This document shows, one piece after another, positions 1 to 64,000 of a stretch of DNA of 64,000 nucleotides. The stretch spans positions 62,001 to 126,000 of the forward strand of contig NZ_CP100357.1 in assembly GCF_024204665.1 (NCBI RefSeq), written 5' to 3'. The notes below the pieces were generated by a model. The model did no database searches. It saw nothing but the letters and a program-made list of their open reading frames with translations, and was not told where the DNA came from. Position numbers and translations under genes: made by a program. Position 1 is the first letter of the stretch. Each line of letters begins with the position of its first letter. Source of the DNA: Natronosalvus rutilus (GTDB lineage Archaea; Halobacteriota; Halobacteria; Halobacteriales; Natrialbaceae).

Positions 1-150
1 GACGTCGGTCGCATCCCGAATCTCGCTCTGGGTGAACGCCTGATCGGGATGGGCGGCGAGAAACCGCATGACGCAATCGGCGTTCGTCTCTCCGGAGTGC
101 TGGAGGCGGTCCTCGGGAGAGGATTCGAACGTCTCGATGTCGATTGGCAT
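1..150 (-). CDS. winged-helix protein, 5' part only
   Basis: The first 50 codons of a small protein read leftward out of the window; the 3' part is not present. The start codon is the ATG at 148-150 (MPIDIETFESSPEDR...). The visible part ends in a segment with ...AFTQSEIRDATDV, which looks like the first helices of a MarR-like winged helix-turn-helix. Short haloarchaeal proteins opening with MPIDIE are common next to toxin-like genes on plasmids, so an antitoxin or small regulator is possible. That role is inference, because the recognition helix and any partner gene lie outside the window. Confidence 0.6.
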   Translation of the reverse strand, partial: MPIDIETFESSPEDRLQHSGETNADCVMRFLAAHPDQAFTQSEIRDATDV

Positions 151-245
151 ATGTATTGCTTTGTCCCTTTATGTATTAGATATATCGGCGTATTCCTGAG
201 CCGGTTCGGGCTCGCTGATTTACCGGGAGTGATAGGCTGGTCGGG

Positions 246-572
246 CTATTCATCGACGACATGTGTCTCGAGGTCCCGCGTCCAGTACGTCGCGGGGCCA
301 GTGGGGCTACAGTGAGCACACAGTTGCAACGACCCCTCGAGATGCCCGAGTTCGACACGAAATCGCGTAAGTGCAGTGAGCGTGTCGACGACGAGTCCAC
401 AGCTATCACAGGCGTGGTGATCACGCTCGCTGGGATCGGGATGCTCCTGGACGGCACAGTCGACGCAGATCGGGTGGGTGACTCGCTCGTCTTTTCCCCA
501 CGTATACGCTGTGCCTGCCGCAGACCCGGGTACTGCCTCACAGAAGGCACAGCCCGAAAGCGTCTGCTGCAT
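246..572 (-). CDS. Cys-rich zinc-ribbon protein, unknown function
   Basis: A 108-residue acidic protein with three CxxC-type pairs: CAFC near residue 9, CVDC and CDSC in the middle, and CAHC near residue 87. This suggests two zinc sites. It has no enzyme motif. The ATG at 570-572 overlaps the TGA of the upstream gene by one base (TGATG), so the two are translationally coupled; an upstream GTG at 573-575 is an alternative start. Small multi-CxxC proteins of this type are frequent in haloarchaeal genomes and plasmids and may bind nucleic acid or protein. The exact role is unknown. Confidence 0.7.
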   Translation of the reverse strand: MQQTLSGCAFCEAVPGSAAGTAYTWGKDERVTHPICVDCAVQEHPDPSERDHHACDSCGLVVDTLTALTRFRVELGHLEGSLQLCAHCSPTGPATYWTRDLETHVVDE

Positions 573-862
573 CACTCGTCCGCCTCACCAGCGTCACGGG
601 CCGCCGACCAGCCGCGATGGAAGATGGCGAGTTGTTGAATTGAGTTGAAGGCTTCGCCACTTGGCTCGTGGACCAGCACTCGTTGTTCGGCGACTGCCGT
701 CACGATCCCGTCGTCGACGAGGTCACTGACGAGGTGTCGCACCGCCGTCTCGTCGACGTCCGCCGTCGAGACCCGGGCTGCATCCCGATCCTGTGCGAGA
801 AGTTCGCTTTCGAATCGCTCGTGATCGTCTGATCTGTCGTCAAGGATGTCTGAATCAGTCAT
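572..862 (-). CDS. small acidic hypothetical protein, possible winged helix
   Basis: A 96-residue protein, first gene of a two-gene unit with the zinc-ribbon gene that follows (TGATG overlap). The ATG at 860-862 (MTDSDILDDRSDDHERF) is preferred over a longer open frame because the extra N-terminal residues are basic and unlike a halophilic protein. The middle (DETAVRHLVSDLVDDGIVTAV) looks like a short helix-turn-helix/wing, and the C-terminus has a conserved-looking FNSIQQLAIFHRGW segment. I do not recognise a named family. A plasmid-borne small DNA-binding protein is the best guess. Confidence 0.6.
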   Translation of the reverse strand: MTDSDILDDRSDDHERFESELLAQDRDAARVSTADVDETAVRHLVSDLVDDGIVTAVAEQRVLVHEPSGEAFNSIQQLAIFHRGWSAARDAGEADE

Positions 863-972
863 GGAACTCACATCTCGGCACGCTCTGGAGCGCGCCTCGC
901 GCCTCACGGCGCCGACAAACGCATCGTCAGGAACAGGTGAGGAGGGTGAATCAGGACTCTGAACTCAAGAAC

Positions 973-1015
973 TTAACCAACGGTTTGGGATCATCTCGCG
1001 AGGTTTGTTGGTTAA
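973..1015. repeat. 9-bp perfect inverted repeat upstream of the small-protein unit
   Basis: The arms TTAACCAAC (973-981) and GTTGGTTAA (1007-1015) form a perfect dyad with a 25-nt loop. It lies in the gap between the start of the leftward two-gene unit (862) and the left end of cassette A (1068). It could be an operator for the leftward unit or a relic of an insertion; position alone does not decide. Confidence 0.5.
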
Positions 1016-1067
1016 ATCAGTCGCCGTGTCTGCAGAACTGCAGAAGATAACACAAACCCCGAAGAAA

Positions 1068-2677
1068 GGTTCTGTTGAAACCCTCTGTGAGTGATAGGTT
1101 CGAACCGCTGTGCTGAATACAGAGGATGAGTGCAGCACAACGACATCATTTATTTCGCGCCGACGCTGATGAACCACCCCACTTACTATAGCTGCGCACT
1201 TGGCATGTGATGTAGGAATTTTCTCGATTGTCAGACTAATAATATGGGTTTGAAGAAGATCTAAGAAAGCCTCGTGTAGCCGCCATTTGCGTCCACGAAG
1301 AACTCCCAGCAACCAACAGTTACGGTGAGGAGACCAGTCTGTGAAACCCGTCAGCAGCCTGAATGTACACGGTTTCGTCGCCTGGGGTAAGACCGGTAAC
1401 GAACTGCGAGACCGTGTCTGACCCCCGCACTTCATCGGTCGTGTGCTTCCAGAGTCGATTCCCGCTTTCGGCGTCGTACGCGTACACTCGCCCATCTTTC
1501 GTCGCGTAGAGCACGTCTCCGGCGCGAGCGACTGGGACGCCGCTGCCGAACCTCGTCGCCACCGTCCCGTCGGCGCGATCGAGCGCCACGAGTCCCTCGT
1601 CTGTGGTCGCGTAGACGAAATCCTCGGCCACGACCGGCGCGCTTCCGAAACGCGCCAGTCCGTCTGCGACAGCCGTTCGCCAGCGAACCGTTCCGTCTGC
1701 CGTCTCGACTGCGACGAGTTCCTTCTCGTGGTCGTGATCCGCCGTCACCGCGTACACGAGGTCCGCCGTGGCGGCTGGCGACGACCAATCCGAAAGGGGC
1801 TCGGGGAGGACGAACCGTTCGTCCCCCGATTCGGCGTCGATGGAATGCAACCCGTCTTGGCCGCTGACGTACACCGTCCCGTCGGCGACCGCCGGTGTCG
1901 AACGACCGTCCGCATCGTACTGCCAGCGTTCGTCCCCCGAAGCGACATCGAACGCCCGAACACGAGTTCCATCGTAATCGTTGGCCCCGCCACCGTGGAC
2001 TACGAACACCGTTTCTCCGTCGACGGTCGGAGACCCACCGAAGATCCCCTCCACCTTCTCGCTTTCCCACACGACCTCTTTGGCGTCAGCCGTGAGGCAG
2101 TATAGATACCTGACATCCGTGACGAACACGTAGTCGTCGGTGACGGTCGGCTGACCCTGTACAGCTAACTCCAGGGAGACTGACGACTGGGCCGTCCCTG
2201 TTTCGGGGTCGCGGCGGCTACCGTTAAGATACATCTCTCCGTCAGCAAGACCCGGCGTTCCTCGTATATCGTGCGTCCAGTCGTGCTCTACGTCCCGAAT
2301 CCCGTCGCTGTCGGGGTTGTAGCCACTATTCTGCGAGTCGAACCGATACGTCGGCCACTCGCCCGCCATGTCGGTCGAATTACCCTCAGTCGCTTCAAGT
2401 TGGCCGAGACAACCAGCGAGAGCCGACGTTCCGAATGCGCTTGCAATAAGGACCGTTCGCCTACTGACTGTCGGTCGAACACCTGGGGAGGGCGACATGT
2501 GAATATGACTAACCTTCTGATCAATAAACATTAGGTAGGCTCCCAGTATCGGATCGTAACTGAACTCCCTGAACCGACCGGTCACTACCTTTCGTAAATC
2601 GGGTCAGAGGATGTGCCACATTCGCGCTCTGTATTCAGCACGCAGTCTTATCAGGGGCGAAGGATTTCAATAGAGCC
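1068..2677. mobile_element. cassette A: lipoprotein gene bracketed by IS6-like inverted ends
   Basis: The left end starts GGTTCTGTTGAAACCC (1068). The right end, read on the minus strand, starts GGCTCTATTGAAATCC (2677). Both then carry a TGATA-type segment and the GTGCTGAATACAGAG arm (1110 and 2641), so about 50-60 bp match in inverted orientation. The only gene inside is the PQQ-propeller lipoprotein. No transposase is present. GGNTCTGTTGAAA resembles IS6-family terminal repeats (IS26/IS240 type); that comparison is from memory. No target duplication is visible in the flanking 8 bp. It is best read as a non-autonomous mobile cassette or the remains of one. Confidence 0.6.
1320..2498 (-). CDS. 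secreted PQQ-like beta-propeller lipoprotein
   Basis: A 392-residue exported protein. The ATG at 2496-2498 (MSPSPGVRPTVSRRT) is chosen because it directly precedes a Tat-type signal (SRRTVLIASAFG) ending in a lipobox (LAGC), so the mature protein is probably lipid-anchored on the outer face of the membrane. The body is a run of PQQ/BamB-type blades, with repeated patterns such as DGTVYVSGQDGLHSIDAESG and ADGTVRWRT. Haloarchaeal propellers of this kind are thought to be scaffolds or binding proteins; there is no sign of a quinoprotein dehydrogenase active site. It is the only gene of cassette A, which suggests it was carried in as cargo. Confidence 0.85.
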   Translation of the reverse strand: MSPSPGVRPTVSRRTVLIASAFGTSALAGCLGQLEATEGNSTDMAGEWPTYRFDSQNSGYNPDSDGIRDVEHDWTHDIRGTPGLADGEMYLNGSRRDPETGTAQSSVSLELAVQGQPTVTDDYVFVTDVRYLYCLTADAKEVVWESEKVEGIFGGSPTVDGETVFVVHGGGANDYDGTRVRAFDVASGDERWQYDADGRSTPAVADGTVYVSGQDGLHSIDAESGDERFVLPEPLSDWSSPAATADLVYAVTADHDHEKELVAVETADGTVRWRTAVADGLARFGSAPVVAEDFVYATTDEGLVALDRADGTVATRFGSGVPVARAGDVLYATKDGRVYAYDAESGNRLWKHTTDEVRGSDTVSQFVTGLTPGDETVYIQAADGFHRLVSSP

Positions 2678-3049
2678 ACCTCGATGAGTTACCCTCGCTA
2701 ACCTACCCTATCTCCTATGGCGGTCCGTCGCCGTCTTCCACCTATGCACGCCCTCCTCCATCACCGACTCGGTCCTGAGTAGCAACTCGACCCGTTCGAC
2801 CCGCACGACCCCGAATCCGCCGCCAGAGGCATCCACACCCGATTGAATGGCCGGATTGTGGTATTGAGAGGGCAAACTTTTTTGACCGGATCGCGCGCGC
2901 GAGCCGTCGCTGGCGAGCGATGTATCAAAACAGGAGAGTTGACGCCTGAGCCGAGAAGTTTCACCAGAAGGACTATGGCGGTTCCCCTCGGAACCCCATC
3001 CACACTCCCACACCGATCCCCTCCATCGGTTTCACGATTCCCGATATAT
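2678..3049. other. non-coding gap between cassette A and the virus-like operon
   Basis: No convincing gene. The reading frames here are basic and serine/arginine-rich, unlike halophilic proteins. A T-tract (ACTTTTTTGACC near 2876) precedes a CG-alternating stretch (CGCGCGCGCG near 2890). The promoter of the downstream three-gene operon must lie here, but I cannot place it with confidence. Confidence 0.4.
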
Positions 3050-3508
3050 ATGTCGCCCTCCCCCTCGACAGAGACGGTAGCAGCGAGTAGCAGCTCGAAC
3101 ACCCAGCCCGACTACAGCGCCCTCGAGATTCCCGCCGAAAAGCCCCTCGACGAGTACCATTACACGAAGCGACGGGCCTACCTCGCGGCGGAGATTGCAA
3201 CCGCGGGCCACCCTGACCTCGTATCGAGAACAGAAATGGCAGATCGGTTCGACGTCTGCCATCAGCAAATCTCGAAAGACATCGACCGGATCGCCTCGAG
3301 CGTGGTCGAACGTGGGCGCGATCGCCCCCGCCGCGCCCTCGAGTGTGAGACGGTGGTCCGCAAGTCGATCAAAGGCCTCCTCGAGGACGAAGAATGGAAG
3401 GCCGCGGCGAACCTCGCCCTCGACTACGAGGAGTGGCTCGTCGAGTTCTACGACCTGGAGGCCGTGACCGAGCGCCTGGACGCCCTCGAGGCCGGTGGTG
3501 ACCGATGA
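3050..3508 (+). CDS. HTH protein of a plasmid/provirus-type operon
   Basis: A 152-residue protein, first of three genes joined by ATGA overlaps. The ATG at 3050 (MSPSPSTETV) is preferred; the open frame extends upstream but is basic there. A helix-turn-helix is visible in the middle (SRTEMADRFDVCHQQISKDIDRI), followed by a helical region and a C-terminal ERLDALEAGG tail. The layout (N-terminal HTH, helical C-terminus, followed by tiny acidic genes) resembles proteins from haloarchaeal viruses and proviruses, where similar proteins are sometimes called terminase small subunit or regulator. Neither role can be shown here. Confidence 0.65.
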   Translation: MSPSPSTETVAASSSSNTQPDYSALEIPAEKPLDEYHYTKRRAYLAAEIATAGHPDLVSRTEMADRFDVCHQQISKDIDRIASSVVERGRDRPRRALECETVVRKSIKGLLEDEEWKAAANLALDYEEWLVEFYDLEAVTERLDALEAGGDR

Positions 3509-3846
3509 CATCCTGGGACGACATCGAGGACCGCCTGGACGCCCTCGAGGAGGCCGCCGACGCCGAGGCCGAGGAGCCGCCGACGTTCGTGATCCAGAAC
3601 TATCTCGTCGACGAGAACGCCGAACGCGTGGGCCGGTTCCAGAAAATCGAAGCCGGGCTGTCCCGCGGGGATTCGAGCCGGTCAACCTGGTACGATCCTC
3701 ACACGGGCGAGGAAACCGAGCCCGGCGACCGCCTCGACCCCGTACCCGGGCGCGACGAGCTGGACGACCCCGCCGCCGTCGACGCGAGCGGCCAGGACGC
3801 GGATGACCCAGACACGAACCCGGGCCCGGAGATCGAGCGCCCATGA
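3505..3846 (+). CDS. small acidic protein with RLDALE motif
   Basis: A 113-residue acidic protein. Its ATG overlaps the preceding gene by four bases (ATGA) and its stop overlaps the next start the same way. The N-terminus (DDIEDRLDALEEAADAE) is a short predicted coiled coil whose RLDALE core also ends the preceding protein and begins the next one. The middle (PTFVIQNYLVDENAE, then STWYDPHTGEET) looks like a small beta domain. The family is not recognised; the context is virus- or plasmid-like. Confidence 0.6.
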   Translation: MTSWDDIEDRLDALEEAADAEAEEPPTFVIQNYLVDENAERVGRFQKIEAGLSRGDSSRSTWYDPHTGEETEPGDRLDPVPGRDELDDPAAVDASGQDADDPDTNPGPEIERP

Positions 3847-4406
3847 CCGAACCGTTCGACACCGACATCGAGGCCCGCCTGGACGCCCTCGAGGCGGCCG
3901 AGGCGGACCGCCGCCGGGTCGGGCTCGCCCTGATTGACCGTGACGACGAGCACGGCTGGCACTGGGTGAACCGCCCCAGAGGCGTCGACACCTTCACCGA
4001 CCTCGAGGAGCCCCCGAGTGTCGTCGTCTCCCTGGCCGCGGCGTGGCAGTTCGAGATCGACGACGACACGCTCGAGGTCGTCGCGGCTCGGGCGATTGAG
4101 CCCGACGGCGACCCGGGGGCCCGCTGGACGATCGCGCCCGACGGCGAGATCGAACCCGGCGACTCGCTCCGCGACTGGAATCCGACCGCCGTCCGGCCCG
4201 TCGACGACGGCGGCGAACCCGCCGACCACCAGGCCGACCTCGACCCCGAAACGCTCGAAATTACGGGCGTCCGACTCATCGACGACGACGGCATCCCTGG
4301 CGAGCCGATCGACCACCCCGCCGTCGGGAGTGTCGTAGGCGGTGACCCCGCCGAGGACGAGGCCGACGTCGACACCCGCGAGCGGGCCGCTGACCTTGAA
4401 TCTTGA
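3843..4406 (+). CDS. acidic hypothetical protein with RLDALE motif
   Basis: A 187-residue, very acidic protein and last gene of the three-gene operon (ATGA overlap with the previous one). It starts with the same short coiled-coil motif (DIEARLDALEAAEAD). It then has a domain containing YxDxHGWHW-like residues (DDEHGWHWVNRPRG) and two similar stretches, 'ETLEITGVRLIDDDG' and 'DTLEVVAARAIEPDG', which look like an internal duplication. No enzymatic motif is visible. A virion or plasmid accessory protein is possible but not shown. Confidence 0.6.
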   Translation: MTEPFDTDIEARLDALEAAEADRRRVGLALIDRDDEHGWHWVNRPRGVDTFTDLEEPPSVVVSLAAAWQFEIDDDTLEVVAARAIEPDGDPGARWTIAPDGEIEPGDSLRDWNPTAVRPVDDGGEPADHQADLDPETLEITGVRLIDDDGIPGEPIDHPAVGSVVGGDPAEDEADVDTRERAADLES

Positions 4407-4427
4407 AGAAGGATGTCTGCAGCGACG

Positions 4428-5186
4428 TTAGCGGCCGCTATCGAAGATGGCCGCCACAATGACCGCGATGATCAACAACGCAATCACGGCTGCGGCCAAC
4501 GGCGAGAATGTCGAGGTAGACGCCAACCTGTCCTGAATGTCGACTGCAGCCGCGGCCAGCGGCCCCGCTATCAGGACCAACACGAAGCCACCGAGAATCA
4601 GCCGCGGCGTTACTTGGCCGCGCGACCTCCCGGTCGGCTCGGCGGGTCTGGGCTTCGTAACCCGGCTGATTGCCAGCCGCTCGATAACTCGCAACCCGAG
4701 CACGGCCAGACCAGCCGCGCCGGTGAACAAACCGCCGGTCACGGTAAAGGACCATCCAGCAGCCATCATCATCGTAGGCGATATCCCGGACACCGGGCTG
4801 ATGATGAACGCCTCGGTCACACCCCAGTATAGAAGACTGAGTCCAGTTACCGCTGCGAGCAGTCCAATCGTTATAACCAACCGTGCCTTTTCGTCAATCC
4901 ACACCAGAATGTGTATAAGGCGGTCGATGTTCGGCGGCACTGGTTTCCGCCGCTCATCCCGGTCGAGTGTCCACACCCATGACCCACCGATTTTCTTCCC
5001 CTCGACCCGGTCTTCCTCCGCCAACGTCTGCAACCGCTGTTTCACGCGTTCCGTGCCTAAATCGACGACCTCGGCCACATTGGCATTCCCGAGCATCTCG
5101 TCATCGCTCCGGCGGAAGACATTGAGGATCTCCTCATCGTGGACATCGTTGTCCGAATCCGTCGCGACCAACTTCCTCCACTTCAT
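4428..5186 (-). CDS. membrane protein with N-terminal winged helix
   Basis: A 252-residue protein. The ATG at 5184-5186 (MKWRKLVATDSDND) overlaps the TGA of the 67-residue gene by four bases and sets the start. Residues 15-75 form a winged-helix domain (EEILNVFRRSDDEMLG..AEVVDLGTERVKQRLQTL). At least four hydrophobic segments follow (near residues 105-125, 135-175, 200-220 and 230-248). A cytoplasmic DNA-binding head on a membrane anchor is the likely topology. Similar wHTH-TM proteins occur in haloarchaeal proviruses; I infer a role tied to this mobile block. It converges on the 3843-4406 gene. Confidence 0.7.
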   Translation of the reverse strand: MKWRKLVATDSDNDVHDEEILNVFRRSDDEMLGNANVAEVVDLGTERVKQRLQTLAEEDRVEGKKIGGSWVWTLDRDERRKPVPPNIDRLIHILVWIDEKARLVITIGLLAAVTGLSLLYWGVTEAFIISPVSGISPTMMMAAGWSFTVTGGLFTGAAGLAVLGLRVIERLAISRVTKPRPAEPTGRSRGQVTPRLILGGFVLVLIAGPLAAAAVDIQDRLASTSTFSPLAAAVIALLIIAVIVAAIFDSGR

Positions 5187-5386
5187 CGGCTCCCCCCGAT
5201 GAGTTCGGTGATTGCGGCGATTACCAATGCTATGAATACGACGACACCGACGACGATGCAGACGATGCCCCACGTGGACAGGTCAATGGGCCCGGCCTGT
5301 CCAAGTGCGCTCGTGAATAAGAGTAGGATGATGCCGCCCGCGATGAGGCCGACCGCACCCTCAAGTGCGTCGACAAACTCGCTCAT
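5183..5386 (-). CDS. small two-TM membrane protein
   Basis: A 67-residue protein with two hydrophobic helices (VGLIAGGIILLLFTSAL and WGIVCIVVGVVVFIALVIAA). It sits between a 22-codon open frame upstream and the winged-helix membrane protein downstream, overlapping each by four bases (ATGA), so the three are co-translated. The family is not recognised. Its size and position suggest a partner of the downstream membrane protein. Confidence 0.65.
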   Translation of the reverse strand: MSEFVDALEGAVGLIAGGIILLLFTSALGQAGPIDLSTWGIVCIVVGVVVFIALVIAAITELIGGSR

Positions 5387-5451
5387 CGGATACCCCCCTC
5401 GGCTTCCTGCTGTCGGTAAACGATCCCATATTTCGTTATTGGCCGTTGCAT
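5383..5451 (-). CDS. possible 22-residue leader or micro-protein
   Basis: An open frame of 22 codons (MQRPITKYGIVYRQQEAEGG...) starts at the ATG at 5449-5451. It ends in a TGA that overlaps the ATG of the two-TM gene in the same ATGA fashion as every other junction in this operon. The repeated overlap geometry is the only evidence that it is translated. It could be a real micro-protein or a leader that feeds ribosomes to the next gene. Confidence 0.4.
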   Translation of the reverse strand: MQRPITKYGIVYRQQEAEGGIR

Positions 5452-5915
5452 CGTACCAATCGCTTACAGGTCCGGGATAAAAGAGGTATGAGAACGTTCA
5501 AATCCAGGTTTTGAGGATTTCTGTAGGATTGGCGTGACACCACCCCGGTGTTGTGCCGGGCGAAATCCCCGGTTGGGTTGGCCCAAATCGGCTGACTGCG
5601 TAGGGATAACGGTCTTACCCCGACTCACGCACCCAGGGCCCGAATCGCTTGATTTCACGCTCGAGCCGGCCCTGGACGTCGGCTTTCGATGCGTGACCCC
5701 TGCGGTCCGATCCTGGAGAACGGGGGTCCACCGCCGCTCGACCCCGGTTTTTAGACGTCCGTCACCCCCGACCGATCGAAAAAGTGGACGGCTCACTCGG
5801 CGTCGCTCCCGCGTCCTCGAGGGCGTCCTGGGCACCGTGTGGGGCCGCCGGGTCGTTCGGGGCGGATCGGTCGGGAGTCGGGTGCTGGTCGCCCCCAGCG
5901 GCCTCCTGGAGAGGG
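5452..5915. other. gap without a supportable gene
   Basis: Open frames exist on both strands, but all are arginine/serine-rich and lack acidic bias. The left part holds G+C-rich stretches around GCCGGGCGAAATCCCCGG (near 5555), which has short dyad character. I see nothing else that can be supported. Confidence 0.4.
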
Positions 5916-6374
5916 TTAGAGGACCGTCCCCAGTCGTTCGGTCGCTGCTTTCGAGAGCATGACGTTCTTCTCCGAAATCGACACTGGGCCGCCGGCCACG
6001 TCCTCGATCAACGCCGTCAGGCTCGCGAGGTAGTCGTCGGATCGCTCCTCGCGGAATTTCAGGATCGACCCGTGTTCGTGCGCGCGATTCTCGAGATAGC
6101 AGACCACGAACAGCCGGCGAACGTCGTCCGGGGCGTCATCGAGGTACCCCGGGAGCTCGAGGTCCTGGTCGGCCTTCGGTCCCACGGGGGCACCGAGCGT
6201 GGTGAGCACGCGCCCGAGGACGGTGCCGTGTTCGGTCGGGCGGACCTCGTCGGCGCGGCCAGCGCGCTCGTCGACGACCTGGTAGTCGACGTCGGCGAGT
6301 TCGAGCGCGTCGAATTTCGAGTCGCCGTACTCGAGATTGAGCCAGCCCTTCGTGCGGGCGGCGGTCCGAGCGTT
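5916..6374 (-). CDS. acidic hypothetical protein, 5' end uncertain
   Basis: About 150 residues with clear haloarchaeal composition, from NARTAARTKGWLNLEYGDSK to the C-terminus ...SKAATERLGTVL. The frame stays open further upstream, but that part is arginine-rich non-coding sequence with no ATG or GTG at a sensible place. Either an unusual start is used or the 5' end was lost when the divergent 62-residue gene region was joined. The sequence is consistent with a virus/plasmid gene (helical, with PGYLDDAPDDVRRLFVVCYLEN). No family is recognised. Confidence 0.5.
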   Translation of the reverse strand, partial: NARTAARTKGWLNLEYGDSKFDALELADVDYQVVDERAGRADEVRPTEHGTVLGRVLTTLGAPVGPKADQDLELPGYLDDAPDDVRRLFVVCYLENRAHEHGSILKFREERSDDYLASLTALIEDVAGGPVSISEKNVMLSKAATERLGTVL

Positions 6375-6377
6375 TAT
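6372..6377 (+). promoter_or_regulatory. TTTATA element between divergent genes
   Basis: TTTATA on the plus strand (TATAAA on the minus strand) lies in the narrow space between the start region of the leftward gene and the ATG at 6383. Only one side can use it as a classical archaeal TATA box about 25 nt from the start, and it is too close to 6383. This supports the idea that the leftward gene is not correctly bounded. Confidence 0.3.
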
Positions 6378-6382
6378 ACCGG

Positions 6383-6571
6383 ATGGCGCGGCCAGACCAG
6401 TCGATGCGACACCCCCAAGACGACCTCCTCGTCGTCGAGGCCCTCGTCGAGTACGCTCACGACCACGCGGATGCCGAGCCTGGACGGGCCGACCGGGCCT
6501 GGACGCTCGCCGACGACCTGGCCGCCAGCCACGGCCTCGGCCTCGAGGATGCCGTCCGCCAGATCGAGTAA
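6383..6571 (+). CDS. small acidic hypothetical protein
   Basis: A 62-residue acidic, helix-rich protein (MARPDQSMRHPQDDLL ... LGLEDAVRQIE). ATG at 6383; an internal ATG at 6404 (MRHPQDD) is an alternative start that would leave more room for a promoter. It is followed 90 bp later by the HicB relic. The composition matches a real haloarchaeal gene. Its function is unknown. Confidence 0.5.
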   Translation: MARPDQSMRHPQDDLLVVEALVEYAHDHADAEPGRADRAWTLADDLAASHGLGLEDAVRQIE

Positions 6572-6661
6572 CGCCGCAAACCGCCCCAGCTGCCTCCACG
6601 CGCTCGAGGTCGGGCTCCCCCGCGTCGCAGAAGCTTTCCGTTGACCACAGTCATCACAGGT

Positions 6662-6873
6662 ATGGGGACGCGATCACGGCGGGAGTCAGCCGACGAGACG
6701 GTCACGCTCACCCACGAGGGCGACTGGTACATCGCGACTGACGAGACGACCGGGATGTCAGCCAGGGCGAGACGAAAGCGGAGGCCCTCGAGAACCTGGC
6801 CGAGGCGCTCGAGCTTCACGGGCGTCCAGTGCTGGAAGACGCTAAGGATCTGGAGCCGTCTTCGGCGCCGTGA
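6662..6873 (+). pseudogene. hicB: frameshifted HicB-like antitoxin relic
   Basis: The first frame from the ATG at 6662 reads ...DETVTLTHEGDWYIATDETTGMS, the N-terminal strand pattern of a haloarchaeal HicB. After about 6760 the family continues only in another frame (QGETKAEALENLAEALELHG ... KDLEPSSAP, stop at 6871-6873). The intact relative at 14123-14392 reads WWVAKDVDTGVTTQGESREEAL across this point, so a base has been lost or gained near 6758-6762. No HicA gene follows; the next sequence is the left end of cassette B, only 22 bp away. Confidence 0.75.
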
Positions 6874-6895
6874 GTCGACTGATTTTACTTTTTCT

Positions 6896-8147
6896 GGCTC
6901 TGTTGAAATCCTCAGACGTTGATAGGAATCGGGTGCTGAATACAGAGGATGAGTGCAGCACGACAACATCGGTTATTTCGCATTGACACCGGTGAATCAT
7001 CCGATCACACACGTGCTTACTGATTGTGTCACCCAATTAGATTTGGCTTATAGGTTATGATCAGTGATCAACACCATTTCGAGAGACTGATTGGAGTTGA
7101 CGGCCTTCGAGAGGGATTCTTCGATTCTTCCGCGTAACGAGCTACGGGTTATCCATCGTAGCCCATTCCAACCATCCCTCAACGTATTCAATTTTCGCGG
7201 GATCGCACCGTGGATAGGGGAAGTAGACTGTTTGAGTGTCTCCGGAAGCAACATCGATCCCCAACTCTGTGCTTTGGCCAGCGTAGGCCACCGTCGTCTC
7301 GTCGAGATAGGCTTTTAGGTGTGGATACAGCGTAACGTCCTTCGTGTGGTTGTTATCGACTCTTCCAACGTATCCATACACTGGAGCGTCATCGTACGTT
7401 CCAATCTGGCCCCAGTCTCCATCGAGAGTCACGTACTCCTCGGAGGCGGGCCCGATATCCTCGACCCCACCACCGTCAGTAGAGAGCGTATACCCCTCTA
7501 TCGCGTCAGGATTGCCTTCAGAAGCCATCACCGTAAACAAATACGTCTCGTCCTCAGCAACGCCGAACCCCGTATCCTTTGCATGCGATTCATCGGAAAA
7601 TTCTGCTCGAACCTCTGGAATATTCCCACCTTCCCACGGCCCAATTCGACCCCGAACACCGTATCGACCGCTTTCGGCGTCTCTGAAAAATTCGTGGTCG
7701 GTAACGAGCTCTGCGTACGATCCCTCGACATCTGATTCGAGGGATTCACCGTCGGCACAGATCGGGGTGAAATCGGTGTCGAACGTCTCCGTGGCAACCG
7801 TCTCGACGTCTCGGTCATCCTCAGGGGTCAAATCAGATCCATCATCCGGTGTTGAACCACGTGAGAGACACCCCGCTACACCAGCAGTTGGCACCGTGAT
7901 TACTCCAAGTAGATACCGTCGTCGTTTCATTTGTTGAGTTATTGAGACCCGCTCGGAAATAGTTATTTGGGTAACTGAATGGGGGTTGGAGTCCTCCTGT
8001 ACGAGGTGTATTAGTCTTGGCTGATCGGGGCGTACCCCGCCTGTACTGAACGATTATCAACTCTCGTAGATTCTCTCATCTCGTGCCACATTCGCGCTCT
8101 GTATTCAGCACGCAGTCTTATCAGGGCTGAAGGATCTCAACAAAACC
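6896..8147. mobile_element. cassette B: lipoprotein gene bracketed by IS6-like inverted ends
   Basis: The left end starts GGCTCTGTTGAAATCC at 6896. The right end on the minus strand starts GGTTTTGTTGAGATCC at 8147. Each is followed by a TGATA segment and the dyad core (6933-6961 and 8083-8111). The layout is the same as cassette A and the right ends of A and B are almost identical (2613-2660 and 8083-8130). The single gene inside is another signal-peptide lipoprotein on the minus strand. There is no transposase and no obvious target duplication. Confidence 0.6.
7142..7930 (-). CDS. secreted lipoprotein, cargo of cassette B
   Basis: A 262-residue exported protein with an N-terminal MKRRRYLLGVITV signal and a lipobox (VAGC at residues 18-21), followed by an acidic Thr/Asp/Glu-rich linker to about residue 55. 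The C-terminal half (VYGYVGRVDNNHTKDVTLYP ... DVASGDTQTVYFPY) resembles an FxLYD-type immunoglobulin-like domain common in haloarchaeal surface lipoproteins. No catalytic motif is seen. Like the gene of cassette A it is alone between inverted ends, so the two cassettes carry the same functional class: anchored surface proteins. Confidence 0.75.
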   Translation of the reverse strand: MKRRRYLLGVITVPTAGVAGCLSRGSTPDDGSDLTPEDDRDVETVATETFDTDFTPICADGESLESDVEGSYAELVTDHEFFRDAESGRYGVRGRIGPWEGGNIPEVRAEFSDESHAKDTGFGVAEDETYLFTVMASEGNPDAIEGYTLSTDGGGVEDIGPASEEYVTLDGDWGQIGTYDDAPVYGYVGRVDNNHTKDVTLYPHLKAYLDETTVAYAGQSTELGIDVASGDTQTVYFPYPRCDPAKIEYVEGWLEWATMDNP

Positions 8148-8265
8148 GAAAGACAGAGATCTGCCTCCATCGAACGACTGCACTGAGTACGATGGGTAGC
8201 CGTCGCATCTCGACACTCAGATCGGTCGAACGCAGGGACGTACTGTGGCCTAGGATTCGCTGGCG

Positions 8266-8469
8266 TCATTGGTCGAGCACGTCGACGTCGGGCTTCGCCC
8301 CGGCTGGACCTGCGACTGCTTTTGCCCGCTCGAGTTCGCGGCGTTCTCGCTGGGCCTGTCGTTCGAGGGCAGCTGCCCGCCGACGACGTACGGAGAATCG
8401 ATCGTCGTCGTCGACGTCGTCGTCTTCGATCGTGAAGCGCTTGCCTCGGTGATCGATCTGCTCGAGCAT
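8266..8469 (-). CDS. small charged hypothetical protein
   Basis: A 67-residue protein with an acidic patch (EDDDVDDDDRFSV) followed by a long arginine/glutamate helix (RRRRAAALERQAQRERREL). Its ATG overlaps the stop of the upstream zinc-finger gene by one base (TGATG), so the two form a unit. The role is unknown; the mixed-charge helix could contact nucleic acid or a protein partner. Confidence 0.55.
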   Translation of the reverse strand: MLEQIDHRGKRFTIEDDDVDDDDRFSVRRRRAAALERQAQRERRELERAKAVAGPAGAKPDVDVLDQ

Positions 8470-8624
8470 CAGTACACGTCCTCTCGAACTGCGTCTCGAG
8501 CGTCTGCCTGCAGGTGCTCGTAGCGGACTTCACAGCTGGCCGAACAGAACCGGCCAGCGTATCCTGCCCGATCTCGGGTGCGTCTCGTACAGGTCGGTAC
8601 TCGACACTCGGTACACCTGGTCAT
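8469..8624 (-). CDS. small zinc-finger protein
   Basis: A 51-residue protein with CTEC ... C ... CSASC (MTRCTECRVPTCTRRTR...GRFCSASCEVRYEHL), the pattern of a single treble-clef or zinc-ribbon site. The ATG at 8622-8624 is preferred over an upstream ATG that adds a serine-rich extension. It is coupled to the downstream charged protein by TGATG. These tiny zinc proteins recur across haloarchaeal plasmids; the function is not established. Confidence 0.6.
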   Translation of the reverse strand: MTRCTECRVPTCTRRTRDRAGYAGRFCSASCEVRYEHLQADARDAVREDVY

Positions 8625-8846
8625 CTGGCGATCCTCGCTTGAGGACCGGGTCGTTGCAGCGTCGGGCGACGCTGATGCTACGTTGCTTGTTCGCATGGAT
8701 GTCTGCGGGCGGCTTCAGTCGAGCCCCCGCACCCCTCCGGGGGGCGACAAACCATCTCGAGCGGACGACCTGGTCACCTCTCAGTCATCGATTGAACGTT
8801 CCATTAAATCGCACACTCTTTAACAACCCCTTTCACGTAGAAAGAA

Positions 8847-8866
8847 TTATAAGGAATAAATAATAC
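8847..8866 (+). promoter_or_regulatory. AT-rich promoter of the beta-CASP nuclease operon
   Basis: TTATAAGGAATAAATAATAC lies 19-38 bp upstream of the ATG at 8885 in an otherwise strongly AT-rich stretch that begins sharply at about 8820. It contains plausible archaeal TATA boxes. If AATAAATAAT is used, the transcript would start at or next to the ATG (leaderless), as is common in haloarchaea. Confidence 0.45.
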
Positions 8867-8884
8867 AAATTATTTACGCTAAAT

Positions 8885-9769
8885 ATGGGAATACAAGAGA
8901 CAAGCGGCGATACAGAACGTACTGCTACTGCGATCCTTCGAGTCCTTGACCCCATCGAAATCATCGACTCACTTCCTCCAACTGTCTTCCCGGTTAGCGC
9001 GAAAATTCAGCTTGATCGTACCAGTCGTGAAGATCATGCCTATCAAGAGTATCGGCCACCAGACTACCCTGTTGAAGTCCGTGTCCCCGCCGAAGCGCCC
9101 TATATCCCGGAAACAACGGTCCATTTTAGCAATCCTGCAGAGCGGCCACCCAAAAATGCACAGCCTGTGAGCACTGCTGAATTCATCGACGGCCTTGAGG
9201 AGATAGCTGATCATCTCAAAGAAGAGACTGCTACTGATCCTCAGCGTCTGTATCTTACCGGGATTTGCGTTGTCGAAGTCCCCTCTCAATATCTTACCGT
9301 TGATGATGGTATACACGCTGTGAAACCTGCACTGTATGAGGAAAACGCCCAGATGACGATCGCGTATTTCCAAAAAGATAATTCGCTCAGTGCCCACAAT
9401 GTTCGTGAAGATCTTGATGAAGCACTTCCTGGCGAGACTCGAACACCGCTCGAACTCATCCGTCTCGATGAGGTTACTGCTAAACCGTCACGCCTTGGAA
9501 GAGGGACTACGCGTCGAGCAGGCCGTGCCCAATACTTTACTGAAAAAGAAGCTGAAAAAGCTGGCTCAATCGATGCAACACCTGCGATTTGGCAGGTAAA
9601 TCGTCTTCGTCGCCCCGGAGATGGTACCCGCCCTCTCGAAACCGTACTTGATGAATACTACCGGTTCTTACCTAGACTCGCTGAGACCGACCTCATTCGC
9701 GAACTCACTTTTGTTGGCCAGACCCGGACTGTCGAACGATTCTACGCCGAACAAGTCCTGAGCCGATGA
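8885..9769 (+). CDS. uncharacterised partner of beta-CASP nuclease
   Basis: A 294-residue protein, first gene of a two-gene operon; its stop overlaps the next ATG by four bases (ATGA). No family is recognised. Residues 30-75 look like beta strands (FPVSAKIQLDRTS ... PVEVRVPAEAPYIPE), and the middle contains YLTGICVVEVPSQYLTVDDG. A basic stretch near residue 200 (KPSRLGRGTTRRAGRA) could bind nucleic acid, and the C-terminus is helical. There is no TM segment or classical nuclease motif. Strict coupling to the nuclease gene suggests a subunit, specificity factor or sensor. The base composition is visibly more AT-rich than most neighbours, a sign of transfer. Confidence 0.75.
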   Translation: MGIQETSGDTERTATAILRVLDPIEIIDSLPPTVFPVSAKIQLDRTSREDHAYQEYRPPDYPVEVRVPAEAPYIPETTVHFSNPAERPPKNAQPVSTAEFIDGLEEIADHLKEETATDPQRLYLTGICVVEVPSQYLTVDDGIHAVKPALYEENAQMTIAYFQKDNSLSAHNVREDLDEALPGETRTPLELIRLDEVTAKPSRLGRGTTRRAGRAQYFTEKEAEKAGSIDATPAIWQVNRLRRPGDGTRPLETVLDEYYRFLPRLAETDLIRELTFVGQTRTVERFYAEQVLSR

Positions 9770-11835
9770 GTCATCAACGGACTCTCAAACAGTCAGAAGA
9801 GGGAAGTACAGCTACCAATGATGGTAGTCTTGTTGACCAACCTCTTGTGGTTACTCCATTGGGTGGTGCTAGAGAAGTCGGTCGATCTTGTTATCATGTC
9901 CAAACGCCGGAGTTGGATTTCCTTGTTGACTGTGGACTCAACCAGGGCTCCGGTGGTCAGTTCCCAAAACTGAGGGAGATTGACGAAGGACAGATTGACG
10001 CCGTATTTCTCACGCATGCCCATATCGATCACTCAGGAGGACTTCCAGTACTGGAGCATCGCGGCCTTCTCGCAGCTGATGCCCCTCTTATCACGACACG
10101 ACCGACAACGGCACTTTGCCATACTCTCCTTCATGATTCAATTAACATTCATGAGGAACAGGCCCGCCAACAGGGCCGAAAGCAACAATTCACCAGAGAT
10201 GACGTCCATGACGTTCTTGAGCGGTTTAAACCACATCGCTACGGAACCCATACCCTCTCTCGAGATCTCCCTCGAATCGATACCCTCGCTGATATCGAAT
10301 ACAAACTCGGTGGAGCAGGCCATCTGCTTGGTAGTGCTTGGCTCGCCATTGAATACGGTGGCCGTCGCGTTGTGTTCTCTGGTGATATTGGGGGTCGATC
10401 AGCTCATCTTCCTGATTGGGAGGCGCCTCCACCTGCAGATACGCTCTTCTTGGAGAGTACGTATGGGGACCGCCAGCAACACCGCTCGTTAAAATCAGCA
10501 CGGAACCAACTCTATCAAGAAACTTTGGACGCTGTGAAGAACGGTATTCCGGTTCTCATTCCAACCTTCGCTGTGGGGCGAGCCCAAGAAGTGATGCAGA
10601 TATTCCGCGAACGCTTTCCCCACGAGCCAGATGATGTCCAGGAGAAACTGGAGGTTATCTACGATGGGATGGCACGAGATGCCACTGCTGCCTATCATGC
10701 CTATTCTATTGGGGAATTCGTCAATGAAAAGATCAACAACTGGCGGATGAACGCTCAAGACAACGAGCCCTTCCTTCCGGACTGTGCATGGTACCCAGAA
10801 AATAATTCTGAGCGTGCCCCAATCCTCGATGGTGATAGCGCTCCGATTATCGTCGCACCTTCTGGAATGCTTACTGGGGGCACCTCACCGCTGTATCTTA
10901 CTGCACTTGCGGAAAAATATGATGAGGCACGTGTTTTCTTAATTGGTCACCAGGCGGAGGGGACACCAGGAAAAGTCCTGCAAGATGCTTCAGGTACCCA
11001 TGTAGAAGTCTCTCTCCCAGTAACACCATTCACTGATCTGGATCTTGAGGCCGACGACAGCGGCAATACCACAGTAACGATCCCAACGTCTTGGATCCAA
11101 ACCATCTCTGGTTTTAGCGGACACTGCGCTCGTCAAGTTCTGTCTGAGTTCGCTCAGGATGTCGACGCAAAGCATGTCGCACTTGTCCATGGACCAAGCG
11201 CTGCTCAGAAAGAGTGCAGAAACTACCTTGACAAGAGACTCAACGCAGATGTCGTAAGTCGGGCTATAATGGGAACGCCAATTCCCGTTTATGGTGCTAC
11301 TTCAGGGGAACTCACAAATGTTGATCTAAGTGATGGGGCTGCCACTGCTGCAACCGTCCGCCCTCAAAGTGAGGTTGATACAGACCATGTTACAGATACG
11401 CTTGTCGATGACGATGAATCGAGTAGCGAATTTGAAGCCGAGAACCTAGAGACAGAGAAGGAGGTAGAGCTGAGTGTTGGAGAGCGCATCGACGCATTGG
11501 AGGAAAAAATAAAGCAACTTGAAGCAGAACTGGTGGCTGCCCGTCACGAGGGTCGATGGACCGAGGGCGAACTTCGACGACTTATTCGCTCGGTACTAGA
11601 TAGCGGGTCTACGATCCCTGGGAGTGTGAGTGGCCCTCAATTTAAGGAACACACGCTTGATTCTCTCTTAGAAATCGACGGGGTAGGGACAAATATCCTC
11701 GAGAATCTCAACGAGAACGGGTATCAGTCAATAGCTGGTATCAAGAGTGCTTCTGTATCAGATCTAACTAACGTTGATGGAATAGGCAAGAAGATCGCCA
11801 CTAGGATGTTAGAACAAACGCATAGAGAGTCCTGA
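9766..11835 (+). CDS. beta-CASP metallo-beta-lactamase nuclease with C-terminal HhH
   Basis: A 689-residue protein. The N-terminal part is a metallo-beta-lactamase/beta-CASP domain of the CPSF/RNase J type: HAHIDHSGG (HxHxDH, about residue 86), GAGHLLGSA, FSGDIG, FLESTYGD, GHQAEGT and FSGHC, ending in ALVHG. It therefore probably cleaves RNA or DNA with two zinc ions. After about residue 540 comes an acidic linker, a coiled coil (ERIDALEEKIKQLEAELVAA) and two helix-hairpin-helix motifs (LEIDGVGTNILENL and LTNVDGIGKKIATRML). Archaeal housekeeping CPSF proteins carry N-terminal KH domains instead; this HhH-tailed form in an AT-rich two-gene operon looks like a mobile or defence-type nuclease. 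That is inference. Confidence 0.85.
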   Translation: MSHQRTLKQSEEGSTATNDGSLVDQPLVVTPLGGAREVGRSCYHVQTPELDFLVDCGLNQGSGGQFPKLREIDEGQIDAVFLTHAHIDHSGGLPVLEHRGLLAADAPLITTRPTTALCHTLLHDSINIHEEQARQQGRKQQFTRDDVHDVLERFKPHRYGTHTLSRDLPRIDTLADIEYKLGGAGHLLGSAWLAIEYGGRRVVFSGDIGGRSAHLPDWEAPPPADTLFLESTYGDRQQHRSLKSARNQLYQETLDAVKNGIPVLIPTFAVGRAQEVMQIFRERFPHEPDDVQEKLEVIYDGMARDATAAYHAYSIGEFVNEKINNWRMNAQDNEPFLPDCAWYPENNSERAPILDGDSAPIIVAPSGMLTGGTSPLYLTALAEKYDEARVFLIGHQAEGTPGKVLQDASGTHVEVSLPVTPFTDLDLEADDSGNTTVTIPTSWIQTISGFSGHCARQVLSEFAQDVDAKHVALVHGPSAAQKECRNYLDKRLNADVVSRAIMGTPIPVYGATSGELTNVDLSDGAATAATVRPQSEVDTDHVTDTLVDDDESSSEFEAENLETEKEVELSVGERIDALEEKIKQLEAELVAARHEGRWTEGELRRLIRSVLDSGSTIPGSVSGPQFKEHTLDSLLEIDGVGTNILENLNENGYQSIAGIKSASVSDLTNVDGIGKKIATRMLEQTHRES

Positions 11836-11850
11836 ACGATATTTTGGAAA

Positions 11851-12303
11851 CTACTCGAAAGACAGTTCAGCAAGCTTCTCTGGCAGACTTTGTAGACGAG
11901 TTTCGAAGACTGATAGCGGGTGGGCATCCAGAAACACAGCCTTTTCTCGATCCACTGAACCATCCGGGTAATCGATCTGAAAGTGGCAGTGGCCTAAGTC
12001 CGTGTGAGTATTGTCCTGATGCCATCCGCAGGAAAAGCCACGTTCTGGTTCGACCCACTGAATCCAGTAGTGGTTCCAGTTCTGACGGAATATAAATTCA
12101 ATTTCGACTCGAGCAGTTGTCGATCGATACGAGTGATCAAGAAACCGTTCAACGTCGACAACGGTGTGAATCTCGCGAGGACGGTTTCGAGACGGAAGGT
12201 ACTGGACGTCGGAAAACTCCGGTTGCGTACTCAGTCGCTGGTGAATTCGTTCATAAACACGTCGCTTGTCGTACGGGTTTCCACCGCTAGTGAACCGTCC
12301 CAT
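11851..12303 (-). CDS. TumE-like protein, putative toxin
   Basis: A 150-residue protein starting at MGRFTSGGNPYDKRR; the longer open frame adds an unlikely N-terminus overlapping the upstream gene. The C-terminal half has a TumE/DUF6516-like pattern of aromatic and histidine residues (FIFRQNWNHYWIQWVEPE, then GWHQDNTHTDLGHCHFQ) and a terminal helix. It lies one base after the stop of the winged-helix gene, the usual order antitoxin-then-toxin. Assignment to TumE is by motif only, with moderate certainty; a related RelE-fold nuclease is the alternative. Confidence 0.55.
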   Translation of the reverse strand: MGRFTSGGNPYDKRRVYERIHQRLSTQPEFSDVQYLPSRNRPREIHTVVDVERFLDHSYRSTTARVEIEFIFRQNWNHYWIQWVEPERGFSCGWHQDNTHTDLGHCHFQIDYPDGSVDREKAVFLDAHPLSVFETRLQSLPEKLAELSFE

Positions 12304-12304
12304 C

Positions 12305-12832
12305 TCAGTCGGCGTGTTGAGGTTGGCTGGGGTCTGAACCGTGGTCTTGTGCCGAAAGATCGTCGTATAGCCCAAGTGCGTTGGTGAGTAGCTGGCGATG
12401 GTGCTCGTTTTCCTCCCAGTAAGAGATCACCTTTCGTCGGTCCCGGACCTCTTCTGAAGGGAACTCTTCCCCAAGCGATGTCTCAAGATCTTGCAGTGAA
12501 TCAACGTCGTATTCGTGCTTCCACTCTGCAATTTCCGAGGCGATTGCCTCCAGTTCGTCTCGAAGCTCGTCTTTCGTATTCTCGACGACAAGCTCTTGGA
12601 TATGATCGAGATACGCCCGCATTGGATCGATCTTGTAGCGTGTATTGCCGTCCATCTCGACGGTCGTAAGCTGGCCTGCATCAGTAAGATACTCGAGTTG
12701 GGATTTCGCTGTTTCCCAGGAACCAACCTCCGCTTGCTCTTTGATCCAGTTGACCGACCTCGGCTCACGGAGTGTGAGGGCAACGGCTTCGATCCGATCT
12801 CGAGCAGTCATCGTTTCGGTCCAGTCATCCAT
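12305..12832 (-). CDS. winged-helix regulator, putative antitoxin
   Basis: A 175-residue protein. Residues 10-70 form a winged helix (RDRIEAVALTLREPRSVNWI..AEVGSWETAKSQLEYLTDAGQL), followed by a long coiled region (ELVVENTKDELRDELEAIASEI) and a C-terminal acidic tail. It resembles the haloarchaeal DUF7342 group. It directly precedes the TumE-like gene (one base gap), which suggests an antitoxin that also represses the operon. The start ATG at 12830-12832 is clear; the region upstream is A+T-rich and probably holds the promoter. Confidence 0.65.
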   Translation of the reverse strand: MDDWTETMTARDRIEAVALTLREPRSVNWIKEQAEVGSWETAKSQLEYLTDAGQLTTVEMDGNTRYKIDPMRAYLDHIQELVVENTKDELRDELEAIASEIAEWKHEYDVDSLQDLETSLGEEFPSEEVRDRRKVISYWEENEHHRQLLTNALGLYDDLSAQDHGSDPSQPQHAD

Positions 12833-12904
12833 GGTCTTGGAAGCAGATATGGGCTTTATACACTTATAGATTGAGATCGATTCGTGATATCCGAGAGTTA
12901 GAGG

Positions 12905-13465
12905 TTAGCGAATGAATGTCCCATCCGGAGCGGGTGTGATCCCAGTCTGAATCTCGAGGTCGACGCGTCTGAGGTGTTTACAGCCACCGGCAGGCTGGCG
13001 TTGTTCACAGTCCGGGCAGGTACACGTCTCCGCCTCGACGTCGACCGTGTAGGTGTTCCCACTCTCGCTGACGACCTCGTAGGTTGCGCCCTTACTGGCG
13101 AAGCGAACGTCCATCTCCTCGCTCAATGCCCGGCGGGTTCGTGGTTCGTCGATCGAGTACCCACCTGCCTCGAGTGGCGTCGGTGGCTGTGGATCCGCAC
13201 AGGGGCTGGTGAATTCGTTGCGACGGTTGCGTTCTTGCCCGCATGTTCTGCACCGCCAGTAGCGTGTGCGGTATTCGGAGCCCTCTGTGAGGTCGATCTC
13301 GTACGGTGATGGCTCACTTCCGGGAAGCCACTCGTCGATGGCAATGAGTTCGTGTCCGTTGAGTCGGGCAACGTCACCTGGATAACTGCGATCTCGATCG
13401 CTCGTGTTTGTCTGGGATTGGTTGTCTCGATGCGATTCGCTCTGGAGTGGCTGATCGGTGCTCAT
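12905..13465 (-). CDS. SWIM zinc-finger protein
   Basis: A 186-residue protein. The C-terminal third carries a SWIM pattern CxC...CxH (TCTCPDCEQRQPAGGCKH), usually a DNA- or protein-binding zinc site. A second CxxC...C group lies near residues 72-90 (CRTCGQERNRRNEFTSPC). The N-terminal 35 residues are low-complexity Ser/Asp/Gln. Haloarchaeal plasmids often encode such SWIM proteins beside replication or recombination genes, but no such partner is seen here. Confidence 0.75.
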   Translation of the reverse strand: MSTDQPLQSESHRDNQSQTNTSDRDRSYPGDVARLNGHELIAIDEWLPGSEPSPYEIDLTEGSEYRTRYWRCRTCGQERNRRNEFTSPCADPQPPTPLEAGGYSIDEPRTRRALSEEMDVRFASKGATYEVVSESGNTYTVDVEAETCTCPDCEQRQPAGGCKHLRRVDLEIQTGITPAPDGTFIR

Positions 13466-13693
13466 CAGTGATCTCGAGGCACACTGAGTTGCGCCTCACG
13501 CCTGTTGGCGCACAAAAAGTGACTTGAAACGTCTGCTCTCGAGCCCCAGCTTCGAAGAAAGTAGGGTCTTTCTGAGCGAGCTATGGGATTACCCCCGGAT
13601 TCGATTACTGTAGAACGCGTGGGGTAACTACATGCCTATCTTGGGCCACTGCCGACAGCGAAACGTGCCCTCGTACTTCGAGTATCCACGTCC

Positions 13694-13703
13694 GGGTATA
13701 CTT
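13694..13703 (+). promoter_or_regulatory. TATA box of the 13729 gene
   Basis: GGGTATACTT is centred about 30 bp before the ATG at 13729, the spacing of a haloarchaeal TATA box with a leaderless transcript. This favours the start at 13729 (or the adjacent ATG at 13732) over the longer open frame. Confidence 0.45.
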
Positions 13704-13728
13704 GTACAGAGGGGTAGTATCGACTGCT

Positions 13729-14037
13729 ATGATGGGCGAGGATGAGCCGGTGGAACACTGTACACTGGCCGAGTCAGAGAATCTCTTTGAAGCGCTTGCG
13801 GCCGCTGAGATCGAACATCTCGACGTCGACGAACATCGAACGATCGTGATTTACCACCAAGCGATTCTCATGGTCATCGTCACAGAGGGGCAAGCAACAG
13901 CAGCACAGGCCTTCGACGTCGAATTCTGGAAGGGACCGCCGAACGCGTCCTCTCCTGACCCTGGCGAGTTCCTGACTACGTTCCTCGAAGAGCTGATTGC
14001 GACCACCGAAGTCTCCCGGTCAGTTACCCACGACTGA
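13729..14037 (+). CDS. acidic hypothetical protein
   Basis: A 102-residue acidic protein (MMGEDEPVEHCTLAESENLF...). Predicted alternating helix and strands (AAAEIEHLDVDEHRTIVIYHQ, AILMVIVTEGQA) give it the look of a small alpha/beta domain. It stands alone with its own promoter upstream of the HicBA pair. No family is recognised. Confidence 0.55.
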   Translation: MMGEDEPVEHCTLAESENLFEALAAAEIEHLDVDEHRTIVIYHQAILMVIVTEGQATAAQAFDVEFWKGPPNASSPDPGEFLTTFLEELIATTEVSRSVTHD

Positions 14038-14090
14038 AGTAGTGATTTGATGATACCTCTGCATTCGCAGCGTGGGCAGTATGCCGAATA

Positions 14091-14096
14091 CTTATA
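14091..14096 (+). promoter_or_regulatory. TATA-like box of hicBA
   Basis: CTTATA lies 27-32 bp before the ATG at 14123. With the usual 25-27 bp spacing a leaderless transcript would begin at the ATG, which supports this start. Confidence 0.4.
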
Positions 14097-14122
14097 CGGC
14101 CCATCCCGTAGATATGTACACG

Positions 14123-14392
14123 ATGGCCAGTTCGACCCGAACCGGCGATGCCAACGACGGCGAGATTCGCCTCTGGCAGGAGGACGACTGGTGGGTTGCG
14201 AAAGACGTGGATACCGGTGTGACGACTCAGGGAGAGTCCAGAGAAGAAGCGCTGGACAACCTCGACGACGCTGTCGCAGTCTACACCGGCGAACGTGGCC
14301 GTGAACCGACGGACGAGGAACTTCGTGCGCTAGGAATCAACCCCGCGAACAATACTACGGGCGACCAGGAGCCGCCGGACGTGCTCGACTAA
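14123..14392 (+). CDS. hicB: HicB-family antitoxin
   Basis: An 89-residue protein with the HicB beta-strand core (EIRLWQEDDWWVAKDVDTG, then SREEALDNLDDAVAVYTGER), an RNase H-like partial fold that blocks the HicA active site. The start at 14123 (MASSTRTG) matches the TATA spacing; in-frame ATGs at 14081 and 14114 are alternatives. The stop is four bases before the hicA ATG. The C-terminal tail (REPTDEELRALGINPANN) probably carries the DNA-binding or toxin-contacting part. This is the intact counterpart of the frameshifted relic at 6662-6873. Confidence 0.85.
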   Translation: MASSTRTGDANDGEIRLWQEDDWWVAKDVDTGVTTQGESREEALDNLDDAVAVYTGERGREPTDEELRALGINPANNTTGDQEPPDVLD

Positions 14393-14395
14393 TTG

Positions 14396-14647
14396 ATGGG
14401 ACGGCGAACGTTCTCCGGAATGGAGGTCGTGAAGGTGCTGGTCAACGTCGGTGGGTTCGAGTGGCGACGAACGACCGGCGACCACGCCCAACTGTACTAC
14501 GAACACCCGACGAACGAAGACGACCGCCGACAGGTGACCGTCCCACTGCATAACGAACTCCGTACAGGAACGCTCCGAAGCATCGCCGAAAGCGCCGGAG
14601 CACACGATTTTGATGCATTCTGCAACTGGATCGACGAAAACGCCTGA
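14396..14647 (+). CDS. hicA: HicA-family mRNA interferase toxin
   Basis: An 83-residue protein of the HicA double-stranded RNA-binding-like fold. The conserved glycine and catalytic histidine segment is FEWRRTTGDHAQLYYEHP, followed by the basic strand DDRRQVTVPLHNELRTGTLRSI. It directly follows hicB, so the pair is a complete type II toxin-antitoxin module. The ATG at 14396 is preceded in frame by a TTG at 14393; ATG is chosen. It is slightly longer than the typical 60-80 residue HicA, with a short C-terminal helix. Confidence 0.85.
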   Translation: MGRRTFSGMEVVKVLVNVGGFEWRRTTGDHAQLYYEHPTNEDDRRQVTVPLHNELRTGTLRSIAESAGAHDFDAFCNWIDENA

Positions 14648-14785
14648 TCGTCGACGAAGCGTCGATCCCTGCCCCTATTGTCGAACAGGAAAGCATGGTG
14701 TGGTCCGCCCTCTGCCTCATCATTATTCTCCTAGAGGAGGTATTCTTAAGCGAGTCGATACGAAAGATACAGGTACGAAAACGAG

Positions 14786-15049
14786 ATGAACGACAGCACC
14801 GATCCACGACCGCCACTGTCAGAGTGGATTCTTGACGCGTACGATGTCCTTTGCATGCACTGTCTCAGTTCTGACGATCGTGAAGATGTGCCGTCAATCC
14901 CTCGAGAACAAGCACTCGAGATCCTTCTGAGAACCGATGACCTGGCCTTTGAGCCTGAAGACGCGAACTATGCGCTCACCCGGCTGCTCGAGCGAGGCTA
15001 CTTCTACGAGGTCGACGATGAACTCCGTGTGACAGAGCCGGAAAGCTGA
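14786..15049 (+). CDS. small winged-helix-like protein
   Basis: An 87-residue acidic protein (MNDSTDPRPPLSEWILDAYD...). The pattern PREQALEILLRTDDLAFEPEDANYALTRLLERGYFYEVDDELRV reads as helices plus a two-strand wing, so a compact winged helix is likely. It is monocistronic, 138 bp after hicA. A regulator is plausible; the target is unknown. Confidence 0.6.
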   Translation: MNDSTDPRPPLSEWILDAYDVLCMHCLSSDDREDVPSIPREQALEILLRTDDLAFEPEDANYALTRLLERGYFYEVDDELRVTEPES

Positions 15050-15857
15050 CGTTTGGGTTTGAGTTTGAGACGTACTGTGGGACATTTCCTCTATTTAATA
15101 TCTATGTAGAGACTGATAGGTGACTCGAAGACCGCACCAGACAATGGGATCGTCGGTTGCTCGTTACCCCGGTAATACCGCCGGTCAACACTCAGGCTAC
15201 TCGGTGGGGAATCTCTAGTTCTTCTCCCTAATCCATACGTAGCCTGAAATACCAACTCACGCTGAACGGGATCCTCAATTACCACTATCCGTTCCTCATC
15301 TGTCTACGTATCTCCAACTAATAGCTCTCCACTTGCTTCCCTCCACCTCATCACCCGATTATGCCGTTCCCTGTATTATACTCATCTGATAGTTCTCTAA
15401 TTTCCTTCTGTGCTCTGCCCCTCCCTAAATCCCTCCTCACAACACCCTAAATTCACACCTCGTACTCTACCCTTTCTTTGGACGATTTTCGAGGTGCGAA
15501 TTTCGATTTAACGGATTCAGAATTGCATAGGATAGCTAAGGGCTGGTTTGAGGGCGCTATTTGTTATATGAAAGCGAGTCTTAGACCTCGAGTTGATATA
15601 TGCAACGCGTGACGGCCGTTACCAGCTAAATTCTGGCAAATCGGGAAAGTAGGCGAATACAGTTACTTATCCTATATGAAAGTGGGTTCCTCCGATAAAT
15701 GAAAAACGAGGGATCGGAACCGCTAAGACTGCCCAATTACTCACGAAGAAGCCCTCATTCGTATTTGCAAACCGCAGTGCTGAATGTTCTCGAAAGATCG
15801 GGAGATGAATACATACTCGAACTGCCAATAATGACCGTGTTTGCTCGTCTAGGTCCG
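15050..15857. other. long non-coding region at the 3' side of the transfer operon
   Basis: About 800 bp with no convincing gene. The stretch 15285-15480 is strongly pyrimidine-biased on the plus strand (purine-biased on the strand transcribed from the conjugation operon). Further on, two similar segments TATATGAAAG (near 15570 and 15670) are followed by CGAGT and TGGGT respectively. Around 15480-15530 is an AT-rich stretch (CGAATTTCGATTTAACGG). Such a region next to a transfer module is a place to look for an origin of transfer or replication, but I see no iterons. Confidence 0.45.
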
Positions 15858-17363
15858 CTACTGGGTCGGGTACTCTCCGTGGTCATCGATCTGTTCGTAC
15901 ATCTGGTCGGGGAAGGGAAGACTTCCATAGATCGAGTAGGGACACTGGTCACGCCCGATGCAGTACCGTTGCATATCATCATTCGTACAATTCATCGGGA
16001 GAGGGATTTCGCCGCCGATATCGTTGTCGAGTTCGTACCGAATCTGGTACTCAGTCACCTCGTCCTCGTACCAGGGCCACCGCGAGAACAGGTCTTTCAC
16101 GTCGCTGATGAATTCCGCCATACTCGCGTCCCGATACTGGGGGAGCCACCACGCCATCCGCACCAGATTGAACAGATCCTTCCGGACGGGTTTCTTCTCC
16201 TGGAGGCGCTCGTTCATCGCTGCCATACAGGGCAACTCGAACAGGTCTTCGAGCTTATTGATGTGGAGTGGTTGAGCACCGTCGCTGTAGTCGGTAAGCG
16301 TATACCGATTCAAGCGTGCGTTCTCGACGGTGACGCTCGCGTGATCGCGGTTCCGCGAGAGAACCGCACCGAGACTTCGCGCTGAGGAAATGGATTCACA
16401 GACCTGTCGCTCCCACGTTCGGTCCGGGTCGTACGCGTCAACCGCTTTGTAGAGGTCGCTTGCAGTTTGTGTCTCACCGAGTTCGGCAACGTTGTCGTCT
16501 GCAGCGGTCACTGCGTTGATGATCGTCAAGAGGTCACGTTTTTGTCGACTCCAGTTCTCCCACACGCGGTGGGTCTGTCCGGCCTGGAAGAAGCGGTCGA
16601 TGCGCTCACTGATTGCGGACTCGTTCGCAGTGAGCCAGCTTCGCTGTTCCGCTGTTAACGTCTCCTCTTGAACTGCGAGTAGACGTCCAAACGCGTCTTT
16701 GGCGTACTCGCGGTACTTCGCCATGAAATCCGAGACGGGAACATACAGATTGTTGTCCGCGACGTGGGCCTGAATCTCGCCCTGCTCCCCCTCGTCGCCA
16801 TCCGTACGGGCCAAGCACTTTCGTGAGGCGGCGACGAGCGGAATCTCGAGGTAGTATCCTTCGCCGAACTCGGGGTTGGTTGTGATATCTGTACAGACTC
16901 GACCCGGATGGACGCCGTCTTCGCCGGGTGCTTTCGCGTAGAGGGTTTCGGCGATCTCCTGGTGGAGCGACCAGTCCTCGTACTCGCGAACGAGCGATCC
17001 GATATTGTTGACGTAGAGTTCGCGAAGATCACCGAGAAGCGCGAGATGACGGGGCGGCGTATCCTCGAGTTTCGGATGGTCCATAATGCAGACCGCCCCG
17101 AGCGTCGTAAGAACAGCCAGCACTCCCGGATCGTCTACGTAGGGACGCTCGGCTGCCTCCTCTCGTGTGCTCGGCGTGAACGCACCGGTGGTGAATCGCT
17201 CGATGTCGACAAGCAGCTTCTCCGTCTGTTGCTCGCCATCGACCATCCACCGCTGATACCCACGCTCGAACAACTGCGTGAGCTGGGACTCGCCCTCGTC
17301 TCGTGGGAGAGCCGCGACTCGATACGCCGTGTATTCGTCGTCCACTGGTGTCTCTCGGCTCAT
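15858..17363 (-). CDS. plasmid-type primase large subunit (PriL-like, Fe-S)
   Basis: A 501-residue protein and last gene of the transfer operon; its ATG overlaps the stop of the small-subunit gene by four bases. Residues 375-490 match the C-terminal Fe-S domain of archaeal/eukaryotic primase large subunits: LPCMAAMNERL, a long helical stretch ending in YQIRYEL, then MNC..., RYCIG and QCPYSIYG. This supplies four cysteines in the expected order. The N-terminal 370 residues are helical and divergent. PriL assists RNA/DNA primer synthesis; the copy here would act with the adjacent catalytic subunit on the element's own DNA. It is much longer than chromosomal haloarchaeal PriL (about 350-400 residues). 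Confidence 0.75.
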   Translation of the reverse strand: MSRETPVDDEYTAYRVAALPRDEGESQLTQLFERGYQRWMVDGEQQTEKLLVDIERFTTGAFTPSTREEAAERPYVDDPGVLAVLTTLGAVCIMDHPKLEDTPPRHLALLGDLRELYVNNIGSLVREYEDWSLHQEIAETLYAKAPGEDGVHPGRVCTDITTNPEFGEGYYLEIPLVAASRKCLARTDGDEGEQGEIQAHVADNNLYVPVSDFMAKYREYAKDAFGRLLAVQEETLTAEQRSWLTANESAISERIDRFFQAGQTHRVWENWSRQKRDLLTIINAVTAADDNVAELGETQTASDLYKAVDAYDPDRTWERQVCESISSARSLGAVLSRNRDHASVTVENARLNRYTLTDYSDGAQPLHINKLEDLFELPCMAAMNERLQEKKPVRKDLFNLVRMAWWLPQYRDASMAEFISDVKDLFSRWPWYEDEVTEYQIRYELDNDIGGEIPLPMNCTNDDMQRYCIGRDQCPYSIYGSLPFPDQMYEQIDDHGEYPTQ

Positions 17364-18250
17364 AGTTGAAGGAAATCGGGCGTCGCCTCGGTTCGGAAAT
17401 CGAATCCCGGATCGTCGATAGGCTGGACGACACGCGAGATATCGGCATGTAGCGAGTACGGCAGCCGCATCACCCGGCGCCGGTCAGCCGTGACCACTGG
17501 ATCGATGGGGATCTCATATTCGTCGAGGAGCAGGTCGTTAATCACCTCCCGGCTTTGCTCGTCGTAGCGGTGCCCACGGTCCGTATCGAGCAAGTAGACG
17601 TGGCAGCCCTGGCCCGAGTAGACGACCATCGTTTCCTCAGCCGCGAAGTCGTCCTCGAAGATCTCCTGGGCTGTGAAGCCGTACTCGAGAGCTTGCTCGA
17701 TATCCTCAAACGCGTAGGGATAGCCCTTGGGTGGGCTGTCGAAGACGCCTGTAGTTCGAAGGTGTTCTGCCTCGACGTTGCCGGTTTCACCAGTTGTTTC
17801 ACTGGAAGCGCGCTGTGCTGCGATGTCTTTCGCGTCGATATCGACCGCGAGTACCCACGACCGCTCCCAGTGATCGAGTGCGTAATAGACGGCATCGGGG
17901 CGTGGCTCCGGTTGCTCTACAAGGTCAGGATCAACGAGCGCGTAGTCGTTGCCCTGCGCGGGATCGTAGCGGGCGGGGTACTGGATGAATTTGACGAGGT
18001 CCGCTCGTGAATCGAACTGCTGGCTGGTTCGATCACCGGACCTGCTGGTTTGCCAGGTATCGCGACGGATAAACGACCGATCAGGAGCGTTCTGCTTTTG
18101 GATCGGGTATGCCTCTCGGAAGGCGATAGCGTACTGCTTCGGGCCACTGGCTGTGAGGAATGATGGGAGTGAGTCGAGTTGGTCTGGAAACGTCTCTGTG
18201 TAGTAAGTGTGGAGCTCCTCACGGGTCGCTTCTCGCCACTCCCCAGTCAC
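17360..18250 (-). CDS. primase small-subunit-like AEP polymerase
   Basis: A 296-residue archaeo-eukaryotic primase-superfamily protein. The three motifs are visible in order: VLAVDIDAKD (metal-binding DxD, about residue 136), VYSGQGCHVYLLD (sxH, about 213) and a basic segment PVVTADRRRVMRLPYSLH (about 252), with a preceding EIPIDP acidic residue. It overlaps the coupling ATPase gene upstream and the PriL-like gene downstream by ATGA. It lacks the zinc-knuckle seen in chromosomal PriS, so it is a plasmid-type primase. Likely job: priming replication or complementary-strand synthesis after conjugation. Confidence 0.8.
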   Translation of the reverse strand: MTGEWREATREELHTYYTETFPDQLDSLPSFLTASGPKQYAIAFREAYPIQKQNAPDRSFIRRDTWQTSRSGDRTSQQFDSRADLVKFIQYPARYDPAQGNDYALVDPDLVEQPEPRPDAVYYALDHWERSWVLAVDIDAKDIAAQRASSETTGETGNVEAEHLRTTGVFDSPPKGYPYAFEDIEQALEYGFTAQEIFEDDFAAEETMVVYSGQGCHVYLLDTDRGHRYDEQSREVINDLLLDEYEIPIDPVVTADRRRVMRLPYSLHADISRVVQPIDDPGFDFRTEATPDFLQL

Positions 18251-21200
18251 GGCTTCTGGTCGACCTCCGTTTTGAGACTCCGGAACGTGTGGAGGGAGTC
18301 CATTCCCGGCAGATCGGGGCCGGTGATCGCGGCACGAAGCGAACTGATCGTCCGTGTTTGGGTTGACGTCAGCGAGATATCGACTGCGTCAGTATCTGTG
18401 AGCGTCTCGATGACCTCCAGAAGGAGTTCCTTATCTTCACACGCCCAGGCAGCAGCCGCGTCGACGCTCGCCAGTTTCTCGTAATCAGAGAGCAGTGCGT
18501 CAGTATTGTTACTCGGAGTTTCGACTTCCCCTACCCAGACGAGTTCGTCCTCGGTATCGAACCCCACAACGTCAAATACGACATCCTTCGTGTGCTGGTA
18601 GTAAACGGCCGTTCGAGCAACGTCCTCCTGCTGTGTGAGCCACGCCTCGAGGAAAGCGACACCAGCCTTGTGGGGCGTTTTCTCACCGAGATCGCCAATA
18701 CCTGGGCTGGTATCAAGCGACCGATCGAGGAACTGACGCCCAGCGGGGAGGACCGTATAGTACGTCTGCCAAAACGAGCGGTGTTCTTCGATGAACTCCT
18801 TCTCTTTGAGTATCTCTACGTCGAGATTGGAGAATGGCTCTTCGAGCACAGTCATGCTCTCTAGCAGTGAATACTCCTCGAGTTGGCGGTTCATCGCATC
18901 CAATACGAGACCGAGGAATGCGGCCTCATCGCGTGTGATGCCTTCCTCGCGGAGTGTCTCATCCGGGATGGTCGTCGTTGCATCCTTGAATCGGGTCGAG
19001 TGTGACGTATCTGAACTCTGGCTCTCCCCCGGTTCTGGTGAGTTCTTTGACTCACTGCTGAGAGCAGTAACAGACTCGTCCGGAGATTCATCGAGAGACG
19101 CGAAGTCCTGGATCGTCACTTCGATGCCGTACGATTCAGCGTGTTCAGTGATGGCCCCAAGTCGAGTGAAGAGTTCACTGGACGTCGAAGCGGTGGAGCG
19201 AGCCCGTTTGGCGGCAACGAACACATCGTCTTTGGACGCGAATTGGCAGCATGCACTGGCCTTCCGCTCCTCAGACATGAGATACTCGGATCCACAGACG
19301 TCACAGACGTAGCACTCGGTGTCCGCGTCGTAACTCACATGCTCGGGCAGCGAATTCTCACCAGTCGTTTCCGCCGAATCCGTTGTCTCCTCATCGCCAT
19401 CCGTAGTGTGTAGTTCTGGAGTTTCGTTGCGCTCCTCGTACTGTTCTGGCACTGCCTCTTCCGCGGACGAGTCTTGTGGGCTGCCCTCGAGTTCCTGCGG
19501 TTCGCTAGCAGTATCGCCGAACATGGGCACTTTCCCGATGTCTCGCTCGTCATCCGATGGGGTGTCGGGTTCTCCCGCTGTAGTCGTTGTCTCACCGTTC
19601 ACAAAAGTGTCTGTGGCGCCGCTCACGCTACTAGCGCCGAAGAACGGTGCATCCGGTGGATTAGTACCATCGGTGGCTTCAGCGGACGCTTTGCTCCCGC
19701 TCGAGGGTGCTACATCCCCTGCAGCGTCCTCGCCAACCTCGTTGAGGGTCTCTCGAACCTCCTCGCGAGTAAACTGACTCGTCCGGCCCGGTAGACTGCA
19801 CTCTTCCTGGGTTCGCCGCATCACTCGAGGGATCTGCTGTTCCTCGAAGAGATGCCGGTCGTCGCCCAACAGTGGCGCATCGCTCTCGGGGTGGCCATCG
19901 GGAATTGGCAGCGACGCTAGCGAGAACGGCGCCGGGCCTGTCTGTCCAAATCGGGGGCTCGGTAGCTGGGCGATCCACTCACCGGCTGGCAGACGACTCA
20001 CCCTATTGCGGAACTCGGACGTACTCAGATTCTCGTGGGCTATCGACTCTGCGAGCTTCGCGTCCGTCGCGATGTTCCCGACGAGCTTCGTCTTGACGTT
20101 GTTCAGAATCTCCGTGTACGGCCGGTCGGACGTGCTGTACTGCGCCACCTGCTCGGGATACTGAAGAACCAGGCCGAGACTCACACCGAAGGCTCGGCCT
20201 TGAGGAATGAACTGCTCGTAGACCAGCGAGGACGTCGCGATCGCTGCGGCCTCCTCGATGATCATATTCACAATCGTATCGTCGCCACTTCTGTGCTGAC
20301 GAATACCGCCGTTCAACGATCGCCCGCCACCACGACGACCCTGGACGGCGTCCCAGAGATTGCTCAACAGAATCATCGTCAGGGCGTGCTGAGATTCGGC
20401 GCGGAACTCCCCCAGATCGAGCAGGATGACGGCATCCTTGTCGAGGAACTCCCGGAAATCGAACGCGTTCCCGACGTACGCCTCAGCTTCATCGTCCCAC
20501 CGAGGGACGTGAGTGAATATCTGGTAGAGGTGCTCGTGCTCGACGAGTTTGTCGAGCCGATTCGCCGCGGCACCCATGGTCTGCTGGAACTGGCGTTCGT
20601 CCACCTGGCACTTCTGGATCAGCGACTGCTCGATATGCGCGTTCGCCTCACAGAGTTCGGGCACTGTTTTGTCCCGACTCATCCGGAAGACCGCCTGAAT
20701 CAGGTCCTCGAGGCTGAACGCGTCCTGGCCGTATTCCTGATCGAACAGCGCCTTGATGAGGAACGTAAGGATCTCGTTGGCGACGTACGCATTCTCATGG
20801 CGTTCTTCACCGAGAATCAATCGCATGATCTCGTGGAAGTGCTCGACCTTGTCCTGGACGGCGTCCTCGCGAGGTCGACCCATCGCAAGTGCGGGGCGAA
20901 TATCGAAAAAGGAGACGGCCGGCAGCATATCTGGCGCGTTGAAGTAGTAGACGTCGTCCAGACGCCCGTATCTCGCGTAGTGGATGCGGAGATAGTTCTC
21001 GGCCATTCCGTCGCCCTTTCCGTCGAGGAGAACGATCGGGCCGTCGACGTGCTCGTGAAGCGAGAGCATCTCAGCTTGGACGGCTGTTGACTTCCCGCTC
21101 CCCGTCGACGCTGCCCGAATATAGCTCGTGGTCAAGAGATCCGGTGGAATACGAATCGGCTCGTCCAGGGGCTCGCTCCGATTCCGGAGGGGCTTCCCGA

Positions 21201-22467
21201 CCGCCATACCTGGACCAGTGAACTCCTCGAGGCGATCCGGATCGGGTAATGGAAGCGGCTGGCGGAGTCGTTCCTTGCCACGGGCGCCACGCGAGCCCTC
21301 AGTGGTCAGCGTTTGGCCACTCGGCACGGCCACAAAATTCGCGAGTTCATCCGCGTTCAACACGAGCTGTGGCCGACGCTTCCCCATCCAGGACTGGTTG
21401 AACGATCGGTTTAGCAGTCGGCTCAACTCCTTCTGAGCTGGGTCCCGAATGTTCGCCAGGCTCTTCGAGACGCGGCTGCCATCCAGGTGATAGAAGTAGC
21501 CGTCGAGATGGTTGAACGCGTTCGCGAGTGTCTCGATATTGTTCGAAGCCTGTGCCCTATCAACGTCTTCAGGATCCTCAGGAAGGACGGAAACAGCGCG
21601 GAGATTCACGAGAAATGTTTGTGAGGGGCCTTTCTGGTCGATGAGTGCCTGTCTGGATGCGACCTCCCCACTGGCTGCACTCGACGTCTGCCGGGTACTC
21701 TCGCCGACGTGTGGTGGATCACGACCACGTCGGCGATCGCGAATGCGCTCCTGATTGGCGCCGTACACCATATCGGCGAGACTCGTTCGAGCCGACTGGA
21801 GGGCGCCATCGTGTTTGGTCTCGATCTGCTTTTTCCGGGCTTCAGCCGCTCGCTGCCAGCTGCTATACCGGGTAAACAAGACTTGCAACGCGGTGGGTGC
21901 CGTGGCCTCTGTGAGCCGTTCGACGGCCGCCGCAAGTGGTGCCCGTGCCGGGTTTCCCGAGCGAGGGGTCTCCTCCTGAGCGTGCGAATACTGCTTGATC
22001 GGCGTCATCCAGTCGCGACTTCGCTCGCCGACGCCGCTCCAGCGGGCAGCGAGCGGCGTCCGATCGGAGAGTGAGACGCCGCCCCCATCGCCGATAGCCG
22101 TCTCTCCTCCTTCAACATCCGTCTTCGAATCGCTCTCGGCGCCGCGACTCCCGTAGCTGGAGAGTTCCGCTCGAAGATCGACGGCTTCCTCGTAGATATC
22201 GTAGCTCGCTGGATAGGCAGTCTGCAGCTCGGACTTGAGCGTGGGGAGCAGTTCCTCGTCTTCGACGCCGAGATAGAACCGGACCGGCGCGTCTTTCCCC
22301 TGCGTGAGCACCAGAAATTCGAACGCCGGTGGACTCTTCCGGGGGTCGTATTTGATTTTCCATCCCGTACGGAGTTTTCGCAAGCCTGCCAGCCGAGAGA
22401 CGATATCCGACGGGTCGACGCGTTCCCGCGACGGCTCAATACGAATATAGCGACGTTGCTCAGTCAT
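18247..22467 (-). CDS. VirD4/TraG-like coupling ATPase with extra C-terminal domains
   Basis: A 1406-residue protein starting MTEQRRYIRIEPSRE (ATG at 22465-22467). The HerA/VirD4-type motor has Walker A ASTGSGKSTAV near residue 456 and Walker B IVNMIIEEAA near 734. Between them lie LLDGKGDG and helical all-alpha-domain-like sequence, as in coupling proteins that bring DNA to a type IV secretion channel. After about residue 950 follows a long acidic Ser/Thr linker, a CYVCDVCGSEY...CC zinc site (about 1050) and a C-terminal domain with FDVVGFDTEDELVWVGEVET (about 1300) that resembles a PD-(D/E)xK nuclease core. No N-terminal TM helices are evident. It overlaps VirB4 (8 bp) and the primase gene (4 bp). 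Confidence 0.8.
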   Translation of the reverse strand: MTEQRRYIRIEPSRERVDPSDIVSRLAGLRKLRTGWKIKYDPRKSPPAFEFLVLTQGKDAPVRFYLGVEDEELLPTLKSELQTAYPASYDIYEEAVDLRAELSSYGSRGAESDSKTDVEGGETAIGDGGGVSLSDRTPLAARWSGVGERSRDWMTPIKQYSHAQEETPRSGNPARAPLAAAVERLTEATAPTALQVLFTRYSSWQRAAEARKKQIETKHDGALQSARTSLADMVYGANQERIRDRRRGRDPPHVGESTRQTSSAASGEVASRQALIDQKGPSQTFLVNLRAVSVLPEDPEDVDRAQASNNIETLANAFNHLDGYFYHLDGSRVSKSLANIRDPAQKELSRLLNRSFNQSWMGKRRPQLVLNADELANFVAVPSGQTLTTEGSRGARGKERLRQPLPLPDPDRLEEFTGPGMAVGKPLRNRSEPLDEPIRIPPDLLTTSYIRAASTGSGKSTAVQAEMLSLHEHVDGPIVLLDGKGDGMAENYLRIHYARYGRLDDVYYFNAPDMLPAVSFFDIRPALAMGRPREDAVQDKVEHFHEIMRLILGEERHENAYVANEILTFLIKALFDQEYGQDAFSLEDLIQAVFRMSRDKTVPELCEANAHIEQSLIQKCQVDERQFQQTMGAAANRLDKLVEHEHLYQIFTHVPRWDDEAEAYVGNAFDFREFLDKDAVILLDLGEFRAESQHALTMILLSNLWDAVQGRRGGGRSLNGGIRQHRSGDDTIVNMIIEEAAAIATSSLVYEQFIPQGRAFGVSLGLVLQYPEQVAQYSTSDRPYTEILNNVKTKLVGNIATDAKLAESIAHENLSTSEFRNRVSRLPAGEWIAQLPSPRFGQTGPAPFSLASLPIPDGHPESDAPLLGDDRHLFEEQQIPRVMRRTQEECSLPGRTSQFTREEVRETLNEVGEDAAGDVAPSSGSKASAEATDGTNPPDAPFFGASSVSGATDTFVNGETTTTAGEPDTPSDDERDIGKVPMFGDTASEPQELEGSPQDSSAEEAVPEQYEERNETPELHTTDGDEETTDSAETTGENSLPEHVSYDADTECYVCDVCGSEYLMSEERKASACCQFASKDDVFVAAKRARSTASTSSELFTRLGAITEHAESYGIEVTIQDFASLDESPDESVTALSSESKNSPEPGESQSSDTSHSTRFKDATTTIPDETLREEGITRDEAAFLGLVLDAMNRQLEEYSLLESMTVLEEPFSNLDVEILKEKEFIEEHRSFWQTYYTVLPAGRQFLDRSLDTSPGIGDLGEKTPHKAGVAFLEAWLTQQEDVARTAVYYQHTKDVVFDVVGFDTEDELVWVGEVETPSNNTDALLSDYEKLASVDAAAAWACEDKELLLEVIETLTDTDAVDISLTSTQTRTISSLRAAITGPDLPGMDSLHTFRSLKTEVDQKP

Positions 22468-24694
22468 CGGCCTCTTGTGGTGCGGTCGGGACACCGGCCT
22501 CCTCGAGCAGCGAGTCCGGTATCTCGTAGTCGTCGACACGCCCTTCCCGGGCGAGATACTGGACGTCGCCGGCGTCGATGTACCGCTGATCGACGAGATA
22601 CTCCCACGGGTCGAGGTCGTCGTCAAGAACGTGAATCTCGTAGTCGTTCACGTGGAGGGCGAGTGATTTCGTCCAGTCGTTGACGGCGAGCAGACACTCC
22701 GAGTAGCCGCCGTCCTCGCCGGTCTGCGCAGTTGCGATGAAGTTCTGCTCGGAGGGGGTCAACCCATGGAAGTCGATCATGGCGTTACTGACCGACTCGT
22801 GGTGGAAGATCTGCTTGATGTCACAGAGGTTGTAGACGTTCCGGGCCTTCTCGACGGCCTCCTCGGACTTCTTATCGGACTTCGCGATGAACTCATCGAC
22901 GGTCTGTGAAATGAGCGTAATTGCCGTGTTGAAGTGGCGACTGTGGCGGATGAACAGGTCGATCATGTCCGTCGTCGCCGCCCGCCGCAGCAGGTAGTGG
23001 GCCTCGTCGATGGTCACCTGTGTGCGGCGATCGCTGCTCTGGGCACGCTGGTAGATCCAGTCGAACATCACGTGCATGAACAGCGGCGCCTGGCCGGTGT
23101 CGGCGAACATCGACATATCGATCACGACCAGCCGATTGTCGAGTTCGACGTTGGTTCGGCCGTTCAGATTGTCGTTCTCGCCGCCGTGCTGGAACGCCTC
23201 GAGCCCGAGGAGGAGCTGGTAGGCGTACTTCTCGTCGGCTTCTCTGAACCGCGTCTCGAGCTGTTCGATTTCTGGCCGAACGCGCTCCTCGTCCGCATCC
23301 TCGTGAAGCTCGAGAAACTCCGACGGCTGGTCACCGTCTGTGAGTGCATGCAGAATCTCGAGGACGTCCTGTATCGTCGGGCTCGTGTTCTCGTGGGTCG
23401 CCGGGTTGGGGGTAATTCCGTATTTGAGATAGGCAAGCCGAACAGCCCGGCGAAGGATGCCCTCCTGTTCCTTGCTCAGCGACTGATCCGCCACCGCCGA
23501 GAAGTGGGTACGAAATAGCTCCATCACCGACCGGAACTTCTTCTTGAACGGGTCGTCCGCGACGTCGTCGATACCGCGCCGGATTTCGAGGGGGTTGACC
23601 GTGTTCTGCCCGCCGAAGCGGATGACCTGTCCGCCGAGGTCGTTCGCGAAGTCGACGAAGTCCCCCAGCGGATCGAGGACGAGCATTTCGATCTCAGGAT
23701 CCATCATCAGACGATGGTACATCTCGTGCTTCTCCGCGAACGTCTTTCCCGACCCCATCTTTCCGGCAATCGCTTTCGAGTACGACGAGAGCCGATAGCG
23801 GTCCAATAGAACGGGTGTATTCGTGCCGTCGAAGCCGTAGAAGACACCCTCCGGGTCGGCCACAGAGGGCTCGATGAACGGGAACATCGTCCCAACAGCC
23901 GTCTCCTGCATGAGCTGGGTCGCCTTAATCGGATCGTCGCCCAGTGGGGCCAGCGCGTCCTGAGATTCGATCTGGCGTTTCTCCAGCGTGACGGCTTTGG
24001 CATTTGCGGCACCCACCGTTTCGATGACGCGTTCGGTCGCATCATCGAGTTCCTGCTTGGTATCCGCAATGACCTCGATGTAGATCGCGAAGTCGAAGAG
24101 CTTCGTTTCCCCGAGGATGATGTCCCAGATGAGCTCTTTGACCATGTCGCGGTCGGCCTCGGCTTCGTGAGTGTTGGTCTGATTCTTCTCGTATTTCTTG
24201 TGCAGGCGGGCTCGCAGCTGCGTGAGGCGTTTCTGGAGCTTGCGGAGGACTGACCCCGTATCGCGTGGCTGGATATGCTGAGTGACGCGGACGTGGTCGT
24301 TCGTCGTGTACAGGTCCTCGAGCCAGCCCAGTGGAACCCGCTCAGGATAGCCGTGGATGGTCAGCGTCCGAACGAACTGGTCGTTGCGGACCATATAGCC
24401 CGACTCGAAGAGGTTCGAGACTTCCTGAAGCTGTCGTGGGGCGATGACGTCACGGTCGGCCAGCGTCTGTTCGGTCTCGTCCTGGATGACGCCAAGCCGG
24501 AGTTCTCCGTCGTCGACGTCCTCGACTTCGAGCAAGTACCTGGCCTGCTTTCGGATATTCTCCTTCGTGAGGTCGTCGCCGTTCGCCTCGAGGACCTCCG
24601 CAGCGCGGTCGAACGTCTCGTCGTCGATATCATCGATGCTTGGCTCACTACTCCCTACGGGCAGCCACGAGCGGAAGCGGTCGAATCGCCCCAT
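22460..24694 (-). CDS. VirB4/TraC-like conjugation ATPase
   Basis: A 744-residue cytoplasmic ATPase. Walker A is AGKMGSGKTFAEK near residue 315, a VLDPLGDF motif follows, and Walker B is QVTIDEAHYLL near 563. A C-terminal arginine-finger-type region (HFNTAITLISQTVDEF) and a DIKQIFHHESV segment resemble VirB4/TraC. The N-terminal 300 residues are the divergent VirB4 domain (FVRTLTIHGYPERVPLGWLEDLY). It should energise assembly of the secretion channel. It overlaps its upstream partner by one base and VirD4 by eight. Confidence 0.85.
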   Translation of the reverse strand: MGRFDRFRSWLPVGSSEPSIDDIDDETFDRAAEVLEANGDDLTKENIRKQARYLLEVEDVDDGELRLGVIQDETEQTLADRDVIAPRQLQEVSNLFESGYMVRNDQFVRTLTIHGYPERVPLGWLEDLYTTNDHVRVTQHIQPRDTGSVLRKLQKRLTQLRARLHKKYEKNQTNTHEAEADRDMVKELIWDIILGETKLFDFAIYIEVIADTKQELDDATERVIETVGAANAKAVTLEKRQIESQDALAPLGDDPIKATQLMQETAVGTMFPFIEPSVADPEGVFYGFDGTNTPVLLDRYRLSSYSKAIAGKMGSGKTFAEKHEMYHRLMMDPEIEMLVLDPLGDFVDFANDLGGQVIRFGGQNTVNPLEIRRGIDDVADDPFKKKFRSVMELFRTHFSAVADQSLSKEQEGILRRAVRLAYLKYGITPNPATHENTSPTIQDVLEILHALTDGDQPSEFLELHEDADEERVRPEIEQLETRFREADEKYAYQLLLGLEAFQHGGENDNLNGRTNVELDNRLVVIDMSMFADTGQAPLFMHVMFDWIYQRAQSSDRRTQVTIDEAHYLLRRAATTDMIDLFIRHSRHFNTAITLISQTVDEFIAKSDKKSEEAVEKARNVYNLCDIKQIFHHESVSNAMIDFHGLTPSEQNFIATAQTGEDGGYSECLLAVNDWTKSLALHVNDYEIHVLDDDLDPWEYLVDQRYIDAGDVQYLAREGRVDDYEIPDSLLEEAGVPTAPQEADD

Positions 24695-25755
24695 CAGTAC
24701 TCGCCCTCCGTTTTCGTCGCGTGCGAAAATTTCTCGAACTTCGGATCGACGTGGTTGTAGTAGTGATAGAGGATCTCCATCGTCTCCTGGCGGTCGGTGA
24801 CTCGCTCGATGGAGACGTCAGTCCGGCCGAGTGTGTTTGTGATCCGACGTTGGCGCTGCCGGACCTCGCGGATGCAGAGTTCGGTTCGGGCCTCCTTATG
24901 AGAGCCGCCCACTGGTGTTCGATTGACGATTCCCGAACAGACCCTGCCGATGATCGGAAGCGTCCTGAGCTGACTCAACACGCTTCCTGTATCGAGATCC
25001 TTGTGGACCTGGTCGGCCTCGACTCGCGTGACAATGTAGAAATCGCGCTGTTTGAGGTCCTCGTCTTCGATGTTGGTGTTGGCCCACTGGATGTAGAATT
25101 TGCGTCCGTACTGGAGGATTGGCGTCTGGCCCCGTGAAGCCATGCTCGCGCCGGCTGTATAGAAACGCTCGAGGTGACCAGTTAGATCGAACGTTTTCGG
25201 ATAGCAGGGGACGGCGACGCTGGACTCGAGCGACATGAGGAACGACATGTACGCGCTCATAGTGTCGCGTTTCGCCTGGTCACTGAGCGAGAGCCAGTTT
25301 TGGGGGTGGACTTTCAGGAGGCCGATGTAGCTGTTCCCGTTGACGGCGATGCCATCATCGCGAACGTAATCGAAGCCGAGTTTCGCCTGAGTGCTCGTGG
25401 GCTCGCCGAGTCGATTCTCGAGGTCGAAGTGGTCGCGAGCCCGAGCCCGTTCGCGAGCGGTCGGGAGATCGGTGTCGATGTCATCGAGGAATCTATTGAG
25501 TGCCCGGAGGACTTCGAGGTCGGACTCGGGTGCTGTCGACGATGCTCCGTTACGAGTCGCGGCAGCCGGATGGTCACCGTTCTGTGACTCAGAACCCGGC
25601 GTCGAGCTCGATTCGGTCGCTGACGCGCTCGCCGTCGATTGTCCGGCTGAAGTATCGGGTGAAGAGTTCCCGTTGGCTGTCTCGTCAATTTCGTGTTCTC
25701 CATCGCTGCCGGCGACGGTCCCATCAGTAATCTCGTCGGAGGAGGAAGAGCCCAT
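24694..25755 (-). CDS. VirB4-associated protein, TraC-like N-domain
   Basis: A 353-residue protein with a 75-residue disordered Ser/Thr/Glu N-terminus, then a domain (GFDYVRDDGIAVNGNSYIGLLKVHPQNWLSLSDQ...) that looks like the N-terminal, non-ATPase domain of VirB4/TraC proteins. No Walker motif is present. In bacterial and archaeal T4SS clusters a VirB3/PrgI-like membrane protein and a VirB4 N-domain often occur together or fused; here the PrgI-like gene is six bases upstream and the ATPase overlaps by one base downstream. It probably forms part of the VirB3-VirB4 inner complex. Confidence 0.65.
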   Translation of the reverse strand: MGSSSSDEITDGTVAGSDGEHEIDETANGNSSPDTSAGQSTASASATESSSTPGSESQNGDHPAAATRNGASSTAPESDLEVLRALNRFLDDIDTDLPTARERARARDHFDLENRLGEPTSTQAKLGFDYVRDDGIAVNGNSYIGLLKVHPQNWLSLSDQAKRDTMSAYMSFLMSLESSVAVPCYPKTFDLTGHLERFYTAGASMASRGQTPILQYGRKFYIQWANTNIEDEDLKQRDFYIVTRVEADQVHKDLDTGSVLSQLRTLPIIGRVCSGIVNRTPVGGSHKEARTELCIREVRQRQRRITNTLGRTDVSIERVTDRQETMEILYHYYNHVDPKFEKFSHATKTEGEY

Positions 25756-25761
25756 ACGCGG

Positions 25762-26148
25762 TTACCTCGATTCGGTCTCCTGGTCAGCTTTGATCGTCTC
25801 GATGTCGAGGCCTTCCTGCCGGACGCCGACGACGTCCTGGACAACAGCCGTTTCTGCCTCGGGTCGGGTGCGGCGATTGTAGTACGAGTTCGACGAGAGA
25901 TAGTAGTCAGCGGCGGCACGGGCGTAGCTGATCGGCCGTTGGCCAGCGGGCGCAACAAGGAGGATGAGGATTCCGAGTGTGAGACCGATGCCGCCCGCAA
26001 TCAGGAAGAGCGTGCCGGTGAACCCGAGGCTCTGGGCGATGCCGAGGGCGAGAAACGGGATGACGAGAACCTCGCCGGCTTCGCGGGCGGTAAGACCGAA
26101 GATCAACTTCGTGTTGATAATCCGGCCTGCGATAGGGAAGGTCTCCAT
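25762..26148 (-). CDS. PrgI/VirB3-like two-TM protein
   Basis: A 128-residue protein with two closely spaced hydrophobic helices between residues 28 and 66 (VLVIPFLALGIAQSLGFTG and IAGGIGLTLGILILLVAPAG), followed by a charged cytoplasmic tail with YYLSSNSYYNRR. Size, topology and placement directly before VirB4-type genes fit the PrgI/VirB3 family, which recruits VirB4 to the membrane. The clean ATG is at 26146-26148; the next gene begins only six bases after its stop. Confidence 0.7.
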   Translation of the reverse strand: METFPIAGRIINTKLIFGLTAREAGEVLVIPFLALGIAQSLGFTGTLFLIAGGIGLTLGILILLVAPAGQRPISYARAAADYYLSSNSYYNRRTRPEAETAVVQDVVGVRQEGLDIETIKADQETESR

Positions 26149-26224
26149 GTAATCAATTCCTTACAAAGATAGATAGTTAATAGTTTCCCTAGTAAGTCGG
26201 TTTCTCCATAGCATTCACGATTTA

Positions 26225-27610
26225 TTAGGTATCATTGTCCGTAGAGCGATCCGGGAACGACTCGTGAAGATCACCAAGCGAGATTGCCTCGGCATCACGC
26301 TCAGCTGCGTGCATTGCAGCGTCGTCGACGATTCCCACGATGTCAGCACTGTTGAGCCCTTCAGAGCGATCGGCTAACTCGTGATAGTCGTCCTCGTCAA
26401 GAGCGGTCGGAAGTTCCCGGAGTCGTACGCGGAAGATCGGCTCACGAGCGTCGTGGTCGGGAAGGCCGATTTCGTACTGCTGGCCAAACCGTCCTCGGCG
26501 TGTAGCCGCCTCGTCGAGTAGATCGGCTCTGTTCGTTGCTGCAATGACGAGGAAATTCGGGTTCTCGTCGCCCAGGTGCGCGAGGAACTCATTGACGACC
26601 TGGGCGTGCTCTCGATGGAGGTCATTACCGCGACCAGCGAGGAGGGCGTCGATCTCGTCGATGAAGATGACGCACCGGTCGAACTGTTCAGCTTCGGCGA
26701 AAAGCTGGTTGACCTGCTCGGTTGACTCGTTGATCCACCGAGATTTGATATCGCCCGCAGATAACTCGAGATACGGATGGCCGAGTTCGCCGGCGATTGC
26801 TCGAGCAAACAGGGTCTTCCCGGTTCCTGGTGGGCCGTAAAGGAGAATTCCATTCGGCGGTGAGACGTTGAACCGCTCATAGGCTTCGTCAATCCGAGTA
26901 AGTGGTCGGAGGACTGATCGAGTGATCTCTTTCTTCAGCTCATCTTGGCCACCGACGTCACTAAACCCAACGTTTGGGGCGGATTTCCAATCGTACTCGA
27001 GATTGGCGAGAACAGGACGAAGTTGGCGCGAATCTTCGTTGTGCTGAGATACTTTGTTCTTAGGATGCCCCATGACTCTGTGATCAGACGAACTCGGTTC
27101 ATCAGTCTGAGCCGTTACTGATGACAAGGATTTTTCCTCAATATTGTCCGTAGCAGCGCCAAGGCTCGTCGACATCATCAAGGGAATGCACGCAAGCCAG
27201 CTGAGACCCATAAGCCACAAACTGTTAAACATAGATGAGACTCGAAGTGGAGCAAGGATTTCTGCAAGTGACGTCCAGCTATTCTCCCAAGCCGGGAGGA
27301 ACCATACAGCTGTTAATACAGCTGAACCAATGAGAATTCCAAAGACCCAATCAATATCTGCACTTTTGGTGTTCTCGCCATACATAGGGTAGATCGCTCC
27401 AGTCAACAGAGCAGCAGTAAACGAAGGGAGCATCCAGATGGCTGGAACACCTAAAAGGGCGGCTAATCCTCTAACTGAGGAGGGAGTATTTGCTACGAGC
27501 CAAACGATCCCTAGTGGAGCCAGTACATAGTTTACTGTAAAGAGACTCGTTGAGAGAAGCTCTACAACCACCTTCCTCAGATAATCACCAATCCTCAGTG
27601 TCCCAGTCAT
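26225..27610 (-). CDS. membrane-anchored AAA+ ATPase of the transfer operon
   Basis: A 461-residue protein. The first 150 residues hold four or five TM helices. A linker (150-210) follows, then a classic AAA+ module: GPPGTGKT near residue 261, VIFIDEIDAL near 317, the second region of homology NRADLLDEAATRRGRFG near 360, and a C-terminal lid. Pore-region similarity is to FtsH/CDC48-type AAA proteins, but there is no HExxH protease domain. It starts one base after the VirB6-like stop, so it belongs to the operon. A membrane unfoldase or disassembly factor for the secretion complex is a reasonable inference. The N-terminal half is more AT-rich than its neighbours. Confidence 0.75.
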   Translation of the reverse strand: MTGTLRIGDYLRKVVVELLSTSLFTVNYVLAPLGIVWLVANTPSSVRGLAALLGVPAIWMLPSFTAALLTGAIYPMYGENTKSADIDWVFGILIGSAVLTAVWFLPAWENSWTSLAEILAPLRVSSMFNSLWLMGLSWLACIPLMMSTSLGAATDNIEEKSLSSVTAQTDEPSSSDHRVMGHPKNKVSQHNEDSRQLRPVLANLEYDWKSAPNVGFSDVGGQDELKKEITRSVLRPLTRIDEAYERFNVSPPNGILLYGPPGTGKTLFARAIAGELGHPYLELSAGDIKSRWINESTEQVNQLFAEAEQFDRCVIFIDEIDALLAGRGNDLHREHAQVVNEFLAHLGDENPNFLVIAATNRADLLDEAATRRGRFGQQYEIGLPDHDAREPIFRVRLRELPTALDEDDYHELADRSEGLNSADIVGIVDDAAMHAAERDAEAISLGDLHESFPDRSTDNDT

Positions 27611-27611
27611 C

Positions 27612-29093
27612 TCAATTTGACCGATTCTTGCCGCCGGATTCTTCTGTCCAATCGCTTATCTTTTGTTGGTTGGATCCAGTCTCCGTCGATGTATCGACAG
27701 CGGGGTTTTCGCGGTATCTCTCAAGGCCAGCCTCCGCCCAGTCAACGGGTGATTGGTGGAGATTTCGAGTCGCGTAGTCGGCACCGGCTTTGACATCTTG
27801 AGCGGCACGCTTTCCGCTTTTCTTCCCTTGAGTTCCTACTTTCTTGCTTGTCTTGACAGTCTCCTCTGAGAAGACCGTTGTAGCTGTGTTTCCAACTGTA
27901 CTCCTTGCTCGACCTGCTGCAGATCCAGCCTTACTGACAGCATTACTCCCGATTTCACCGGTTTTCCGATCAGCATATCCCAACCCCTTCGACGTCCCAT
28001 GTCTCGCCTGTTCGATCAGGGCGGTACGAGTCGACTTCTCCCCCGAGCGGTTCGTCGACGAGCCCTGAGAACTCGACTTACTCTTCGCACCCTGTCGACC
28101 GGAGATCCGCCGCGGTGACAGCCCGGCCATCGCCGCTGATTTGATGCCAACGAGTGCGGGAGCGACGAGTCCGATCAACCAGAAGAGGTACGCCTCGAGG
28201 ACTTCCCCGAATCCGGGATCACTCGCTTGCTGACTCTGGGCAGCGGCCGCCCCCTGACCGGCCATGTCTGCGTATGCCCCGGCGGCTGCAGCACCAGTCT
28301 GTAGGAGGCCAGCCATCACAATTCCGGCGAGGAGCATGTAGGCCGTCGCTCGAAGGACGGTTTTCGAAATCTCCGACGCGTAGCGAAGCGGCCCGAAGTC
28401 CAGGAACAACATCGCTCCGAGCACAGGTAGGAGGATGAACGTCGCATTGAACAAGAACTCCCGCAGGATGAAGACACCAAGCGCGAGGAGGATGCCTGCC
28501 ACGGACACCATACTCAGGATGAGTCCACCGATGATCGCACCGGAACTCGACGCTGCAGCCCCGTCGAGGCCTGATTGCAAGACCTCCGGGCCGAATGCAG
28601 CGCCGTAGTCGGCAGTAAAGATATGGCGAATAAGCGCGTTCGTCAACAGCAGACTGAAGTGCATGATCTGACGGGCCACGGCGACGAAGATGATCACCTT
28701 CAACGCTTTCCACACCAGCATGAAGTTCGTCACTTCGATCTGGTCGGCGAACGGTTTCGTTGCGACGCCTGCCATGAACATGATCACGAGGAGCTGCGGG
28801 AAGATATCCAGATTGTGCTGGAATGCTGCCTGCATCCCAGGATCTGAGTAGGGACTATCGAAGATGATGAACGTGAGTATCCCGTTGGCGACAAGCTCAC
28901 CAATGAACCCGAGAATCCCGGTCAGGATGTACGTGAAAAAGTCGGCAATCCAGTCGGAGAATACGGCGGCGGGTGAGACTATGGGTGCCTCAGGCAACAG
29001 AATCGCAATGCTGTGCAGACTGGCCGATAGTATCTCGGGACCGATGCTGTCATGAGTGACGTCGGTTGGGACGTGGTATTTCGAGCCAATCAT
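27612..29093 (-). CDS. VirB6/TrbL-like polytopic channel protein
   Basis: A 493-residue protein with about seven or eight hydrophobic segments between residues 25 and 320, Gly/Ala-rich in the last ones (AGAAAAGAYADMAGQGAAAA). A long basic, Ser/Lys-rich cytoplasmic tail follows (SGRQGAKSKSSSQGSSTNRS). This is the TrbL/VirB6 layout of the inner-membrane translocation channel. ATG at 29091-29093. It precedes the AAA gene with a one-base gap, indicating coupled translation. Confidence 0.75.
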   Translation of the reverse strand: MIGSKYHVPTDVTHDSIGPEILSASLHSIAILLPEAPIVSPAAVFSDWIADFFTYILTGILGFIGELVANGILTFIIFDSPYSDPGMQAAFQHNLDIFPQLLVIMFMAGVATKPFADQIEVTNFMLVWKALKVIIFVAVARQIMHFSLLLTNALIRHIFTADYGAAFGPEVLQSGLDGAAASSSGAIIGGLILSMVSVAGILLALGVFILREFLFNATFILLPVLGAMLFLDFGPLRYASEISKTVLRATAYMLLAGIVMAGLLQTGAAAAGAYADMAGQGAAAAQSQQASDPGFGEVLEAYLFWLIGLVAPALVGIKSAAMAGLSPRRISGRQGAKSKSSSQGSSTNRSGEKSTRTALIEQARHGTSKGLGYADRKTGEIGSNAVSKAGSAAGRARSTVGNTATTVFSEETVKTSKKVGTQGKKSGKRAAQDVKAGADYATRNLHQSPVDWAEAGLERYRENPAVDTSTETGSNQQKISDWTEESGGKNRSN

Positions 29094-29163
29094 TGTGTGT
29101 TCTGAGGTTGTTGTGGGGTTGTTGTGTGCGTGTTAGAGTCACCACTCGATCGTCTCATGGGCT

Positions 29164-30999
29164 CTATCCTCCCTCCTTTCGCATGTACGCGAACGGTGCG
29201 AAGAAGATGACAAACGCGATCACCGAAACCAGCGCACCCGCGAGACTGGTCAAGAGTTGATAGATGTCAAACGGATCCGGCTGGAACGCGACTCGAGCCT
29301 GCACTGGCCCGTAGTAGGCGTTTTCGGAGGCCTCAGCCATACCTGAAAACGAGGCGGTAACGTAGAGATCTCGCCGTTCGACGACGATGGCGCCGTCAGC
29401 GTTCGTTGTCGCTCGCCCTTGAGCCGCTCCTCGAAGCCAGAGTGTTTGGTTCGTCAGCGGTTGACTAGTGGCCGTGTCCGTCAGCTGAATTTTGGCATGG
29501 GTTTCGTTGAGAACCGTGGTGGAGAGGCTCGCGTTCTGCTCGCGAACAGCCTGCGTCGTCAGCGGAATCGAATCATTGTGGATATCGCGGACCTCCGTAA
29601 TCGGCTGGTCGACGTTCGTAATAACAATCGTCGTATAGCCGCGAGGGGAAACCGAGGTGAGATTGACATGGCCGTCGAGCGGAGCCGCGCTGCCGGACAG
29701 ATTACTGCCATCCAGGTGCGTGATCTCTGGACCGGATGTGGCGTCCGTCTGTTGGGTCCACTCGAGCGTTGGCTGCCGACGGTTCGCGATGAGCTGGACC
29801 TCGAGGACGTTCGGGAACGCGACGGTCTGCTGCCGTGTCTGTGCAGTTTCGAACTGCTCGATAAGCGTCTGGGTGAGACGTGTCTCGTTTCGGGGTGATA
29901 CTGAGGGGATGGTGTACGATTCTGGGGACAGGTGATAGCCACGTGTCGCGTTCACGTATTGGCGCTGTGAGTAGACGCCCCAGACGTTCTGGATGCGTCC
30001 CTCTGCGTCGTCGAACTGCGCATAGCTCCAGAGTCGACGCTCAGAGAGGGATTGTGACCCCTCGAACGTGAGGACGATTCGGTCGATATCCTCCTCAGTG
30101 CGAACGATCGTTTGTGTGACGCTGAGGTCCTGATTCGTCGTGACAGTGACACGCTCACTGTCCTGAACTGTGTGCGAGAGTCGAAGCGTTTCATCGGTTG
30201 CATTCGATAGCTGCCAGTTGTCGCCGTCACGAACATAGGTACTCGTCGTGACGGCAACTGTCGAGTTAATCCTCGCACGAACCTGCATCATCGTCGGCTC
30301 GCTCGCGTTCGCGCCGTCGTACTCGAGTTGTCCTGGTGATTCTGAATCACTGGCCCAGGTCTGTTCCCCAATTCGAACGCTCCGATCGACCTCCTGATCG
30401 AGGAGGTCGTAGGAGAGACAGGTCCTGGTGTCGCTGGTGACGGTGCATGTCTGGTTGGGGAGGCGGGTCGAGTAATCGAAGTGAGTCAGGACGGTCCCGT
30501 TTCGGGGAATCAGCAGTCGCTCGCTTGTGTTTCCAGCGTGGGATTCCTCACCAGCACCGATTCGGGTATGTGCTCCGTCCGCTGTACCGAGAATCGTGAT
30601 ATGGGCGTCTTTGATGACGGTTTCGTTCGAGCGCTGTGAGTCGGACAGCCAGAGACTCGTCGAGTCGTTGCGCTGGATGGATTCCAACTGGGCAATTCGA
30701 TACTCGCTGAGTGTCTGTTGGTTCGGCCCAACGCGATAGGGTGGCTGTGTTGTCGTGTAGGTGAAATCGCGCACCTGGCTGAGGTTTGCCAGGGAGGCGT
30801 TCTCCTCGCGGACGACGTCGTCGATGGTGGGAAGCACGAACGGTGGAAGCGATCCGGCTTCTGGGTCACGATCATCGGAGAGAAACGCTCGTGTTGCGTT
30901 GTCCGGCGCGATACTGGCTGGTGTTGTGACTGCACTCACGACGGGGAGCGTGAGGAGGGCGACAAGCACCAGACCGGTGAGGGGACGACTGGCCGTCAT
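29164..30999 (-). CDS. large exported surface protein of the transfer operon
   Basis: A 611-residue protein with an N-terminal signal (RPLTGLVLVALLTLPVVSAV), a large extracellular part and one C-terminal TM helix (LTSLAGALVSVIAFVIFFAPFA) ending in a short basic tail. The ectodomain has 19 N-x-S/T sequons by my count, unusually dense, so it is probably heavily N-glycosylated. Predicted beta-rich repeats and a carboxypeptidase-regulatory-like domain near residue 510 (IQLTDTATSQPLTNQTLWL) are visible. By position between the small TM subunit and VirB6 it could contact the S-layer or the recipient cell. No bacterial T4SS homologue is evident. Confidence 0.7.
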   Translation of the reverse strand: MTASRPLTGLVLVALLTLPVVSAVTTPASIAPDNATRAFLSDDRDPEAGSLPPFVLPTIDDVVREENASLANLSQVRDFTYTTTQPPYRVGPNQQTLSEYRIAQLESIQRNDSTSLWLSDSQRSNETVIKDAHITILGTADGAHTRIGAGEESHAGNTSERLLIPRNGTVLTHFDYSTRLPNQTCTVTSDTRTCLSYDLLDQEVDRSVRIGEQTWASDSESPGQLEYDGANASEPTMMQVRARINSTVAVTTSTYVRDGDNWQLSNATDETLRLSHTVQDSERVTVTTNQDLSVTQTIVRTEEDIDRIVLTFEGSQSLSERRLWSYAQFDDAEGRIQNVWGVYSQRQYVNATRGYHLSPESYTIPSVSPRNETRLTQTLIEQFETAQTRQQTVAFPNVLEVQLIANRRQPTLEWTQQTDATSGPEITHLDGSNLSGSAAPLDGHVNLTSVSPRGYTTIVITNVDQPITEVRDIHNDSIPLTTQAVREQNASLSTTVLNETHAKIQLTDTATSQPLTNQTLWLRGAAQGRATTNADGAIVVERRDLYVTASFSGMAEASENAYYGPVQARVAFQPDPFDIYQLLTSLAGALVSVIAFVIFFAPFAYMRKEGG

Positions 31000-31057
31000 A
31001 GATCAGTGTAATGGGGTGGAGCGGCGGCCCACTCTTGGTTCACCTCAAGTGGACTGC

Positions 31058-31393
31058 TCAGGGGATGACTGGAACGATCATCCCTGGGGCGAGGTTTTCG
31101 AAGAGACTGACGAACACGTTGTAGCTCACCGAGAGGACGATCATCCCGGCGCCACCCCACATGCCGCGCCAGCCCCATTGGGCACGATCGGCGCTGCGCC
31201 TGGAGACAAACCAGACAGCGGCGCCGACGAGGAAGACGATCACGCCGATTTGACCGAGGGTTGTGGCGACGAACTCCTCAATCTGCGTGAGTGAGTTGTT
31301 GATTTCGTTTTGTTGGGCGGCAGCGACGCCTGTACTTGCGGTGAACACGATCAGGACGACCATGGATCGTGCGATACCTTGTCGATAGTGCAT
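31058..31393 (-). CDS. VirB2/TrbC-like small membrane subunit
   Basis: A 111-residue protein with a cleavable signal (VVLIVFTASTGVAAAQQ) and two further hydrophobic segments (IGVIVFLVGAAVWFV and GAGMIVLSVSYNVFVSLF) joined by a short basic loop (SRRSADRAQWGWRG). This matches the topology of VirB2/TrbC pilins, and the gene heads the operon as pilin genes often do. There is no sequence motif beyond topology, so the assignment is structural inference. Confidence 0.6.
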   Translation of the reverse strand: MHYRQGIARSMVVLIVFTASTGVAAAQQNEINNSLTQIEEFVATTLGQIGVIVFLVGAAVWFVSRRSADRAQWGWRGMWGGAGMIVLSVSYNVFVSLFENLAPGMIVPVIP

Positions 31394-31947
31394 GATTCAT
31401 CCATCTTACCGACGGTACTAATAACCTTAGATTATCTTATTGAAGTATTTCTCTTGGATGCTAGATAGCGATTTCAATACATAGAAATAGTAAGGAGAGT
31501 GTATTCAGCCGAGTATTAACGCCGCGAGGAGATTGTTTTCATCACTCTAATTCGCTGGAAAGCCCTGACACAATGACTCTAACAGCTATGCTGAAACCCT
31601 TGACCAATGATAAGTGTCTGTGACCGTGCTGAATACACAGCGCGAATGTGCCACGAGGCGAGAGACGATCAGTAGGGGGTGGCGATCGATCAGTACAGAG
31701 CGTAAACTTCGCACCTATGCGTATCCGGCTGTTCTATCCCAGTCACCCCCGTCATAGAGGTTACTCTCTGACAGTAGCAACTGATACCGTGAACTCAATT
31801 TTATGGGGAAGCATCAACCTCACCGCCAGTGAAGATCGACGATGGCACGCCACTTTCGATGCCTACCTCGCAAACGAGGCACTTCTGTGTATCCCTGTTA
31901 CTACATTCGCAGAGACTATATCGCATCTAAGAGACGAATTGGATAGA
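31394..31947. other. divergent intergenic region with repeat left end
   Basis: The first 90 bp are AT-rich and should hold the promoter of the leftward transfer operon (TTATTGAAGATAATC-like sequences near 31425). From 31584 it contains a copy of the repeat family in left-end orientation. The rest, up to the TauE/SafE start at 31948, is an open frame without acidic bias and is not considered coding. Confidence 0.45.
31584..31697 (+). repeat. repeat family, left-end orientation with extended right flank
   Basis: It begins AGCTATGCTGAAACCCTTG, has TGATAAG, then the core GTGCTGAATACACAG...GAATGTGCCAC at 31626-31654. The flank follows, with GATCGATCAGTACAGAG at its end (31680s), shared with copies at 37530 and 47234. 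It marks the boundary between the repeat-free transfer block and the repeat-rich accessory half. Confidence 0.6.
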
Positions 31948-32727
31948 ATGTTCGATTTTTCATTTGGGTTCCCGCTCATCATATTGCTTGTGGGGATCGC
32001 GTTTCTCTCTGGTATTGGTGGTACTACAGTTGGCCCAGGAGGCATTTTTCTGACAATTTCGTTATATTCACTGACACCAATTTCGTCGGGCACGGTTGCA
32101 GGAACGGCACACGCCGCCTTCATTGCGACTGGTCTCGTCGGGAGTGCTGCGTACGTTCACTCTGGAGAGATGAAAACCGGCGATGCACGCGCGATGGCGC
32201 TTATACTCAGTCTCTCAAGTATCATTGGGGCCCTCATCGGCGCGTACGTGAACTCTTTCGTCCCGAGAACGATCTTCGGACTCCTGCTCGGTGTCGTTGC
32301 GATGGCGACTGGTATCACTATCGTTTATCGTGAACGGCGCGGTCTCAGTCCACTGTACCAGCTGGATGCGGCAAGACGAGAGGGGCAGGTCGTCCTCGGC
32401 GTCTTGGGATTCGCTCTCGGAATCACCAGCGGATTATTAGGTGTCGGGGGTCCTGTGATCGCAGTTCCGGCGCTGATCCTGATTGGCGTCCCGATGTTGC
32501 TGGCTCTCGCGGTCGCTCAGGTGCAATCGATCTTCATTGCAACGTTCGCAACCACCGGATACCTCTTCCAAGGCAACGTGTCGCTGCCACTCGCAGTATT
32601 AGTTGGGCTACCTTTGCTCGCAGGCGCCGTTGTCGGATGGAAGGTGGCTCACCTGGTTAACCCTGCTAAATTAAAAGTGGCATTGGGTATTGTTCTCATC
32701 GTCGTCGGGCCCTATCTCGCACTGTAA
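31948..32727 (+). CDS. TauE/SafE-family anion permease
   Basis: A 259-residue membrane protein with about eight TM helices. Two repeated halves start with glycine-rich motifs (GIGGTTVGPGGIFLT near residue 21 and GLLGVGGPVIAVP near 165), the signature of the TauE/SafE (DUF81) family that exports sulfite or organosulfonates. Substrate cannot be told from sequence. The ATG at 31948 (MFDFSFGFPLI) is chosen; the long upstream extension has no acidic or TM character. It is flanked on both sides by repeat copies. Confidence 0.85.
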   Translation: MFDFSFGFPLIILLVGIAFLSGIGGTTVGPGGIFLTISLYSLTPISSGTVAGTAHAAFIATGLVGSAAYVHSGEMKTGDARAMALILSLSSIIGALIGAYVNSFVPRTIFGLLLGVVAMATGITIVYRERRGLSPLYQLDAARREGQVVLGVLGFALGITSGLLGVGGPVIAVPALILIGVPMLLALAVAQVQSIFIATFATTGYLFQGNVSLPLAVLVGLPLLAGAVVGWKVAHLVNPAKLKVALGIVLIVVGPYLAL

Positions 32728-32756
32728 TTAACATCTGCTCAATACGCAGCCGAATG

Positions 32757-32950
32757 TATCGGTTGGTTCCGACCTGAGATTGTGAAACAAACGAATTTGC
32801 TGTGCTGCATCTATCCTCTGTATGTAGCAGCCCCGAACTGACAGTGTCACGATAGTCTGTTGAACTGGTGCTGCATACACAGCGCGAATGTTGCACGGGC
32901 TGAGGAAGGATCAACGCGGAAGGTCAAACGCTCAGTATAGGTAAAGGACT
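32757..32950 (+). repeat. head-to-head paired dyad with both flanks
   Basis: A left flank (TCGGTTGGTTCCGACCTGAG..) leads into an inverted core (32802-32830), a conserved spacer (CCCCGAACTG ... GATAGTCTGTTGAACTG) and a direct core (32868-32896). The right flank (GTTGCACGGGCTGAGGAAGG...) is almost identical for about 60 bp to the one at 35982. It lies between the converging 3' ends of the TauE and ArsR-like genes. Confidence 0.65.
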
Positions 32951-32980
32951 TACCGCATCGGTATGCTCAGTACAGAGTGT

Positions 32981-33370
32981 TTATCGGTTCATCTGTTCCA
33001 GAAACTCGTTAACGGGTTCTTTTTCCAATGCTTTGACGGTTTCGAGAGCAGATGTTAGATCGTCGCAAAGCGGAGTCGGTGTTATTGCTTTGGTCTCCTG
33101 ATCGTAGTCGACCAGATGGAAATCAACCAGTCGTGGGACAACACTGTGATGAAGCATCAGTTTGTCACTACTACTGTCAAAATAGTCATTGATCTCTTCC
33201 AGATGAACAGTCCCTCCCCTTTCCGTTAGGAGATACAGTACGTAACGAGTCTGTTCGTTGGCAAGGTGCTGGAAGAAATCATCGAGATCTATCGGAAGAT
33301 CAGTTGAGGACATGGAACCCGAGACTATGGCGTCGACAGTACCAGCGTTCGACTTGTTATCAGTTCCCAT
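32981..33370 (-). CDS. DUF7344-like ArsR-type regulator
   Basis: A 129-residue protein starting MGTDNKSNAG (ATG at 33368-33370). The winged-helix core is FFQHLANEQTRYVLYLLTERGGTVHLEEINDYF...VVPRLVDFHLVDYD, typical of the haloarchaeal DUF7344 group, followed by a C-terminal helix. It probably acts as a dimeric DNA-binding regulator. It is monocistronic and isolated between repeats and the TrmB gene. Confidence 0.75.
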   Translation of the reverse strand: MGTDNKSNAGTVDAIVSGSMSSTDLPIDLDDFFQHLANEQTRYVLYLLTERGGTVHLEEINDYFDSSSDKLMLHHSVVPRLVDFHLVDYDQETKAITPTPLCDDLTSALETVKALEKEPVNEFLEQMNR

Positions 33371-33650
33371 AACAAAAGACAGGCGACGTAGAACTGGTAA
33401 ACGCTTTTCCAAGCAGGTTTGGCTGTGAGGATACGGGTGAATCAGAGGAGATATTTAGAAGAGATTCTCGGTCAGTACAGGTTGTAGACTAAACAAGGGC
33501 CAAATGGCAATCACAAAATCACACAATCATAACTGTAGTGACCGTCAGGTTCAGCCGATAGAGAGCGAACGAAACGTGGGCGTTGTGATCAGCACAGAGT
33601 CTGTAGTCATCACTCTGTTCGCACAGTTTGACCCGGGAACCGCTGACTGG

Positions 33651-34469
33651 CTACCTCACCGGGTTCGCCACGGGGAGCAGACCCGAGGAGATTATCCGGC
33701 GAAGGAGGACGACGATACCGTTCTCCAGGCCGTTGGCGAAGACCGCCTGTTCGTATGAGTCGTCGGGGTCGGCGTCCGGGTAGAAGGAACTGACCAGCAA
33801 CGTTGTGCGGTCAACCAACAGCAGGCGGCTGATGGCAACCTCGTCGTCGCTCGCGGGCCCCAGGAGCCAGTCCAGTTCGGTTTCGAACACCTTCACGGAT
33901 GGCAGCTCGGTCCCGAGCTTGGCGATGATCGCGTCCGTCTCACCACCGATGATCACGTCGACGCCGCGGTCTACTGCGTCGTGGAGCCGGTCGTACAACG
34001 CCTCCGTCAGAAGTTCCTCCTCGACGACCAGCAGGACAATCTCCGATTCGGCGTCCGCCAGCAGATTGTGTGTCCGGGCCTCGATGCCATCATGGCCGGA
34101 CAGCGACCATACCTCCTGCATTCGGTCGCTGTCGTCATTCTCCGGCTGAAGATCGAGCGCTTCGAGGTGTGACTGAAGGGTGTCGATCCGCGCGTCGTAC
34201 TGCTGACGCAAGATCGCGGTTGCCTCCTCGATGCTGACCGCGCGAAACTGCTGGGGGTTCGAGTGCTGCACTTCGACCAGCCCCTTTGACTCCAGCACTC
34301 GGACAGCGTCGTACACCCGGGTCCGAGGTACCTCTGAGATCGCGCTGATTTCCTTGGCGGTCCCCGTCGAGAGTTGGGTCAATGCCAGGAAACTCCGCGC
34401 CTCGTACTCCTTCAGCCCAAGGTCCTGTAACAGATTCACCGTCCCGGTTTTATGTTGCTGAGCTGTCAT
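33651..34469 (-). CDS. TrmB-family transcriptional regulator
   Basis: A 272-residue protein. The N-terminal TrmB winged helix (LLQDLGLKEYEARSFLALTQLSTGTAKEIS...VPRTRVYDAVRVLESKGLVEV) is followed by a coiled segment and a C-terminal phospholipase-D-like ligand domain (RTHNLLADAESEIVLLVVEEEL). TrmB proteins usually respond to sugars or metabolites; the ligand here is unknown. It heads left of two more regulators but is separated from the zinc-ribbon gene by only 12 bp, so partial co-transcription is possible. Confidence 0.85.
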   Translation of the reverse strand: MTAQQHKTGTVNLLQDLGLKEYEARSFLALTQLSTGTAKEISAISEVPRTRVYDAVRVLESKGLVEVQHSNPQQFRAVSIEEATAILRQQYDARIDTLQSHLEALDLQPENDDSDRMQEVWSLSGHDGIEARTHNLLADAESEIVLLVVEEELLTEALYDRLHDAVDRGVDVIIGGETDAIIAKLGTELPSVKVFETELDWLLGPASDDEVAISRLLLVDRTTLLVSSFYPDADPDDSYEQAVFANGLENGIVVLLRRIISSGLLPVANPVR

Positions 34470-34481
34470 TAGGTGGTCCTG

Positions 34482-34712
34482 TCATGTCCGACTGGTTGAG
34501 AGGGCTAATTCACGCTCGGTCGGGATTTGGGTGACTGACTCTCCACACTTCGAGCAGGCATCCATCTCCTCGCTGATGTACGTCGTCTCACAGGCAGGGC
34601 ACGAATACAGAGCCGACGTGACTTTATTCTCGGAATCGTGACGAGAGGCCGGTGACTCGGCCTGTGTGCGCCCACCGAGCCGGGAGAGCAACGTGCGGAG
34701 ACGCCGGCTCAT
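34482..34712 (-). CDS. small zinc-ribbon protein
   Basis: A 76-residue protein (MSRRLRTLLSRLGGRTQ...). A basic N-terminal helix is followed by a two-pair zinc ribbon, CPAC...CSKC. It lies 10 bp downstream of the DUF7344-like gene and forms an operon with it. Haloarchaea pair such HTH and zinc-ribbon proteins often; the basic head suggests RNA or DNA contact. Confidence 0.65.
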   Translation of the reverse strand: MSRRLRTLLSRLGGRTQAESPASRHDSENKVTSALYSCPACETTYISEEMDACSKCGESVTQIPTERELALSTSRT

Positions 34713-34722
34713 TGGGTTATGG

Positions 34723-35073
34723 CTACACCGCGGCCAGTTCGTTTTCGTGATCTGCCACCAACTGAAGTAACGGCGCGTTCTCGTCGAAGTTGGGTCCTCG
34801 CCGAATCGTGTGGGTGTCCGCATCCCACTCGATATAGCCTGCCTCGGTGAGTTTGGGTAGGTGTACATGATATAGGGCCGTGCGTATCTCGGAGAGGGTG
34901 GCGTCGTCGACGGTGTCCGGGTCACTGTCGGTGTGCCAAGCAGCAACCCGAGTGGCGAGGCGATCGAAGGAGACTGAAGTCTCCTGCTCGTCGAGGTAGT
35001 ACAGGACGCATCGACGAACGGAATCTGCCAATATACTGAACGTATTGGTTACCGCCTCGGTTGATTCGTCCAT
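34723..35073 (-). CDS. DUF7344-like ArsR-type regulator
   Basis: A 116-residue winged-helix protein (NTFSILADSVRRCVLYYLDEQETSVSFDRLATRVAAW...LPKLTEAGYIEWDADTHTI), the same group as the gene at 32981. It is first in a two-gene unit with the zinc-ribbon protein. The promoter should lie between 35074 and 35130, which is AT-rich (AACAATTATCTGG on the minus strand). Confidence 0.75.
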   Translation of the reverse strand: MDESTEAVTNTFSILADSVRRCVLYYLDEQETSVSFDRLATRVAAWHTDSDPDTVDDATLSEIRTALYHVHLPKLTEAGYIEWDADTHTIRRGPNFDENAPLLQLVADHENELAAV

Positions 35074-35236
35074 ACCGTGGCAAGGATGTGCTAACGGATA
35101 AGGTCTGTTACCCAGATAATTGTTACATTTGGAAAATCCAACCTAAGCCGATTGTCGGTGGAGATATTGAAACTCGAGTATGGATCGAGGGCCTATAGAA
35201 GCAGGATATATTTGAAAATTTCAAGCGGTTCCCCAA

Positions 35237-35758
35237 CTATCCTTGATCGGTGACTGACCCGTCGTCGGTGTCGTCGTCCTGATCCGCGTCGGGGCCCGTC
35301 CGTGGATAGAAGTGATCCCATGACTGGACCTGCGTCTCGGAGATAATCTCGGAGCTGTTGATCGTCATGCCCAAGCCCGCCAGTTCGTTGCGGATCTCTT
35401 CGATCTCCCTAACCGTGCCGGCGACGACCTCGACGTGGACATTCCGTTCGCCCCCAAGCAAATCGCGGGTGGTCACCACACCGCGAACGTCGAGGATCTG
35501 TTCGGCCAGCGATTCCAGGTCATTCGGATCGACCGTGCAAACGAACATGACGTGGAGGGGGTAGCCCGCTTCCTCGTAGTTGATCTCGGGGTGGTAGCCT
35601 CGGATCACGCCCGTACCTTCGAGTTTGTCGAGGCGGTTCCGGACCGTCGTTGAGGTCACATCCACCTTCTCGGCGATCTCCGTATCGGTCTGGCGGGCGT
35701 TAAGCTGGAGTTGGTGCAGGATGCTCCGGTCCACGTCGTCGAGTGGATTGTCGTCCAT
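35237..35758 (-). CDS. Lrp/AsnC-family transcriptional regulator
   Basis: A 173-residue protein. N-terminal HTH (DDVDRSILHQLQLNARQTDTEIAEKVDVTSTTVRNRLDKLE), then the RAM/AsnC ligand domain (HVMFVCTVDPNDLESLAEQ...VVTTRDLLGGERNVHVEVV). The ATG at 35756-35758 (MDDNPLDDVD) is chosen; the upstream frame runs into the repeat element. The C-terminal acidic tail is typical of haloarchaea. It may sense an amino acid. It stands divergent from the 36129 gene with a paired repeat in between. Confidence 0.85.
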   Translation of the reverse strand: MDDNPLDDVDRSILHQLQLNARQTDTEIAEKVDVTSTTVRNRLDKLEGTGVIRGYHPEINYEEAGYPLHVMFVCTVDPNDLESLAEQILDVRGVVTTRDLLGGERNVHVEVVAGTVREIEEIRNELAGLGMTINSSEIISETQVQSWDHFYPRTGPDADQDDDTDDGSVTDQG

Positions 35759-35894
35759 ACGGTGTCCTTGGACGGCGCGACTGAAAGTCCGCACGGGCCC
35801 TTCATTAGTAGATTGAAGCAGTCTGTCCGCTAACTCCGCAGGTCTATTGACCGGCTGATTCAGCAGAGGATGTCCACAACAGACAAAGCCAGCT

Positions 35895-36050
35895 TGCTGT
35901 ATCCACTCTCTGTATGCAGCAGCCTCAAGCTGCCAGAAAAACGATAGTCTGCTGAGTTGGTGCTGCATACACAGCGCGAATGTTGCACGGGCTGAGGAAG
36001 GATCAACGCGGAAAGCCGAACGCTCAGTATAGATAATAGACGTTACGCCA
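35895..36050 (+). repeat. head-to-head paired dyad with right flank
   Basis: Cores at 35895-35922 (inverted) and 35960-35988 (direct) are separated by the conserved spacer with AGAAAAACGATAGTCTGCTG. The right flank matches the copy near 32890 for about 60 bp. This is the only one of the five pairs that lies between diverging genes (Lrp and the 36129 gene). Confidence 0.65.
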
Positions 36051-36128
36051 GTTCAGAAGAATAGAGAGTCTGTCTTGTAACCCAGATAATCACACCAAGG
36101 ATAAGTCACTGTAGCCTGTAGTGAAACC

Positions 36129-36335
36129 ATGAACTATTCTGTAGAACCTGAGTATCCGTTTCTATCCCCTCAAGCAACTATCGAATGTACCGACTGTCAA
36201 AGTGAGGATGGAAAAGTGACTAAAGTAACATATGAGAGTGGGAAGATCGATTGGGCATTCGTTTGCGAGGACTGTATCAGAGAGTACGTTATGAATTCGA
36301 ATATTGCTGAAATCGACCGTGTACGGCTATTGTGA
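36129..36335 (+). CDS. small CxxC protein
   Basis: A 68-residue protein with CTDC near residue 20 and CEDC near 46, one zinc-ribbon site. The C-terminus is a short helix (IREYVMNSNIAEIDRVRLL). It is AT-richer than its neighbours. The region upstream contains a repeat element, so the promoter may derive from it. Function unknown. Confidence 0.6.
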   Translation: MNYSVEPEYPFLSPQATIECTDCQSEDGKVTKVTYESGKIDWAFVCEDCIREYVMNSNIAEIDRVRLL

Positions 36336-36502
36336 GATTTGTCTGTAAGCGTTCGTATGTAGCGATTGGTCTCTTTCTGAAACGGCGAAATAAATGGGCT
36401 GGCCGTACTGTATACACCCTCTGTGCGGATTGACGGAGTCCTTCGTCCCCTCCACATTGTTCCATGGAAGAGTTTTACAATCAGTACGACATCGTTCGAG
36501 TC

Positions 36503-37159
36503 ATGGCGACTGAGGCGACCTTCACCGTTCCATCCGATCAGTTCCCCCTCGGCACCGTCTTCACCCAACTTCCGGACGTGACGGTCGAACTGGAGCGACT
36601 GATCCCGTCACAGGACGTGGTGATCCCCTACTTCTGGGTCCGAGGAACGGAAGTTGACGACATCGAGGCGGCGTTTGCTGCCCACCCGGGTGTGAGGGAT
36701 ATCCAACTCGTCGATTCCGTCGAGGACGAGTATCTCCTGCGCGTCGAGTGGTCGCTCGAGTACGACGACGTGCTGAGCGTACTAACCGAGACCGGCGTTC
36801 CGCTCATCAAAGCAACCGGCACGAGCCGTCGGTGGACGTTCGACATTCGCGGGGACACGCGAAGCGATCTTGCAACCTTTCAATCTCGCTGCCGAGAGTT
36901 AGAGATCCCGGTCACACTGACGGAACTGCACGCCCTGACGCCGGTTGAGACCGGAACCGAGGCAGCACTCACTGACAAGCAACAAGACACACTGGTGTTC
37001 GCCCACGAGCGTGGGTACTTCGAATCCCCGCGCGAGGTGACGATGGAAGAACTCGGCGACGAACTCGGCATTTCCCAGCAGGCCATCGCGTCTCGACTCC
37101 GCCGGGGGATCAAACACACCCTCGGAAGTACCCTCCCCGAAACAGTGGAGTCGAAATGA
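36503..37159 (+). CDS. Bat-type HTH_10 transcriptional regulator
   Basis: A 218-residue protein starting MATEATFTVPSDQF. The N-terminal 150 residues form the bacterio-opsin-activator-type sensor region (FPLGTVFTQLPDVTVELERL...). The C-terminal HTH_10 is clear: LTDKQQDTLVFAHERGYFESPREVTMEELGDELGISQQAIASRLRRG. An in-frame upstream ATG at 36464 is possible, but the duplicate at 44083 aligns only from MATEATF. It probably controls genes in this accessory half. It is the intact parent type of the broken copy at 43.7-44.5 kb. Confidence 0.85.
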   Translation: MATEATFTVPSDQFPLGTVFTQLPDVTVELERLIPSQDVVIPYFWVRGTEVDDIEAAFAAHPGVRDIQLVDSVEDEYLLRVEWSLEYDDVLSVLTETGVPLIKATGTSRRWTFDIRGDTRSDLATFQSRCRELEIPVTLTELHALTPVETGTEAALTDKQQDTLVFAHERGYFESPREVTMEELGDELGISQQAIASRLRRGIKHTLGSTLPETVESK

Positions 37160-37228
37160 GAAGGTGCTTAAAAACCCATTGGATACCCAAAAATAGCGCT
37201 GACGGAAGTACCCGTTGAAGGGATACTC

Positions 37229-37411
37229 ATGCCCAATGGAGAGAGCACACGGACAATTGCCACATGTGTCGATTGCGGAGTTGCCTATGCAGCGGAGCAA
37301 TGGCCTGACGGCACGGCACAACCGATTGGGGCGAGAAACGGGTGTCAATGCGGATCAACCGAGTTTCAGGCCGTCAAAAAGACGAGTACTACGGGTTTCC
37401 GTGACGACTGA
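37229..37411 (+). CDS. small zinc-ribbon protein, family with two others here
   Basis: A 60-residue protein with CVDCG near residue 13 and GCQCG near 39. It is clearly related to the proteins at 42245-42409 and 62319-62507, which share the order RTIA.C..CG..YAA...PDGT..PIG...GC.C. It lies downstream of the Bat-type gene and just before a paired repeat. Function unknown. Confidence 0.65.
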   Translation: MPNGESTRTIATCVDCGVAYAAEQWPDGTAQPIGARNGCQCGSTEFQAVKKTSTTGFRDD

Positions 37412-37466
37412 GTTGACAAACGAGTGGGCTACTGAGCAGACCGAGGAAATACGCCACACTATCGTG

Positions 37467-37601
37467 GTGAACTTATTCTCTGTATTCAGCAGCCCCGAAC
37501 TGCCAGAAAAACGATAGTCTGCTGAGCTGGTGCTGCATACACAGCGCGAATGTCGCACGAAGTGAGAGCCAATCTGGATGGGGGTGATCGATCAGTACAG
37601 A
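37467..37601 (+). repeat. head-to-head paired dyad with extended flank
   Basis: Cores at about 37467-37492 (inverted) and 37530-37558 (direct), spacer with AGAAAAACGATAGTCTGCTG, then a right flank ending GATCGATCAGTACAGAG that matches 31654-31697 and 47262-47309. It lies between the converging 3' ends of the zinc-ribbon and M24 peptidase genes. Confidence 0.65.
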
Positions 37602-37630
37602 GGAAGGGTGGAACAGAGCATGTAGAAGCG

Positions 37631-38806
37631 CTACATAACGCCGAGTTCTCGGGAATAGTCAGTCAAGTTCTCATAGCCTGTCTCGGTCACCACGACGAGG
37701 TCTTCGAGGCGGACTCCGCCGATTCCCTGTTCGTACAACCCAGGTTCGACCGTGACGACGTGACCGGGCCGTAGCTCCCCGCCACCCCAGCTGAGCTTCG
37801 GCTTTTCGTGGACGTCAAGCCCGACGCCGTGGCCGGTGGCGCTCGTGAAGCCGTCCTCGGTGGCCTCGTCGGTCCGGAGCGTCGGGTACCCCTCGCGCTC
37901 GAACACGTCGCAGACCGCCTCGTTCACTGCCTCGCCGGTCACGCCAGGCTGGATGGTTTCGAGCGCCGTCTCATATGCCTCCCGGGTTACCTCGTACCAC
38001 TCCCTGACTTTTGCATCGGGTTCTCCCTTCACGAACGTCCGGGTAACGTCCCCAAAGTACTGTGACTCCTTGTTACGCGGGAAAATATCGACGATGACCG
38101 GGTCACCTGCCGATATCGGACCCGTCCCGACCGCGTGCGCCGTGGCCCCCTCTGCCCCAGAGGCGACGATGCACTCGTCCAGCGCACAGCCCTCCTCCAG
38201 CAGTGTAACTTCGATAGCCCGGCGGACCCGCTCGCTGGTGAGCACCTCCCCGTCCAAGTGCAGGACCCCCGACTCGACCGCCGCGCGTTCAAGCATCCTC
38301 TCGGCGACCGCCATTGCGCTCTCGTTCGCCCGCTGGGTCTCCCTTATGTGTTCGATTTCCACCTCGGTTTTCAGTGCGCGGATGTCGCCGACCGTATCGT
38401 CGTAATCGGTGACGACGTTAACGCCGTGGGCGCGCAGGACGTCGGCGGCGCCGTTCGGGAAGGAGGCCGGTACCGACACCGAGTCAATGTCGTTCTCGGC
38501 GAGAAACTCTGTCGTCACGATGGGGCCGGCTCTCGCCGGCCCGTGTTCGAGGACCTTGCTCCCGTAGTCGAACTCTGAGAACCGTCGCACGCTGTCGCCG
38601 TCGCCTTCGGTGTTCGCCCGCGCGTACGCCATGTCAGGGACGAGCAGGCGTACCTCCCCGTTGACGTACAGGGTGACGAAGTTCCCCATCGCGCGGAAGC
38701 CGGAGAGGTAGTACTGGTTGCTGTCCTCGCCGTCGGCGTTAATCAGATACCCGTCGGTTCCTGCCTCGTTGAGATATGTCGTTAGCTGTGGATAAGCGGG
38801 AGCCAT
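37631..38806 (-). CDS. M24-family Xaa-Pro peptidase
   Basis: A 391-residue protein. The N-terminal creatinase-like domain (residues 1-150) precedes the pita-bread catalytic domain with the dinuclear-metal ligands visible in order: VIVDIFP (Asp), FGDVTRTF (Asp), TGHGVGLDVHE (His), TVEPGLYE (Glu) and RLEDLVVV (Glu). It should be a cytoplasmic aminopeptidase removing the residue before proline. It is monocistronic, flanked by repeats. ATG at 38804-38806. Confidence 0.9.
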   Translation of the reverse strand: MAPAYPQLTTYLNEAGTDGYLINADGEDSNQYYLSGFRAMGNFVTLYVNGEVRLLVPDMAYARANTEGDGDSVRRFSEFDYGSKVLEHGPARAGPIVTTEFLAENDIDSVSVPASFPNGAADVLRAHGVNVVTDYDDTVGDIRALKTEVEIEHIRETQRANESAMAVAERMLERAAVESGVLHLDGEVLTSERVRRAIEVTLLEEGCALDECIVASGAEGATAHAVGTGPISAGDPVIVDIFPRNKESQYFGDVTRTFVKGEPDAKVREWYEVTREAYETALETIQPGVTGEAVNEAVCDVFEREGYPTLRTDEATEDGFTSATGHGVGLDVHEKPKLSWGGGELRPGHVVTVEPGLYEQGIGGVRLEDLVVVTETGYENLTDYSRELGVM

Positions 38807-38944
38807 GGAGCGAAATTGATGGAATCAAGGAATAAACCTAGTTGAATATAGTTATCAAGTGACACCTTGTACGGTGCTAACCACCAGTTTCCGAGGGTAA
38901 GACTACGGGCGATGTATGAACGTCTGAATAGTACATTCGCAGCG

Positions 38945-39022
38945 TCTGTATCGGTTGATTCCAACCAGGGATTGTGAAACAAATGAATTTGCTGTGCTGC
39001 ATACATCCTCTGTATCTCGCAC
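38945..39022 (-). repeat. single dyad with left flank
   Basis: The flank TATCGGTTGATTCCAACCAG...AAACAAATGAATTTGCT is followed by the core GTGCTGCATACATCC..TCGCAC (38994-39022). The same flank precedes the copies at 32802 and 63200. It lies between the diverging peptidase and hydrolase genes. Confidence 0.6.
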
Positions 39023-39193
39023 GACGGTCATCGCAATTCAAGCGGACCCTCTGCTTCGGGAACGTAGACATCTCGTCGAATCGCGGGAAAAGTTAACATC
39101 CCTCGTGATGTATGGGGCTCCAACATTCGTCGGTATCAAGCGGGAGGTGCGGTGGCTGTACCGACGAATTTACAGCAATAGGGAGGACTAACT

Positions 39194-40129
39194 ATGGCAA
39201 ATCCAACACAGCAGGATGTAAGCCAAGTCGTCTCGGAGGAGTTACGCTTCCGGTCAGACGACGAGGAGTGTGCCGCCACGCTGTATCGTCCTGACGGCAT
39301 CGAGGACGTCACCCCCTGTGTTGTGATGGGTAACGGCTTCAGTCTGACCCGCCGCGACGGGTTGCCCCGCTTCGCCGAACGCTTCGTGGACGCGGGAATC
39401 GCGACACTGACGTTCGACTTCCGTCACCTCGGGGACAGCGACGGTGAGCCCCGCCAACTGGTCGACTACCAGCGCCAGCGCACCGATCTCGCCGCCGCGG
39501 TAGACTTCGCACGAACGCTCGAGGGAATCGGCGCCGACCGGATCGCGGTGTGGGGATTCTCGTTCGCCGGCGGGCATGTCGTCCACGTCGCGGCGCACGA
39601 CGACTGGCTGGCGGCGGCTGTCTCGATGTTCCCGATTCTCGATGGCCTAGCGCTGGCGCGGGAGTACGGCCTACGCAACAACGCGCGGTACATGGCCGCT
39701 GCGGTCCGCGCCAGTGTAGGCCGACGGCCAATCCAGATGGCCGTGACGGGACCGCCCGGGGCACCGGCGATGCTGACGCAGCCGGAGGCGGAGCCCGGAT
39801 TCGACGCCGTGTGTGCCGAGGACTCGCGCTGGCGCAACGAATTCCTCGCCAAGCCGAGCCAACCCATCGTGGAGATTCGCCCGATACGCGAGGCATCCAA
39901 CGTCCGCTGCCCGCTGTTACTCTGTCTTGGGACCGAGGACACGATAGCGCCAGTCGGGCCGATTGAGCGAGCCGCCGACCGTGCACCGCAGAGCGACTTG
40001 CGTCGCTACCCTATCGGACACTTCGACGGGTTCCACGATGCGTTCGAAGAAGTGGTCAGCGACCAGATTGATTTCCTCGACCGCCACCTTGTACCGTCCC
40101 CTCGGCCTGATCGATCGCGTATACAGTAA
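39194..40129 (+). CDS. alpha/beta-hydrolase
   Basis: A 311-residue alpha/beta-hydrolase-fold protein. The nucleophile elbow is GFSFAGG near residue 123. The acidic residue is in LGTEDTIAP near 246 and the catalytic histidine in RYPIGHFDGFH near 277. A lid of helices lies between residues 150 and 220. It resembles dienelactone-hydrolase/acetyl xylan esterase-like enzymes; the substrate is unknown. It stands alone between repeats. Confidence 0.85.
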   Translation: MANPTQQDVSQVVSEELRFRSDDEECAATLYRPDGIEDVTPCVVMGNGFSLTRRDGLPRFAERFVDAGIATLTFDFRHLGDSDGEPRQLVDYQRQRTDLAAAVDFARTLEGIGADRIAVWGFSFAGGHVVHVAAHDDWLAAAVSMFPILDGLALAREYGLRNNARYMAAAVRASVGRRPIQMAVTGPPGAPAMLTQPEAEPGFDAVCAEDSRWRNEFLAKPSQPIVEIRPIREASNVRCPLLLCLGTEDTIAPVGPIERAADRAPQSDLRRYPIGHFDGFHDAFEEVVSDQIDFLDRHLVPSPRPDRSRIQ

Positions 40130-40248
40130 CACTTCGGCAAGAACGACCGAGCGTGCTCCGTATCGATGATTGACGTGGTGACCGCGATAGATTCGCGAAG
40201 ATACTGAGCCTGGTTCACTGCCATCAACAAGAACCGAACGAAACTGGC

Positions 40249-40343
40249 GTGTTGAACCCATTCTCTGTATGCAGCAGCCCCGAACTGACAGTGTCACGAT
40301 AGCCTGCTAGGCTGGTGCTGCATACACAGCGCGAACCTTACAC
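40249..40343 (+). repeat. head-to-head paired dyad
   Basis: An inverted core (40249-40277) and a direct core (40315-40343) are separated by the conserved 37-bp spacer (CCCCGAACTGACAG...CGATAGCCTGCTAGGCTG). It is almost identical to the pair at 32802-32896. It lies between the converging 3' ends of the hydrolase and DUF1579-like genes. Confidence 0.65.
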
Positions 40344-40419
40344 AGTTGAACGGTTTGTACACGGTGATAGCGGGGTACGCTATGTAACAGCCTTTGGGGG
40401 GTACCACCAGTCTCGCTTT

Positions 40420-40914
40420 CTACGCTCCAGTTCTCGTGTAGGTTACGTCGAAATCTACCTCCCAGTCAACCCCGTCATCCGAGTATTCCCACGTACCCTC
40501 GATCACGTTGGCGTCGTCGTCGAAGTTGCTCGTGAAGCGTTGTGAGAACTCAGGTGCATCCCTCCACAGTCTCCAGACCTCATCGCTCAAACTCATCTTG
40601 TACATCCGGAAGACGTCGCGTGAATCGGCGTAGAGCATCCGAAACTGCTCGCTCGTATTGTCCAAACCGATGACCGAGACGGTAGAGCGCGGCGCGTTCT
40701 CGACCCACTCAGGAGGCAATGTCGAAAGATCGCTTACCTCCGAACGTTGTACGAGGAAAGCTCCGTCTTCTAGCCATTCGAATGTCACGTGTCCGCCCCT
40801 GTACGTTTGCCCATCCAGAGACACCTCAAGTTCCCATTCTCCGATGAGCCGGTTGAGTCGTTCGAGGTCCGGATTTCGACTCGGCGTTCGACCGTTCGCT
40901 TCTTCGTTCGACAT
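40420..40914 (-). CDS. DUF1579-like lipocalin-fold protein
   Basis: A 164-residue protein. The segment LERLNRLIGEWELEVSLDGQ, followed by alternating beta strands (GGHVTFEWLEDGAFLVQRSEV ... SVIGLDNTSEQFRMLYAD), matches the small beta-barrel pattern of DUF1579/heme-binding-like proteins. It may bind a small ligand. It is monocistronic between two repeat copies. ATG at 40912-40914. Confidence 0.75.
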   Translation of the reverse strand: MSNEEANGRTPSRNPDLERLNRLIGEWELEVSLDGQTYRGGHVTFEWLEDGAFLVQRSEVSDLSTLPPEWVENAPRSTVSVIGLDNTSEQFRMLYADSRDVFRMYKMSLSDEVWRLWRDAPEFSQRFTSNFDDDANVIEGTWEYSDDGVDWEVDFDVTYTRTGA

Positions 40915-41003
40915 GGTACTCGTAGTTCGCGAGCGATTTACCTAACTATTGTCCGCGATGGACGATTAGGGAAATTGATCTCACCAGTAGGGTATTCCGC
41001 AGT

Positions 41004-41067
41004 ATTGCACTCATCTTCTGTATCCAGCGGGTACCTCCTATCAATGTCCACGGGCTTCAACAGAGCC
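41004..41067 (-). repeat. repeat family, right-end copy
   Basis: A degenerate core (TGCACTCATCTTCTGTATCC) runs into TATCAATG and ends in GGGCTTCAACAGAGCC at 41067. On the minus strand this outer end reads GGCTCTGTTGAAGCCC, the same terminus as cassettes A and B. It could pair with the left end at 31584 to bound a larger unit. Confidence 0.6.
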
Positions 41068-41220
41068 ACTCTAACCACAAAGCAGAGACAACGAAAGTAT
41101 ATCGTGAAACGAAGAATCTCAGCAAATCGCTTTGCTTTATCTATGCGAGACATGATAACTATCGAGTCCAATCTGGATTGAAGCATAGAATTTTAAGCAT
41201 TGGTACTAGGATGGAAGCAT

Positions 41221-41601
41221 ATGGCTGATTCAAATCCAACAGACGAGGAGGGGGCAAGCGGCCGAAATCCTCCATCGACAGGGCCAATTGAATTTTCGAC
41301 GTATAATATTCCGACAGACCTCACCGCCTTCCAGACCCATCTCCTCTGTCTCATCCATCGATTCGGCCCCGTCGAAGGAGTAACCCTCCAGAACGCACTC
41401 GAAGACCTCTATCCGGAAGACATCAATCATGGACGGTTGTACCCGAGCCTCGACCGGATGGTCGACTCTGGACTGATCACCAAGCAGACGAAGGAAAAAG
41501 ACAAGCGCCGGAAGGAGTACGCTCTCACTGGCCGAGGCGAATGGGTTGCAGAGGAGTATCACCAGTTCGTACGGGAGATGATTGCTCCTCCTGCAGAATA
41601 A
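41221..41601 (+). CDS. PadR-family transcriptional regulator
   Basis: A 126-residue protein. The winged helix (LTAFQTHLLCLIHRFGPVEGVTLQNALEDLYPEDINHGRLYPSLDRMVDSGLITKQ) is of the PadR type and ends in a short C-terminal helix. The ATG at 41221 (MADSNPTD) is supported by an AT-rich upstream region (TTTTAAGCATTGG). The operator target is unknown; in haloarchaea such genes usually autoregulate. Confidence 0.8.
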   Translation: MADSNPTDEEGASGRNPPSTGPIEFSTYNIPTDLTAFQTHLLCLIHRFGPVEGVTLQNALEDLYPEDINHGRLYPSLDRMVDSGLITKQTKEKDKRRKEYALTGRGEWVAEEYHQFVREMIAPPAE

Positions 41602-41666
41602 GCAACCTATATCCAATTTGTATGGAGACGCGATAGTCGAGGCATTATTTTCGAGCGCTATTCTTC

Positions 41667-41996
41667 ATGCATAAGATCGGGAGTTTCTGGTCGCCAGCCG
41701 TGATGAACCTGTTCGCACTTCGGAGCCCCAACCCCGACGCCCTTCGTGAGACCGCCGATCCCGTGGGCCCGAAGAACGATGATCACCTTCAGGCCGTCTG
41801 TGAGGAAGCCGAAATGGTCGTCATCGCCCGGGGTGCAAATGGCTCTCTCCAGGGGCGGGCCAGCGAGGTCGCCGGGCTCCTCGCGGGCGATTTCCACGCG
41901 CTCGATACGACGAAAGCCGACCATCCAGTGCATCCGTTGTACCAGCCGGCCGATGCTGATCTGATCCCGTGGAGTGCGGACGATCTCGAATCGTGA
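41667..41996 (+). pseudogene. N-truncated DUF1643 gene
   Basis: 109 residues match the C-terminal two thirds of DUF1643 proteins (NLFALRSPNPDALRETADPVGPKNDDHL ... HPLYQPADADLIPW). The N-terminal segment normally preceding the NLFALR motif is missing; only an unrelated MHKIGSFWSPAV remains. The gene was probably cut at its 5' end by recombination. It may still be translated from the ATG at about 41667. Confidence 0.6.
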
Positions 41997-42244
41997 ACCG
42001 CCCCAGTATCCACGCTGGTACTCGACTGCAAGTTCTCAATGGCGACCTCGACGCGTCGGCTCGAGCGCCGATCGTCGGCCACGGTTGGCCTTATGAAACA
42101 AGAACTGGCGGCGCGAAGGTCGAACTCAATTCGATCCAGTTTGCGTAGGATGGTGACCGGTCAGTACAGATGATCTCGTTATTGGATCAGGAATTTAGAA
42201 TCGACACAAACGGTATTTGTGAGGTCGTGGTTACAATTACATGG

Positions 42245-42409
42245 ATGAGTGATATGCGAATTGGTGAAGAGATAGTCGCTATGTGTGCTAACTGTGAAGC
42301 CGTCTATCCAGCTATCCGGTTCCCCGAGGGGGAAATAAAACGCGTCGGGAGTTATCCTCACTGTCGATGCGGAAGCCAATCGTTTGTCGAACTCGAGAAC
42401 AGACAGTAA
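42245..42409 (+). CDS. small zinc-ribbon protein, paralogue
   Basis: A 54-residue protein (MSDMRIGEEIVAMCANCEAV...). CANC and HCRCG give one zinc site. It has the same organisation as the proteins at 37229 and 62319 (C..C.AVYPA..FP.G....G..P.C.CG). An upstream open extension adds unlikely sequence, so the ATG at 42245 is used. Function unknown. Confidence 0.6.
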   Translation: MSDMRIGEEIVAMCANCEAVYPAIRFPEGEIKRVGSYPHCRCGSQSFVELENRQ

Positions 42410-42499
42410 GCAGTATTGTGATGGAATTATTTTGAAAGCGGGAGGCTCACCAGAGTCATAACGGATTCATATTTACACCGTTCTCTGATGGGGGTGTAG

Positions 42500-42793
42500 A
42501 TGACCGACACTGAAGCACACGACCGGTACTACCCAGAGGATGATCAAGCCCTGAGCGACGCAATTCTTCAGGTTATCGATGTGCAGAAAGACGAGAGCCT
42601 CACGGAGGCCGAGTTCAGACTGTACGATGATATTGACCCAGACGTGCTCAATAATCGCTTTCAGGAGGACGCTCACGGGGAGACGAAAGTCGAGTTTTAC
42701 ACTGGTGGTTTCAAGGTAACACTGTGGGGAGATGCCGTGATCGACATTCATGTTACACCCCAACAAGGCGAGGGGAAAGCCGCAAACGCCTGA
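42500..42793 (+). CDS. HalOD1-domain protein
   Basis: A 97-residue protein of the halobacterial output domain 1 group: QALSDAILQVIDVQKDESLTEAEFRLYDDIDPDVLNNRF, then KVEFYTGGFKVTLWGDAVIDI. Such domains are thought to be output or sensor modules near signalling genes. It is most similar to the protein encoded on the other strand at 42954-43247. Monocistronic; ATG at 42500. Confidence 0.75.
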   Translation: MTDTEAHDRYYPEDDQALSDAILQVIDVQKDESLTEAEFRLYDDIDPDVLNNRFQEDAHGETKVEFYTGGFKVTLWGDAVIDIHVTPQQGEGKAANA

Positions 42794-42953
42794 TCAATTC
42801 GTGCGTGAACTGAGACATTGGTTTCATTGATTTCGTTCGAGAAGATGTGGACCTCGAATGGTCAGATGATCAGCACAGATAAAGAAGTCATCTCGCCAAT
42901 GGTTGTCTACCCGACACTGGCTTCAGAGCGTGTTCTGGACCAGCTCCGGCTAC

Positions 42954-43247
42954 TTATTCGACTGGTCGGTCCGTGACGCGAATCTCGACCCCATCATCCC
43001 CCCAGAGTTCGACCTCGATCCCGTCTGTCTCGAACGTCACGGTTGTTCTCGGCTGTGCATCGTGGCGAAAGAGGGAATTGAGGGCGTCAGGGTTTATGTC
43101 CTCGTAGAGGACGAAATCTGTTCGCAGGAGGGCTTTCCCTTTACAGTCCTCGATGGCATCGAGTATCGTCTCGGTCAACGAGCGGTCTTGATCAGGCGTG
43201 TACGATTCTCGCACCATAGTTGTTTGCTCAGGCTTGTCTTGCATCAT
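42954..43247 (-). CDS. HalOD1-domain protein
   Basis: A 97-residue HalOD1 protein (SLTETILDAIEDCKGKALLRTDFVLYEDINPDALNSLF...TVTFETDGIEVELWGDDGVEI). It follows a DUF7344-like regulator by three bases, so the two are one operon: HTH regulator plus output domain. Alternative start at the ATG at 43242-43244. Confidence 0.75.
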   Translation of the reverse strand: MMQDKPEQTTMVRESYTPDQDRSLTETILDAIEDCKGKALLRTDFVLYEDINPDALNSLFRHDAQPRTTVTFETDGIEVELWGDDGVEIRVTDRPVE

Positions 43248-43250
43248 GTG

Positions 43251-43571
43251 CTACTCACACCGCCACAATATTCCGGAGCCATATTCGATGAGGGACTCCT
43301 CTGCGTGTTCGAGTTGCGAGTGACCGTAATATCGGATCGTTCTAGTCCGCGCGTCGTAGTCAACGAGTCCAACGTCGTTCAGTTTGGGAAGTGCAATGTG
43401 GTGAAGTCGTATCGTAATCCGCGTCTCGTCTGCGTGGTCACGTCGGGCGAGTGCGGTAACAACGTCATCAACAGAGGCGTGATCTTCGGACGCGTTTCTG
43501 AAGTATGCAACAACGGACCGACAGTGCTGATTGGCGAGCGCGGACAGAAGAGCGTTTTTTCCTTGGTTCAT
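43251..43571 (-). CDS. DUF7344-like ArsR-type regulator
   Basis: A 106-residue winged-helix protein (LLSALANQHCRSVVAYFRNASEDHASVDDVVTALA...HIALPKLNDVGLVDYDARTRTI). It is the first gene of the unit with the HalOD1 protein. It belongs to the same group as the regulators at 32981 and 34723. Promoter expected between 43572 and 43620. Confidence 0.75.
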   Translation of the reverse strand: MNQGKNALLSALANQHCRSVVAYFRNASEDHASVDDVVTALARRDHADETRITIRLHHIALPKLNDVGLVDYDARTRTIRYYGHSQLEHAEESLIEYGSGILWRCE

Positions 43572-43695
43572 TGGTAGCGGGTTGATTTTCGGAACACCGG
43601 TATATCCGACTCTGAAGAGACCGCTCCACGTGAGACTTCATTTTGTCTATACAACTTCTATTTATGGATTTGAGTTCAGGCCTCCAGCACAGTGA

Positions 43696-44017
43696 GAGTA
43701 TTGCCGAGGATTCTACGCGTCCCTCACCGGAGTCGAGTGGCAATTGCCTGCTATGAGATGCCTAGTTCTTCCATTGTCACCTCACTTTGCGAGTTGAAGT
43801 CTCACCGGTCGTACGCGATAACCAACGCCTCCTGTTGCTCGCCAGTGAGTGTCGCCTCAGTCGCAGTCTCGACCGGCGTCAGAGCGTGAAACGCCCTGAG
43901 CGTGATCGGAATATCCTGTTCACGACAGCAATGTTGGAACTCGGCAATCTCGATTCGTTCGTCACCATGGATATCGACCGTCCACTCCGTATCCGTCCTC
44001 TCGCTACGATCAACAGG
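43696..44017 (-). pseudogene. C-terminal half of a Bat-type regulator, degraded
   Basis: Read leftward, the sequence encodes WTVDIHGDERIEIAEFQHCCRE...IPITLRAFHALTPVETATEATLTGEQQEALVIAYDR, then a stop codon, then EVTMEELGIS. This is the C-terminal sensor edge and HTH_10 domain of the intact regulator at 36503. It has in-frame stops and lost residues in the HTH, and it lies on the opposite strand from the N-terminal half at 44083. It is non-functional. Confidence 0.7.
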
Positions 44018-44082
44018 ACTTTTGTCTCGCTCAGCGTATTGAACATGGATGTTTTTACAGCCAGCGCGACATCGTTCGAATC

Positions 44083-44658
44083 ATGGCGACTGAGGCGACC
44101 TTCACCGTTCCATCCGATCAGTTCCCCCTCGGCACCGTCTTCACCCAACTCCCGGACGTGACGATCGAACTGGAGCGACTGATTCCTTCACAGGACGTGG
44201 CGATTCCCTACTTCTGGGTTCGCGGAACGGAAGTTGACGACATTGAAGCGGCGTTTACCGGTCATCTAGGCGTGAGGGACATCCAACTCGTCGATTCCGT
44301 CGAGGACGAGTATCTCCTGCGTGTCGAGTGGTCGCTCGAGTACGACGACGTGCTGAGCGTGCTAACCGAAACCGGCGTTCCGCTCATCGAAGCGACCGTC
44401 GCCGCCCCTGCCGCCTACAACGCCTACGCCAACAACAAGGCTGACACGCCCGAACACACGCACAGCCGAGCAAAAATCGTTAGCACCGATGAGTACCACC
44501 GTTTCGCTCCGGCTTGTGATCGGTGTAAAGGTGCTACTCGGAATCCCGCGGGTTTCGAGCTCCACCGATCCACGTCTCCCGAACATCATCCAGCGACTCG
44601 CCAATTTTCTGTCCTCGATACCCGAAGATGTCATCGTACCCCTCCGCGGACAGCATGA
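44083..44658 (+). pseudogene. chimera: Bat-type N-terminal half plus SPW-protein tail
   Basis: Residues 1-105 are nearly identical to the intact regulator at 36503 (MATEATFTVPSDQFPLGTVF...). At about 44397 the frame passes into VAAPAAYNAYANNKADTPEH, which matches the C-terminal end of the SPW membrane protein at 47410-47853 (VAALSAYNAYANGKADAPDH). The missing HTH half lies inverted at 43696-44017. The remainder runs into the 3' end of the aspartoacylase-like gene on the other strand. It has no DNA-binding domain. Confidence 0.7.
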
Positions 44659-45424
44659 TTGGCCAGAACACCTCGTCAGCGGTCAGTTCCCGTCCGTCCA
44701 CGCTCGCGTAGACGGCCCCTCTGGGAACGCGTTCGAAGTTTTCGACATGTACCTCGTAGGAGGACCCATCAGGCTTCGGAACGGGCTCACTCATGTGGAA
44801 GTGTTCCGAATCCACATTGAGTGGGTCGCCGGGAAGCGCGTCCACTCGCTTGAGGAACGAACGGGCCTGATGTTCGGCTGCTTCAGCTATCTCATCGGTG
44901 TTTGCTGCGGCGAGTTCGATTTCGACGGTGAACCCACACGCCGTGATCGTCTCTTCGTTTATCCCCCAGTGATCGACGATACGCGGCACGGGTAGTTGCG
45001 AGGCCAATGTAAACTCACGCTCCTGAGCACTGTGTATCAGTGCGAACGGCGTCGGTTCCGCAGCAGTGCCGTGTAATGAAAGCGTTGTCCGTCCCTCGAC
45101 AAACTCGCAGAGTCGGGCTGCGATCCGTTCTTCTCGGTCGCCGTCTGGATCGCCGGGAAAGACTCGGTTGAGATCTGAATCGAGGTAGCGTTCGCCGGCC
45201 TCGATCGCCTCTGGGTTGGCAAGAACGAACGCAACGCCTCGTTGCAAGTCGAGGTCGGCCTCGCGCAGGCGGTTCACCGCACGGATACCGCTCCGCTCGT
45301 CGCCATGAACGCCGGCAACGACCACCACCTTGGGCTCTCCTGGTCCCCGAACAGTTACATCGAGCGGACCAAAGTCTCCTTCCATGTTCCTGCGGAAATT
45401 ATCCCGAGCACGGGTTTGGCTCAT
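44534..45424 (-). CDS. aspartoacylase/succinylglutamate desuccinylase-family zinc hydrolase
   Basis: A 296-residue protein of the M14-like AstE/AspA family. Zinc ligands are visible in GVHGDE (His and Glu, about residue 39-42) and SLHGT (His, about 117); the downstream catalytic glutamate is probably in FTVEIEL (about 168). It should remove acyl groups from N-acyl amino acids; the substrate is unknown. The start at 45424 (MSQTRARD) is used; the ATG at 45380-45382 (MEGDFGP) is an alternative with a weak AGGA upstream. The 3' end overlaps the chimeric pseudogene. Confidence 0.8.
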   Translation of the reverse strand: MSQTRARDNFRRNMEGDFGPLDVTVRGPGEPKVVVVAGVHGDERSGIRAVNRLREADLDLQRGVAFVLANPEAIEAGERYLDSDLNRVFPGDPDGDREERIAARLCEFVEGRTTLSLHGTAAEPTPFALIHSAQEREFTLASQLPVPRIVDHWGINEETITACGFTVEIELAAANTDEIAEAAEHQARSFLKRVDALPGDPLNVDSEHFHMSEPVPKPDGSSYEVHVENFERVPRGAVYASVDGRELTADEVFWPIMLSAEGYDDIFGYRGQKIGESLDDVRETWIGGARNPRDSE

Positions 45425-45731
45425 CTGCTGGCATATACCGGCCCGAACGGTTTCAATTGAGTTCGCACCGTAGGTTAGCCGCTTTCAGTCGAATGTCTAA
45501 TCAGCATCTATACGAACTCAATTCACGTCACCAGCACGAAACAAACAGTGTTGTCGTGCTAAACTCCTCCTCTGAATCTCACCCAACCTCTGACAGCAGT
45601 TCGATAGTTCGTTACGACTCTACGAGATAAGGCGCAAATATCGCATGGAAGGGTTCTCCGAATCTCTCCAATATACGACGCTTCCTCCAACAGCGGAAAA
45701 TTTATCCGCTGGTTTGTAATGAACTGAAGTA
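45425..45731. other. divergent intergenic region with a degenerate dyad
   Basis: 307 bp between the diverging aspartoacylase-like and histidine-kinase genes. A degenerate dyad core (GTGCTAAACTCCTCCTCTGAATC) lies near 45558. An AT-rich stretch (GGAAAATTTATCCGC, near 45695) about 35 bp before the kinase ATG could be its TATA box. No gene is seen. Confidence 0.45.
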
Positions 45732-47207
45732 ATGGCCGACTCACAGTTGACGGGCGTACTTCAAGAGACCCTTGCTCTCTTCGAAGTGGGAGGAGCGCCC
45801 AGGACGACGGCCGAGGTAGCCGACCAGATCAACCTCGACCGCCGGAGGGCCTACGACCGCCTCGAACGCCTCGTTGATCACGGCCGACTCGAAACCAAGA
45901 AAGTCGGCGACAATGGACGCGTCTGGTGGCAACCAGCCACCGAGCTCGAGGGGCTCATCACCGACGTCACCAACCGCAGGGAACGCGAACGCGAACTTGA
46001 ACGCCGCGCCAATCAGCAACAGGTCGTGGCCGATCTCGGGCAATTCGCGCTCGAAAACGACGACCTGGATAAACTCATGGACCGAGCGTCACGCCAGGTG
46101 GCAAACGTCCTCGACAATGAGTACTGTAAGGTACTCGACCTCGACCCGGACGCCGAGGAACTCTTGCTCCGCCAGGGCGTCGGTTGGCGAGACGGGATCG
46201 TCGGCGAGGCGACCGTCTCCTCGGTCGAAGCGGACTCCCAGGCTGCGTACACGCTGGCGAATAATCACCCGATCATTGTCGAAGACCTTGAGACGGAATC
46301 ACGCTTTGGCGGTCCCGAGTTGTTGATGAGCCACGACGTCAAGAGCGGTCTCAGCACCATCATCGGCCCGTTCGACGACCCGTGGGGCATCCTCGGCACC
46401 CACGACATCGAACAGCGGGAGTACTCCGAAGAGGACGTGACCTTTGTCCAGAGTGTTGCGAACATTCTCGCGGACGCTATCGAACTGCATCAGTACCAGG
46501 AGGAACTCGAACAGTTAGTTGCCGACCTCGAGGAGTCCAACGAGCGCTTGGAACAGTTCGCGTACGCAGCCTCTCACGACCTCCAGGAACCACTCCGGAT
46601 GGTCTCGAGTTACCTGCAATTGCTCGAGCATCGCTACAATGATGCGCTCGATGAAGACGCCGAGGAGTTTCTTGCGTTCGCCGTCGATGGAGCCGACCGG
46701 ATGCGGAGGATGATTGACGGGTTGCTCCAGTACTCACGGATCGAGACTGAGGGCGAGCCGCTCGAACCAACCGATCTCGATTCGATCCTAGACGATGTCC
46801 TCGAAGACCTGCAGTTGCGGATCGAAGAAAGTGACGCTGATGTGACGTCCGATTCGCTTCCGCGAGTCGAGGGTGACGCTAACCAACTCCGGCAAGTGTT
46901 CCAGAATCTGCTGGACAACGCAATCGAATACAGCGGCGATGATCCCCCACGTGTTCACATCTCGGTTGAGAAAACGGGAGACAAGTGGATGATTTCGGTG
47001 CACGACGAAGGAATCGGTATTGATCCCGGCGACACGAATCGCGTCTTCGAGGTCTTCAATCGACTGCATAGCCACGAGGAGTACGATGGAACCGGCATCG
47101 GACTGGCGGTGTGTGAGCGGATCATCGAACGTCATGGCGGTGAGGTCTGGGTTGACTCGAACCCTGGCGAGGGTACGACGTTCTCGTTCACGCTCCCCGA
47201 CGAGTAG
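45732..47207 (+). CDS. sensor histidine kinase with HTH and GAF domains
   Basis: A 491-residue soluble protein. Residues 1-75 form a winged-helix-like region (TAEVADQINLDRRRAYDRLERLVDHGRLETKKVG...RVWW). A coiled linker and a GAF domain (about 95-250) follow. The HisKA box has the phospho-acceptor in AASHDLQEP near residue 282, and the HATPase domain shows N-box NLLDNAIEYS, DEGIGIDP and GTGIGLAV. It has no TM helices, so it senses a cytoplasmic signal. No response regulator is adjacent. The HTH at the N-terminus is unusual for a kinase. Confidence 0.85.
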   Translation: MADSQLTGVLQETLALFEVGGAPRTTAEVADQINLDRRRAYDRLERLVDHGRLETKKVGDNGRVWWQPATELEGLITDVTNRRERERELERRANQQQVVADLGQFALENDDLDKLMDRASRQVANVLDNEYCKVLDLDPDAEELLLRQGVGWRDGIVGEATVSSVEADSQAAYTLANNHPIIVEDLETESRFGGPELLMSHDVKSGLSTIIGPFDDPWGILGTHDIEQREYSEEDVTFVQSVANILADAIELHQYQEELEQLVADLEESNERLEQFAYAASHDLQEPLRMVSSYLQLLEHRYNDALDEDAEEFLAFAVDGADRMRRMIDGLLQYSRIETEGEPLEPTDLDSILDDVLEDLQLRIEESDADVTSDSLPRVEGDANQLRQVFQNLLDNAIEYSGDDPPRVHISVEKTGDKWMISVHDEGIGIDPGDTNRVFEVFNRLHSHEEYDGTGIGLAVCERIIERHGGEVWVDSNPGEGTTFSFTLPDE

Positions 47208-47233
47208 TACGGATTCGGCAACTCGTCCAGTAT

Positions 47234-47310
47234 CTGCTGGATTCAGAGCACGAATGTCGCACGAAATGAGAGCCAATCTAGATGGGGGTGGTCGATCAGT
47301 ACAGGTGGTA
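47234..47310 (+). repeat. single dyad with extended right flank
   Basis: A degenerate core TGCTGGATTCAGAGCACG..TGTCGCACG is followed by the flank (ATGAGAGCCAATCTAGATGG...GATCAGTACAGG), which matches 37551-37601 closely. It lies between the kinase and the SPW protein, which are read in the same direction. Confidence 0.55.
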
Positions 47311-47409
47311 TGGTGACCACCGAACGAGAAAAAGATACATCCGACCTTCCCGACAGGTGCAGGCACCATCGTTTTCCGCATATGAGGGGTACGAGCGGCG
47401 AGGAAAATC

Positions 47410-47853
47410 ATGAGCAATACACCGACCGACACCGGAACGGACTCCGACGCTGGGTCAGCCCGGAACAGGGAGACGCTGAACACAGACATGATGCAGTGGT
47501 TGAGCGCCCTTGTCGCCCTGATCGGACTATACCTCGTCGCCTCGCCGTTTATCTTTGAGTCGACAGACGCAGCGACGTGGAACGATACGCTCGTCGGAAC
47601 AGGTATCTTTCTGCTTGCCGGGTACAACTTCTACCGACTGTCGAAGGATCGATTGGCAAGTGTCGCCGTTGCATCGCTGACTATCTTGCTCGGCCTTTGG
47701 ACAGCGATCGTCCCATACGTCATGGAGATGGGGAGCAACGAACTTGCAATTGGGACCACACTCTCCGGCCTGGCTGTCGCTGCCCTTTCGGCCTACAACG
47801 CATACGCGAACGGGAAAGCCGACGCACCAGACCACGTCCGCACTCGCGCCTGA
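47410..47853 (+). CDS. SPW-repeat membrane protein
   Basis: A 147-residue protein with an acidic N-terminus (1-25) and four TM helices in two SPW-type repeats (WLSALVALIGLYLVASPFIF and LTILLGLWTAIVPYV). Function unknown; common in haloarchaea. Its C-terminal sequence (AALSAYNAYANGKADAP) is the source type of the tail fused to the broken Bat-type gene at 44.4 kb. The copies differ at several positions, so the fusion came from a related copy or is old. Confidence 0.75.
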   Translation: MSNTPTDTGTDSDAGSARNRETLNTDMMQWLSALVALIGLYLVASPFIFESTDAATWNDTLVGTGIFLLAGYNFYRLSKDRLASVAVASLTILLGLWTAIVPYVMEMGSNELAIGTTLSGLAVAALSAYNAYANGKADAPDHVRTRA

Positions 47854-48295
47854 CTCACCTCTTGATGGCTCTTTTCGAGTTCCTGGCGCGCATCATAGCC
47901 CGAGTACGATCCGGACCAGACAGGTCTCCTTCTGACAGGGATACCTGATTGTTCCATACGCATGTATTCGTAGCCCTTCTAATCGAGGTCTGGTTAGAAT
48001 TAAAGAATTTCGAACCCAATCCTGACTGATCCAAATCGGTACTCGGCGGAGGGACAGAGTCAGCCACCGCTGACCGATACACTGGACGACTTTCTCGAGG
48101 CGATCGACGTCACACCTTGAATTGATGATCCGTCGGTCGACCGACGGCCCTCTGGAGCTACGTGAATCCAGGGTGTACGTCTACAACTGGGCTCTTTACG
48201 TGGCAACTCGACACCGACCGATCGGGATGAGGGGACTCCGACGTTCACTCAGAAAATCATAGCCATTTATGCTAACCCATAGCATGGCTATTGTA
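47854..48295. other. gap with possible gene remnant
   Basis: No complete gene. A short plus-strand piece near 48050-48119 encodes GQSQPPLTDTLDDFLEAIDV and stops; its acidic character suggests a remnant of a lost gene. An AT-rich stretch at 48255-48275 (AATCATAGCCATTTATGC) is a candidate promoter for the HalOD1 gene. Confidence 0.35.
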
Positions 48296-48616
48296 ATGAG
48301 CGCGGGAGACCGTCCGGGGGCTGAGCCATCATTTGATTCGACCACCATCCACCTCCGGAGAACGTACGATTGGTCGGCCACGGCACCAAGTATAGCCGCG
48401 ATTGAGGCACTCGCCCACCTCGAGAACATCGACCCAACTGAACTCACAACGATTTTCGAGACCACTCTTCACGATCACGTTGACCCGGAGGCGCTCGATA
48501 CACTCGTTCGAGACGGGAAACTGGGTTCTGTCACCGTTACCATTGATCGGTCTCAACTGCTGTTCGACGGTAACGAACTGGTTGTCTCCGAAGTGAGCAC
48601 ACCGTCATCGGAGTAG
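48296..48616 (+). CDS. HalOD1-domain protein
   Basis: A 106-residue protein (MSAGDRPGAEPSFDSTT...). The HalOD1 core is YDWSATAPSIAAIEALAHLENIDPTEL...LHDHVDPEALDTLV...VTVTIDRSQLLFDGNELVV. It is closest to the protein at 62849 (same YDWS and DPEALD motifs). An in-frame ATG at 48284 is an alternative start. Confidence 0.7.
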   Translation: MSAGDRPGAEPSFDSTTIHLRRTYDWSATAPSIAAIEALAHLENIDPTELTTIFETTLHDHVDPEALDTLVRDGKLGSVTVTIDRSQLLFDGNELVVSEVSTPSSE

Positions 48617-49046
48617 CGAAACGCCGGTTGACCGGCCAGTCTATTGAGGCTATGTGAATTAAACGACGGTGCTGTGCTACACGTATCCTCTGTATTGATC
48701 ATATGACCGTTCGAGATCCACATCTTCTCGGACGAACGAAATCATTGAAACGGCACTGTCTAGTTAAACGATTCTGACGTAGAACAGCGTTTCAGTGACT
48801 GTCGTATCCCTACCAATGTATCTGCGGGTCTCAATTCGTCTGAGACGTTTGCTGAAACAGATGAGTTTTCGCTGCTCATGGAACGGAATCTCTTTGTGTC
48901 AGATCATCGTTGGTGTTTTCACAATCGACGCTGTCACTCTCTCGTCGTTCTGCCTTGCGCTTTCCCTTATACAGACAGTACCAATGCAACCACTGTCTCA
49001 GTTCACGCGCGAAGTGAACATACTCGATACTGCGTTTCGCTTGAAA
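48617..49046. other. convergent gap with a degenerate dyad
   Basis: A dyad core (GTGCTACACGTATCCTCTGTATTG, 48674-48700) lies 58 bp after the HalOD1 stop. The rest is AT-rich with an open frame whose product (cysteine- and leucine-rich, few acidic residues) does not look haloarchaeal. No gene is called. Confidence 0.45.
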
Positions 49047-49367
49047 TCAGTCAGCTGAGTCGGTAGTTGCCCGTTGGTCGTCCGTCGACTCTGGCTGTAA
49101 CTGGCGGACGAGATTCAAATGCATCAAGTGAAGATGCATTCCAATTCCGTACAGGATGGTCCCCAGTCCAACGAATGTAAGCGGCATCAGTATCGACTCG
49201 ATTGCCTGTGAGGGACTGTCAAGATTTGCGGGAAGGACGACACCAACGGCCAACAGAAACGCAGTGAGGATGATTATCAATCCTATACGGACCGCGCGGG
49301 AGTATTTCCCGATCTGTTGAATGCGACTTTCAATCTCCTCTTGGGAGGGTGCTGTCTCACGAGCCAT
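49047..49367 (-). CDS. two-TM membrane protein near copper genes
   Basis: A 106-residue protein with an N-terminal amphipathic helix and two TM segments (VRIGLIIILTAFLLAVGVVL and LMPLTFVGLGTILYGIGMHL). The second is followed by a His/Leu segment (GMHLHLMHLNL) that could touch a metal. It lies 98 bp downstream of the Csp-type gene on the same strand. Function unknown; the location suggests the copper block. Confidence 0.65.
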   Translation of the reverse strand: MARETAPSQEEIESRIQQIGKYSRAVRIGLIIILTAFLLAVGVVLPANLDSPSQAIESILMPLTFVGLGTILYGIGMHLHLMHLNLVRQLQPESTDDQRATTDSAD

Positions 49368-49464
49368 AGCGTATGATTTCTAGCATCGTCCAGGGTATTT
49401 AAGCCGACAACACGCTGGTAGCGAGAACCAAAGGGTTGTGAGCGGGTAGGATTAGGTGCGGGTT

Positions 49465-49812
49465 CTACGTCGACATCATTTCCCGGCAGGATTCGGCACA
49501 CTCGCGAAGCACGTCGGCACAAACCTGACAGTGTTTTTCATCGTGTTGTTCGCACTCCTCGGCACACTCTTCGCATGCAGCAGCACAGGCTTCTGCAAGT
49601 TGCGTGCTGTAGTTCGAGTTCCGTGCCATGAAGCGTGCGTGCAGCGTCGTGAGGTCGGCGACATCCCGACAGAGACGAAGGCATCTGGCCATTTCTTCGC
49701 CTTCACCGGCACATTCATCAGCACACCATTCACACGCTTGAGCGGCTTCGAGGCAATTGTCGATGCATTCTCCCATCTGATCGTTCACGTGGTCGATTTG
49801 AGTTAACGCCAT
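49465..49812 (-). CDS. Cys-rich four-helix copper-binding (Csp/DUF326) protein
   Basis: A 115-residue all-helical protein with about 15 cysteines in CxxxC spacing typical of Csp proteins: CIDNCLEAAQACEWCADEC, CLRLC, CAAACEECAEECEQH and CQVCADVLRECAESC. In bacteria Csp proteins line a four-helix bundle with Cu(I). There is no signal peptide, so this is the cytosolic type. ATG at 49810-49812 (an adjacent GTG is an alternative). It should buffer copper imported into the cell and works logically with the P-ATPase and oxidase nearby. Confidence 0.85.
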   Translation of the reverse strand: MALTQIDHVNDQMGECIDNCLEAAQACEWCADECAGEGEEMARCLRLCRDVADLTTLHARFMARNSNYSTQLAEACAAACEECAEECEQHDEKHCQVCADVLRECAESCREMMST

Positions 49813-49929
49813 CACTCACAGTTCCAGCACCCTATAGCGTAAAACCGGGGCTGGAATAGGCAACCGTTCACTGAACACCCAATACTGAGTAATCACCCTT
49901 TCCCATATGATCGCCCACTGACTTCTGCC

Positions 49930-49992
49930 CGTTCTCCCTGTATTCAGCCCGGTCGTTGAAATTTATCAACGATTGAGAGTTTCAACAAAGCT
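49930..49992 (-). repeat. repeat family, right-end copy
   Basis: CTGTATTCAGCCCGG is followed by TATCAACG and ends GAGAGTTTCAACAAAGC near 49992. On the minus strand the outer end reads GCTTTGTTGAAACTC, again the IS6-like terminus. It separates the Csp unit from the permease unit. Confidence 0.55.
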
Positions 49993-50086
49993 TCTATGAA
50001 CTGAACCAGGTAACAGGTTGCGAACTCAGAATTTTTCGCCACCGAACACCTGCCACGGTTCCGAGGTAGTTCGCGTCATCGATCTG

Positions 50087-51474
50087 TTAATGGTGATTGT
50101 GAGCGCCTGAGAGGTCTGGATCGATCATAGCGAACTCGTCGGGTGTTTCCTCGAACGCTCGCTTGCACGCTTTCGAACAGAAATAGTATGTATTGTCATC
50201 GTAAGTCACGTCTAGGTCATCCTTGTCGGTCCGCATTCCACAGACTGGATCTCGGTACTCTCCGGGGGCTCCCAGACCGCGTCGGTACACATAGAGGAGG
50301 AATCCCGAGAGAGCGAACGCGATCAGGTTCAGGTAGAACGTGTAGTTCAATTCGAAATAGGTCTGCTCGCTCGCAGTCATGCCACCGGCGAGATCGGGGA
50401 CGATCCCCAACGCGTCAAACAGCTGTTCCATGAGAAAACCCGTGAACGCCATCGTCACGAAGAACACGCCGAGAATGTACAGCATCACACTCCAGCCGTA
50501 GTACTTCCGGTACACGTTGAGCACGGGGACCGTGATGAGGTCAGCGTAGACGAAGGGATGACACCGGCGAAGCTCACACCTCCACCCCAGAGCGCAACGG
50601 CGAACGGGACGTTTCCCATGCTACCAACGAAGCTGATGATGGCGATGGCCACGCCCATGACCGCGTTCTCGGCACTGACGAGCAAGCCGTCGCCCTGGAG
50701 GAAGAGCGTGTTCCAGACCCACTGCGGGACGAACACGATGACGAATCCTGAGATCAGAAAGCCCGCTACCACGTCCTTGTAGAGCATCGACCACTCCTTA
50801 CGATACTGGTTGCCAACCTTGTACCAGCCGCCCCACGACCGCAGTTCGTCCCGCCAGCCACCACTACTGGCCGCCTCCTGCTGATAGGTCTCCATGCACC
50901 CCTCCGAACAGAACGTCAGGGTCTCGTCGCCGTCCGTAACGAGTGAATACTTCTCTTTCCCTTCCATCCCACAGGTCGGATCTTCGGTCACGCCATGATC
51001 GTGATCTCGCTGATTCAATTCGTTGCGAACCTCTTCGAAGAGGGTCTCCGGAAGCGTCAGGTGGACGATAATCGCCATCACCCCGATGAGGATGACGCCA
51101 CCGAGTAACTCGGCAACGAGGAACTCCCAGCCCAACAGGATCAGGATCATCAATCCGAGTTCAACGATGAGGTTCGTCGAGGCGAACATGAACGCAAGGA
51201 AGGTCACGACGTGGGCACCTTTCTTGAAGAGCCCTTTCCCGATGGCGACGGCACCGAAGCTACAACCGCTGCTGGCAGCGCCGAACAGTGTGGCCTTCGT
51301 GACACCGGCGATGTCACCATCACCGAGCATGGCGGCCATTCGCTCTTTCGAGACGTAGACCTGGACGAGACTGGTGATCACTAGCCCCATGATGATCGCC
51401 CACGCCGCCGTCCAGAGGAAGCCGACCCCGATCCGGAGGGCCTCGACTACCTCTGTTCCCAGTGTCGCCAACAT
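50087..51474 (-). pseudogene. permease with two YHS domains, one-base frameshift
   Basis: The first frame (51474 to about 50557) encodes a DUF318/YraQ-type permease half with TM helices (GSSGCSFGAVAIGKG-type motif, FASTNLIVELG), a YHS-like metal site (DPTCGMEGKEKY...FCSEGC) and more TM helices up to ALWGGGVSFAGVI. There the sequence reads GAAGGGAT where GAAGGCGAT would keep the frame (AFVYADLI). The second half continues in another frame from about 50558 to 50087: LNVYRKYYG..., more TM helices and a second YHS domain (DPVCGMRTDKDD...FCSKACKRAF). Related haloarchaeal proteins of about 460 residues are called Cu/Zn-type efflux permeases. The gene is broken unless the base is a sequencing error. 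Confidence 0.75.
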
Positions 51475-51482
51475 GATCTGTA

Positions 51483-51854
51483 TTACTGTTCGGTTTTGAG
51501 TCGGTCCCGCCGTCGTTGGTATTCCTCGTCGCTCAGGTCGCCGCGTGCGGAGGCGAGTCGAAGCTCCTCGAGTGCAGGGTCAGACGAGTCATCCTGCCTG
51601 GTCACCGCCCGATAACCGAGGTAGACGGCCCCGACGATGATGGCGAGGAAGAGGAGTTGCATCCCCACGCCGATGATGAGCATCCACCCGGACACACCAT
51701 CCGCATTCCACATGCCGTTACCCCACATCCCGCCCATCATCGGTCCAGTCCACATCATGCCAAACCCCATCATGAATATGGGAAAGACAACGAGGGCAGC
51801 AACGATTGCAAGGACGACCCAGACAAGTTGCCGATCAGTTGTGTTGGTGGTCAT
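51483..51854 (-). CDS. Met-rich SHOCT-domain membrane protein
   Basis: A 123-residue protein (MTTNTTDRQLVWVV...). Two TM segments flank a methionine/glycine loop (FGMMWTGPMMGGMWGNGMWN) and a C-terminal SHOCT motif (LEELRLASARGDLSDEEYQRR) follows. Methionine-rich extracellular loops can bind Cu(I). It lies 8 bp upstream of the permease and downstream of the oxidase on the same strand. A close structural twin is encoded at 54148-54492 on the other strand. Confidence 0.75.
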   Translation of the reverse strand: MTTNTTDRQLVWVVLAIVAALVVFPIFMMGFGMMWTGPMMGGMWGNGMWNADGVSGWMLIIGVGMQLLFLAIIVGAVYLGYRAVTRQDDSSDPALEELRLASARGDLSDEEYQRRRDRLKTEQ

Positions 51855-52081
51855 AGTTTTGCCCCTGAGTCGTGTTGAGACACGATCCCTATCTAGAGAA
51901 ACGGTTGCATGGTTCAATGCCGTTCCCTTATGAAATCAATGTTAATCGCCCCCGGGTATTTCGAATACAATCTTATTTGCCATTGAACGAATGATTTCGA
52001 TCTGAAACATGGCTCTGGTCGGATGGTTCCGTCCGGTTTCGATAGCCGACCCTTGTGACTCGTACGAGCCGAGCTCTATTG

Positions 52082-53524
52082 CTACTGCTCGTACGGGACC
52101 TCACGTGCCATTCCCGTTTCCATGTGGTAGAGATGGTGACAGTGGAAAAACCACGCACCGGGGTTTTCAGCGACGAAGTCGATTGTGATCTCACCCATGT
52201 GATCAGGGACGATGACCGTATCTTTGAGGGCATCACCGACCGTAAAGTTATGTCCGTGGAGGTGCATGGGGTGGCGCATCGGACTTCGGTTCACCATTCG
52301 GAAACGGACGTGTTCGCCCTCTTCGATACTGATCGGATCGGCATCCGGATACGCCTGCCCGTCGATGGTCCACTCATCTCCATCCCCACCCATCATTCCT
52401 CCGGACAACGTGAGGTCAACCGTTCGATCAGGCTCTCCATCATACGCATCGAGAGAGTCGATCGCGTTGAGGTCCGAGAGTTGGAGCTGACGGGAACCGA
52501 TTTCACCTTCAGTGACACCCCCATCAGACTGTTCGTAGTCCAGTAATGCCCGGCCAGCCGACGTCGATTCATCGACGGGCCTGATCCGAATCGGCCACGT
52601 CCCTGGGGATCGTGCCTCAACGACAACGTCGTATCGTTCTCCTGGGCCGATTTCGAGCGTATCGACGGGGACGGGTTCGACAGCTGAGCCGTCCGTATGA
52701 GAAACAGTGAGTTCGTGGTCGTCGATACCGATTTTGTAGGTCGCTGCCGCTGCTGCGTTAATGAGCCGGAGTCTCATCCGGTTGCCCTCTTCAACATCAA
52801 TGGTTGTCGGTTCGTCCGGGAGGCGTCCATTGATCAGTGTTCCCTCTGCCGGCGGCGCGTCAGGGAATCCCCCACCTCCCATACCGCCCATGCCACCCAT
52901 TCCGCCTCCATTTCCGCTTGAAGTCTCGACACGTGGTTCAGTTGGGAGATACTCATCCAGGACGAGTGTCGCTTCGGTGTCGTACTCGATGTGCGGCTCT
53001 CGCTCTTCGATGATGAGTGGGCCGAGCAGTTCTCGATCCAGTTGCAGACCGACGTGGCTGTGATACCAATGTGTGCCAGCCGGTTCTGCATCGAACTCGT
53101 AGACGAAGTCCTCTCCAGGTTCGATCGCGGCCTGGGTGACGCCCGGAACGCCGTCCATCGCGTTATCACCGTCGAGTACCATCCCGTGCCAGTGAATCGT
53201 CGTTTCCTCCGGCAGGTCGTTCTCGATGGTGACGCGGACGCGTTCACCTTCCACTGCACGGATCTCGGGGCCTGGATACTCGCCGTTGTACGTCCAGCCG
53301 TCGTAGGACTCGTCGGTTGCGACCATCACTTCGCTCTCGGTCGCGCTAAGGTGGTACTCCCGATCCGGGTCGCCGTATTGTGGTTCTGGGAATTCGCGTT
53401 CATCCGGTGATGCATCGTCATTGGGTGTGGTATCGAAGCATCCAGCGATCAGGGTTCCACCTGCGATAGCACCGGACCTGAGTACGTCACGTCGACTGAT
53501 AGTGTAATTTGGTAATTTTGTCAT
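52082..53524 (-). CDS. Tat-exported multicopper oxidase lipoprotein
   Basis: A 480-residue protein. The ATG at 53522-53524 (MTKLPNYTISRRDVL) sits before a Tat signal and lipobox (LIAGC). All four copper-binding motifs are present: IHWHG (about 112), HWYHSH (about 155), HPMHLHGH (about 418) and HCHHLYHMETGM (about 465). The last supplies the type 1 site, with Met as axial ligand. A Gly/Met insert (GGGMGGMGGMGGGGF, about residue 213) resembles the methionine-rich segment of CueO-like cuprous oxidases. Likely role: oxidation of toxic Cu(I) outside the membrane. Confidence 0.9.
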   Translation of the reverse strand: MTKLPNYTISRRDVLRSGAIAGGTLIAGCFDTTPNDDASPDEREFPEPQYGDPDREYHLSATESEVMVATDESYDGWTYNGEYPGPEIRAVEGERVRVTIENDLPEETTIHWHGMVLDGDNAMDGVPGVTQAAIEPGEDFVYEFDAEPAGTHWYHSHVGLQLDRELLGPLIIEEREPHIEYDTEATLVLDEYLPTEPRVETSSGNGGGMGGMGGMGGGGFPDAPPAEGTLINGRLPDEPTTIDVEEGNRMRLRLINAAAAATYKIGIDDHELTVSHTDGSAVEPVPVDTLEIGPGERYDVVVEARSPGTWPIRIRPVDESTSAGRALLDYEQSDGGVTEGEIGSRQLQLSDLNAIDSLDAYDGEPDRTVDLTLSGGMMGGDGDEWTIDGQAYPDADPISIEEGEHVRFRMVNRSPMRHPMHLHGHNFTVGDALKDTVIVPDHMGEITIDFVAENPGAWFFHCHHLYHMETGMAREVPYEQ

Positions 53525-53724
53525 TAAGGCTCTAATTGTGGTAGATCGTGGTTTGCCCCACTGTTCAGTAGTCTTCGTACGGTTCGAACACGCTAAAGTA
53601 TTGTGCATATTGTTCAATACCAATACCGACGTTGATCAGGTCACCCACCATTGATGACGAATCAAGATACATGTGCGGAACTCACGCCAACACCATTAAG
53701 CTCCTTCCTGTAGTAGTGTGGGAT

Positions 53725-54141
53725 ATGGGATACACAATACAAAGATCAGTGGCTGGTGACTTCAGTGAAGTCGTAGAGACAACGATTGCTGCCCTCGAAG
53801 ACGAAGGGTTCGGCGTACTCTGTGATATCGATGTGCAGGCGACCCTCAAAAAGAAACTTGGCGAGGACTTCCGGCAATACAGGATTCTCGGTGCCTGTAA
53901 CCCAAAACTCGCACACGAGGGATTGACCGACGAGATTGAACTCGGCGCACTTCTCCCGTGTAACGTTATCGTCTACGAAACTGACGATGGAACTGTCGTA
54001 GTGAGTGCAGTTGACCCCCACCAACTCGTCGGTATCGCCGATAACGAGACGCTCGGTTCTATCGCAACTGAGGTCCACGATCGATTCGAGCGAACCCTTT
54101 CGACTGTCCAAGACGAACTCGAATCCGCGTCGGAGGCCTGA
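53725..54141 (+). CDS. DUF302 protein
   Basis: A 138-residue protein of the DUF302 family (YTIQRSVAGDFSEVVETTIAALEDEGFGVLCDIDVQATLKKKLGE...YRILGACNPKLAHEGL...GALLPCNVIVYE). The GACNP and LPCN motifs keep two conserved cysteines. Function unknown, but DUF302 genes frequently accompany heavy-metal and SHOCT genes in haloarchaea. The ATG at 53725 (MGYTIQ) is used; the upstream extension lacks coding character. Six bases separate it from the next gene. Confidence 0.8.
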   Translation: MGYTIQRSVAGDFSEVVETTIAALEDEGFGVLCDIDVQATLKKKLGEDFRQYRILGACNPKLAHEGLTDEIELGALLPCNVIVYETDDGTVVVSAVDPHQLVGIADNETLGSIATEVHDRFERTLSTVQDELESASEA

Positions 54142-54147
54142 TTAGCG

Positions 54148-54492
54148 ATGTCGTCCTCAAACCAGCTCGATACGACGACGCTGCTCCTCCTCCTCGGGGT
54201 AATTATCGTACTACCGTTGCTCACGATGGGAATGGGGTTCGGAGGGATGATGGGATACGGTGGAATGATGGGTTGGAACGGGACTACCGGTGGCTGGTGG
54301 CCACTTGTCGGAATGATCGTTCCGCTCGTCGTTCTGCTCGTCCTGCTCGGCGGTGGATATCTTCTCTTTCAGCGTGCCACGGCAAACCATCCGGATTCTG
54401 CGATGGAGGAGCTACGTAATGCGTATGCTCGTGGCGATCTCACCGACGAAGAGTTTGAAACCCGCCGGGAGAGGCTCGAACGGTCAGAGTAA
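54148..54492 (+). CDS. Met-rich SHOCT-domain membrane protein
   Basis: A 114-residue protein with a first TM (LLLLLGVIIVLPLLTMGMG), a Met/Gly loop (FGGMMGYGGMMGWNG), a second TM (LVGMIVPLVVLLVLLGGGYL) and a C-terminal SHOCT motif (MEELRNAYARGDLTDEEFETRR). It forms an operon with the DUF302 gene. It mirrors the protein at 51483-51854, so the copper block carries two diverged copies, one on each side of the oxidase. Confidence 0.75.
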   Translation: MSSSNQLDTTTLLLLLGVIIVLPLLTMGMGFGGMMGYGGMMGWNGTTGGWWPLVGMIVPLVVLLVLLGGGYLLFQRATANHPDSAMEELRNAYARGDLTDEEFETRRERLERSE

Positions 54493-54562
54493 AGGTATAA
54501 CGGTGATCACGCTGTAACCAGCTGTCGTTCGACGTAGTAGGATCTTGACTGTGATCCTCTTT

Positions 54563-55552
54563 TCAGGAAGGCCATTGCCGTTCGTCGGATTCGACGATAC
54601 CGAGCAACGTTTGTCGACGTTCGCTCAGCGTATCGAGGGTCGAGGCGAACTCTTCGTCGGAAACGGTCGGGATATTAGCTTCGCGGAGAGCGTTTAGATT
54701 CGGCGGCGGAGGAACATTGTTTGAGGGATGGATGAAGCTCTCGTGCAGCGTTTCGAGGTAGTTTTCGATGCTTTTGCGGGTGTTCCGGATGACAATTTCA
54801 CTCGGGCGATGTTCTTTCGGAACACCGAATCGAATGAGCGTCAATGCGTCGTCGAGGGCCGCGATTTCGACGGTTGGAGACCGGTCTGACCGGGCGCTGT
54901 GAAAATAGTGAAGAACAGGATAGGCCTTGTGATTCTCCGTGAGGATCGTCAATTGCGTAACGAAACTATTCAATGGCAAGTCGAGCCCCTGAAACTCCTC
55001 ACCATCCCAGGCCGTTTGAACGATCTCTTCGCTGTGTGTTCCGAATCCGCTGACGTTGTTGGCGAACGCGCGTTTCTGGGTGACTGCATCGAGAACTGAC
55101 AGCGTATAGGTGACGATCAATGTCACGAAAAGCAATCCACTCCCTGTTGCGAGTATCGTGACAAGCTGCCAGATTCCTTTCCGTGGAGCAAAATCACCGA
55201 TTCCCAGCGTGAAAACCGTGTATCCGACAAAATAGATCCGGTCAGTCCACGTCACGGGACCGCGGTTGAGTGTATCGATGAGAATATTCTCAGCTCCAGC
55301 GAAAATAAGCGTCCATCCACCCCAGAGCAGCACTATCCATCCCACGAGGTTCAACACGAAGATTAACGGTCCCGAGAGGCTGAGTAGCTGTGAGCTTTGG
55401 GCGCCAAATAGTCGTAGTGATCGCCACGTCCATGCCATCAACCGAGACGTAAGTGGACCAGCACCACCTTCAACCCAGAGCGTCGTCCAGAGAAGGTCAA
55501 GTACGGTCCCGAGCAGCAGAATCGCACCAAGGGCCAGATAAATAGTGTTCAT
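54563..55552 (-). CDS. two-TM ion channel-like protein
   Basis: A 329-residue protein. Several hydrophobic segments lie in the first 160 residues. An Ion_trans_2 pore pattern FVGYTVFTLGIGDFAP near residue 117 corresponds to the K+ channel filter TxGxGD, and another TM follows. The 170-residue cytoplasmic part is helical and has no RCK motif. It may conduct K+; the filter TLGIGD is slightly non-standard. It is read toward the SHOCT gene, 70 bp apart, and is not obviously part of copper handling. Confidence 0.7.
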   Translation of the reverse strand: MNTIYLALGAILLLGTVLDLLWTTLWVEGGAGPLTSRLMAWTWRSLRLFGAQSSQLLSLSGPLIFVLNLVGWIVLLWGGWTLIFAGAENILIDTLNRGPVTWTDRIYFVGYTVFTLGIGDFAPRKGIWQLVTILATGSGLLFVTLIVTYTLSVLDAVTQKRAFANNVSGFGTHSEEIVQTAWDGEEFQGLDLPLNSFVTQLTILTENHKAYPVLHYFHSARSDRSPTVEIAALDDALTLIRFGVPKEHRPSEIVIRNTRKSIENYLETLHESFIHPSNNVPPPPNLNALREANIPTVSDEEFASTLDTLSERRQTLLGIVESDERQWPS

Positions 55553-55603
55553 TTCACCTGTGGAGTGTTGTGTTGGTTTATCAGCTGTCGAAAGTCGTCT
55601 ACT

Positions 55604-57871
55604 CTAATCAGCCGGTTGTGTGCCTGTAGCTGGTGACACGCCAGGTAAGCTCGGAATGGAGAGATCGACGCGGCGGAGCAGTTGCGCGTTTATTGCGACG
55701 ATAACGGTACTCAACGACATCAGTAGCGCACCGATGGCGGGCGACAGGAGGATGCCGATCGGTGCGAGGACGCCCGCAGCCAGCGGGATTGCGAAGACGT
55801 TGTATCCGGCGGCCCAGACGATGTTCTCCTGCATCTTCCGGTAACTCGCCTTGCTCAGCTTCACGAGACGGGCAACGTCCATCGGATTGTTCTGCACGAG
55901 GATGACGTCGGCAGACTGAACAGCGACGTCCGTCCCACTTCCGATAGCGATGCCGACGTCCGCCCGAGTCAGCGCCGGTGCGTCGTTGACACCGTCGCCA
56001 ACCATTGCCACAAGTTTGCCCTGGTTCTGTAGCTCCTGGACCTTCTCGTCTTTGTCTTCGGGCAGTACCTCCGCGAACACTGTATCAATTCCCAGTTCGT
56101 CGGCCACGGCATTAGCCACGTCCCGCGAGTCGCCGGTCAACATCGCTACTTCTATATCGAGTTCGTGGAGCGCATCGACGACTCGGTAGCTCTCTTCCCG
56201 GATTACGTCCGCCATGGCGAAGGCGGCGATCGGCTCTCCATTTCGAACGACGTACACGACAGTCTGTCCGTTTTCGCCGGCCTCATCAGCGAACCGTCGC
56301 AGATCCGACGAGACATCGGTGTCGAGGTAGGTCAGAAGGTTTGGACCGCCGACGTAGACCTCGTCACCCGAAACCCGCGCGCGAACTCCCCGACCTTTCA
56401 TCGCTTCGAAACCCTCCGCCTTGGGAACGCTAACACCGCGTTCAGCAGCTGCCTCGCGGATGGCACGGGCAATCATGTGTTCTGAGTCCCCTTCGACCGC
56501 AGCTGCGAGAGCCAGCGCCTCCTCGTCGTCGATACTGTCCGCGGTCTCTGTACCGACGACACCGTGTTCGCCCTCGGTGAGCGTCCCAGTCTTGTCGAAG
56601 ATGATCGCATCTAGGTTTCGCGCTTCTTCCATGGCAATTCGATCCCGCACCAACATCCCATTTCGGGCGGCCAGCGAGGTGTTGATTGCAACCACGAGCG
56701 GAATGGCGAGTCCGAGCGCGTGTGGACACGCGATTACAAGGACGGTGACGACTCGCTCAATAACCGCCGCGTCGTTCGACGCGGCGATCGTCCACCCGAC
56801 GGCAGTCACAGCCGCTGCCGCTACGGCGACGTAGAATAACCAGCCGGCGGCTCGATCGGCGAGGACTTGCGTCTGAGACTTGCTCCCCTGCGCTTCTTCG
56901 ACGAGACGCATAATCCCCGCGAGAGTCGTCTTCTCACCCGTCGCTTCGATGCGGGCGCGGAGACTGCCGTCGCCGTTGATGGTCCCGCCGATCACCTCGT
57001 CGCCTGGCTCCTTCGAAACCGGCATCGACTCGCCGGTGATCATTGATTCGTTCACGTCCGAGTCACCCTCCTCGACAACGCCATCTGCGGGGACGCTGGC
57101 ACCGGGACGGACGAGAACGAGATCTCCTTCGGAAAGGTCGCTCACCGGGACCTCTTCAGTTTCACCGTCATCGGTGATTCGTTCGGCGGTGTCGGGCATG
57201 AGCTGTGCCAGCTCGTCGAGCGCACTCTGTGCTCGCCGAACCGATCGCATTTCGATCCAGTGGCCCAGCAGCATGATGTCGATCAGGGTGACGAGTTCCC
57301 AGAAGAACGCCGATTGGGTGGGAAAGACGACGCTCGCCAAACTGTAGACGAACGCGACCGAGATCGCCATCGAGATGAGCGTCATCATCCCCGGTGATCG
57401 ATCACGCAGTTCGGGGATGGCCATTCGGAGGAACGGGAGGCCACCGTACCCGAAGACGATTACCGCGAAAATTGGGTTAATCCACTCGCTTCCTGGAAAC
57501 GCCGGGACAGAAAACCCCAGCCATTCCTGGAGCATCTCGCTGTAGAGGAGGACCGGAATCGAGAGCAGCGTCGAAATGAAAAACCGACGGCGGAACATCT
57601 CTTCGTGACCTTCGTGCATTCCGCCGTGATCTCCATGGTCGTGACCACCGTCCTCGCGGTCCATTTGGTGTTCGTGTTTATCTTCGATCGTCTGTTCGGC
57701 CTCATTCGCGTCCGTAGCCTCCTCCTCAAGCATCGACTGTTCCACTTGCGGTTCTGATTCGTCTTCGGTACTGCCTGTCTCGTCACCGGTTGTGGACTGA
57801 TGGTCGTGGTTAGGATGGCCTTCAGACGGATTTTCGTCATTCCTTGGCTGGTTGTGATCGTGATCGTCCAT
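55604..57871 (-). CDS. copB: CopB-type heavy-metal P-ATPase
   Basis: A 755-residue P1B-type ATPase. The N-terminus (1-95) is acidic and histidine-rich ([15 protein letters not shown]..., [11 protein letters not shown]). Eight TM helices include the metal-channel motif [10 protein letters not shown] near residue 381, which defines the CopB/P1B-3 subgroup rather than CopA (CPC). The TGES loop reads [10 protein letters not shown], the phosphorylation site DKTGTLTEG is near 427, and the hinge [10 protein letters not shown] is near 627. It exports copper (or silver) from the cell. It is transcribed alone, next to the channel and the CBS-domain protein. Confidence 0.9.
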
Positions 57872-58108
57872 GGTTGTCTAAACACTAGAACAGCGGCTGA
57901 GGTAATCTGTGTGTTGGCTTGTTATCATAATTTCTCACGGTATTCCTTCTATCAGTATCGGTGATGTTGGTAAATCCGTGCTGAAGATAGAGAAATCGGA
58001 TACTATACGTAAACGACCACGGGTCGGGTGGCCTGTGGAACGCTCGCTGCTTTCTTTAGAACGGCGGCGCGAAGCCGAACGGACCTGAACGAGCAAGTCC
58101 ATACCCAT

Positions 58109-59440
58109 TTAGTCCACCGCTGGATCATCGATATCTCTTTCTTGGACCCATACCGTCGAAATTCGGGCCCCCTCGATGCTCGTTACCTCAACGACGTGAC
58201 CGGCGACCTCGACGCGGTCGCCAGGTTCTGGTGCGCGGTTGAGTTGTTCGAGCACCAGTCCACCGATCGTTTCGACTTCCTTGCTTTCGAAGTCCCCAGC
58301 GAGGATATCATTCACTTTCGACAATTGGACTCCGCCGTCAATGTCGTACCCCTCATCGTCGCGCCGCCGTATCGACGGTTCCCGCTTATCGAGATCAAAC
58401 CCGTCTCGAAGGTCTCCAACGAGGGCCTCAACGATGTCTTCAACCGTTGCAATCCCCTCGAATGCTCCCCACTCGTCGATGACTGCGGCCATCTGCTGTC
58501 GATCCTCCCTGAACTGTATCAGGAGGTCGCTAATTGCCATCGTCTCCGGGACGATGCGAATTTCGCGGACGATGTCACCAACTCTCTCGGCATCCCCACC
58601 GGTCACCTCTGCTCGCAGCACGTCCTTGACATCGACGAATCCAACCACCTGATCACCGTCGTTGGCATCGAGAACCGGATAGCGCGTGTGTCCGGCCTCT
58701 AAAACGATCGAATGCAGTTCGGATAGGGTGGCATCCGCCGGAACGCTCACCACGTCCGGTCGTGGGACCATGACCTCCCGCACCACGATATCGTCGAGGT
58801 CGAAGACGCGCTCGATCATCGTCACTTCTGCCACGTCAATGCCCCCTCCCTCACCGGATTGTGTTAGTACCCGAAGGAGTTCCCGCTCACCGAGTGTCTC
58901 ATCCGTTTCGGAAGCGGGCGGCACACCGAGCGACCGCGTGAACGCGTTGGCCGCCCCGTTGAAGACGACAATGCCCGGATAGAGTAGGTAATAGAAGGCC
59001 TTCATTGGCGGGGCGAGGAACAGCGAGAGTCGCTCGGTCTGGGCGATTGCGAGCGTCTTCGGGGCGAGTTCTCCGAAGACGACGTGGAGAAACGTGATGA
59101 TACTAAAGCCGATTGCGAACGCGACGAGATGGATGAGAGTCGCCGGGAGAACCGATTCCAGGATGGGCTCGATGAGCGCCGCCACTGCGGGTTCGCCGAC
59201 CCATCCTAATCCGAGCGAGGCGATGGTGATGCCGAGTTGTGTCGTGGCGAGGTAGTTGTCGAGATTCGTCATCACCTCCTGGAGCGTCCCCGAGCCGGGC
59301 CGCCCCTCTTCGACGAGCTGGTCGACCGATGTCCCCCGAATCCGAACGAAGGCGAACTCTGCAGCGACAAAAAAGCCGTTTAAGACCACGAGAATCAACG
59401 CTAAGGCGAGTTGTGCCGCCGAGAGCGCAACGTCTACCAT
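58109..59440 (-). CDS. CNNM/CorC-family protein with CBS pair
   Basis: A 443-residue protein. The N-terminal DUF21/CNNM transmembrane domain (about residues 1-180, with ILVVLNGFFVAAEFAFVRIR and HVVFGELAPKTLAIAQ) is followed by two CBS domains (REVMVPRPDVVSVPADATL, and a second near 280) and a C-terminal CorC_HlyC domain (GGVQLSKVNDILAGDF). These proteins are linked to magnesium or other cation export. The ATG at 59438-59440 (MVDVALSAAQL) is chosen; the longer frame adds a non-haloarchaeal leader. Confidence 0.85.
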   Translation of the reverse strand: MVDVALSAAQLALALILVVLNGFFVAAEFAFVRIRGTSVDQLVEEGRPGSGTLQEVMTNLDNYLATTQLGITIASLGLGWVGEPAVAALIEPILESVLPATLIHLVAFAIGFSIITFLHVVFGELAPKTLAIAQTERLSLFLAPPMKAFYYLLYPGIVVFNGAANAFTRSLGVPPASETDETLGERELLRVLTQSGEGGGIDVAEVTMIERVFDLDDIVVREVMVPRPDVVSVPADATLSELHSIVLEAGHTRYPVLDANDGDQVVGFVDVKDVLRAEVTGGDAERVGDIVREIRIVPETMAISDLLIQFREDRQQMAAVIDEWGAFEGIATVEDIVEALVGDLRDGFDLDKREPSIRRRDDEGYDIDGGVQLSKVNDILAGDFESKEVETIGGLVLEQLNRAPEPGDRVEVAGHVVEVTSIEGARISTVWVQERDIDDPAVD

Positions 59441-59555
59441 CGATACTCCCAGAAAGTACTGCCGTTCGATTGTGGTGTGTCCATAGCTATACATCTCGTC
59501 CCAATGACTAAAATCCTCTAAGTGGTTCGCGGGTGACCGACTGCTGTCAATGTAT

Positions 59556-60275
59556 TTACCGGTATGTTTCTTTCCAATCGTCCGGGTCCCCTTCACGGAA
59601 TTCACCCTTGGCATGGCGCTCACGGGGCCAGAAGGTGACGCCCAGCAGTACAACGTAGAACACGCCCACAACGGCAACCACAGCAATCCCGGGGATACGG
59701 GCGATTCCAGCGGTTGTCAGCCAGTCCTGGCGCGGCGCGAACGCTGTAATCCTGAAGACCCACGCGATCAATAGGATACTGAGCAGAGCAAGGTACACAC
59801 GCCGGAGCCGGTTTGCGAGTGCTTCGTAGAACGAGACTTTCAGCGTCGGCCGGCGATAGTCCCTGCTCAGTTCCGCTCGCCAGTCGTGGCTTTCAGTGCC
59901 TTGGGACGGGTCGAGGGCGTTTGCGAACAGGTTTTCCTGGATGACTCGAGCGCGAGAGCGAAAGACGTCGTAGTCCCGGTACCGCCGTGCTTCGATGCCC
60001 AGAAAGACGGTGACGACGACGATCCCGATCAGCAAGATATAGTGTGGGTTATCGGTACTCGAAAACGCCCACGTCAAGATGGCTGCCATCAGCGTCACCG
60101 CCCACGTCGTCGTCTCGTCGAGGCGCTGGCGCCACGTCCCCACTCGGTCGATCTCTCCGCGGTAGGCGTGGGCCATCACCGAACCGAGTCCCGTGCTGTC
60201 GTCAACCATTTCGCGGCCGATCTCCCGCTGGTCTGGTGCTGTTGGGTCGACCTCGTCGCTATTCGAGTCGGTCAT
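59556..60275 (-). CDS. DUF2270 membrane protein
   Basis: A 239-residue protein. The N-terminal cytosolic part includes GSVMAHAYRGEIDRVGTWRQRLDETTTWAV, the DUF2270 hallmark. Two TM segments (TLMAAILTWAFSS / ILLIGIVVVTVFLGIEARRY) follow, and two more lie in the C-terminal half. Function unknown. It is 115 bp upstream of the CNNM-type gene and may be co-transcribed with it. Confidence 0.8.
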   Translation of the reverse strand: MTDSNSDEVDPTAPDQREIGREMVDDSTGLGSVMAHAYRGEIDRVGTWRQRLDETTTWAVTLMAAILTWAFSSTDNPHYILLIGIVVVTVFLGIEARRYRDYDVFRSRARVIQENLFANALDPSQGTESHDWRAELSRDYRRPTLKVSFYEALANRLRRVYLALLSILLIAWVFRITAFAPRQDWLTTAGIARIPGIAVVAVVGVFYVVLLGVTFWPRERHAKGEFREGDPDDWKETYR

Positions 60276-60416
60276 AGAGGAGAGACATCTCCTCGCTCCA
60301 TAAGCAGCTATGGTGACTGCGTAATCTGAGTGTCATGTACTGGAGGACATCGAACAGTACGCAGTTGCATGTAGCGGTTGGTTTCGGCCTGAACGTGTGG
60401 ACTAAACGAGAGTGCC

Positions 60417-60511
60417 GTGCTGAACTCATTCTCTGTATCTCGCACGACGGTCCTGACTGTATTCTGGTAAGACATTTAGACAATGCTGAATACACAGCGC
60501 ATATCGGTCAC
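60417..60511 (+). repeat. two dyad cores between diverging genes
   Basis: The first core (GTGCTGAACTCATTC..TCGCAC, 60417-60445) is preceded by a flank resembling the one at 38945 (TAGCGGTTGGTTTCGGCCTG). A second, direct core (TGCTGAATACACAGCGC) lies at 60483-60511. The spacer differs from the five standard pairs. It lies between the DUF2270 and PiT genes. Confidence 0.55.
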
Positions 60512-60669
60512 TGATCTTTGAGCAACCCGTGTGGAGACGAATCGGTAGAGACTAGTGGGACTTCAGTTGTGAAGTGCTAAATCTTCGTGTTACTGTGTCT
60601 ATCGGTCGTAGCCAACAGTTCAGCAGCGAAACGGCACTATTTTTTCGCGTGCGAACCGAGCACACGCAC

Positions 60670-61929
60670 GTGGCAGAATTACTAATTCTCGTGGGATTGC
60701 TGGTGGCGGTGTTCGTCGGGTACAATATCGGCGGGTCATCAACCGGTGTTGCCTTCGGTCCGGCAGTTGGCAGCCGGGCCGTCAGAAAAGTCACTGCCGG
60801 GACACTGTTTACCGTGTTTGCGTTCCTCGGAGCGTGGACGATTGGACGGAAGGTCATCACGACGATGAGTACCGAAATCGTCGATGCAGCAGCCTTTACA
60901 CCCGCAGCGAGCGTTGGTGTCCTCTTTTTTACCGGGCTCGCACTCCTGATCTCGAACCTCTACGGTGTCCCGGCGTCAACCTCGATGACAGCCGTCGCAG
61001 CAATCGTCGGACTCGGATTGGCAACGGGGACGCTCAACACTGCGCTGATGTTTACCATCCTGTCGGCATGGATCGTCGCCCCACTGATCGCCGTCTTCAC
61101 AGGTGCGTTTATCGGCAGATATCTGTACCCGCACCTTGACGCCAAATTCGAATTTGGTCGCCTTACGAACCCGTTGATCGCAATCGATACCCAGGGGAGG
61201 CTCCCACGGCTATCGGTCAACGATAACGTCTCGCCTCGGGATCTGATCGGGTCGGCGCTTGTGGTGGCAATTGCCTGCTACATGGGGTTCAGTGCCGGGG
61301 CCTCGAACGCGGCGAACGCAGTCGCCCCGCTTGTCGGTAACGGTTCCCTTGACCCCAGCCCGGCGATTCTCCTCGCAATCGGGGCCATCAGCGTGGGCGG
61401 CTTCACGATTGCCCGGCGGACGCTGGCGACCGTTGGCAACGATATTACTAAGATGCCGATTCTGGCAGCGCTCATTGTTTCGACCGTGGGTGCGACGATT
61501 ATCACCGTCCTATCGTGGCTCGGAATTCCAGCCAGTCTCGCCGTGAGTACGACCAGTTGTATTATTGGACTCGGGTGGGGCCGTGCAAGCCGAGCGCGGA
61601 CGCTCGCAGAAATAGTCACACAGTCCCCTGCCGATGAATCCGCTCCAAAGTTTACGACTGGTGCACTCAAACTTCACCCAGTTGAAGGCAACAAGGGGGT
61701 CAATTCGGGCCCGACTGTGGGCGAACTCGCTGAAGGCGAGACTCCTCACCCGGACAGACAGCACGCATCCGGGGATGGTGTGTCTAGCATCGGCGAAAAA
61801 GACCCAGAAGAACTGTCCGCCGAAGGCCTGTTCCACCACGCAGCGGCAGCTCGCGTCGTGACACTCTGGGTGATCACGCCGATGATGTCGCTCGTGGGGT
61901 CCTATGCCTTGTTTTCACTCCTCGGCTAA
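60670..61929 (+). CDS. PiT-family phosphate permease
   Basis: A 419-residue protein. The GTG at 60670 (first residues VAELLILVGLLVAVF) is used; the upstream frame is arginine/serine-rich. Two PHO4 signatures are present: YNIGGSSTGVAFGPAVGSRAV near the N-terminus and GFSAGASNAANAVAPLVG near residue 205. About ten TM helices and an acidic cytosolic insert (about 320-395) lie before the last TM helix. It should carry inorganic phosphate with a cation. It stands alone between repeats. Confidence 0.85.
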   Translation: MAELLILVGLLVAVFVGYNIGGSSTGVAFGPAVGSRAVRKVTAGTLFTVFAFLGAWTIGRKVITTMSTEIVDAAAFTPAASVGVLFFTGLALLISNLYGVPASTSMTAVAAIVGLGLATGTLNTALMFTILSAWIVAPLIAVFTGAFIGRYLYPHLDAKFEFGRLTNPLIAIDTQGRLPRLSVNDNVSPRDLIGSALVVAIACYMGFSAGASNAANAVAPLVGNGSLDPSPAILLAIGAISVGGFTIARRTLATVGNDITKMPILAALIVSTVGATIITVLSWLGIPASLAVSTTSCIIGLGWGRASRARTLAEIVTQSPADESAPKFTTGALKLHPVEGNKGVNSGPTVGELAEGETPHPDRQHASGDGVSSIGEKDPEELSAEGLFHHAAAARVVTLWVITPMMSLVGSYALFSLLG

Positions 61930-62036
61930 CAGAACACCTCGTCTGTCCATCGGCCTCAGTCGTGGTCAGAGGCACGCCCATCTACAAGAATCGTGCGCGA
62001 GTGGTAAGGGTTGGCGTCTTTGATATCAAGACCGCT

Positions 62037-62147
62037 GTGCTGACTTGATCCTCTGTATGCAGCAGCCTCGAGCTGCCAGAAAAACGATAGTCTGCTGAGC
62101 TGGTGCTGCATACAGAGCGCGAATGTCGCACGAAGTGGGAGCCAATC
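62037..62147 (+). repeat. head-to-head paired dyad with flank
   Basis: Cores at 62037-62065 (inverted) and 62103-62131 (direct), spacer with AGAAAAACGATAGTCTGCTG, right flank GAAGTGGGAGCCAATCT as at 37560. It lies between the converging 3' ends of the PiT and zinc-ribbon genes. Confidence 0.65.
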
Positions 62148-62318
62148 TCTAAACTGACACTTCATGTTGAGTGAAAACACCTGACATGTACTTATATATT
62201 GTGTGGTTATCTGAGTGAAAGGAACCCTGCACAGTCTATGGTTTGTGTTGCACTTTCTAACCACCGTTCTATTCAGGGAAGACGATACGTTCAAGAAAGA
62301 CCTTGATCAATCAGGTAT

Positions 62319-62507
62319 CTAATCCGGTCCAGTTTCATCGGCTTCGAGCTTCAAAGCTATTTTTTTGAACACGGCATTCTCACACGAACATCCGTTCCTC
62401 CCGATCGGGAGGACCGTTCCATCGGGTTTCTCTCGTGCGGCATACATTGAGCCACACGTCGTACAGAGCGCTATTGTCCGAGTATCTTCCTTACCAGTGT
62501 TACTCAT
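62319..62507 (-). CDS. small zinc-ribbon protein, paralogue
   Basis: A 62-residue protein (MSNTGKEDTRTIALCTTCGSM...). CTTC and CSCE give a zinc site. It shares TRTIA.C..CG..YAA...PDGT..PIG...GC.C with the protein at 37229, so the two are clear paralogues in one window. Function unknown. Confidence 0.65.
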   Translation of the reverse strand: MSNTGKEDTRTIALCTTCGSMYAAREKPDGTVLPIGRNGCSCENAVFKKIALKLEADETGPD

Positions 62508-62673
62508 ACCGTTACACTTCCAGGCCGTAGTAGAGACCGATTCGTGAAGGCATAAAACGTGAACCCGGCAATTTCAGGGCATCATTACAGTTGATTGGCT
62601 GATCGTTATTCACTAACCATTGTGTATCATGCCGTTTGGCTTTATTTATTGCACCGATATTGTGAAACAGATA

Positions 62674-62862
62674 ATGGCAATTGATTCGCCTACCTCCAAG
62701 GCAGAGTTAGCACAAGCGCTCACCACCCCCCTACAAAGCGCATACCGGAACGGTGCAGAAGTTGCTACAGGGAGCTACGCGCAAATCCATCACGATGGCT
62801 CCGACGCCAAATATATCCGAGTCCAGTCCTACTCTGGGACGTGGAACTATGACAGCGACTGA
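62674..62862 (+). CDS. small hypothetical protein upstream of HalOD1
   Basis: A 62-residue protein (MAIDSPTSKAELAQALTTPL...YSGTWNYDSD) with a helix followed by strands. Its 3' end overlaps the HalOD1 start at 62849 by 14 bp, which suggests translational coupling. An upstream TTG/ATG extension is possible. No family is recognised. Confidence 0.5.
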   Translation: MAIDSPTSKAELAQALTTPLQSAYRNGAEVATGSYAQIHHDGSDAKYIRVQSYSGTWNYDSD

Positions 62863-63112
62863 GTCGGTTCAGACGCGATATGATTGGTCGGATGTGGACC
62901 CGAGCATGGCCGTCATCAATGCGCTTGCTTCACTGGAAGACGTACGGCCAGTTAATCTCTCAGACGAAGTGGACGGTACCCTATATGATTTTGTTGACCC
63001 AGAAGCGCTTGATGCACTTGTTACCGACAAGAGCACGATCTCGATTTCGTTCATGATCACTGAGTACGAGGTACACATCGACGGAGACAAGTTGCAAGTC
63101 TATTACGAGTAA
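62849..63112 (+). CDS. HalOD1-domain protein
   Basis: An 87-residue protein (MTATESVQTRYDWSDV...) with the HalOD1 core DPSMAVINALASLEDVRPVNL...LYDFVDPEALDALV...SISFMITEYEVHIDGDKLQV. It is the second gene of a coupled pair. It is closest to the protein at 48296. The output role is inferred from the family name only. Confidence 0.7.
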   Translation: MTATESVQTRYDWSDVDPSMAVINALASLEDVRPVNLSDEVDGTLYDFVDPEALDALVTDKSTISISFMITEYEVHIDGDKLQVYYE

Positions 63113-63153
63113 GAGGGCTATTGGAGATCTCAGCGGTCAGTTCGTATCTGTGT

Positions 63154-63266
63154 GTATCAGTTGGTTCCGGCCTGGGATTGTGAAACAAACGAATCTGCTG
63201 TGCTGCATCTATGCTCTATATGCAGCAGGCACCTCCTGTCAATTTCTAAGTGCTTCAACAAAATCT
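63154..63266 (-). repeat. repeat family, complete right-end copy
   Basis: The flank ATCAGTTGGTTCCGGCCTG..AACGAATCTGCT, core GTGCTGCATCTATGC..TGCAGCAG (63200-63228), then GTCAATTTC and an outer end TGCTTCAACAAAATC (63266). It is the most complete right-end copy in the accessory half and is the last member of the array. Confidence 0.6.
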
Positions 63267-63400
63267 ATCCACTCTAACTACACGACCTGCTCATGGCTCA
63301 AACTGGCCTAGTTAGGGACTGGCTCTCTAGCCAGCATATCGGTCATCAAGACACCCGTGAGTACCATATCACAGGTGCGCTGAACAGTATAACCTCGAAG

Positions 63401-63631
63401 TCACCGGCTCTCGTGGTCGACGTCGGCTTGAGCGTGCTCCTCGAGTAACCGTTGAATCCCGGCTCGGATCGCCTGGCTCCGGATGTGGTAGATATCGGCG
63501 TCGACGAGCGACTCGAGCGCTTCGAGCTGTTCATCGGTCGCACGGAATGTGACCCGATCGAGCGTCTGACGGGTCTCCAAGCGGGAGTGAGCCGGTTCGG
63601 GAATGACGTCATTGGAGGACTGCGATGCCAT
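63401..63631 (-). CDS. ribbon-helix-helix (CopG-like) regulator
   Basis: A 76-residue protein (MASQSSNDVIPEPAH...). The RHH core is DRVTFRATDEQLEALESLVDADIYHIRSQAIRAGIQRLLEEH: one strand and two helices that dimerise to bind an operator. It could be an antitoxin or a plasmid regulator; no partner gene is adjacent. In-frame upstream ATGs exist but add unlikely sequence. Confidence 0.75.
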   Translation of the reverse strand: MASQSSNDVIPEPAHSRLETRQTLDRVTFRATDEQLEALESLVDADIYHIRSQAIRAGIQRLLEEHAQADVDHESR

Positions 63632-64000
63632 CGTTACCGCCCCTCCCGTTCGAGGTTTGGAGACCATACCTCTCTCGTGATGTGAGCGACGCAGGTACTC
63701 TCGGAAACCATGTGGATGGAAGGGCATCGACGGCAAAAAGGACTCGCGTAGTACGGTGAAAGTGAACCTGCCTCGTGTTCATCGATGCACTAGTATCAGA
63801 CCACACCCCGTTCGCATAGTCGCCCGAGACGATCCTACCGCTGTAGGTCTGATCATGCACTTCACCCCACCATAATTCGGGCCAGTATAGTCTCCTATTG
63901 GCTGTGACCTCCACTTTCGTCCCGAGGCGGACTGTTTCAACCCAGTACAGCGAACGAGCGCGTATGCTCTCGTGCGAGTGGCGTGACTGCGACCTGACCT
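63632..64000. other. window end without a supportable gene
   Basis: A leftward open frame (63609-63914) overlaps the regulator and has weak coding character; its first 45 residues (with YWPELWWGEVHDQTY) could be a fragment of an unidentified protein. No repeat or promoter can be placed with confidence. Confidence 0.3.

Follow-up and report, generated by a model that had tools for sequence, protein, structure and literature searches.

Several described beta-CASP nucleases resemble the enzyme considered here. The archaeal termination nuclease aCPSF1/FttA (TIGR03675) is a housekeeping protein with RNA-binding KH domains, and Cas14 of type VII CRISPR-Cas belongs to an accessory system in which the nuclease needs partner subunits to aim at RNA and the spacers mainly match transposon genes (PMC10910872). 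aCPSF2 and bacterial RNases of the TTHA0252 type have the same catalytic core, RNase J (TIGR00649) is a member of the same superfamily, and SNM1/Artemis represents its DNA-type enzymes. Across beta-CASP enzymes, motif C carries His in RNA-processing and Val in DNA-processing members (PMC3095777).

The locus described here lies in a stretch of 64,000 nucleotides from Natronosalvus rutilus (the window; positions 62,001 to 126,000 of NZ_CP100357.1), which is part of a plasmid-sized contig of 126.7 kb (also given as 127 kb) in a 4.3-Mb haloarchaeal genome. The initial annotation had drawn attention to two genes that overlap by ATGA, and both open reading frames are present as described: an orphan partner protein is followed by a beta-CASP nuclease (Table 1). 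An identical overlap of -4 joins the partner and nuclease genes in loci L031, L033, L035, L036 and L037.

Table 1. Features of the partner-nuclease cassette, in positions of the window.
Feature	Positions	Strand	Residues and remarks	Basis
AT-rich region upstream of the pair	8820..8884	+	TATA-like stretch at ~8845-8853; possible promoter	
Partner gene, orphan protein	8885..9769	+	294 aa; conserved motifs NPAER (83-87) and TAKPxR (198-203)	ORF
ATGA overlap	9766..9769	+	partner stop and nuclease start; suggests translational coupling	
Beta-CASP metallo-beta-lactamase nuclease	9766..11835	+	689 aa	ORF, domain matches
Motif 2, HAHIDH	10015..10032	+	84-89; metal site	alignment
Motif 4, FSGDIGG	10375..10395	+	204-210	alignment
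Motif A, LESTYG	10450..10467	+	229-234	alignment
Motif B, SGFSGHCA	11107..11130	+	448-455	alignment
Motif C, LVHGP	11182..11196	+	473-477; His is the RNA type of the superfamily	
C-terminal signature AARHEGRWTEGELRRLIRS	11530..11601	+	589-612; clade-wide, after the coiled coil	
HHH_5 domain	11662..11817	+	633-684; limited to this sub-branch	

The pair had also been described as an AT-rich island, and of this picture only the upstream edge stands: the GC content drops steeply at about 8820 but does not recover at 11835, staying at 48-53% to about 12750. Positions 8820-11835 have 50.3% GC as compared with 56.3 +/- 3.5% for windows of the same size on the plasmid (5.7th percentile), and the GC3 values of the pair (0.42 and 0.44) are the minimum among the plasmid's 59 larger genes (mean 0.65, SD 0.10). 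Other stretches of the plasmid equal the pair region in AT richness, and in relatives there is no consistent AT difference, in either direction, between the pair and its flanks. The composition is a hint of recent acquisition rather than the mark of a two-edged island. The upstream stretch (8700-8884) folds more stably than its shuffles (z -3.1), a value given no weight because the stretch crosses the GC boundary, and an Rfam search of 6000-16000 returned no match.

In a maximum-likelihood tree, 35 haloarchaeal nucleases form one clade (support 99/98, and 100/99 in a second tree) that is separate from all of the comparison proteins: aCPSF1, seven Cas14 proteins, aCPSF2 and one bacterial relative. 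This clade of archaeal nucleases, which is found mostly on mobile elements, is undescribed. The closest curated match of the window's nuclease is aCPSF1, at 269.8 bits and below the NCBIfam equivalog cut-off of 580.2, and the two have in common the beta-CASP core, all metal motifs and the His of motif C. They differ at both ends, as the C-terminus is of another kind and the match begins at model position 167 of 631, corresponding to residue 19 of the protein, so that there is no room for two N-terminal KH domains. Unlike aCPSF1/FttA, the plasmid nuclease is not universal and is mostly plasmid-borne. Nor is it the housekeeping copy, because the host chromosome retains two full aCPSF1 genes above the cut-off; a further beta-CASP gene is also found there. 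aCPSF2 and the TTHA0252-like RNases are ~30-35% identical to the nuclease, lie apart from it in the tree, and have neither such a partner nor the C-terminal signature, and it is not a member of the RNase J family, scoring 29.6 bits where 400 are required. When the pair was compared with PADLOC, no defence-system model was matched, the nuclease giving only LmuA at E 0.0097.

The nuclease consists of Lactamase_B, Beta-Casp and RMMBL domains with an HHH_5 domain at its C-terminus (Pfam), and its catalytic motifs are present, in agreement with the intact metal site proposed at the outset. Motifs 1-4, A, B and C are complete in practically all of the clade members aligned, with and without partner, the exception being L091, in which the motif 4 Asp is replaced by Asn and the end is degraded. 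The motif C residue is His in the window's nuclease and in the other aligned members, and we predict from it that the substrate is RNA. This residue weighs against an enzyme that processes DNA when the plasmid replicates, is repaired or conjugates, and whose HhH would bind DNA, as the DNA-type enzymes SNM1 and Artemis have Val at this position. A DNA-processing role would suit the HHH_5 tail and the VirB4 and XseAB genes that neighbour the cassette on two plasmids; however, there is no HhH in 12 of the 16 pair loci and both XseAB plasmids have one common backbone, and we consider such a role improbable.

The helix-hairpin-helix tail that had been reported for the nuclease is real but a local embellishment, carried among the 16 pair loci by the window, L016, L031 and L017 only. 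What is common to the clade, in members with and without a partner, is a coiled coil followed by the Arg/Glu-rich signature, in which R604 is invariant and R593 and R608 are nearly invariant across 16 diverse members. By alignment, the signature was not found in aCPSF1 or Cas14, and it is a possible docking motif.

Among defence nucleases, Cas14 (NF045584) is closest to that of the window; of the curated families only aCPSF1 scores higher, Cas14 reaching 214 bits where 800 are required. Its profile aligned only to position 425 of 612, leaving the C-terminal (adaptor) domain unmatched. Both are beta-CASP nucleases with an RNA-type active site in an accessory system that includes a partner protein; however, the pair comes without Cas5 or Cas7 and without a CRISPR array, and its nuclease belongs to a separate clade. 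The resemblance might be taken to indicate a reduced type VII relative in which the partner is a divergent Cas5 or Cas7 carrying a guide. When the partner was compared with type VII Cas5 and Cas7 profiles built for this purpose, hhalign probabilities were 0.03 and 0.11%, respectively (a comparison of sequence profiles only), and there are no CRISPR-like repeats in 4000-18000; together with the low Cas14 score and the position of the clade, these results make a reduced type VII relative extremely doubtful.

The 294-residue partner had been said to have no recognisable family, and this holds across Pfam, NCBIfam, PADLOC, PHROG and the PDB. There are no Pfam, PADLOC or NCBIfam matches even at E<=1, a PDB sequence search gave no reliable match, and 14 relatives scanned singly against Pfam, PHROGs and PADLOC yielded only weak, non-recurring ones. 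The NPAER block, E131, R174, K200, R203 and R249 are among the invariant residues. AlphaFold2, run twice on alignments of 14 rows, gave models of low confidence (mean pLDDT 63 and 58; pTM 0.63 and 0.55), in both of which a mixed alpha/beta core at residues ~11-147 recurs. With these models, Foldseek found no match at E<=0.001, and the best VIA-align Z of 3.2 was level with unrelated folds, the viral library also containing no reliable match. Because the models are weak, the lack of a fold match is not evidence of a new fold, and to suppose from them that the partner binds RNA would be guesswork. We also considered whether a low acidity of the partner might point to nucleic-acid binding, and rejected this because the value is not distinctive (24th percentile). 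No description of the family was found in the full-text literature, a coverage that largely leaves out subscription journals.

Samples of haloarchaeal genomes contained the partner in 9 of 292 and in 14 of 391 cases, and among 393 genomes sampled across the phylum it occurs once, in the window's own. When 84,980 prokaryote species were scanned with a pattern, 11 partner loci emerged, all of them haloarchaeal. The partner was found in seven plasmids; IMG/VR contains no relative of it and only distant beta-CASP proteins, and the beta-CASP relatives in phage records are only 20-31% identical. The nuclease clade is found in 25 of the 292 haloarchaeal genomes, exceeding the count for the partner. 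Wherever the contig continues, the nuclease follows the partner (L034 stops at the contig edge), and the partner and nuclease trees are congruent, with a mirror-tree r of 0.967 that was reached in none of 5000 permutations. Both genes have dN/dS values of 0.05-0.15 and are under purifying selection.

The pair is located mostly on plasmids, one of them, NZ_CP099998 (293,861 bases), in Natronosalvus halobius of the same genus; chromosome-sized contigs carry at least five solo nucleases and one pair. Near-identical pairs (dS ~0.1) are found on plasmids of Haloplanus (Haloferacaceae) and Halorientalis (Haloarculaceae), that is, in different families, indicating that partner and nuclease move as one unit. 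Damaged copies are also seen: the partner is broken in Natrinema (L022) and Halococcus morrhuae (L041/L095 and L076), the nuclease is broken in its tail in Halococcus thailandensis (L032), and L093 is a nuclease fragment. These copies are apparently decaying, having arisen by transposon insertion, frameshift or truncation, and the cassette is dispensable. The search for co-occurrence that had been suggested for this locus thus finds a pair that is co-inherited, horizontally mobile, mostly plasmid-borne and sporadic; the partner was not encountered without the nuclease in housekeeping loci, nor the two genes as a universal chromosomal pair.

Residence on plasmids is also what would be expected if the nuclease were an FttA/aCPSF1-like processing or termination factor, trimming or terminating the plasmid's transcripts or replication-control RNAs while the partner steers it. 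The best curated match (270 bits), the RNA-type active site and the conservation of the mostly plasmid-borne cassette agree with this, and of 39 loci, 11 have Orc1/Cdc6 and 8 have ParA within ~7 kb. By a rough estimate, however, several such genes per plasmid would lead one to expect about this degree of proximity. The cassette is absent from most haloarchaeal genomes, at least five solos and one pair reside on chromosome-sized contigs, and the host already has its two aCPSF1 genes. We regard processing of the plasmid's own RNA as unlikely on balance, and as the main rival to the targeting of RNA from competing elements.

Of the 35 rows in the clade tree, 16 come with the partner; the 19 solo rows form two sub-branches nested among the pair rows. 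Because the partner and nuclease trees are congruent, the simplest history is probably that the partner is ancestral and was lost at least twice. No replacement partner is common to the solo loci. We note that on a Halococcus dombrowskii plasmid (L045:4949-5911) a gene with AbrB-like and HhH parts lies upstream of a solo nuclease, with an ATGA overlap, so that the HhH that is a fused tail in the window's nuclease is in this case in a separate gene. A solo nuclease is also found on a main contig in another class of the phylum (L146 in G309, 35% GC), nested in a haloarchaeal solo branch; it is a probable transfer out of Halobacteria, its exact placement being unsure on a long branch.

The solo nucleases bear on whether the pair is a toxin-antitoxin or addiction module, with the nuclease as RNase toxin and the partner as antitoxin. 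An overlapping two-gene operon on plasmids, with the antitoxin-like gene first and another toxin-antitoxin pair nearby, has the appearance of such a module, but nearly all of the 19 nucleases without partner keep the active site complete. This is difficult to square with an antitoxin (an unrecognised one elsewhere is conceivable) and suits a partner whose effect is to redirect or sharpen an otherwise usable nuclease. Partner and nuclease are, moreover, far above the usual size of such systems, and an addiction function seems to us quite improbable.

Of the proposal that the locus is an undescribed defence or mobile-element system, the mobile two-gene module acting on nucleic acid, with a non-housekeeping beta-CASP nuclease, has held up; defence has not gained in the same way, the PADLOC, type VII and toxin-antitoxin comparisons being negative or against it, and is no more than a plausible role. 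We tentatively favor, at rather less than even chances, the reading that the cassette is an accessory RNA-targeting module of haloarchaeal plasmids aimed at the transcripts of competing elements. Counting against this reading are the many genomes in which the nuclease persists on its own. The two genes form a mobile accessory cassette whose nuclease would cut RNA, as an endo- or exonuclease, and whose partner, translated in step, would most likely bind the nuclease. As the clade is without the KH RNA-binding domains of housekeeping aCPSF1, the partner would most likely pick or present the RNA target in their place. Cleavage of transcripts from incoming viruses, transposons or rival plasmids would then serve in conflict between elements and favor the plasmid on which the cassette resides. 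A more specific form, which we think doubtful, is a CRISPR-free two-protein immunity in which the orphan protein recognises foreign transcripts and guides the beta-CASP RNase to them, as a functional counterpart of type VII.

In either case, a partner family with no recognised relative accompanies an undescribed nuclease clade. Targeting of foreign RNA by the pair would mean that the beta-CASP fold was recruited for immunity a second time, independently of CRISPR; processing of plasmid RNA would make the pair a rare case in which a plasmid carries a version of archaeal termination machinery. The role of the partner is directly testable because cultivable haloarchaea have the nuclease both with and without it.

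A plain listing of the genes around 13 pair loci contains transposases, Orc1/Cdc6, ParA, helicases and restriction-modification genes. Type IIG restriction-modification genes are near the pair in L031 and L039, a BrxHII/DrmD-like helicase in L035 and a Mokosh-like helicase in L038. L020 and L021 are plasmids of different families that have one backbone, with VirB4-type transfer genes, and in which XseAB (exonuclease VII) adjoins the cassette. The window, L016 and L031 have in common a block that follows the pair, at 11851-13465 in the window, and encodes a 150-aa protein, DUF7342 and a SWIM-type zinc protein. The initial annotation had seen a TumE-like pair and HicBA in this region: for the former, which is only partly supported, 12305-12832 proved to be DUF7342 and 11851-12375 has no Pfam match, and for the latter HicA is confirmed at 14393-14647. 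In L031, 80 bp of the upstream flank recur downstream of the pair; we rejected a repeat, because the second copy falls within the 3' end of the gene that corresponds to 12905-13465, and the match is probably a gene remnant. Finally, the gene at 15858-17363 of the window strongly matches the NF038197 primase-associated protein (782 bits) and probably belongs to the replication module of the plasmid.

Follow-up and report, generated by a model that had tools for sequence, protein, structure and literature searches.

Oriented end sites, fixed linkers and framed arrays point to a gene-cassette system in haloarchaea

The dyad repeats of a 64,000-nucleotide stretch of Natronosalvus rutilus contig NZ_CP100357.1 (the window) probably belong to a haloarchaeal gene-cassette system, found mainly in Natrialbaceae, in which cassettes bounded by two kinds of site, RE and LE, alternate with 37-nt linkers in framed arrays and would be served by a putative recombinase. 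The arrays follow a common grammar and are enclosed by target duplications, and their cassettes have been replaced between fixed flanks, with homology breaking in the core site.

Each core site is 29 bp long and comprises two 11-bp arms around a spacer of 7 bp, a length based on our own reading of the alignment and on an IS target duplication. At nine places the end of an IS5-like element immediately follows dyad position 18, corresponding to insertion within the 7-bp spacer. The arm GTGCTGMATACAGAG, with up to three mismatches, matched the window 29 times, compared with 1.93 expected and a maximum of 6 in 100 shuffles. A 29-position weight matrix, derived partly from the very window sites that it scored, returned 23 sites at a score of at least 17 and none in any of 40 first-order Markov simulations. 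These data confirm that the dyad repeats are real. Nineteen of the 23 sites lie between 31.6 and 63.3 kb, together with a weak copy at 49922, and none lies between 8.2 and 31.56 kb, in agreement with the original prediction of about 19 copies in the former region and no copy from 8.2 to 31.6 kb. The four remaining strong copies, at 1.1, 2.6, 6.9 and 8.1 kb, are the ends of two single cassettes. The repeats had been described as one dyad; the repeat itself is genuine, but it comes in two types of fixed orientation, RE and LE, often in 66-bp pairs, which have similar outer arms and differ in the inner arms and in the adjoining half of the spacer. The conserved cassette ends, as modelled, measure 77 and 86 nt and each start with the 29-bp core site. 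For three plasmid stretches from relatives a gene table was available, itself described as incomplete; there, 0 of 34 sites overlapped a listed CDS compared with 24.1 expected, consistent with the predicted placement of the copies in gaps between genes.

Each gene unit is flanked by one RE and one LE, both facing inward. Across 57 stretches, 101 of 102 inward-facing neighbour pairs comprised one RE and one LE, and a single pair broke this rule. Outward-facing pairs less than 400 bp apart included 54 spaced by 64-68 bp (50 by exactly 66), all of them LE with RE; the exceptions to the 66-bp rule were nine pairs within 400 bp, including five with spacings of 126 or 127. In many window pairs the 66-bp spacing resolves into LE, 37 nt and RE, and the linker between neighbouring units measured 37 nt in 60 of 64 cases. 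Linkers are bounded by outer arms and alternate with cassettes, and at 53 unique junctions the outer arms matched across the linker at 7.85 of 11 positions, slightly more than the 7.35 of permuted pairs (P 0.001). The longest ORF per cassette ran in either direction (56 versus 45), and regulators were the commonest cargo families. This RE/LE grammar is common to the largest contig of the genome and other Natrialbaceae.

Positions 31584 to 41067 of the window form a single array with about six cassettes, lying inside terminal inverted repeats and a perfect 8-bp target duplication:

31576..31583, left 8-bp target duplication, ACTCTAAC, identical to 41068-41075
31584..31600, plus strand, left terminal inverted repeat of the array frame, starting 42 nt from the RE dyad
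31626..31654, plus, RE, TauE cassette start (score 46.0; R1 65.4 bits)
31948..32727, plus, cargo TauE/SafE exporter (Pfam PF01925; aligned homologous CDS; start set by homologues, the mechanical ORF beginning at 31648)
32802..32830, minus, LE, TauE cassette end (R2 73.5 bits)
32831..32867, 37-nt linker after the TauE cassette
32868..32896, plus, RE, regulator cassette start (matrix and profile match)
33651-34469 and 35237-35794, regulator cargo, TrmB-like and AsnC-type, respectively
35894..35922, minus, LE, regulator cassette end (matrix and profile match)
35923..35959, 37-nt linker after the regulator cassette
35960..35988, plus, RE, BAT/HTH_10 cassette start (cargo ORF 36464-37159)
37464..37492, minus, LE, BAT/HTH_10 cassette end (matrix and profile match)
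37493..37529, 37-nt linker after the BAT/HTH_10 cassette
37530..37558, plus, RE, M24 peptidase cassette start (cargo ORF 37631-38806, minus strand)
38994..39022, minus, LE, M24 cassette end (matrix and profile match), followed by no recognisable linker
39194..40129, plus, cargo alpha/beta hydrolase (Pfam), with no RE above threshold in the site scans
40249..40277, minus, LE, hydrolase cassette end (matrix and profile match)
40278..40314, 37-nt linker after the hydrolase cassette
40315..40343, plus, RE, last cassette start (cargo ORF 40420-40914, minus strand, no Pfam match)
41002..41030, minus, LE, last cassette end (score 31.7; R2 13.8 bits)
41051..41067, minus, right terminal inverted repeat, outer end 37 nt from the LE dyad
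41068..41075, right 8-bp target duplication, ACTCTAAC, identical to the left copy

The rest of the window holds two single-cassette elements, a second array and further sites:

1068..2677, single-cassette element: terminal inverted repeat (TIR), LE 1110-1138, RE 2613-2641, TIR
1320-2585, minus, its cargo, a PQQ propeller ORF
6896..8147, single-cassette element: TIR, LE 6933-6961, RE 8083-8111, TIR
7142-7930, minus, its cargo, a 262-aa ORF with no Pfam match
47234..47262, plus, RE, SPW/HalOD1 cassette start (cargo 47410-47853 and 48269-48616)
48674..48702, minus, LE, SPW/HalOD1 cassette end (matrix and profile match)
49922..49950, minus, decayed end dyad (score 12.2), then a terminal repeat ending at 49992
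60417..60445, minus, LE (matrix and profile match), with no RE partner found in the window site scans
60446..60482, 37-nt linker before the phosphate-transporter cassette
60483..60511, plus, RE, phosphate-transporter cassette start (cargo ORF 60574-61929)
62037..62065, minus, LE, phosphate-transporter cassette end (matrix and profile match)
62066..62102, 37-nt linker, member of repeat family D1
62103..62131, plus, RE, HalOD1 cassette start (cargo ORF 62753-63112)
63200..63228, minus, LE, HalOD1 cassette end (matrix and profile match)
63249..63265, minus, terminal inverted repeat closing the second array, whose opposite terminal repeat was not found

The copies had been proposed to delimit a series of gene units, among them the copper block (50-60 kb), which has no bounding site pair. 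No Rfam families were found in the window.

The frame combines terminal inverted repeats with an 8-bp target duplication, features that typify a non-autonomous transposon. Across 28 frames the summed 8-nt match of the target duplications was 121, a value reached in 0 of 10,000 permutations. We take the frame's terminal repeat to resemble that of IS6-family elements. The inverted repeats around the resident IS6-type genes (GGCACTGTCTAGTT or similar) differ from the frame's repeat, and resident IS6 elements were rejected as frame movers. The 8-bp target duplication is the same as that of the IS6 family (available text of PMC7986276).

When same-genus genomes were compared at the same locus, at least four of seven pairs showed conserved flanks, different cassettes and a break inside the sites, and one pair showed no difference. 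In L124 versus L050, L126 versus L062, L120 versus L052 and L127 versus the window, the flanks were 84-96% identical up to the dyads and the cassettes between them differed in all four pairs. The exchange of cassettes as whole units between fixed flanks was thereby seen directly, bearing out the prediction that the units are cassette-like and could be acquired or exchanged. Where the same cassette end stood in different surroundings (same-inner pairs), five of six pairs had their last mismatch no later than dyad position 13, the remaining site being identical; the exception was window 37464 versus L120:4040, with mismatches up to position 26. Mismatches per position were 0.087 in the outer arm versus 0.320 in the inner arm for 21 same-outer pairs, and 0.195 versus 0.026 for seven same-inner pairs. 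Recombination between the repeats had been predicted, and exchange does occur at the sites, but a site-specific mechanism acting at the dyad explains it better than general recombination would.

It is unlikely that the exchange reflects ordinary homologous recombination between conserved ends, of which the dyads would be just the best-conserved part. Haloarchaea recombine readily, the cassette ends are conserved over 77-86 nt, and the one exceptional same-inner pair is mismatched through the dyad, all of which would suit this explanation; however, the early breaks in the other five pairs argue against it, and it predicts neither the fixed 66-bp spacing nor the linker-slot position of a recombinase gene. 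Independent transposition of the cassettes as cargo-carrying, MITE-like non-autonomous elements, with arrays arising by repeated transposition into element ends, is very unlikely: although single-cassette elements occur and the frames carry terminal inverted repeats as well as 8-bp target duplications, the linker junctions have a fixed length (37 nt in 60 of 64) and no recognised terminal repeat, and the frames stay while their contents change, with breaks in dyads rather than in terminal repeats. That the dyads are regulator or nucleoid-protein binding sites between transcription units is highly improbable, since their palindromic form, their absence from listed CDSs (0 of 34) and the abundance of regulators as cargo are outweighed by cassette ORFs running in either direction, by the pairing of sites as ends, by the lack of sites in the stretch read of four of five out-of-genus plasmids with cargo homologues and, largely refuting it, by exchange boundaries that fall within the dyads.

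The original prediction held that no integrase is present. This is correct for the window, which contained no tyrosine-recombinase match (the sole phage-integrase-family match on its contig, C3, lies outside the window), but arrays of other genomes carry a small tyrosine recombinase; Natrinema salinisoli (LDB05_RS21320) and Natronosalvus caseinilyticus encode it. All five close members found occupy the linker slot, next to outward-facing sites or enclosed by them; three copies have both flanking sites clear and two have one. Three of the five share flanks, the G217 copy has an in-frame stop, and the 19 kb with the G182 copy contain one site. The protein is of the catalytic-domain kind (224-237 aa) and matches PF00589, and its best Foldseek matches were XerA. 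R, K, HxxR, W and Y were invariant in all seven sequences, in accordance with R-K-HxxR-H/W-Y, which we take to be the catalytic residues of tyrosine recombinases. Scores were 46.5-47.4 bits with the archaeal XerA model (cut-off 220) and, for three array recombinases, 19.9-20.7 bits with the integron integrase model TIGR02249 (cut-off 265). Residues and fold identify the array enzyme as a tyrosine recombinase. Matches to it occurred in 12 of 61 genomes, five being partial and three only 37-48% identical; the latter had no sites nearby, nor did the distant full-length relatives L173-L175, and one of the five partial matches (L176) was near sites. The window genome had no match at E 1e-10, so its arrays may be remnants or depend on a different enzyme.

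Two other candidates were rejected. For a 350-aa integrase encoded 8 bp from a frame (L050/L124), sites were found at 3 of the 30 family loci, but two of these are one and the same locus and the other has just one weak site; family members near sites in L116, L117 and L111 came from stretches chosen for their sites. An array-adjacent gene ending ENPIMRYLKRD proved to be a block without a long reading frame or codon periodicity, and Rfam returned nothing for the three block-bearing loci scanned.

Because RE and LE are inverted within a cassette, excision must use the sites of neighbouring cassettes. The acting enzyme, most likely a recombinase of the linker-slot kind, would join RE with RE and LE with LE. 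Recombination of LE with LE (or RE with RE) within one array would release a circle, the presumed intermediate, of one cassette and one linker; its integration elsewhere would add the cassette with its linker, and RE with RE plus LE with LE would swap cassettes. We consider evenly poised the further proposal that archaea evolved a cassette platform of their own, with no descent from integrons, in which a linker-borne minimal tyrosine recombinase moves cassette-plus-linker circles. Heterospecific RE/LE sites would then give integron-like array growth and natural cassette exchange, and transposable frames would spread the platform over Natrialbaceae chromosomes and plasmids.

Like integrons, the present system has small gene units in arrays, the cassettes are exchangeable, and a tyrosine recombinase lies beside some arrays with many arrays lacking one. 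In an attC site, a spacer lies between two inverted simple sites, which pair across it in a folded strand; inverted simple sites surround a spacer at each junction here as well, with the slight excess of outer-arm matches given above. Unlike in integrons, the recombinase falls short in the IntI test (19.9-20.7 versus 265 bits), linker length is fixed, a complete site stands at both cassette ends, cargo runs in either direction, and the arrays lie in frames with terminal repeats. GTTRRRY is the integron core motif; the consensus of the 29-bp site, by reading, contains no GTT. Archaeal integrons have been reported from nine phyla in PMC9668308, the available main text of which has 0 occurrences of "haloarchaea", "Halobact" or "Halobacteriota".

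The Acinetobacter dif (pdif) modules, as described in the accessible portion of PMC13141974, have two 11-bp arms with a short spacer, crossovers within the site, and two alternating module kinds set by which arm is inside; pdif sites are also targeted by insertion sequences (PMC10132070, in part). Arm length, within-site crossovers and IS targeting are shared by the present system, in which two module kinds likewise alternate. It differs in its 7-bp spacer (6 bp in Acinetobacter pdif), in that one module kind is a 37-nt linker or recombinase gene, and in its archaeal host and frame with terminal repeats; XerC/XerD are a pdif feature. The system probably works in the manner of integrons and of the Acinetobacter modules, although its parts are apparently not those of integrons.

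The PATEs and SMRs of Haloquadratum walsbyi are, like the present system, haloarchaeal mobile elements without transposase. PATEs have palindromes near their ends and SMR-A has prominent inverted ends and a size of about 110 bp, and the available text of PMC3119063 mentions no gene cassettes or arrays for either. It describes PATEs as related to IS605-type elements and without terminal inverted repeats or target duplications, so the terminal repeats and 8-bp duplications found here rule out PATE identity.

No dedicated haloarchaeal cassette system of this kind was found in the open-access literature. Haloarchaea are known for free gene exchange, and the arrays may represent a so far unrecognised gene-swap route. 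If so, part of the Natrialbaceae accessory genes (regulators, transporters, hydrolases) would be organised and moved by one site and enzyme, and an integron-like platform would have been built by nature more than once.

The profile scan of relatives suggested by the original prediction was productive: within the class the site profile matched 98 of 194 genomes. The family of the window genome accounts for 47 of these and has three more genomes listed as unmatched. At the level of the phylum, 11 of 148 genomes matched, all within the same order. In the window genome, with 150 of 1153 candidates scored, the RE profile gave at least 55 matches, of which C1, the largest contig, holds 35, C2 holds 7 and the 127-kb C3 holds 13. 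Since most lie on C1, the repeats are not peculiar to the plasmid-sized C3, on which site density is about ten times higher.

The dyad repeat of the original prediction, about 19 copies in a cassette-like pattern, proved to be real and far above chance expectation. The core site comprises 29 bp: two 11-bp arms, the outer one reading GTGCTGMATAC, on either side of a 7-bp spacer. It occurs in two types, RE and LE. The RE consensus (139 sites) has a spacer of about AGAGCGC, variable at positions 13 and 14, and the inner arm GAATGTNGCAC; the LE consensus (130 sites) has a spacer of about AGAGGAT and an inner arm of about GARTGCAGCAC. Inward of both core sites are conserved end regions, which were modelled (RE, 77 nt; LE, 86 nt; alignments A1 and A2, profile models R1 and R2). 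Since these models and the weight matrices were derived from sites of the N. rutilus genome, matches in that genome are partly by construction; the pairing, spacing and linker rules described below were valid also in genera outside the model-building set. A half-site-like TCGNTCAGTACAG was observed in direct orientation 58 to 60 bp inward of the RE site (e.g., window 37588 and 31686 and L059:5448, L numbers denoting fetched stretches of this and related genomes) and is possibly an accessory site.

Site pairs were counted in 57 stretches of the N. rutilus and related genomes, selected for holding RE hits. Of 102 pairs of inward-facing neighbors, 339 to 3,536 nt apart from start to start, 101 combined an RE with an LE. 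All 54 outward-facing pairs within 400 bp joined an LE with an RE at a spacing of 64 to 68 bp, exactly 66 bp in 50 of them. The linker between cassettes measured 37 nt at 60 of 64 junctions (61 stretches), and nearly all of 53 unique linkers carried a TTCTGACAG-like motif nearer LE and CGGTAG nearer RE. The window array has four recognizable linkers for about six cassettes. Nine further pairs within 400 bp were spaced at 126 or 127 bp (five) or at 60, 66 (parallel), 339 (a small cassette) and 359 bp (one each). The same-direction sites 126 to 127 bp apart (L058:6057-6183, L097:4606-4732, L103:5276-5402, L106:2271-2398 and L115:4955-5082), where a conserved stretch like TTACCG..CTATCG..TGCCAAAA precedes the inner site, represent a possible third junction type.

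The longest open reading frame (ORF) ran from RE to LE in 56 of 101 cassettes and in reverse in 45. A Pfam search with 113 of 130 cargo ORFs matched 97 families, the commonest being regulatory (DUF7344, 10; BAT, 9; HTH_10, 9; HTH_24, 6; HalOD1, 5); transporters, enzymes and two TnpB-type proteins were also found. One LE and one RE site flank a TnpB-family RNA-guided endonuclease in Natrialba magadii pNMAG02 (L106:3251-4588).

Cassette exchange was examined in seven pairs of stretches. L124 and L050 represent one locus in two genomes of the same genus. Their flanks agree up to the dyads at 96% and 94% identity, and between them one holds two cassettes and the other a different single cassette. 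L126 has three cassettes and L062 one, and the cassettes of L120 and L052 differ. The two outer flanks and the final cassette are common to L127 and the window, and the five cassettes at 31.65 to 40.25 kb of the window (one without a recognized RE) are replaced in L127 by one other cassette. L128 shares the window flanks outside 1.1 and 8.1 kb, with a single cassette between, and has one flank in common with L053. No difference in cassette content was found between L122 and L059. The same 489-bp cassette was present on two contigs of the N. rutilus genome (L052 on the largest, C1, and L053 on C2) in differing surroundings.

To locate the break in homology, sites alike on one side only were compared. 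Looser thresholds gave 12 pairs alike inside only and 83 alike outside only; stricter thresholds left six same-inner pairs, from four cassettes. In five of these six, no mismatch occurs beyond position 4, 11 or 13 of the 29-bp site; the exception is window 37464 versus L120:4040, where mismatches extend to position 26. Mismatches per position were 0.195 in the outer arm and 0.026 in the inner arm for seven same-inner pairs, and 0.087 and 0.320, respectively, for 21 same-outer pairs, many of which have one repeated flank in common and hence are not independent. The picture from these alignments is of a crossover within the site, in or adjoining the spacer.

The simplest mechanism would be site-specific recombination in which like sites pair. 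Within one array, LE sites are direct repeats of each other, as are RE sites, so recombination between two of a kind would free a circle of one cassette plus one linker. Insertion of such a circle elsewhere would add the cassette together with its linker, which would also explain why frames around single cassettes (terminal inverted repeats with a target duplication) contain no linker. In use the system resembles integrons, and in site anatomy dif modules.

For the enzyme, a 350-aa integrase located 8 bp from one frame was rejected, as sites were found at only 3 of 30 loci of its family. Members of this family (337 to 371 aa) occur near array sites in several genomes (L116:7471-8520, L117:5023-6138, L111:8646-9659 and L124:4155-5207), an association that does not extend to the whole family. 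A 224-aa catalytic-domain tyrosine recombinase of a Natrinema salinisoli plasmid, annotated as a site-specific integrase, lies between outward-facing RE and LE sites (L097), and four close relatives (77 to 79% identical) have the same placement. In L171 and L172 the recombinase has both sites, 823 bp apart; in L169 and L170 one of its sites is clear, and inspection by eye suggests a decayed second one. The copy in L172 (genome G217) contains an in-frame stop, and three of the five close loci have flanks in common. Arrays continue around the recombinase in L097, L181, L183 and L184, and the 19 kb of L182 contain only one site. Full-length relatives at 37 to 48% identity (L173 to L175) had no sites nearby, and one of five partial matches (L176) had sites within 1.3 kb. 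The presumed catalytic residues were invariant in all seven sequences, and both the sequence and the predicted fold (mean pLDDT of 76, seven sequences) were nearest to XerA. The recombinase scored far under the curated cutoff for archaeal XerA and also under that for integron integrase, which makes the integron-integrase test negative. The N. rutilus genome gave no match at an E value of 1E−10.

Among stretches fetched for their sites, a selection blind to insertion sequence (IS) frequency elsewhere, 19 places resembled the IS end GGGCC(G/T)TGTTTAGACGC. Nine of the 19 directly followed site positions 1 to 18. By eye, six further ends followed the complementary half-site (positions 12 to 29), and a decayed half-site preceded one more (L181:10710). 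Two in L131 were outside any spacer, and the L055 match looks like chance. Ends at positions 1 to 18 and 12 to 29 imply that the target duplication would equal the 7-bp spacer. The transposase encoded by full copies, read in L054 and L133, has 283 aa and was tentatively taken as IS5-like. The copies in the spacer are as follows.

L054:9248-10183, IS copy in the 7-bp spacer
L057:4949-5884, IS copy in the 7-bp spacer
L133:2623-3558, IS copy in the 7-bp spacer
L064:4502, short copy of about 142 bp
L116:12310, short copy of about 142 bp

As a parallel, dif and pdif sites are also described as targets of insertion sequences (PMC10132070).

Arrays and single cassettes often terminate in the repeat GGYTYTGTTGAAAYCCT. 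With up to 5 mismatches allowed, 28 frames had such a repeat at both ends, some of which may be wrong. The distance from the outer end of the repeat to the dyad was 36 to 38 nt on one side and 40 to 43 nt on the other in 27 of the 28, the sole exception being window 6896-8147. The 8 nt outside the paired repeats gave a summed match of 121, reached in none of 10,000 permutations, and agreed at 7 or 8 positions in nine frames, which count two loci twice (L050 with L124 and the window with L127). The array at 31584-41067 of the window is flanked by a perfect duplication of ACTCTAAC. Eleven loci have, next to the short-spaced end of the array, a block of about 850 bp with repeated TTCATAATCGGTT motifs and no long ORF; codon periodicity was absent in nine aligned copies.

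L056:986-1843, ORF-less block
L064, L119, L135, L062, L122, L052, L120, L054, L126 and L059, copies of the block, 82 to 89% identical

The right end and flank of the second array (window 63211-64000) recur at L030:401-1179 on C2 with 96% identity. Window 42832-42879 and 48689-48736, in the irregular 41- to 49-kb part, form a 48-bp inverted repeat, 88% complementary.

Literature searches confined to open-access papers turned up no description of such a system; four of five site and repeat strings occurred in none of those papers, and the fifth occurred in a mouse paper. Of 194 genomes of the class, 98 had R1 matches; 47 of these belong to the same family and 51 to other families of the order, 31 of the latter with one match. 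Counts rest on 24 scored candidates per genome, values near 24 being lower bounds. In a phylum sample of 148 genomes, 11 matched, all within the order. Homologues of the cargo lie on other plasmids in Halomontanus (TauE and M24), Haloarcula (TauE) and Haloterrigena (regulators); the stretches read there, with 2.5 kb to either side, held no sites. In Haloprofundus, five sites, including one pair at 66 bp, begin about 180 bp past the TauE copy. The Halomontanus M24 homology spans window 37627-38941, near the inner edges of the modelled ends (37606 and 38937), as if the ends had been added onto a gene, and a piece related to window 32924-33143 adjoins it.
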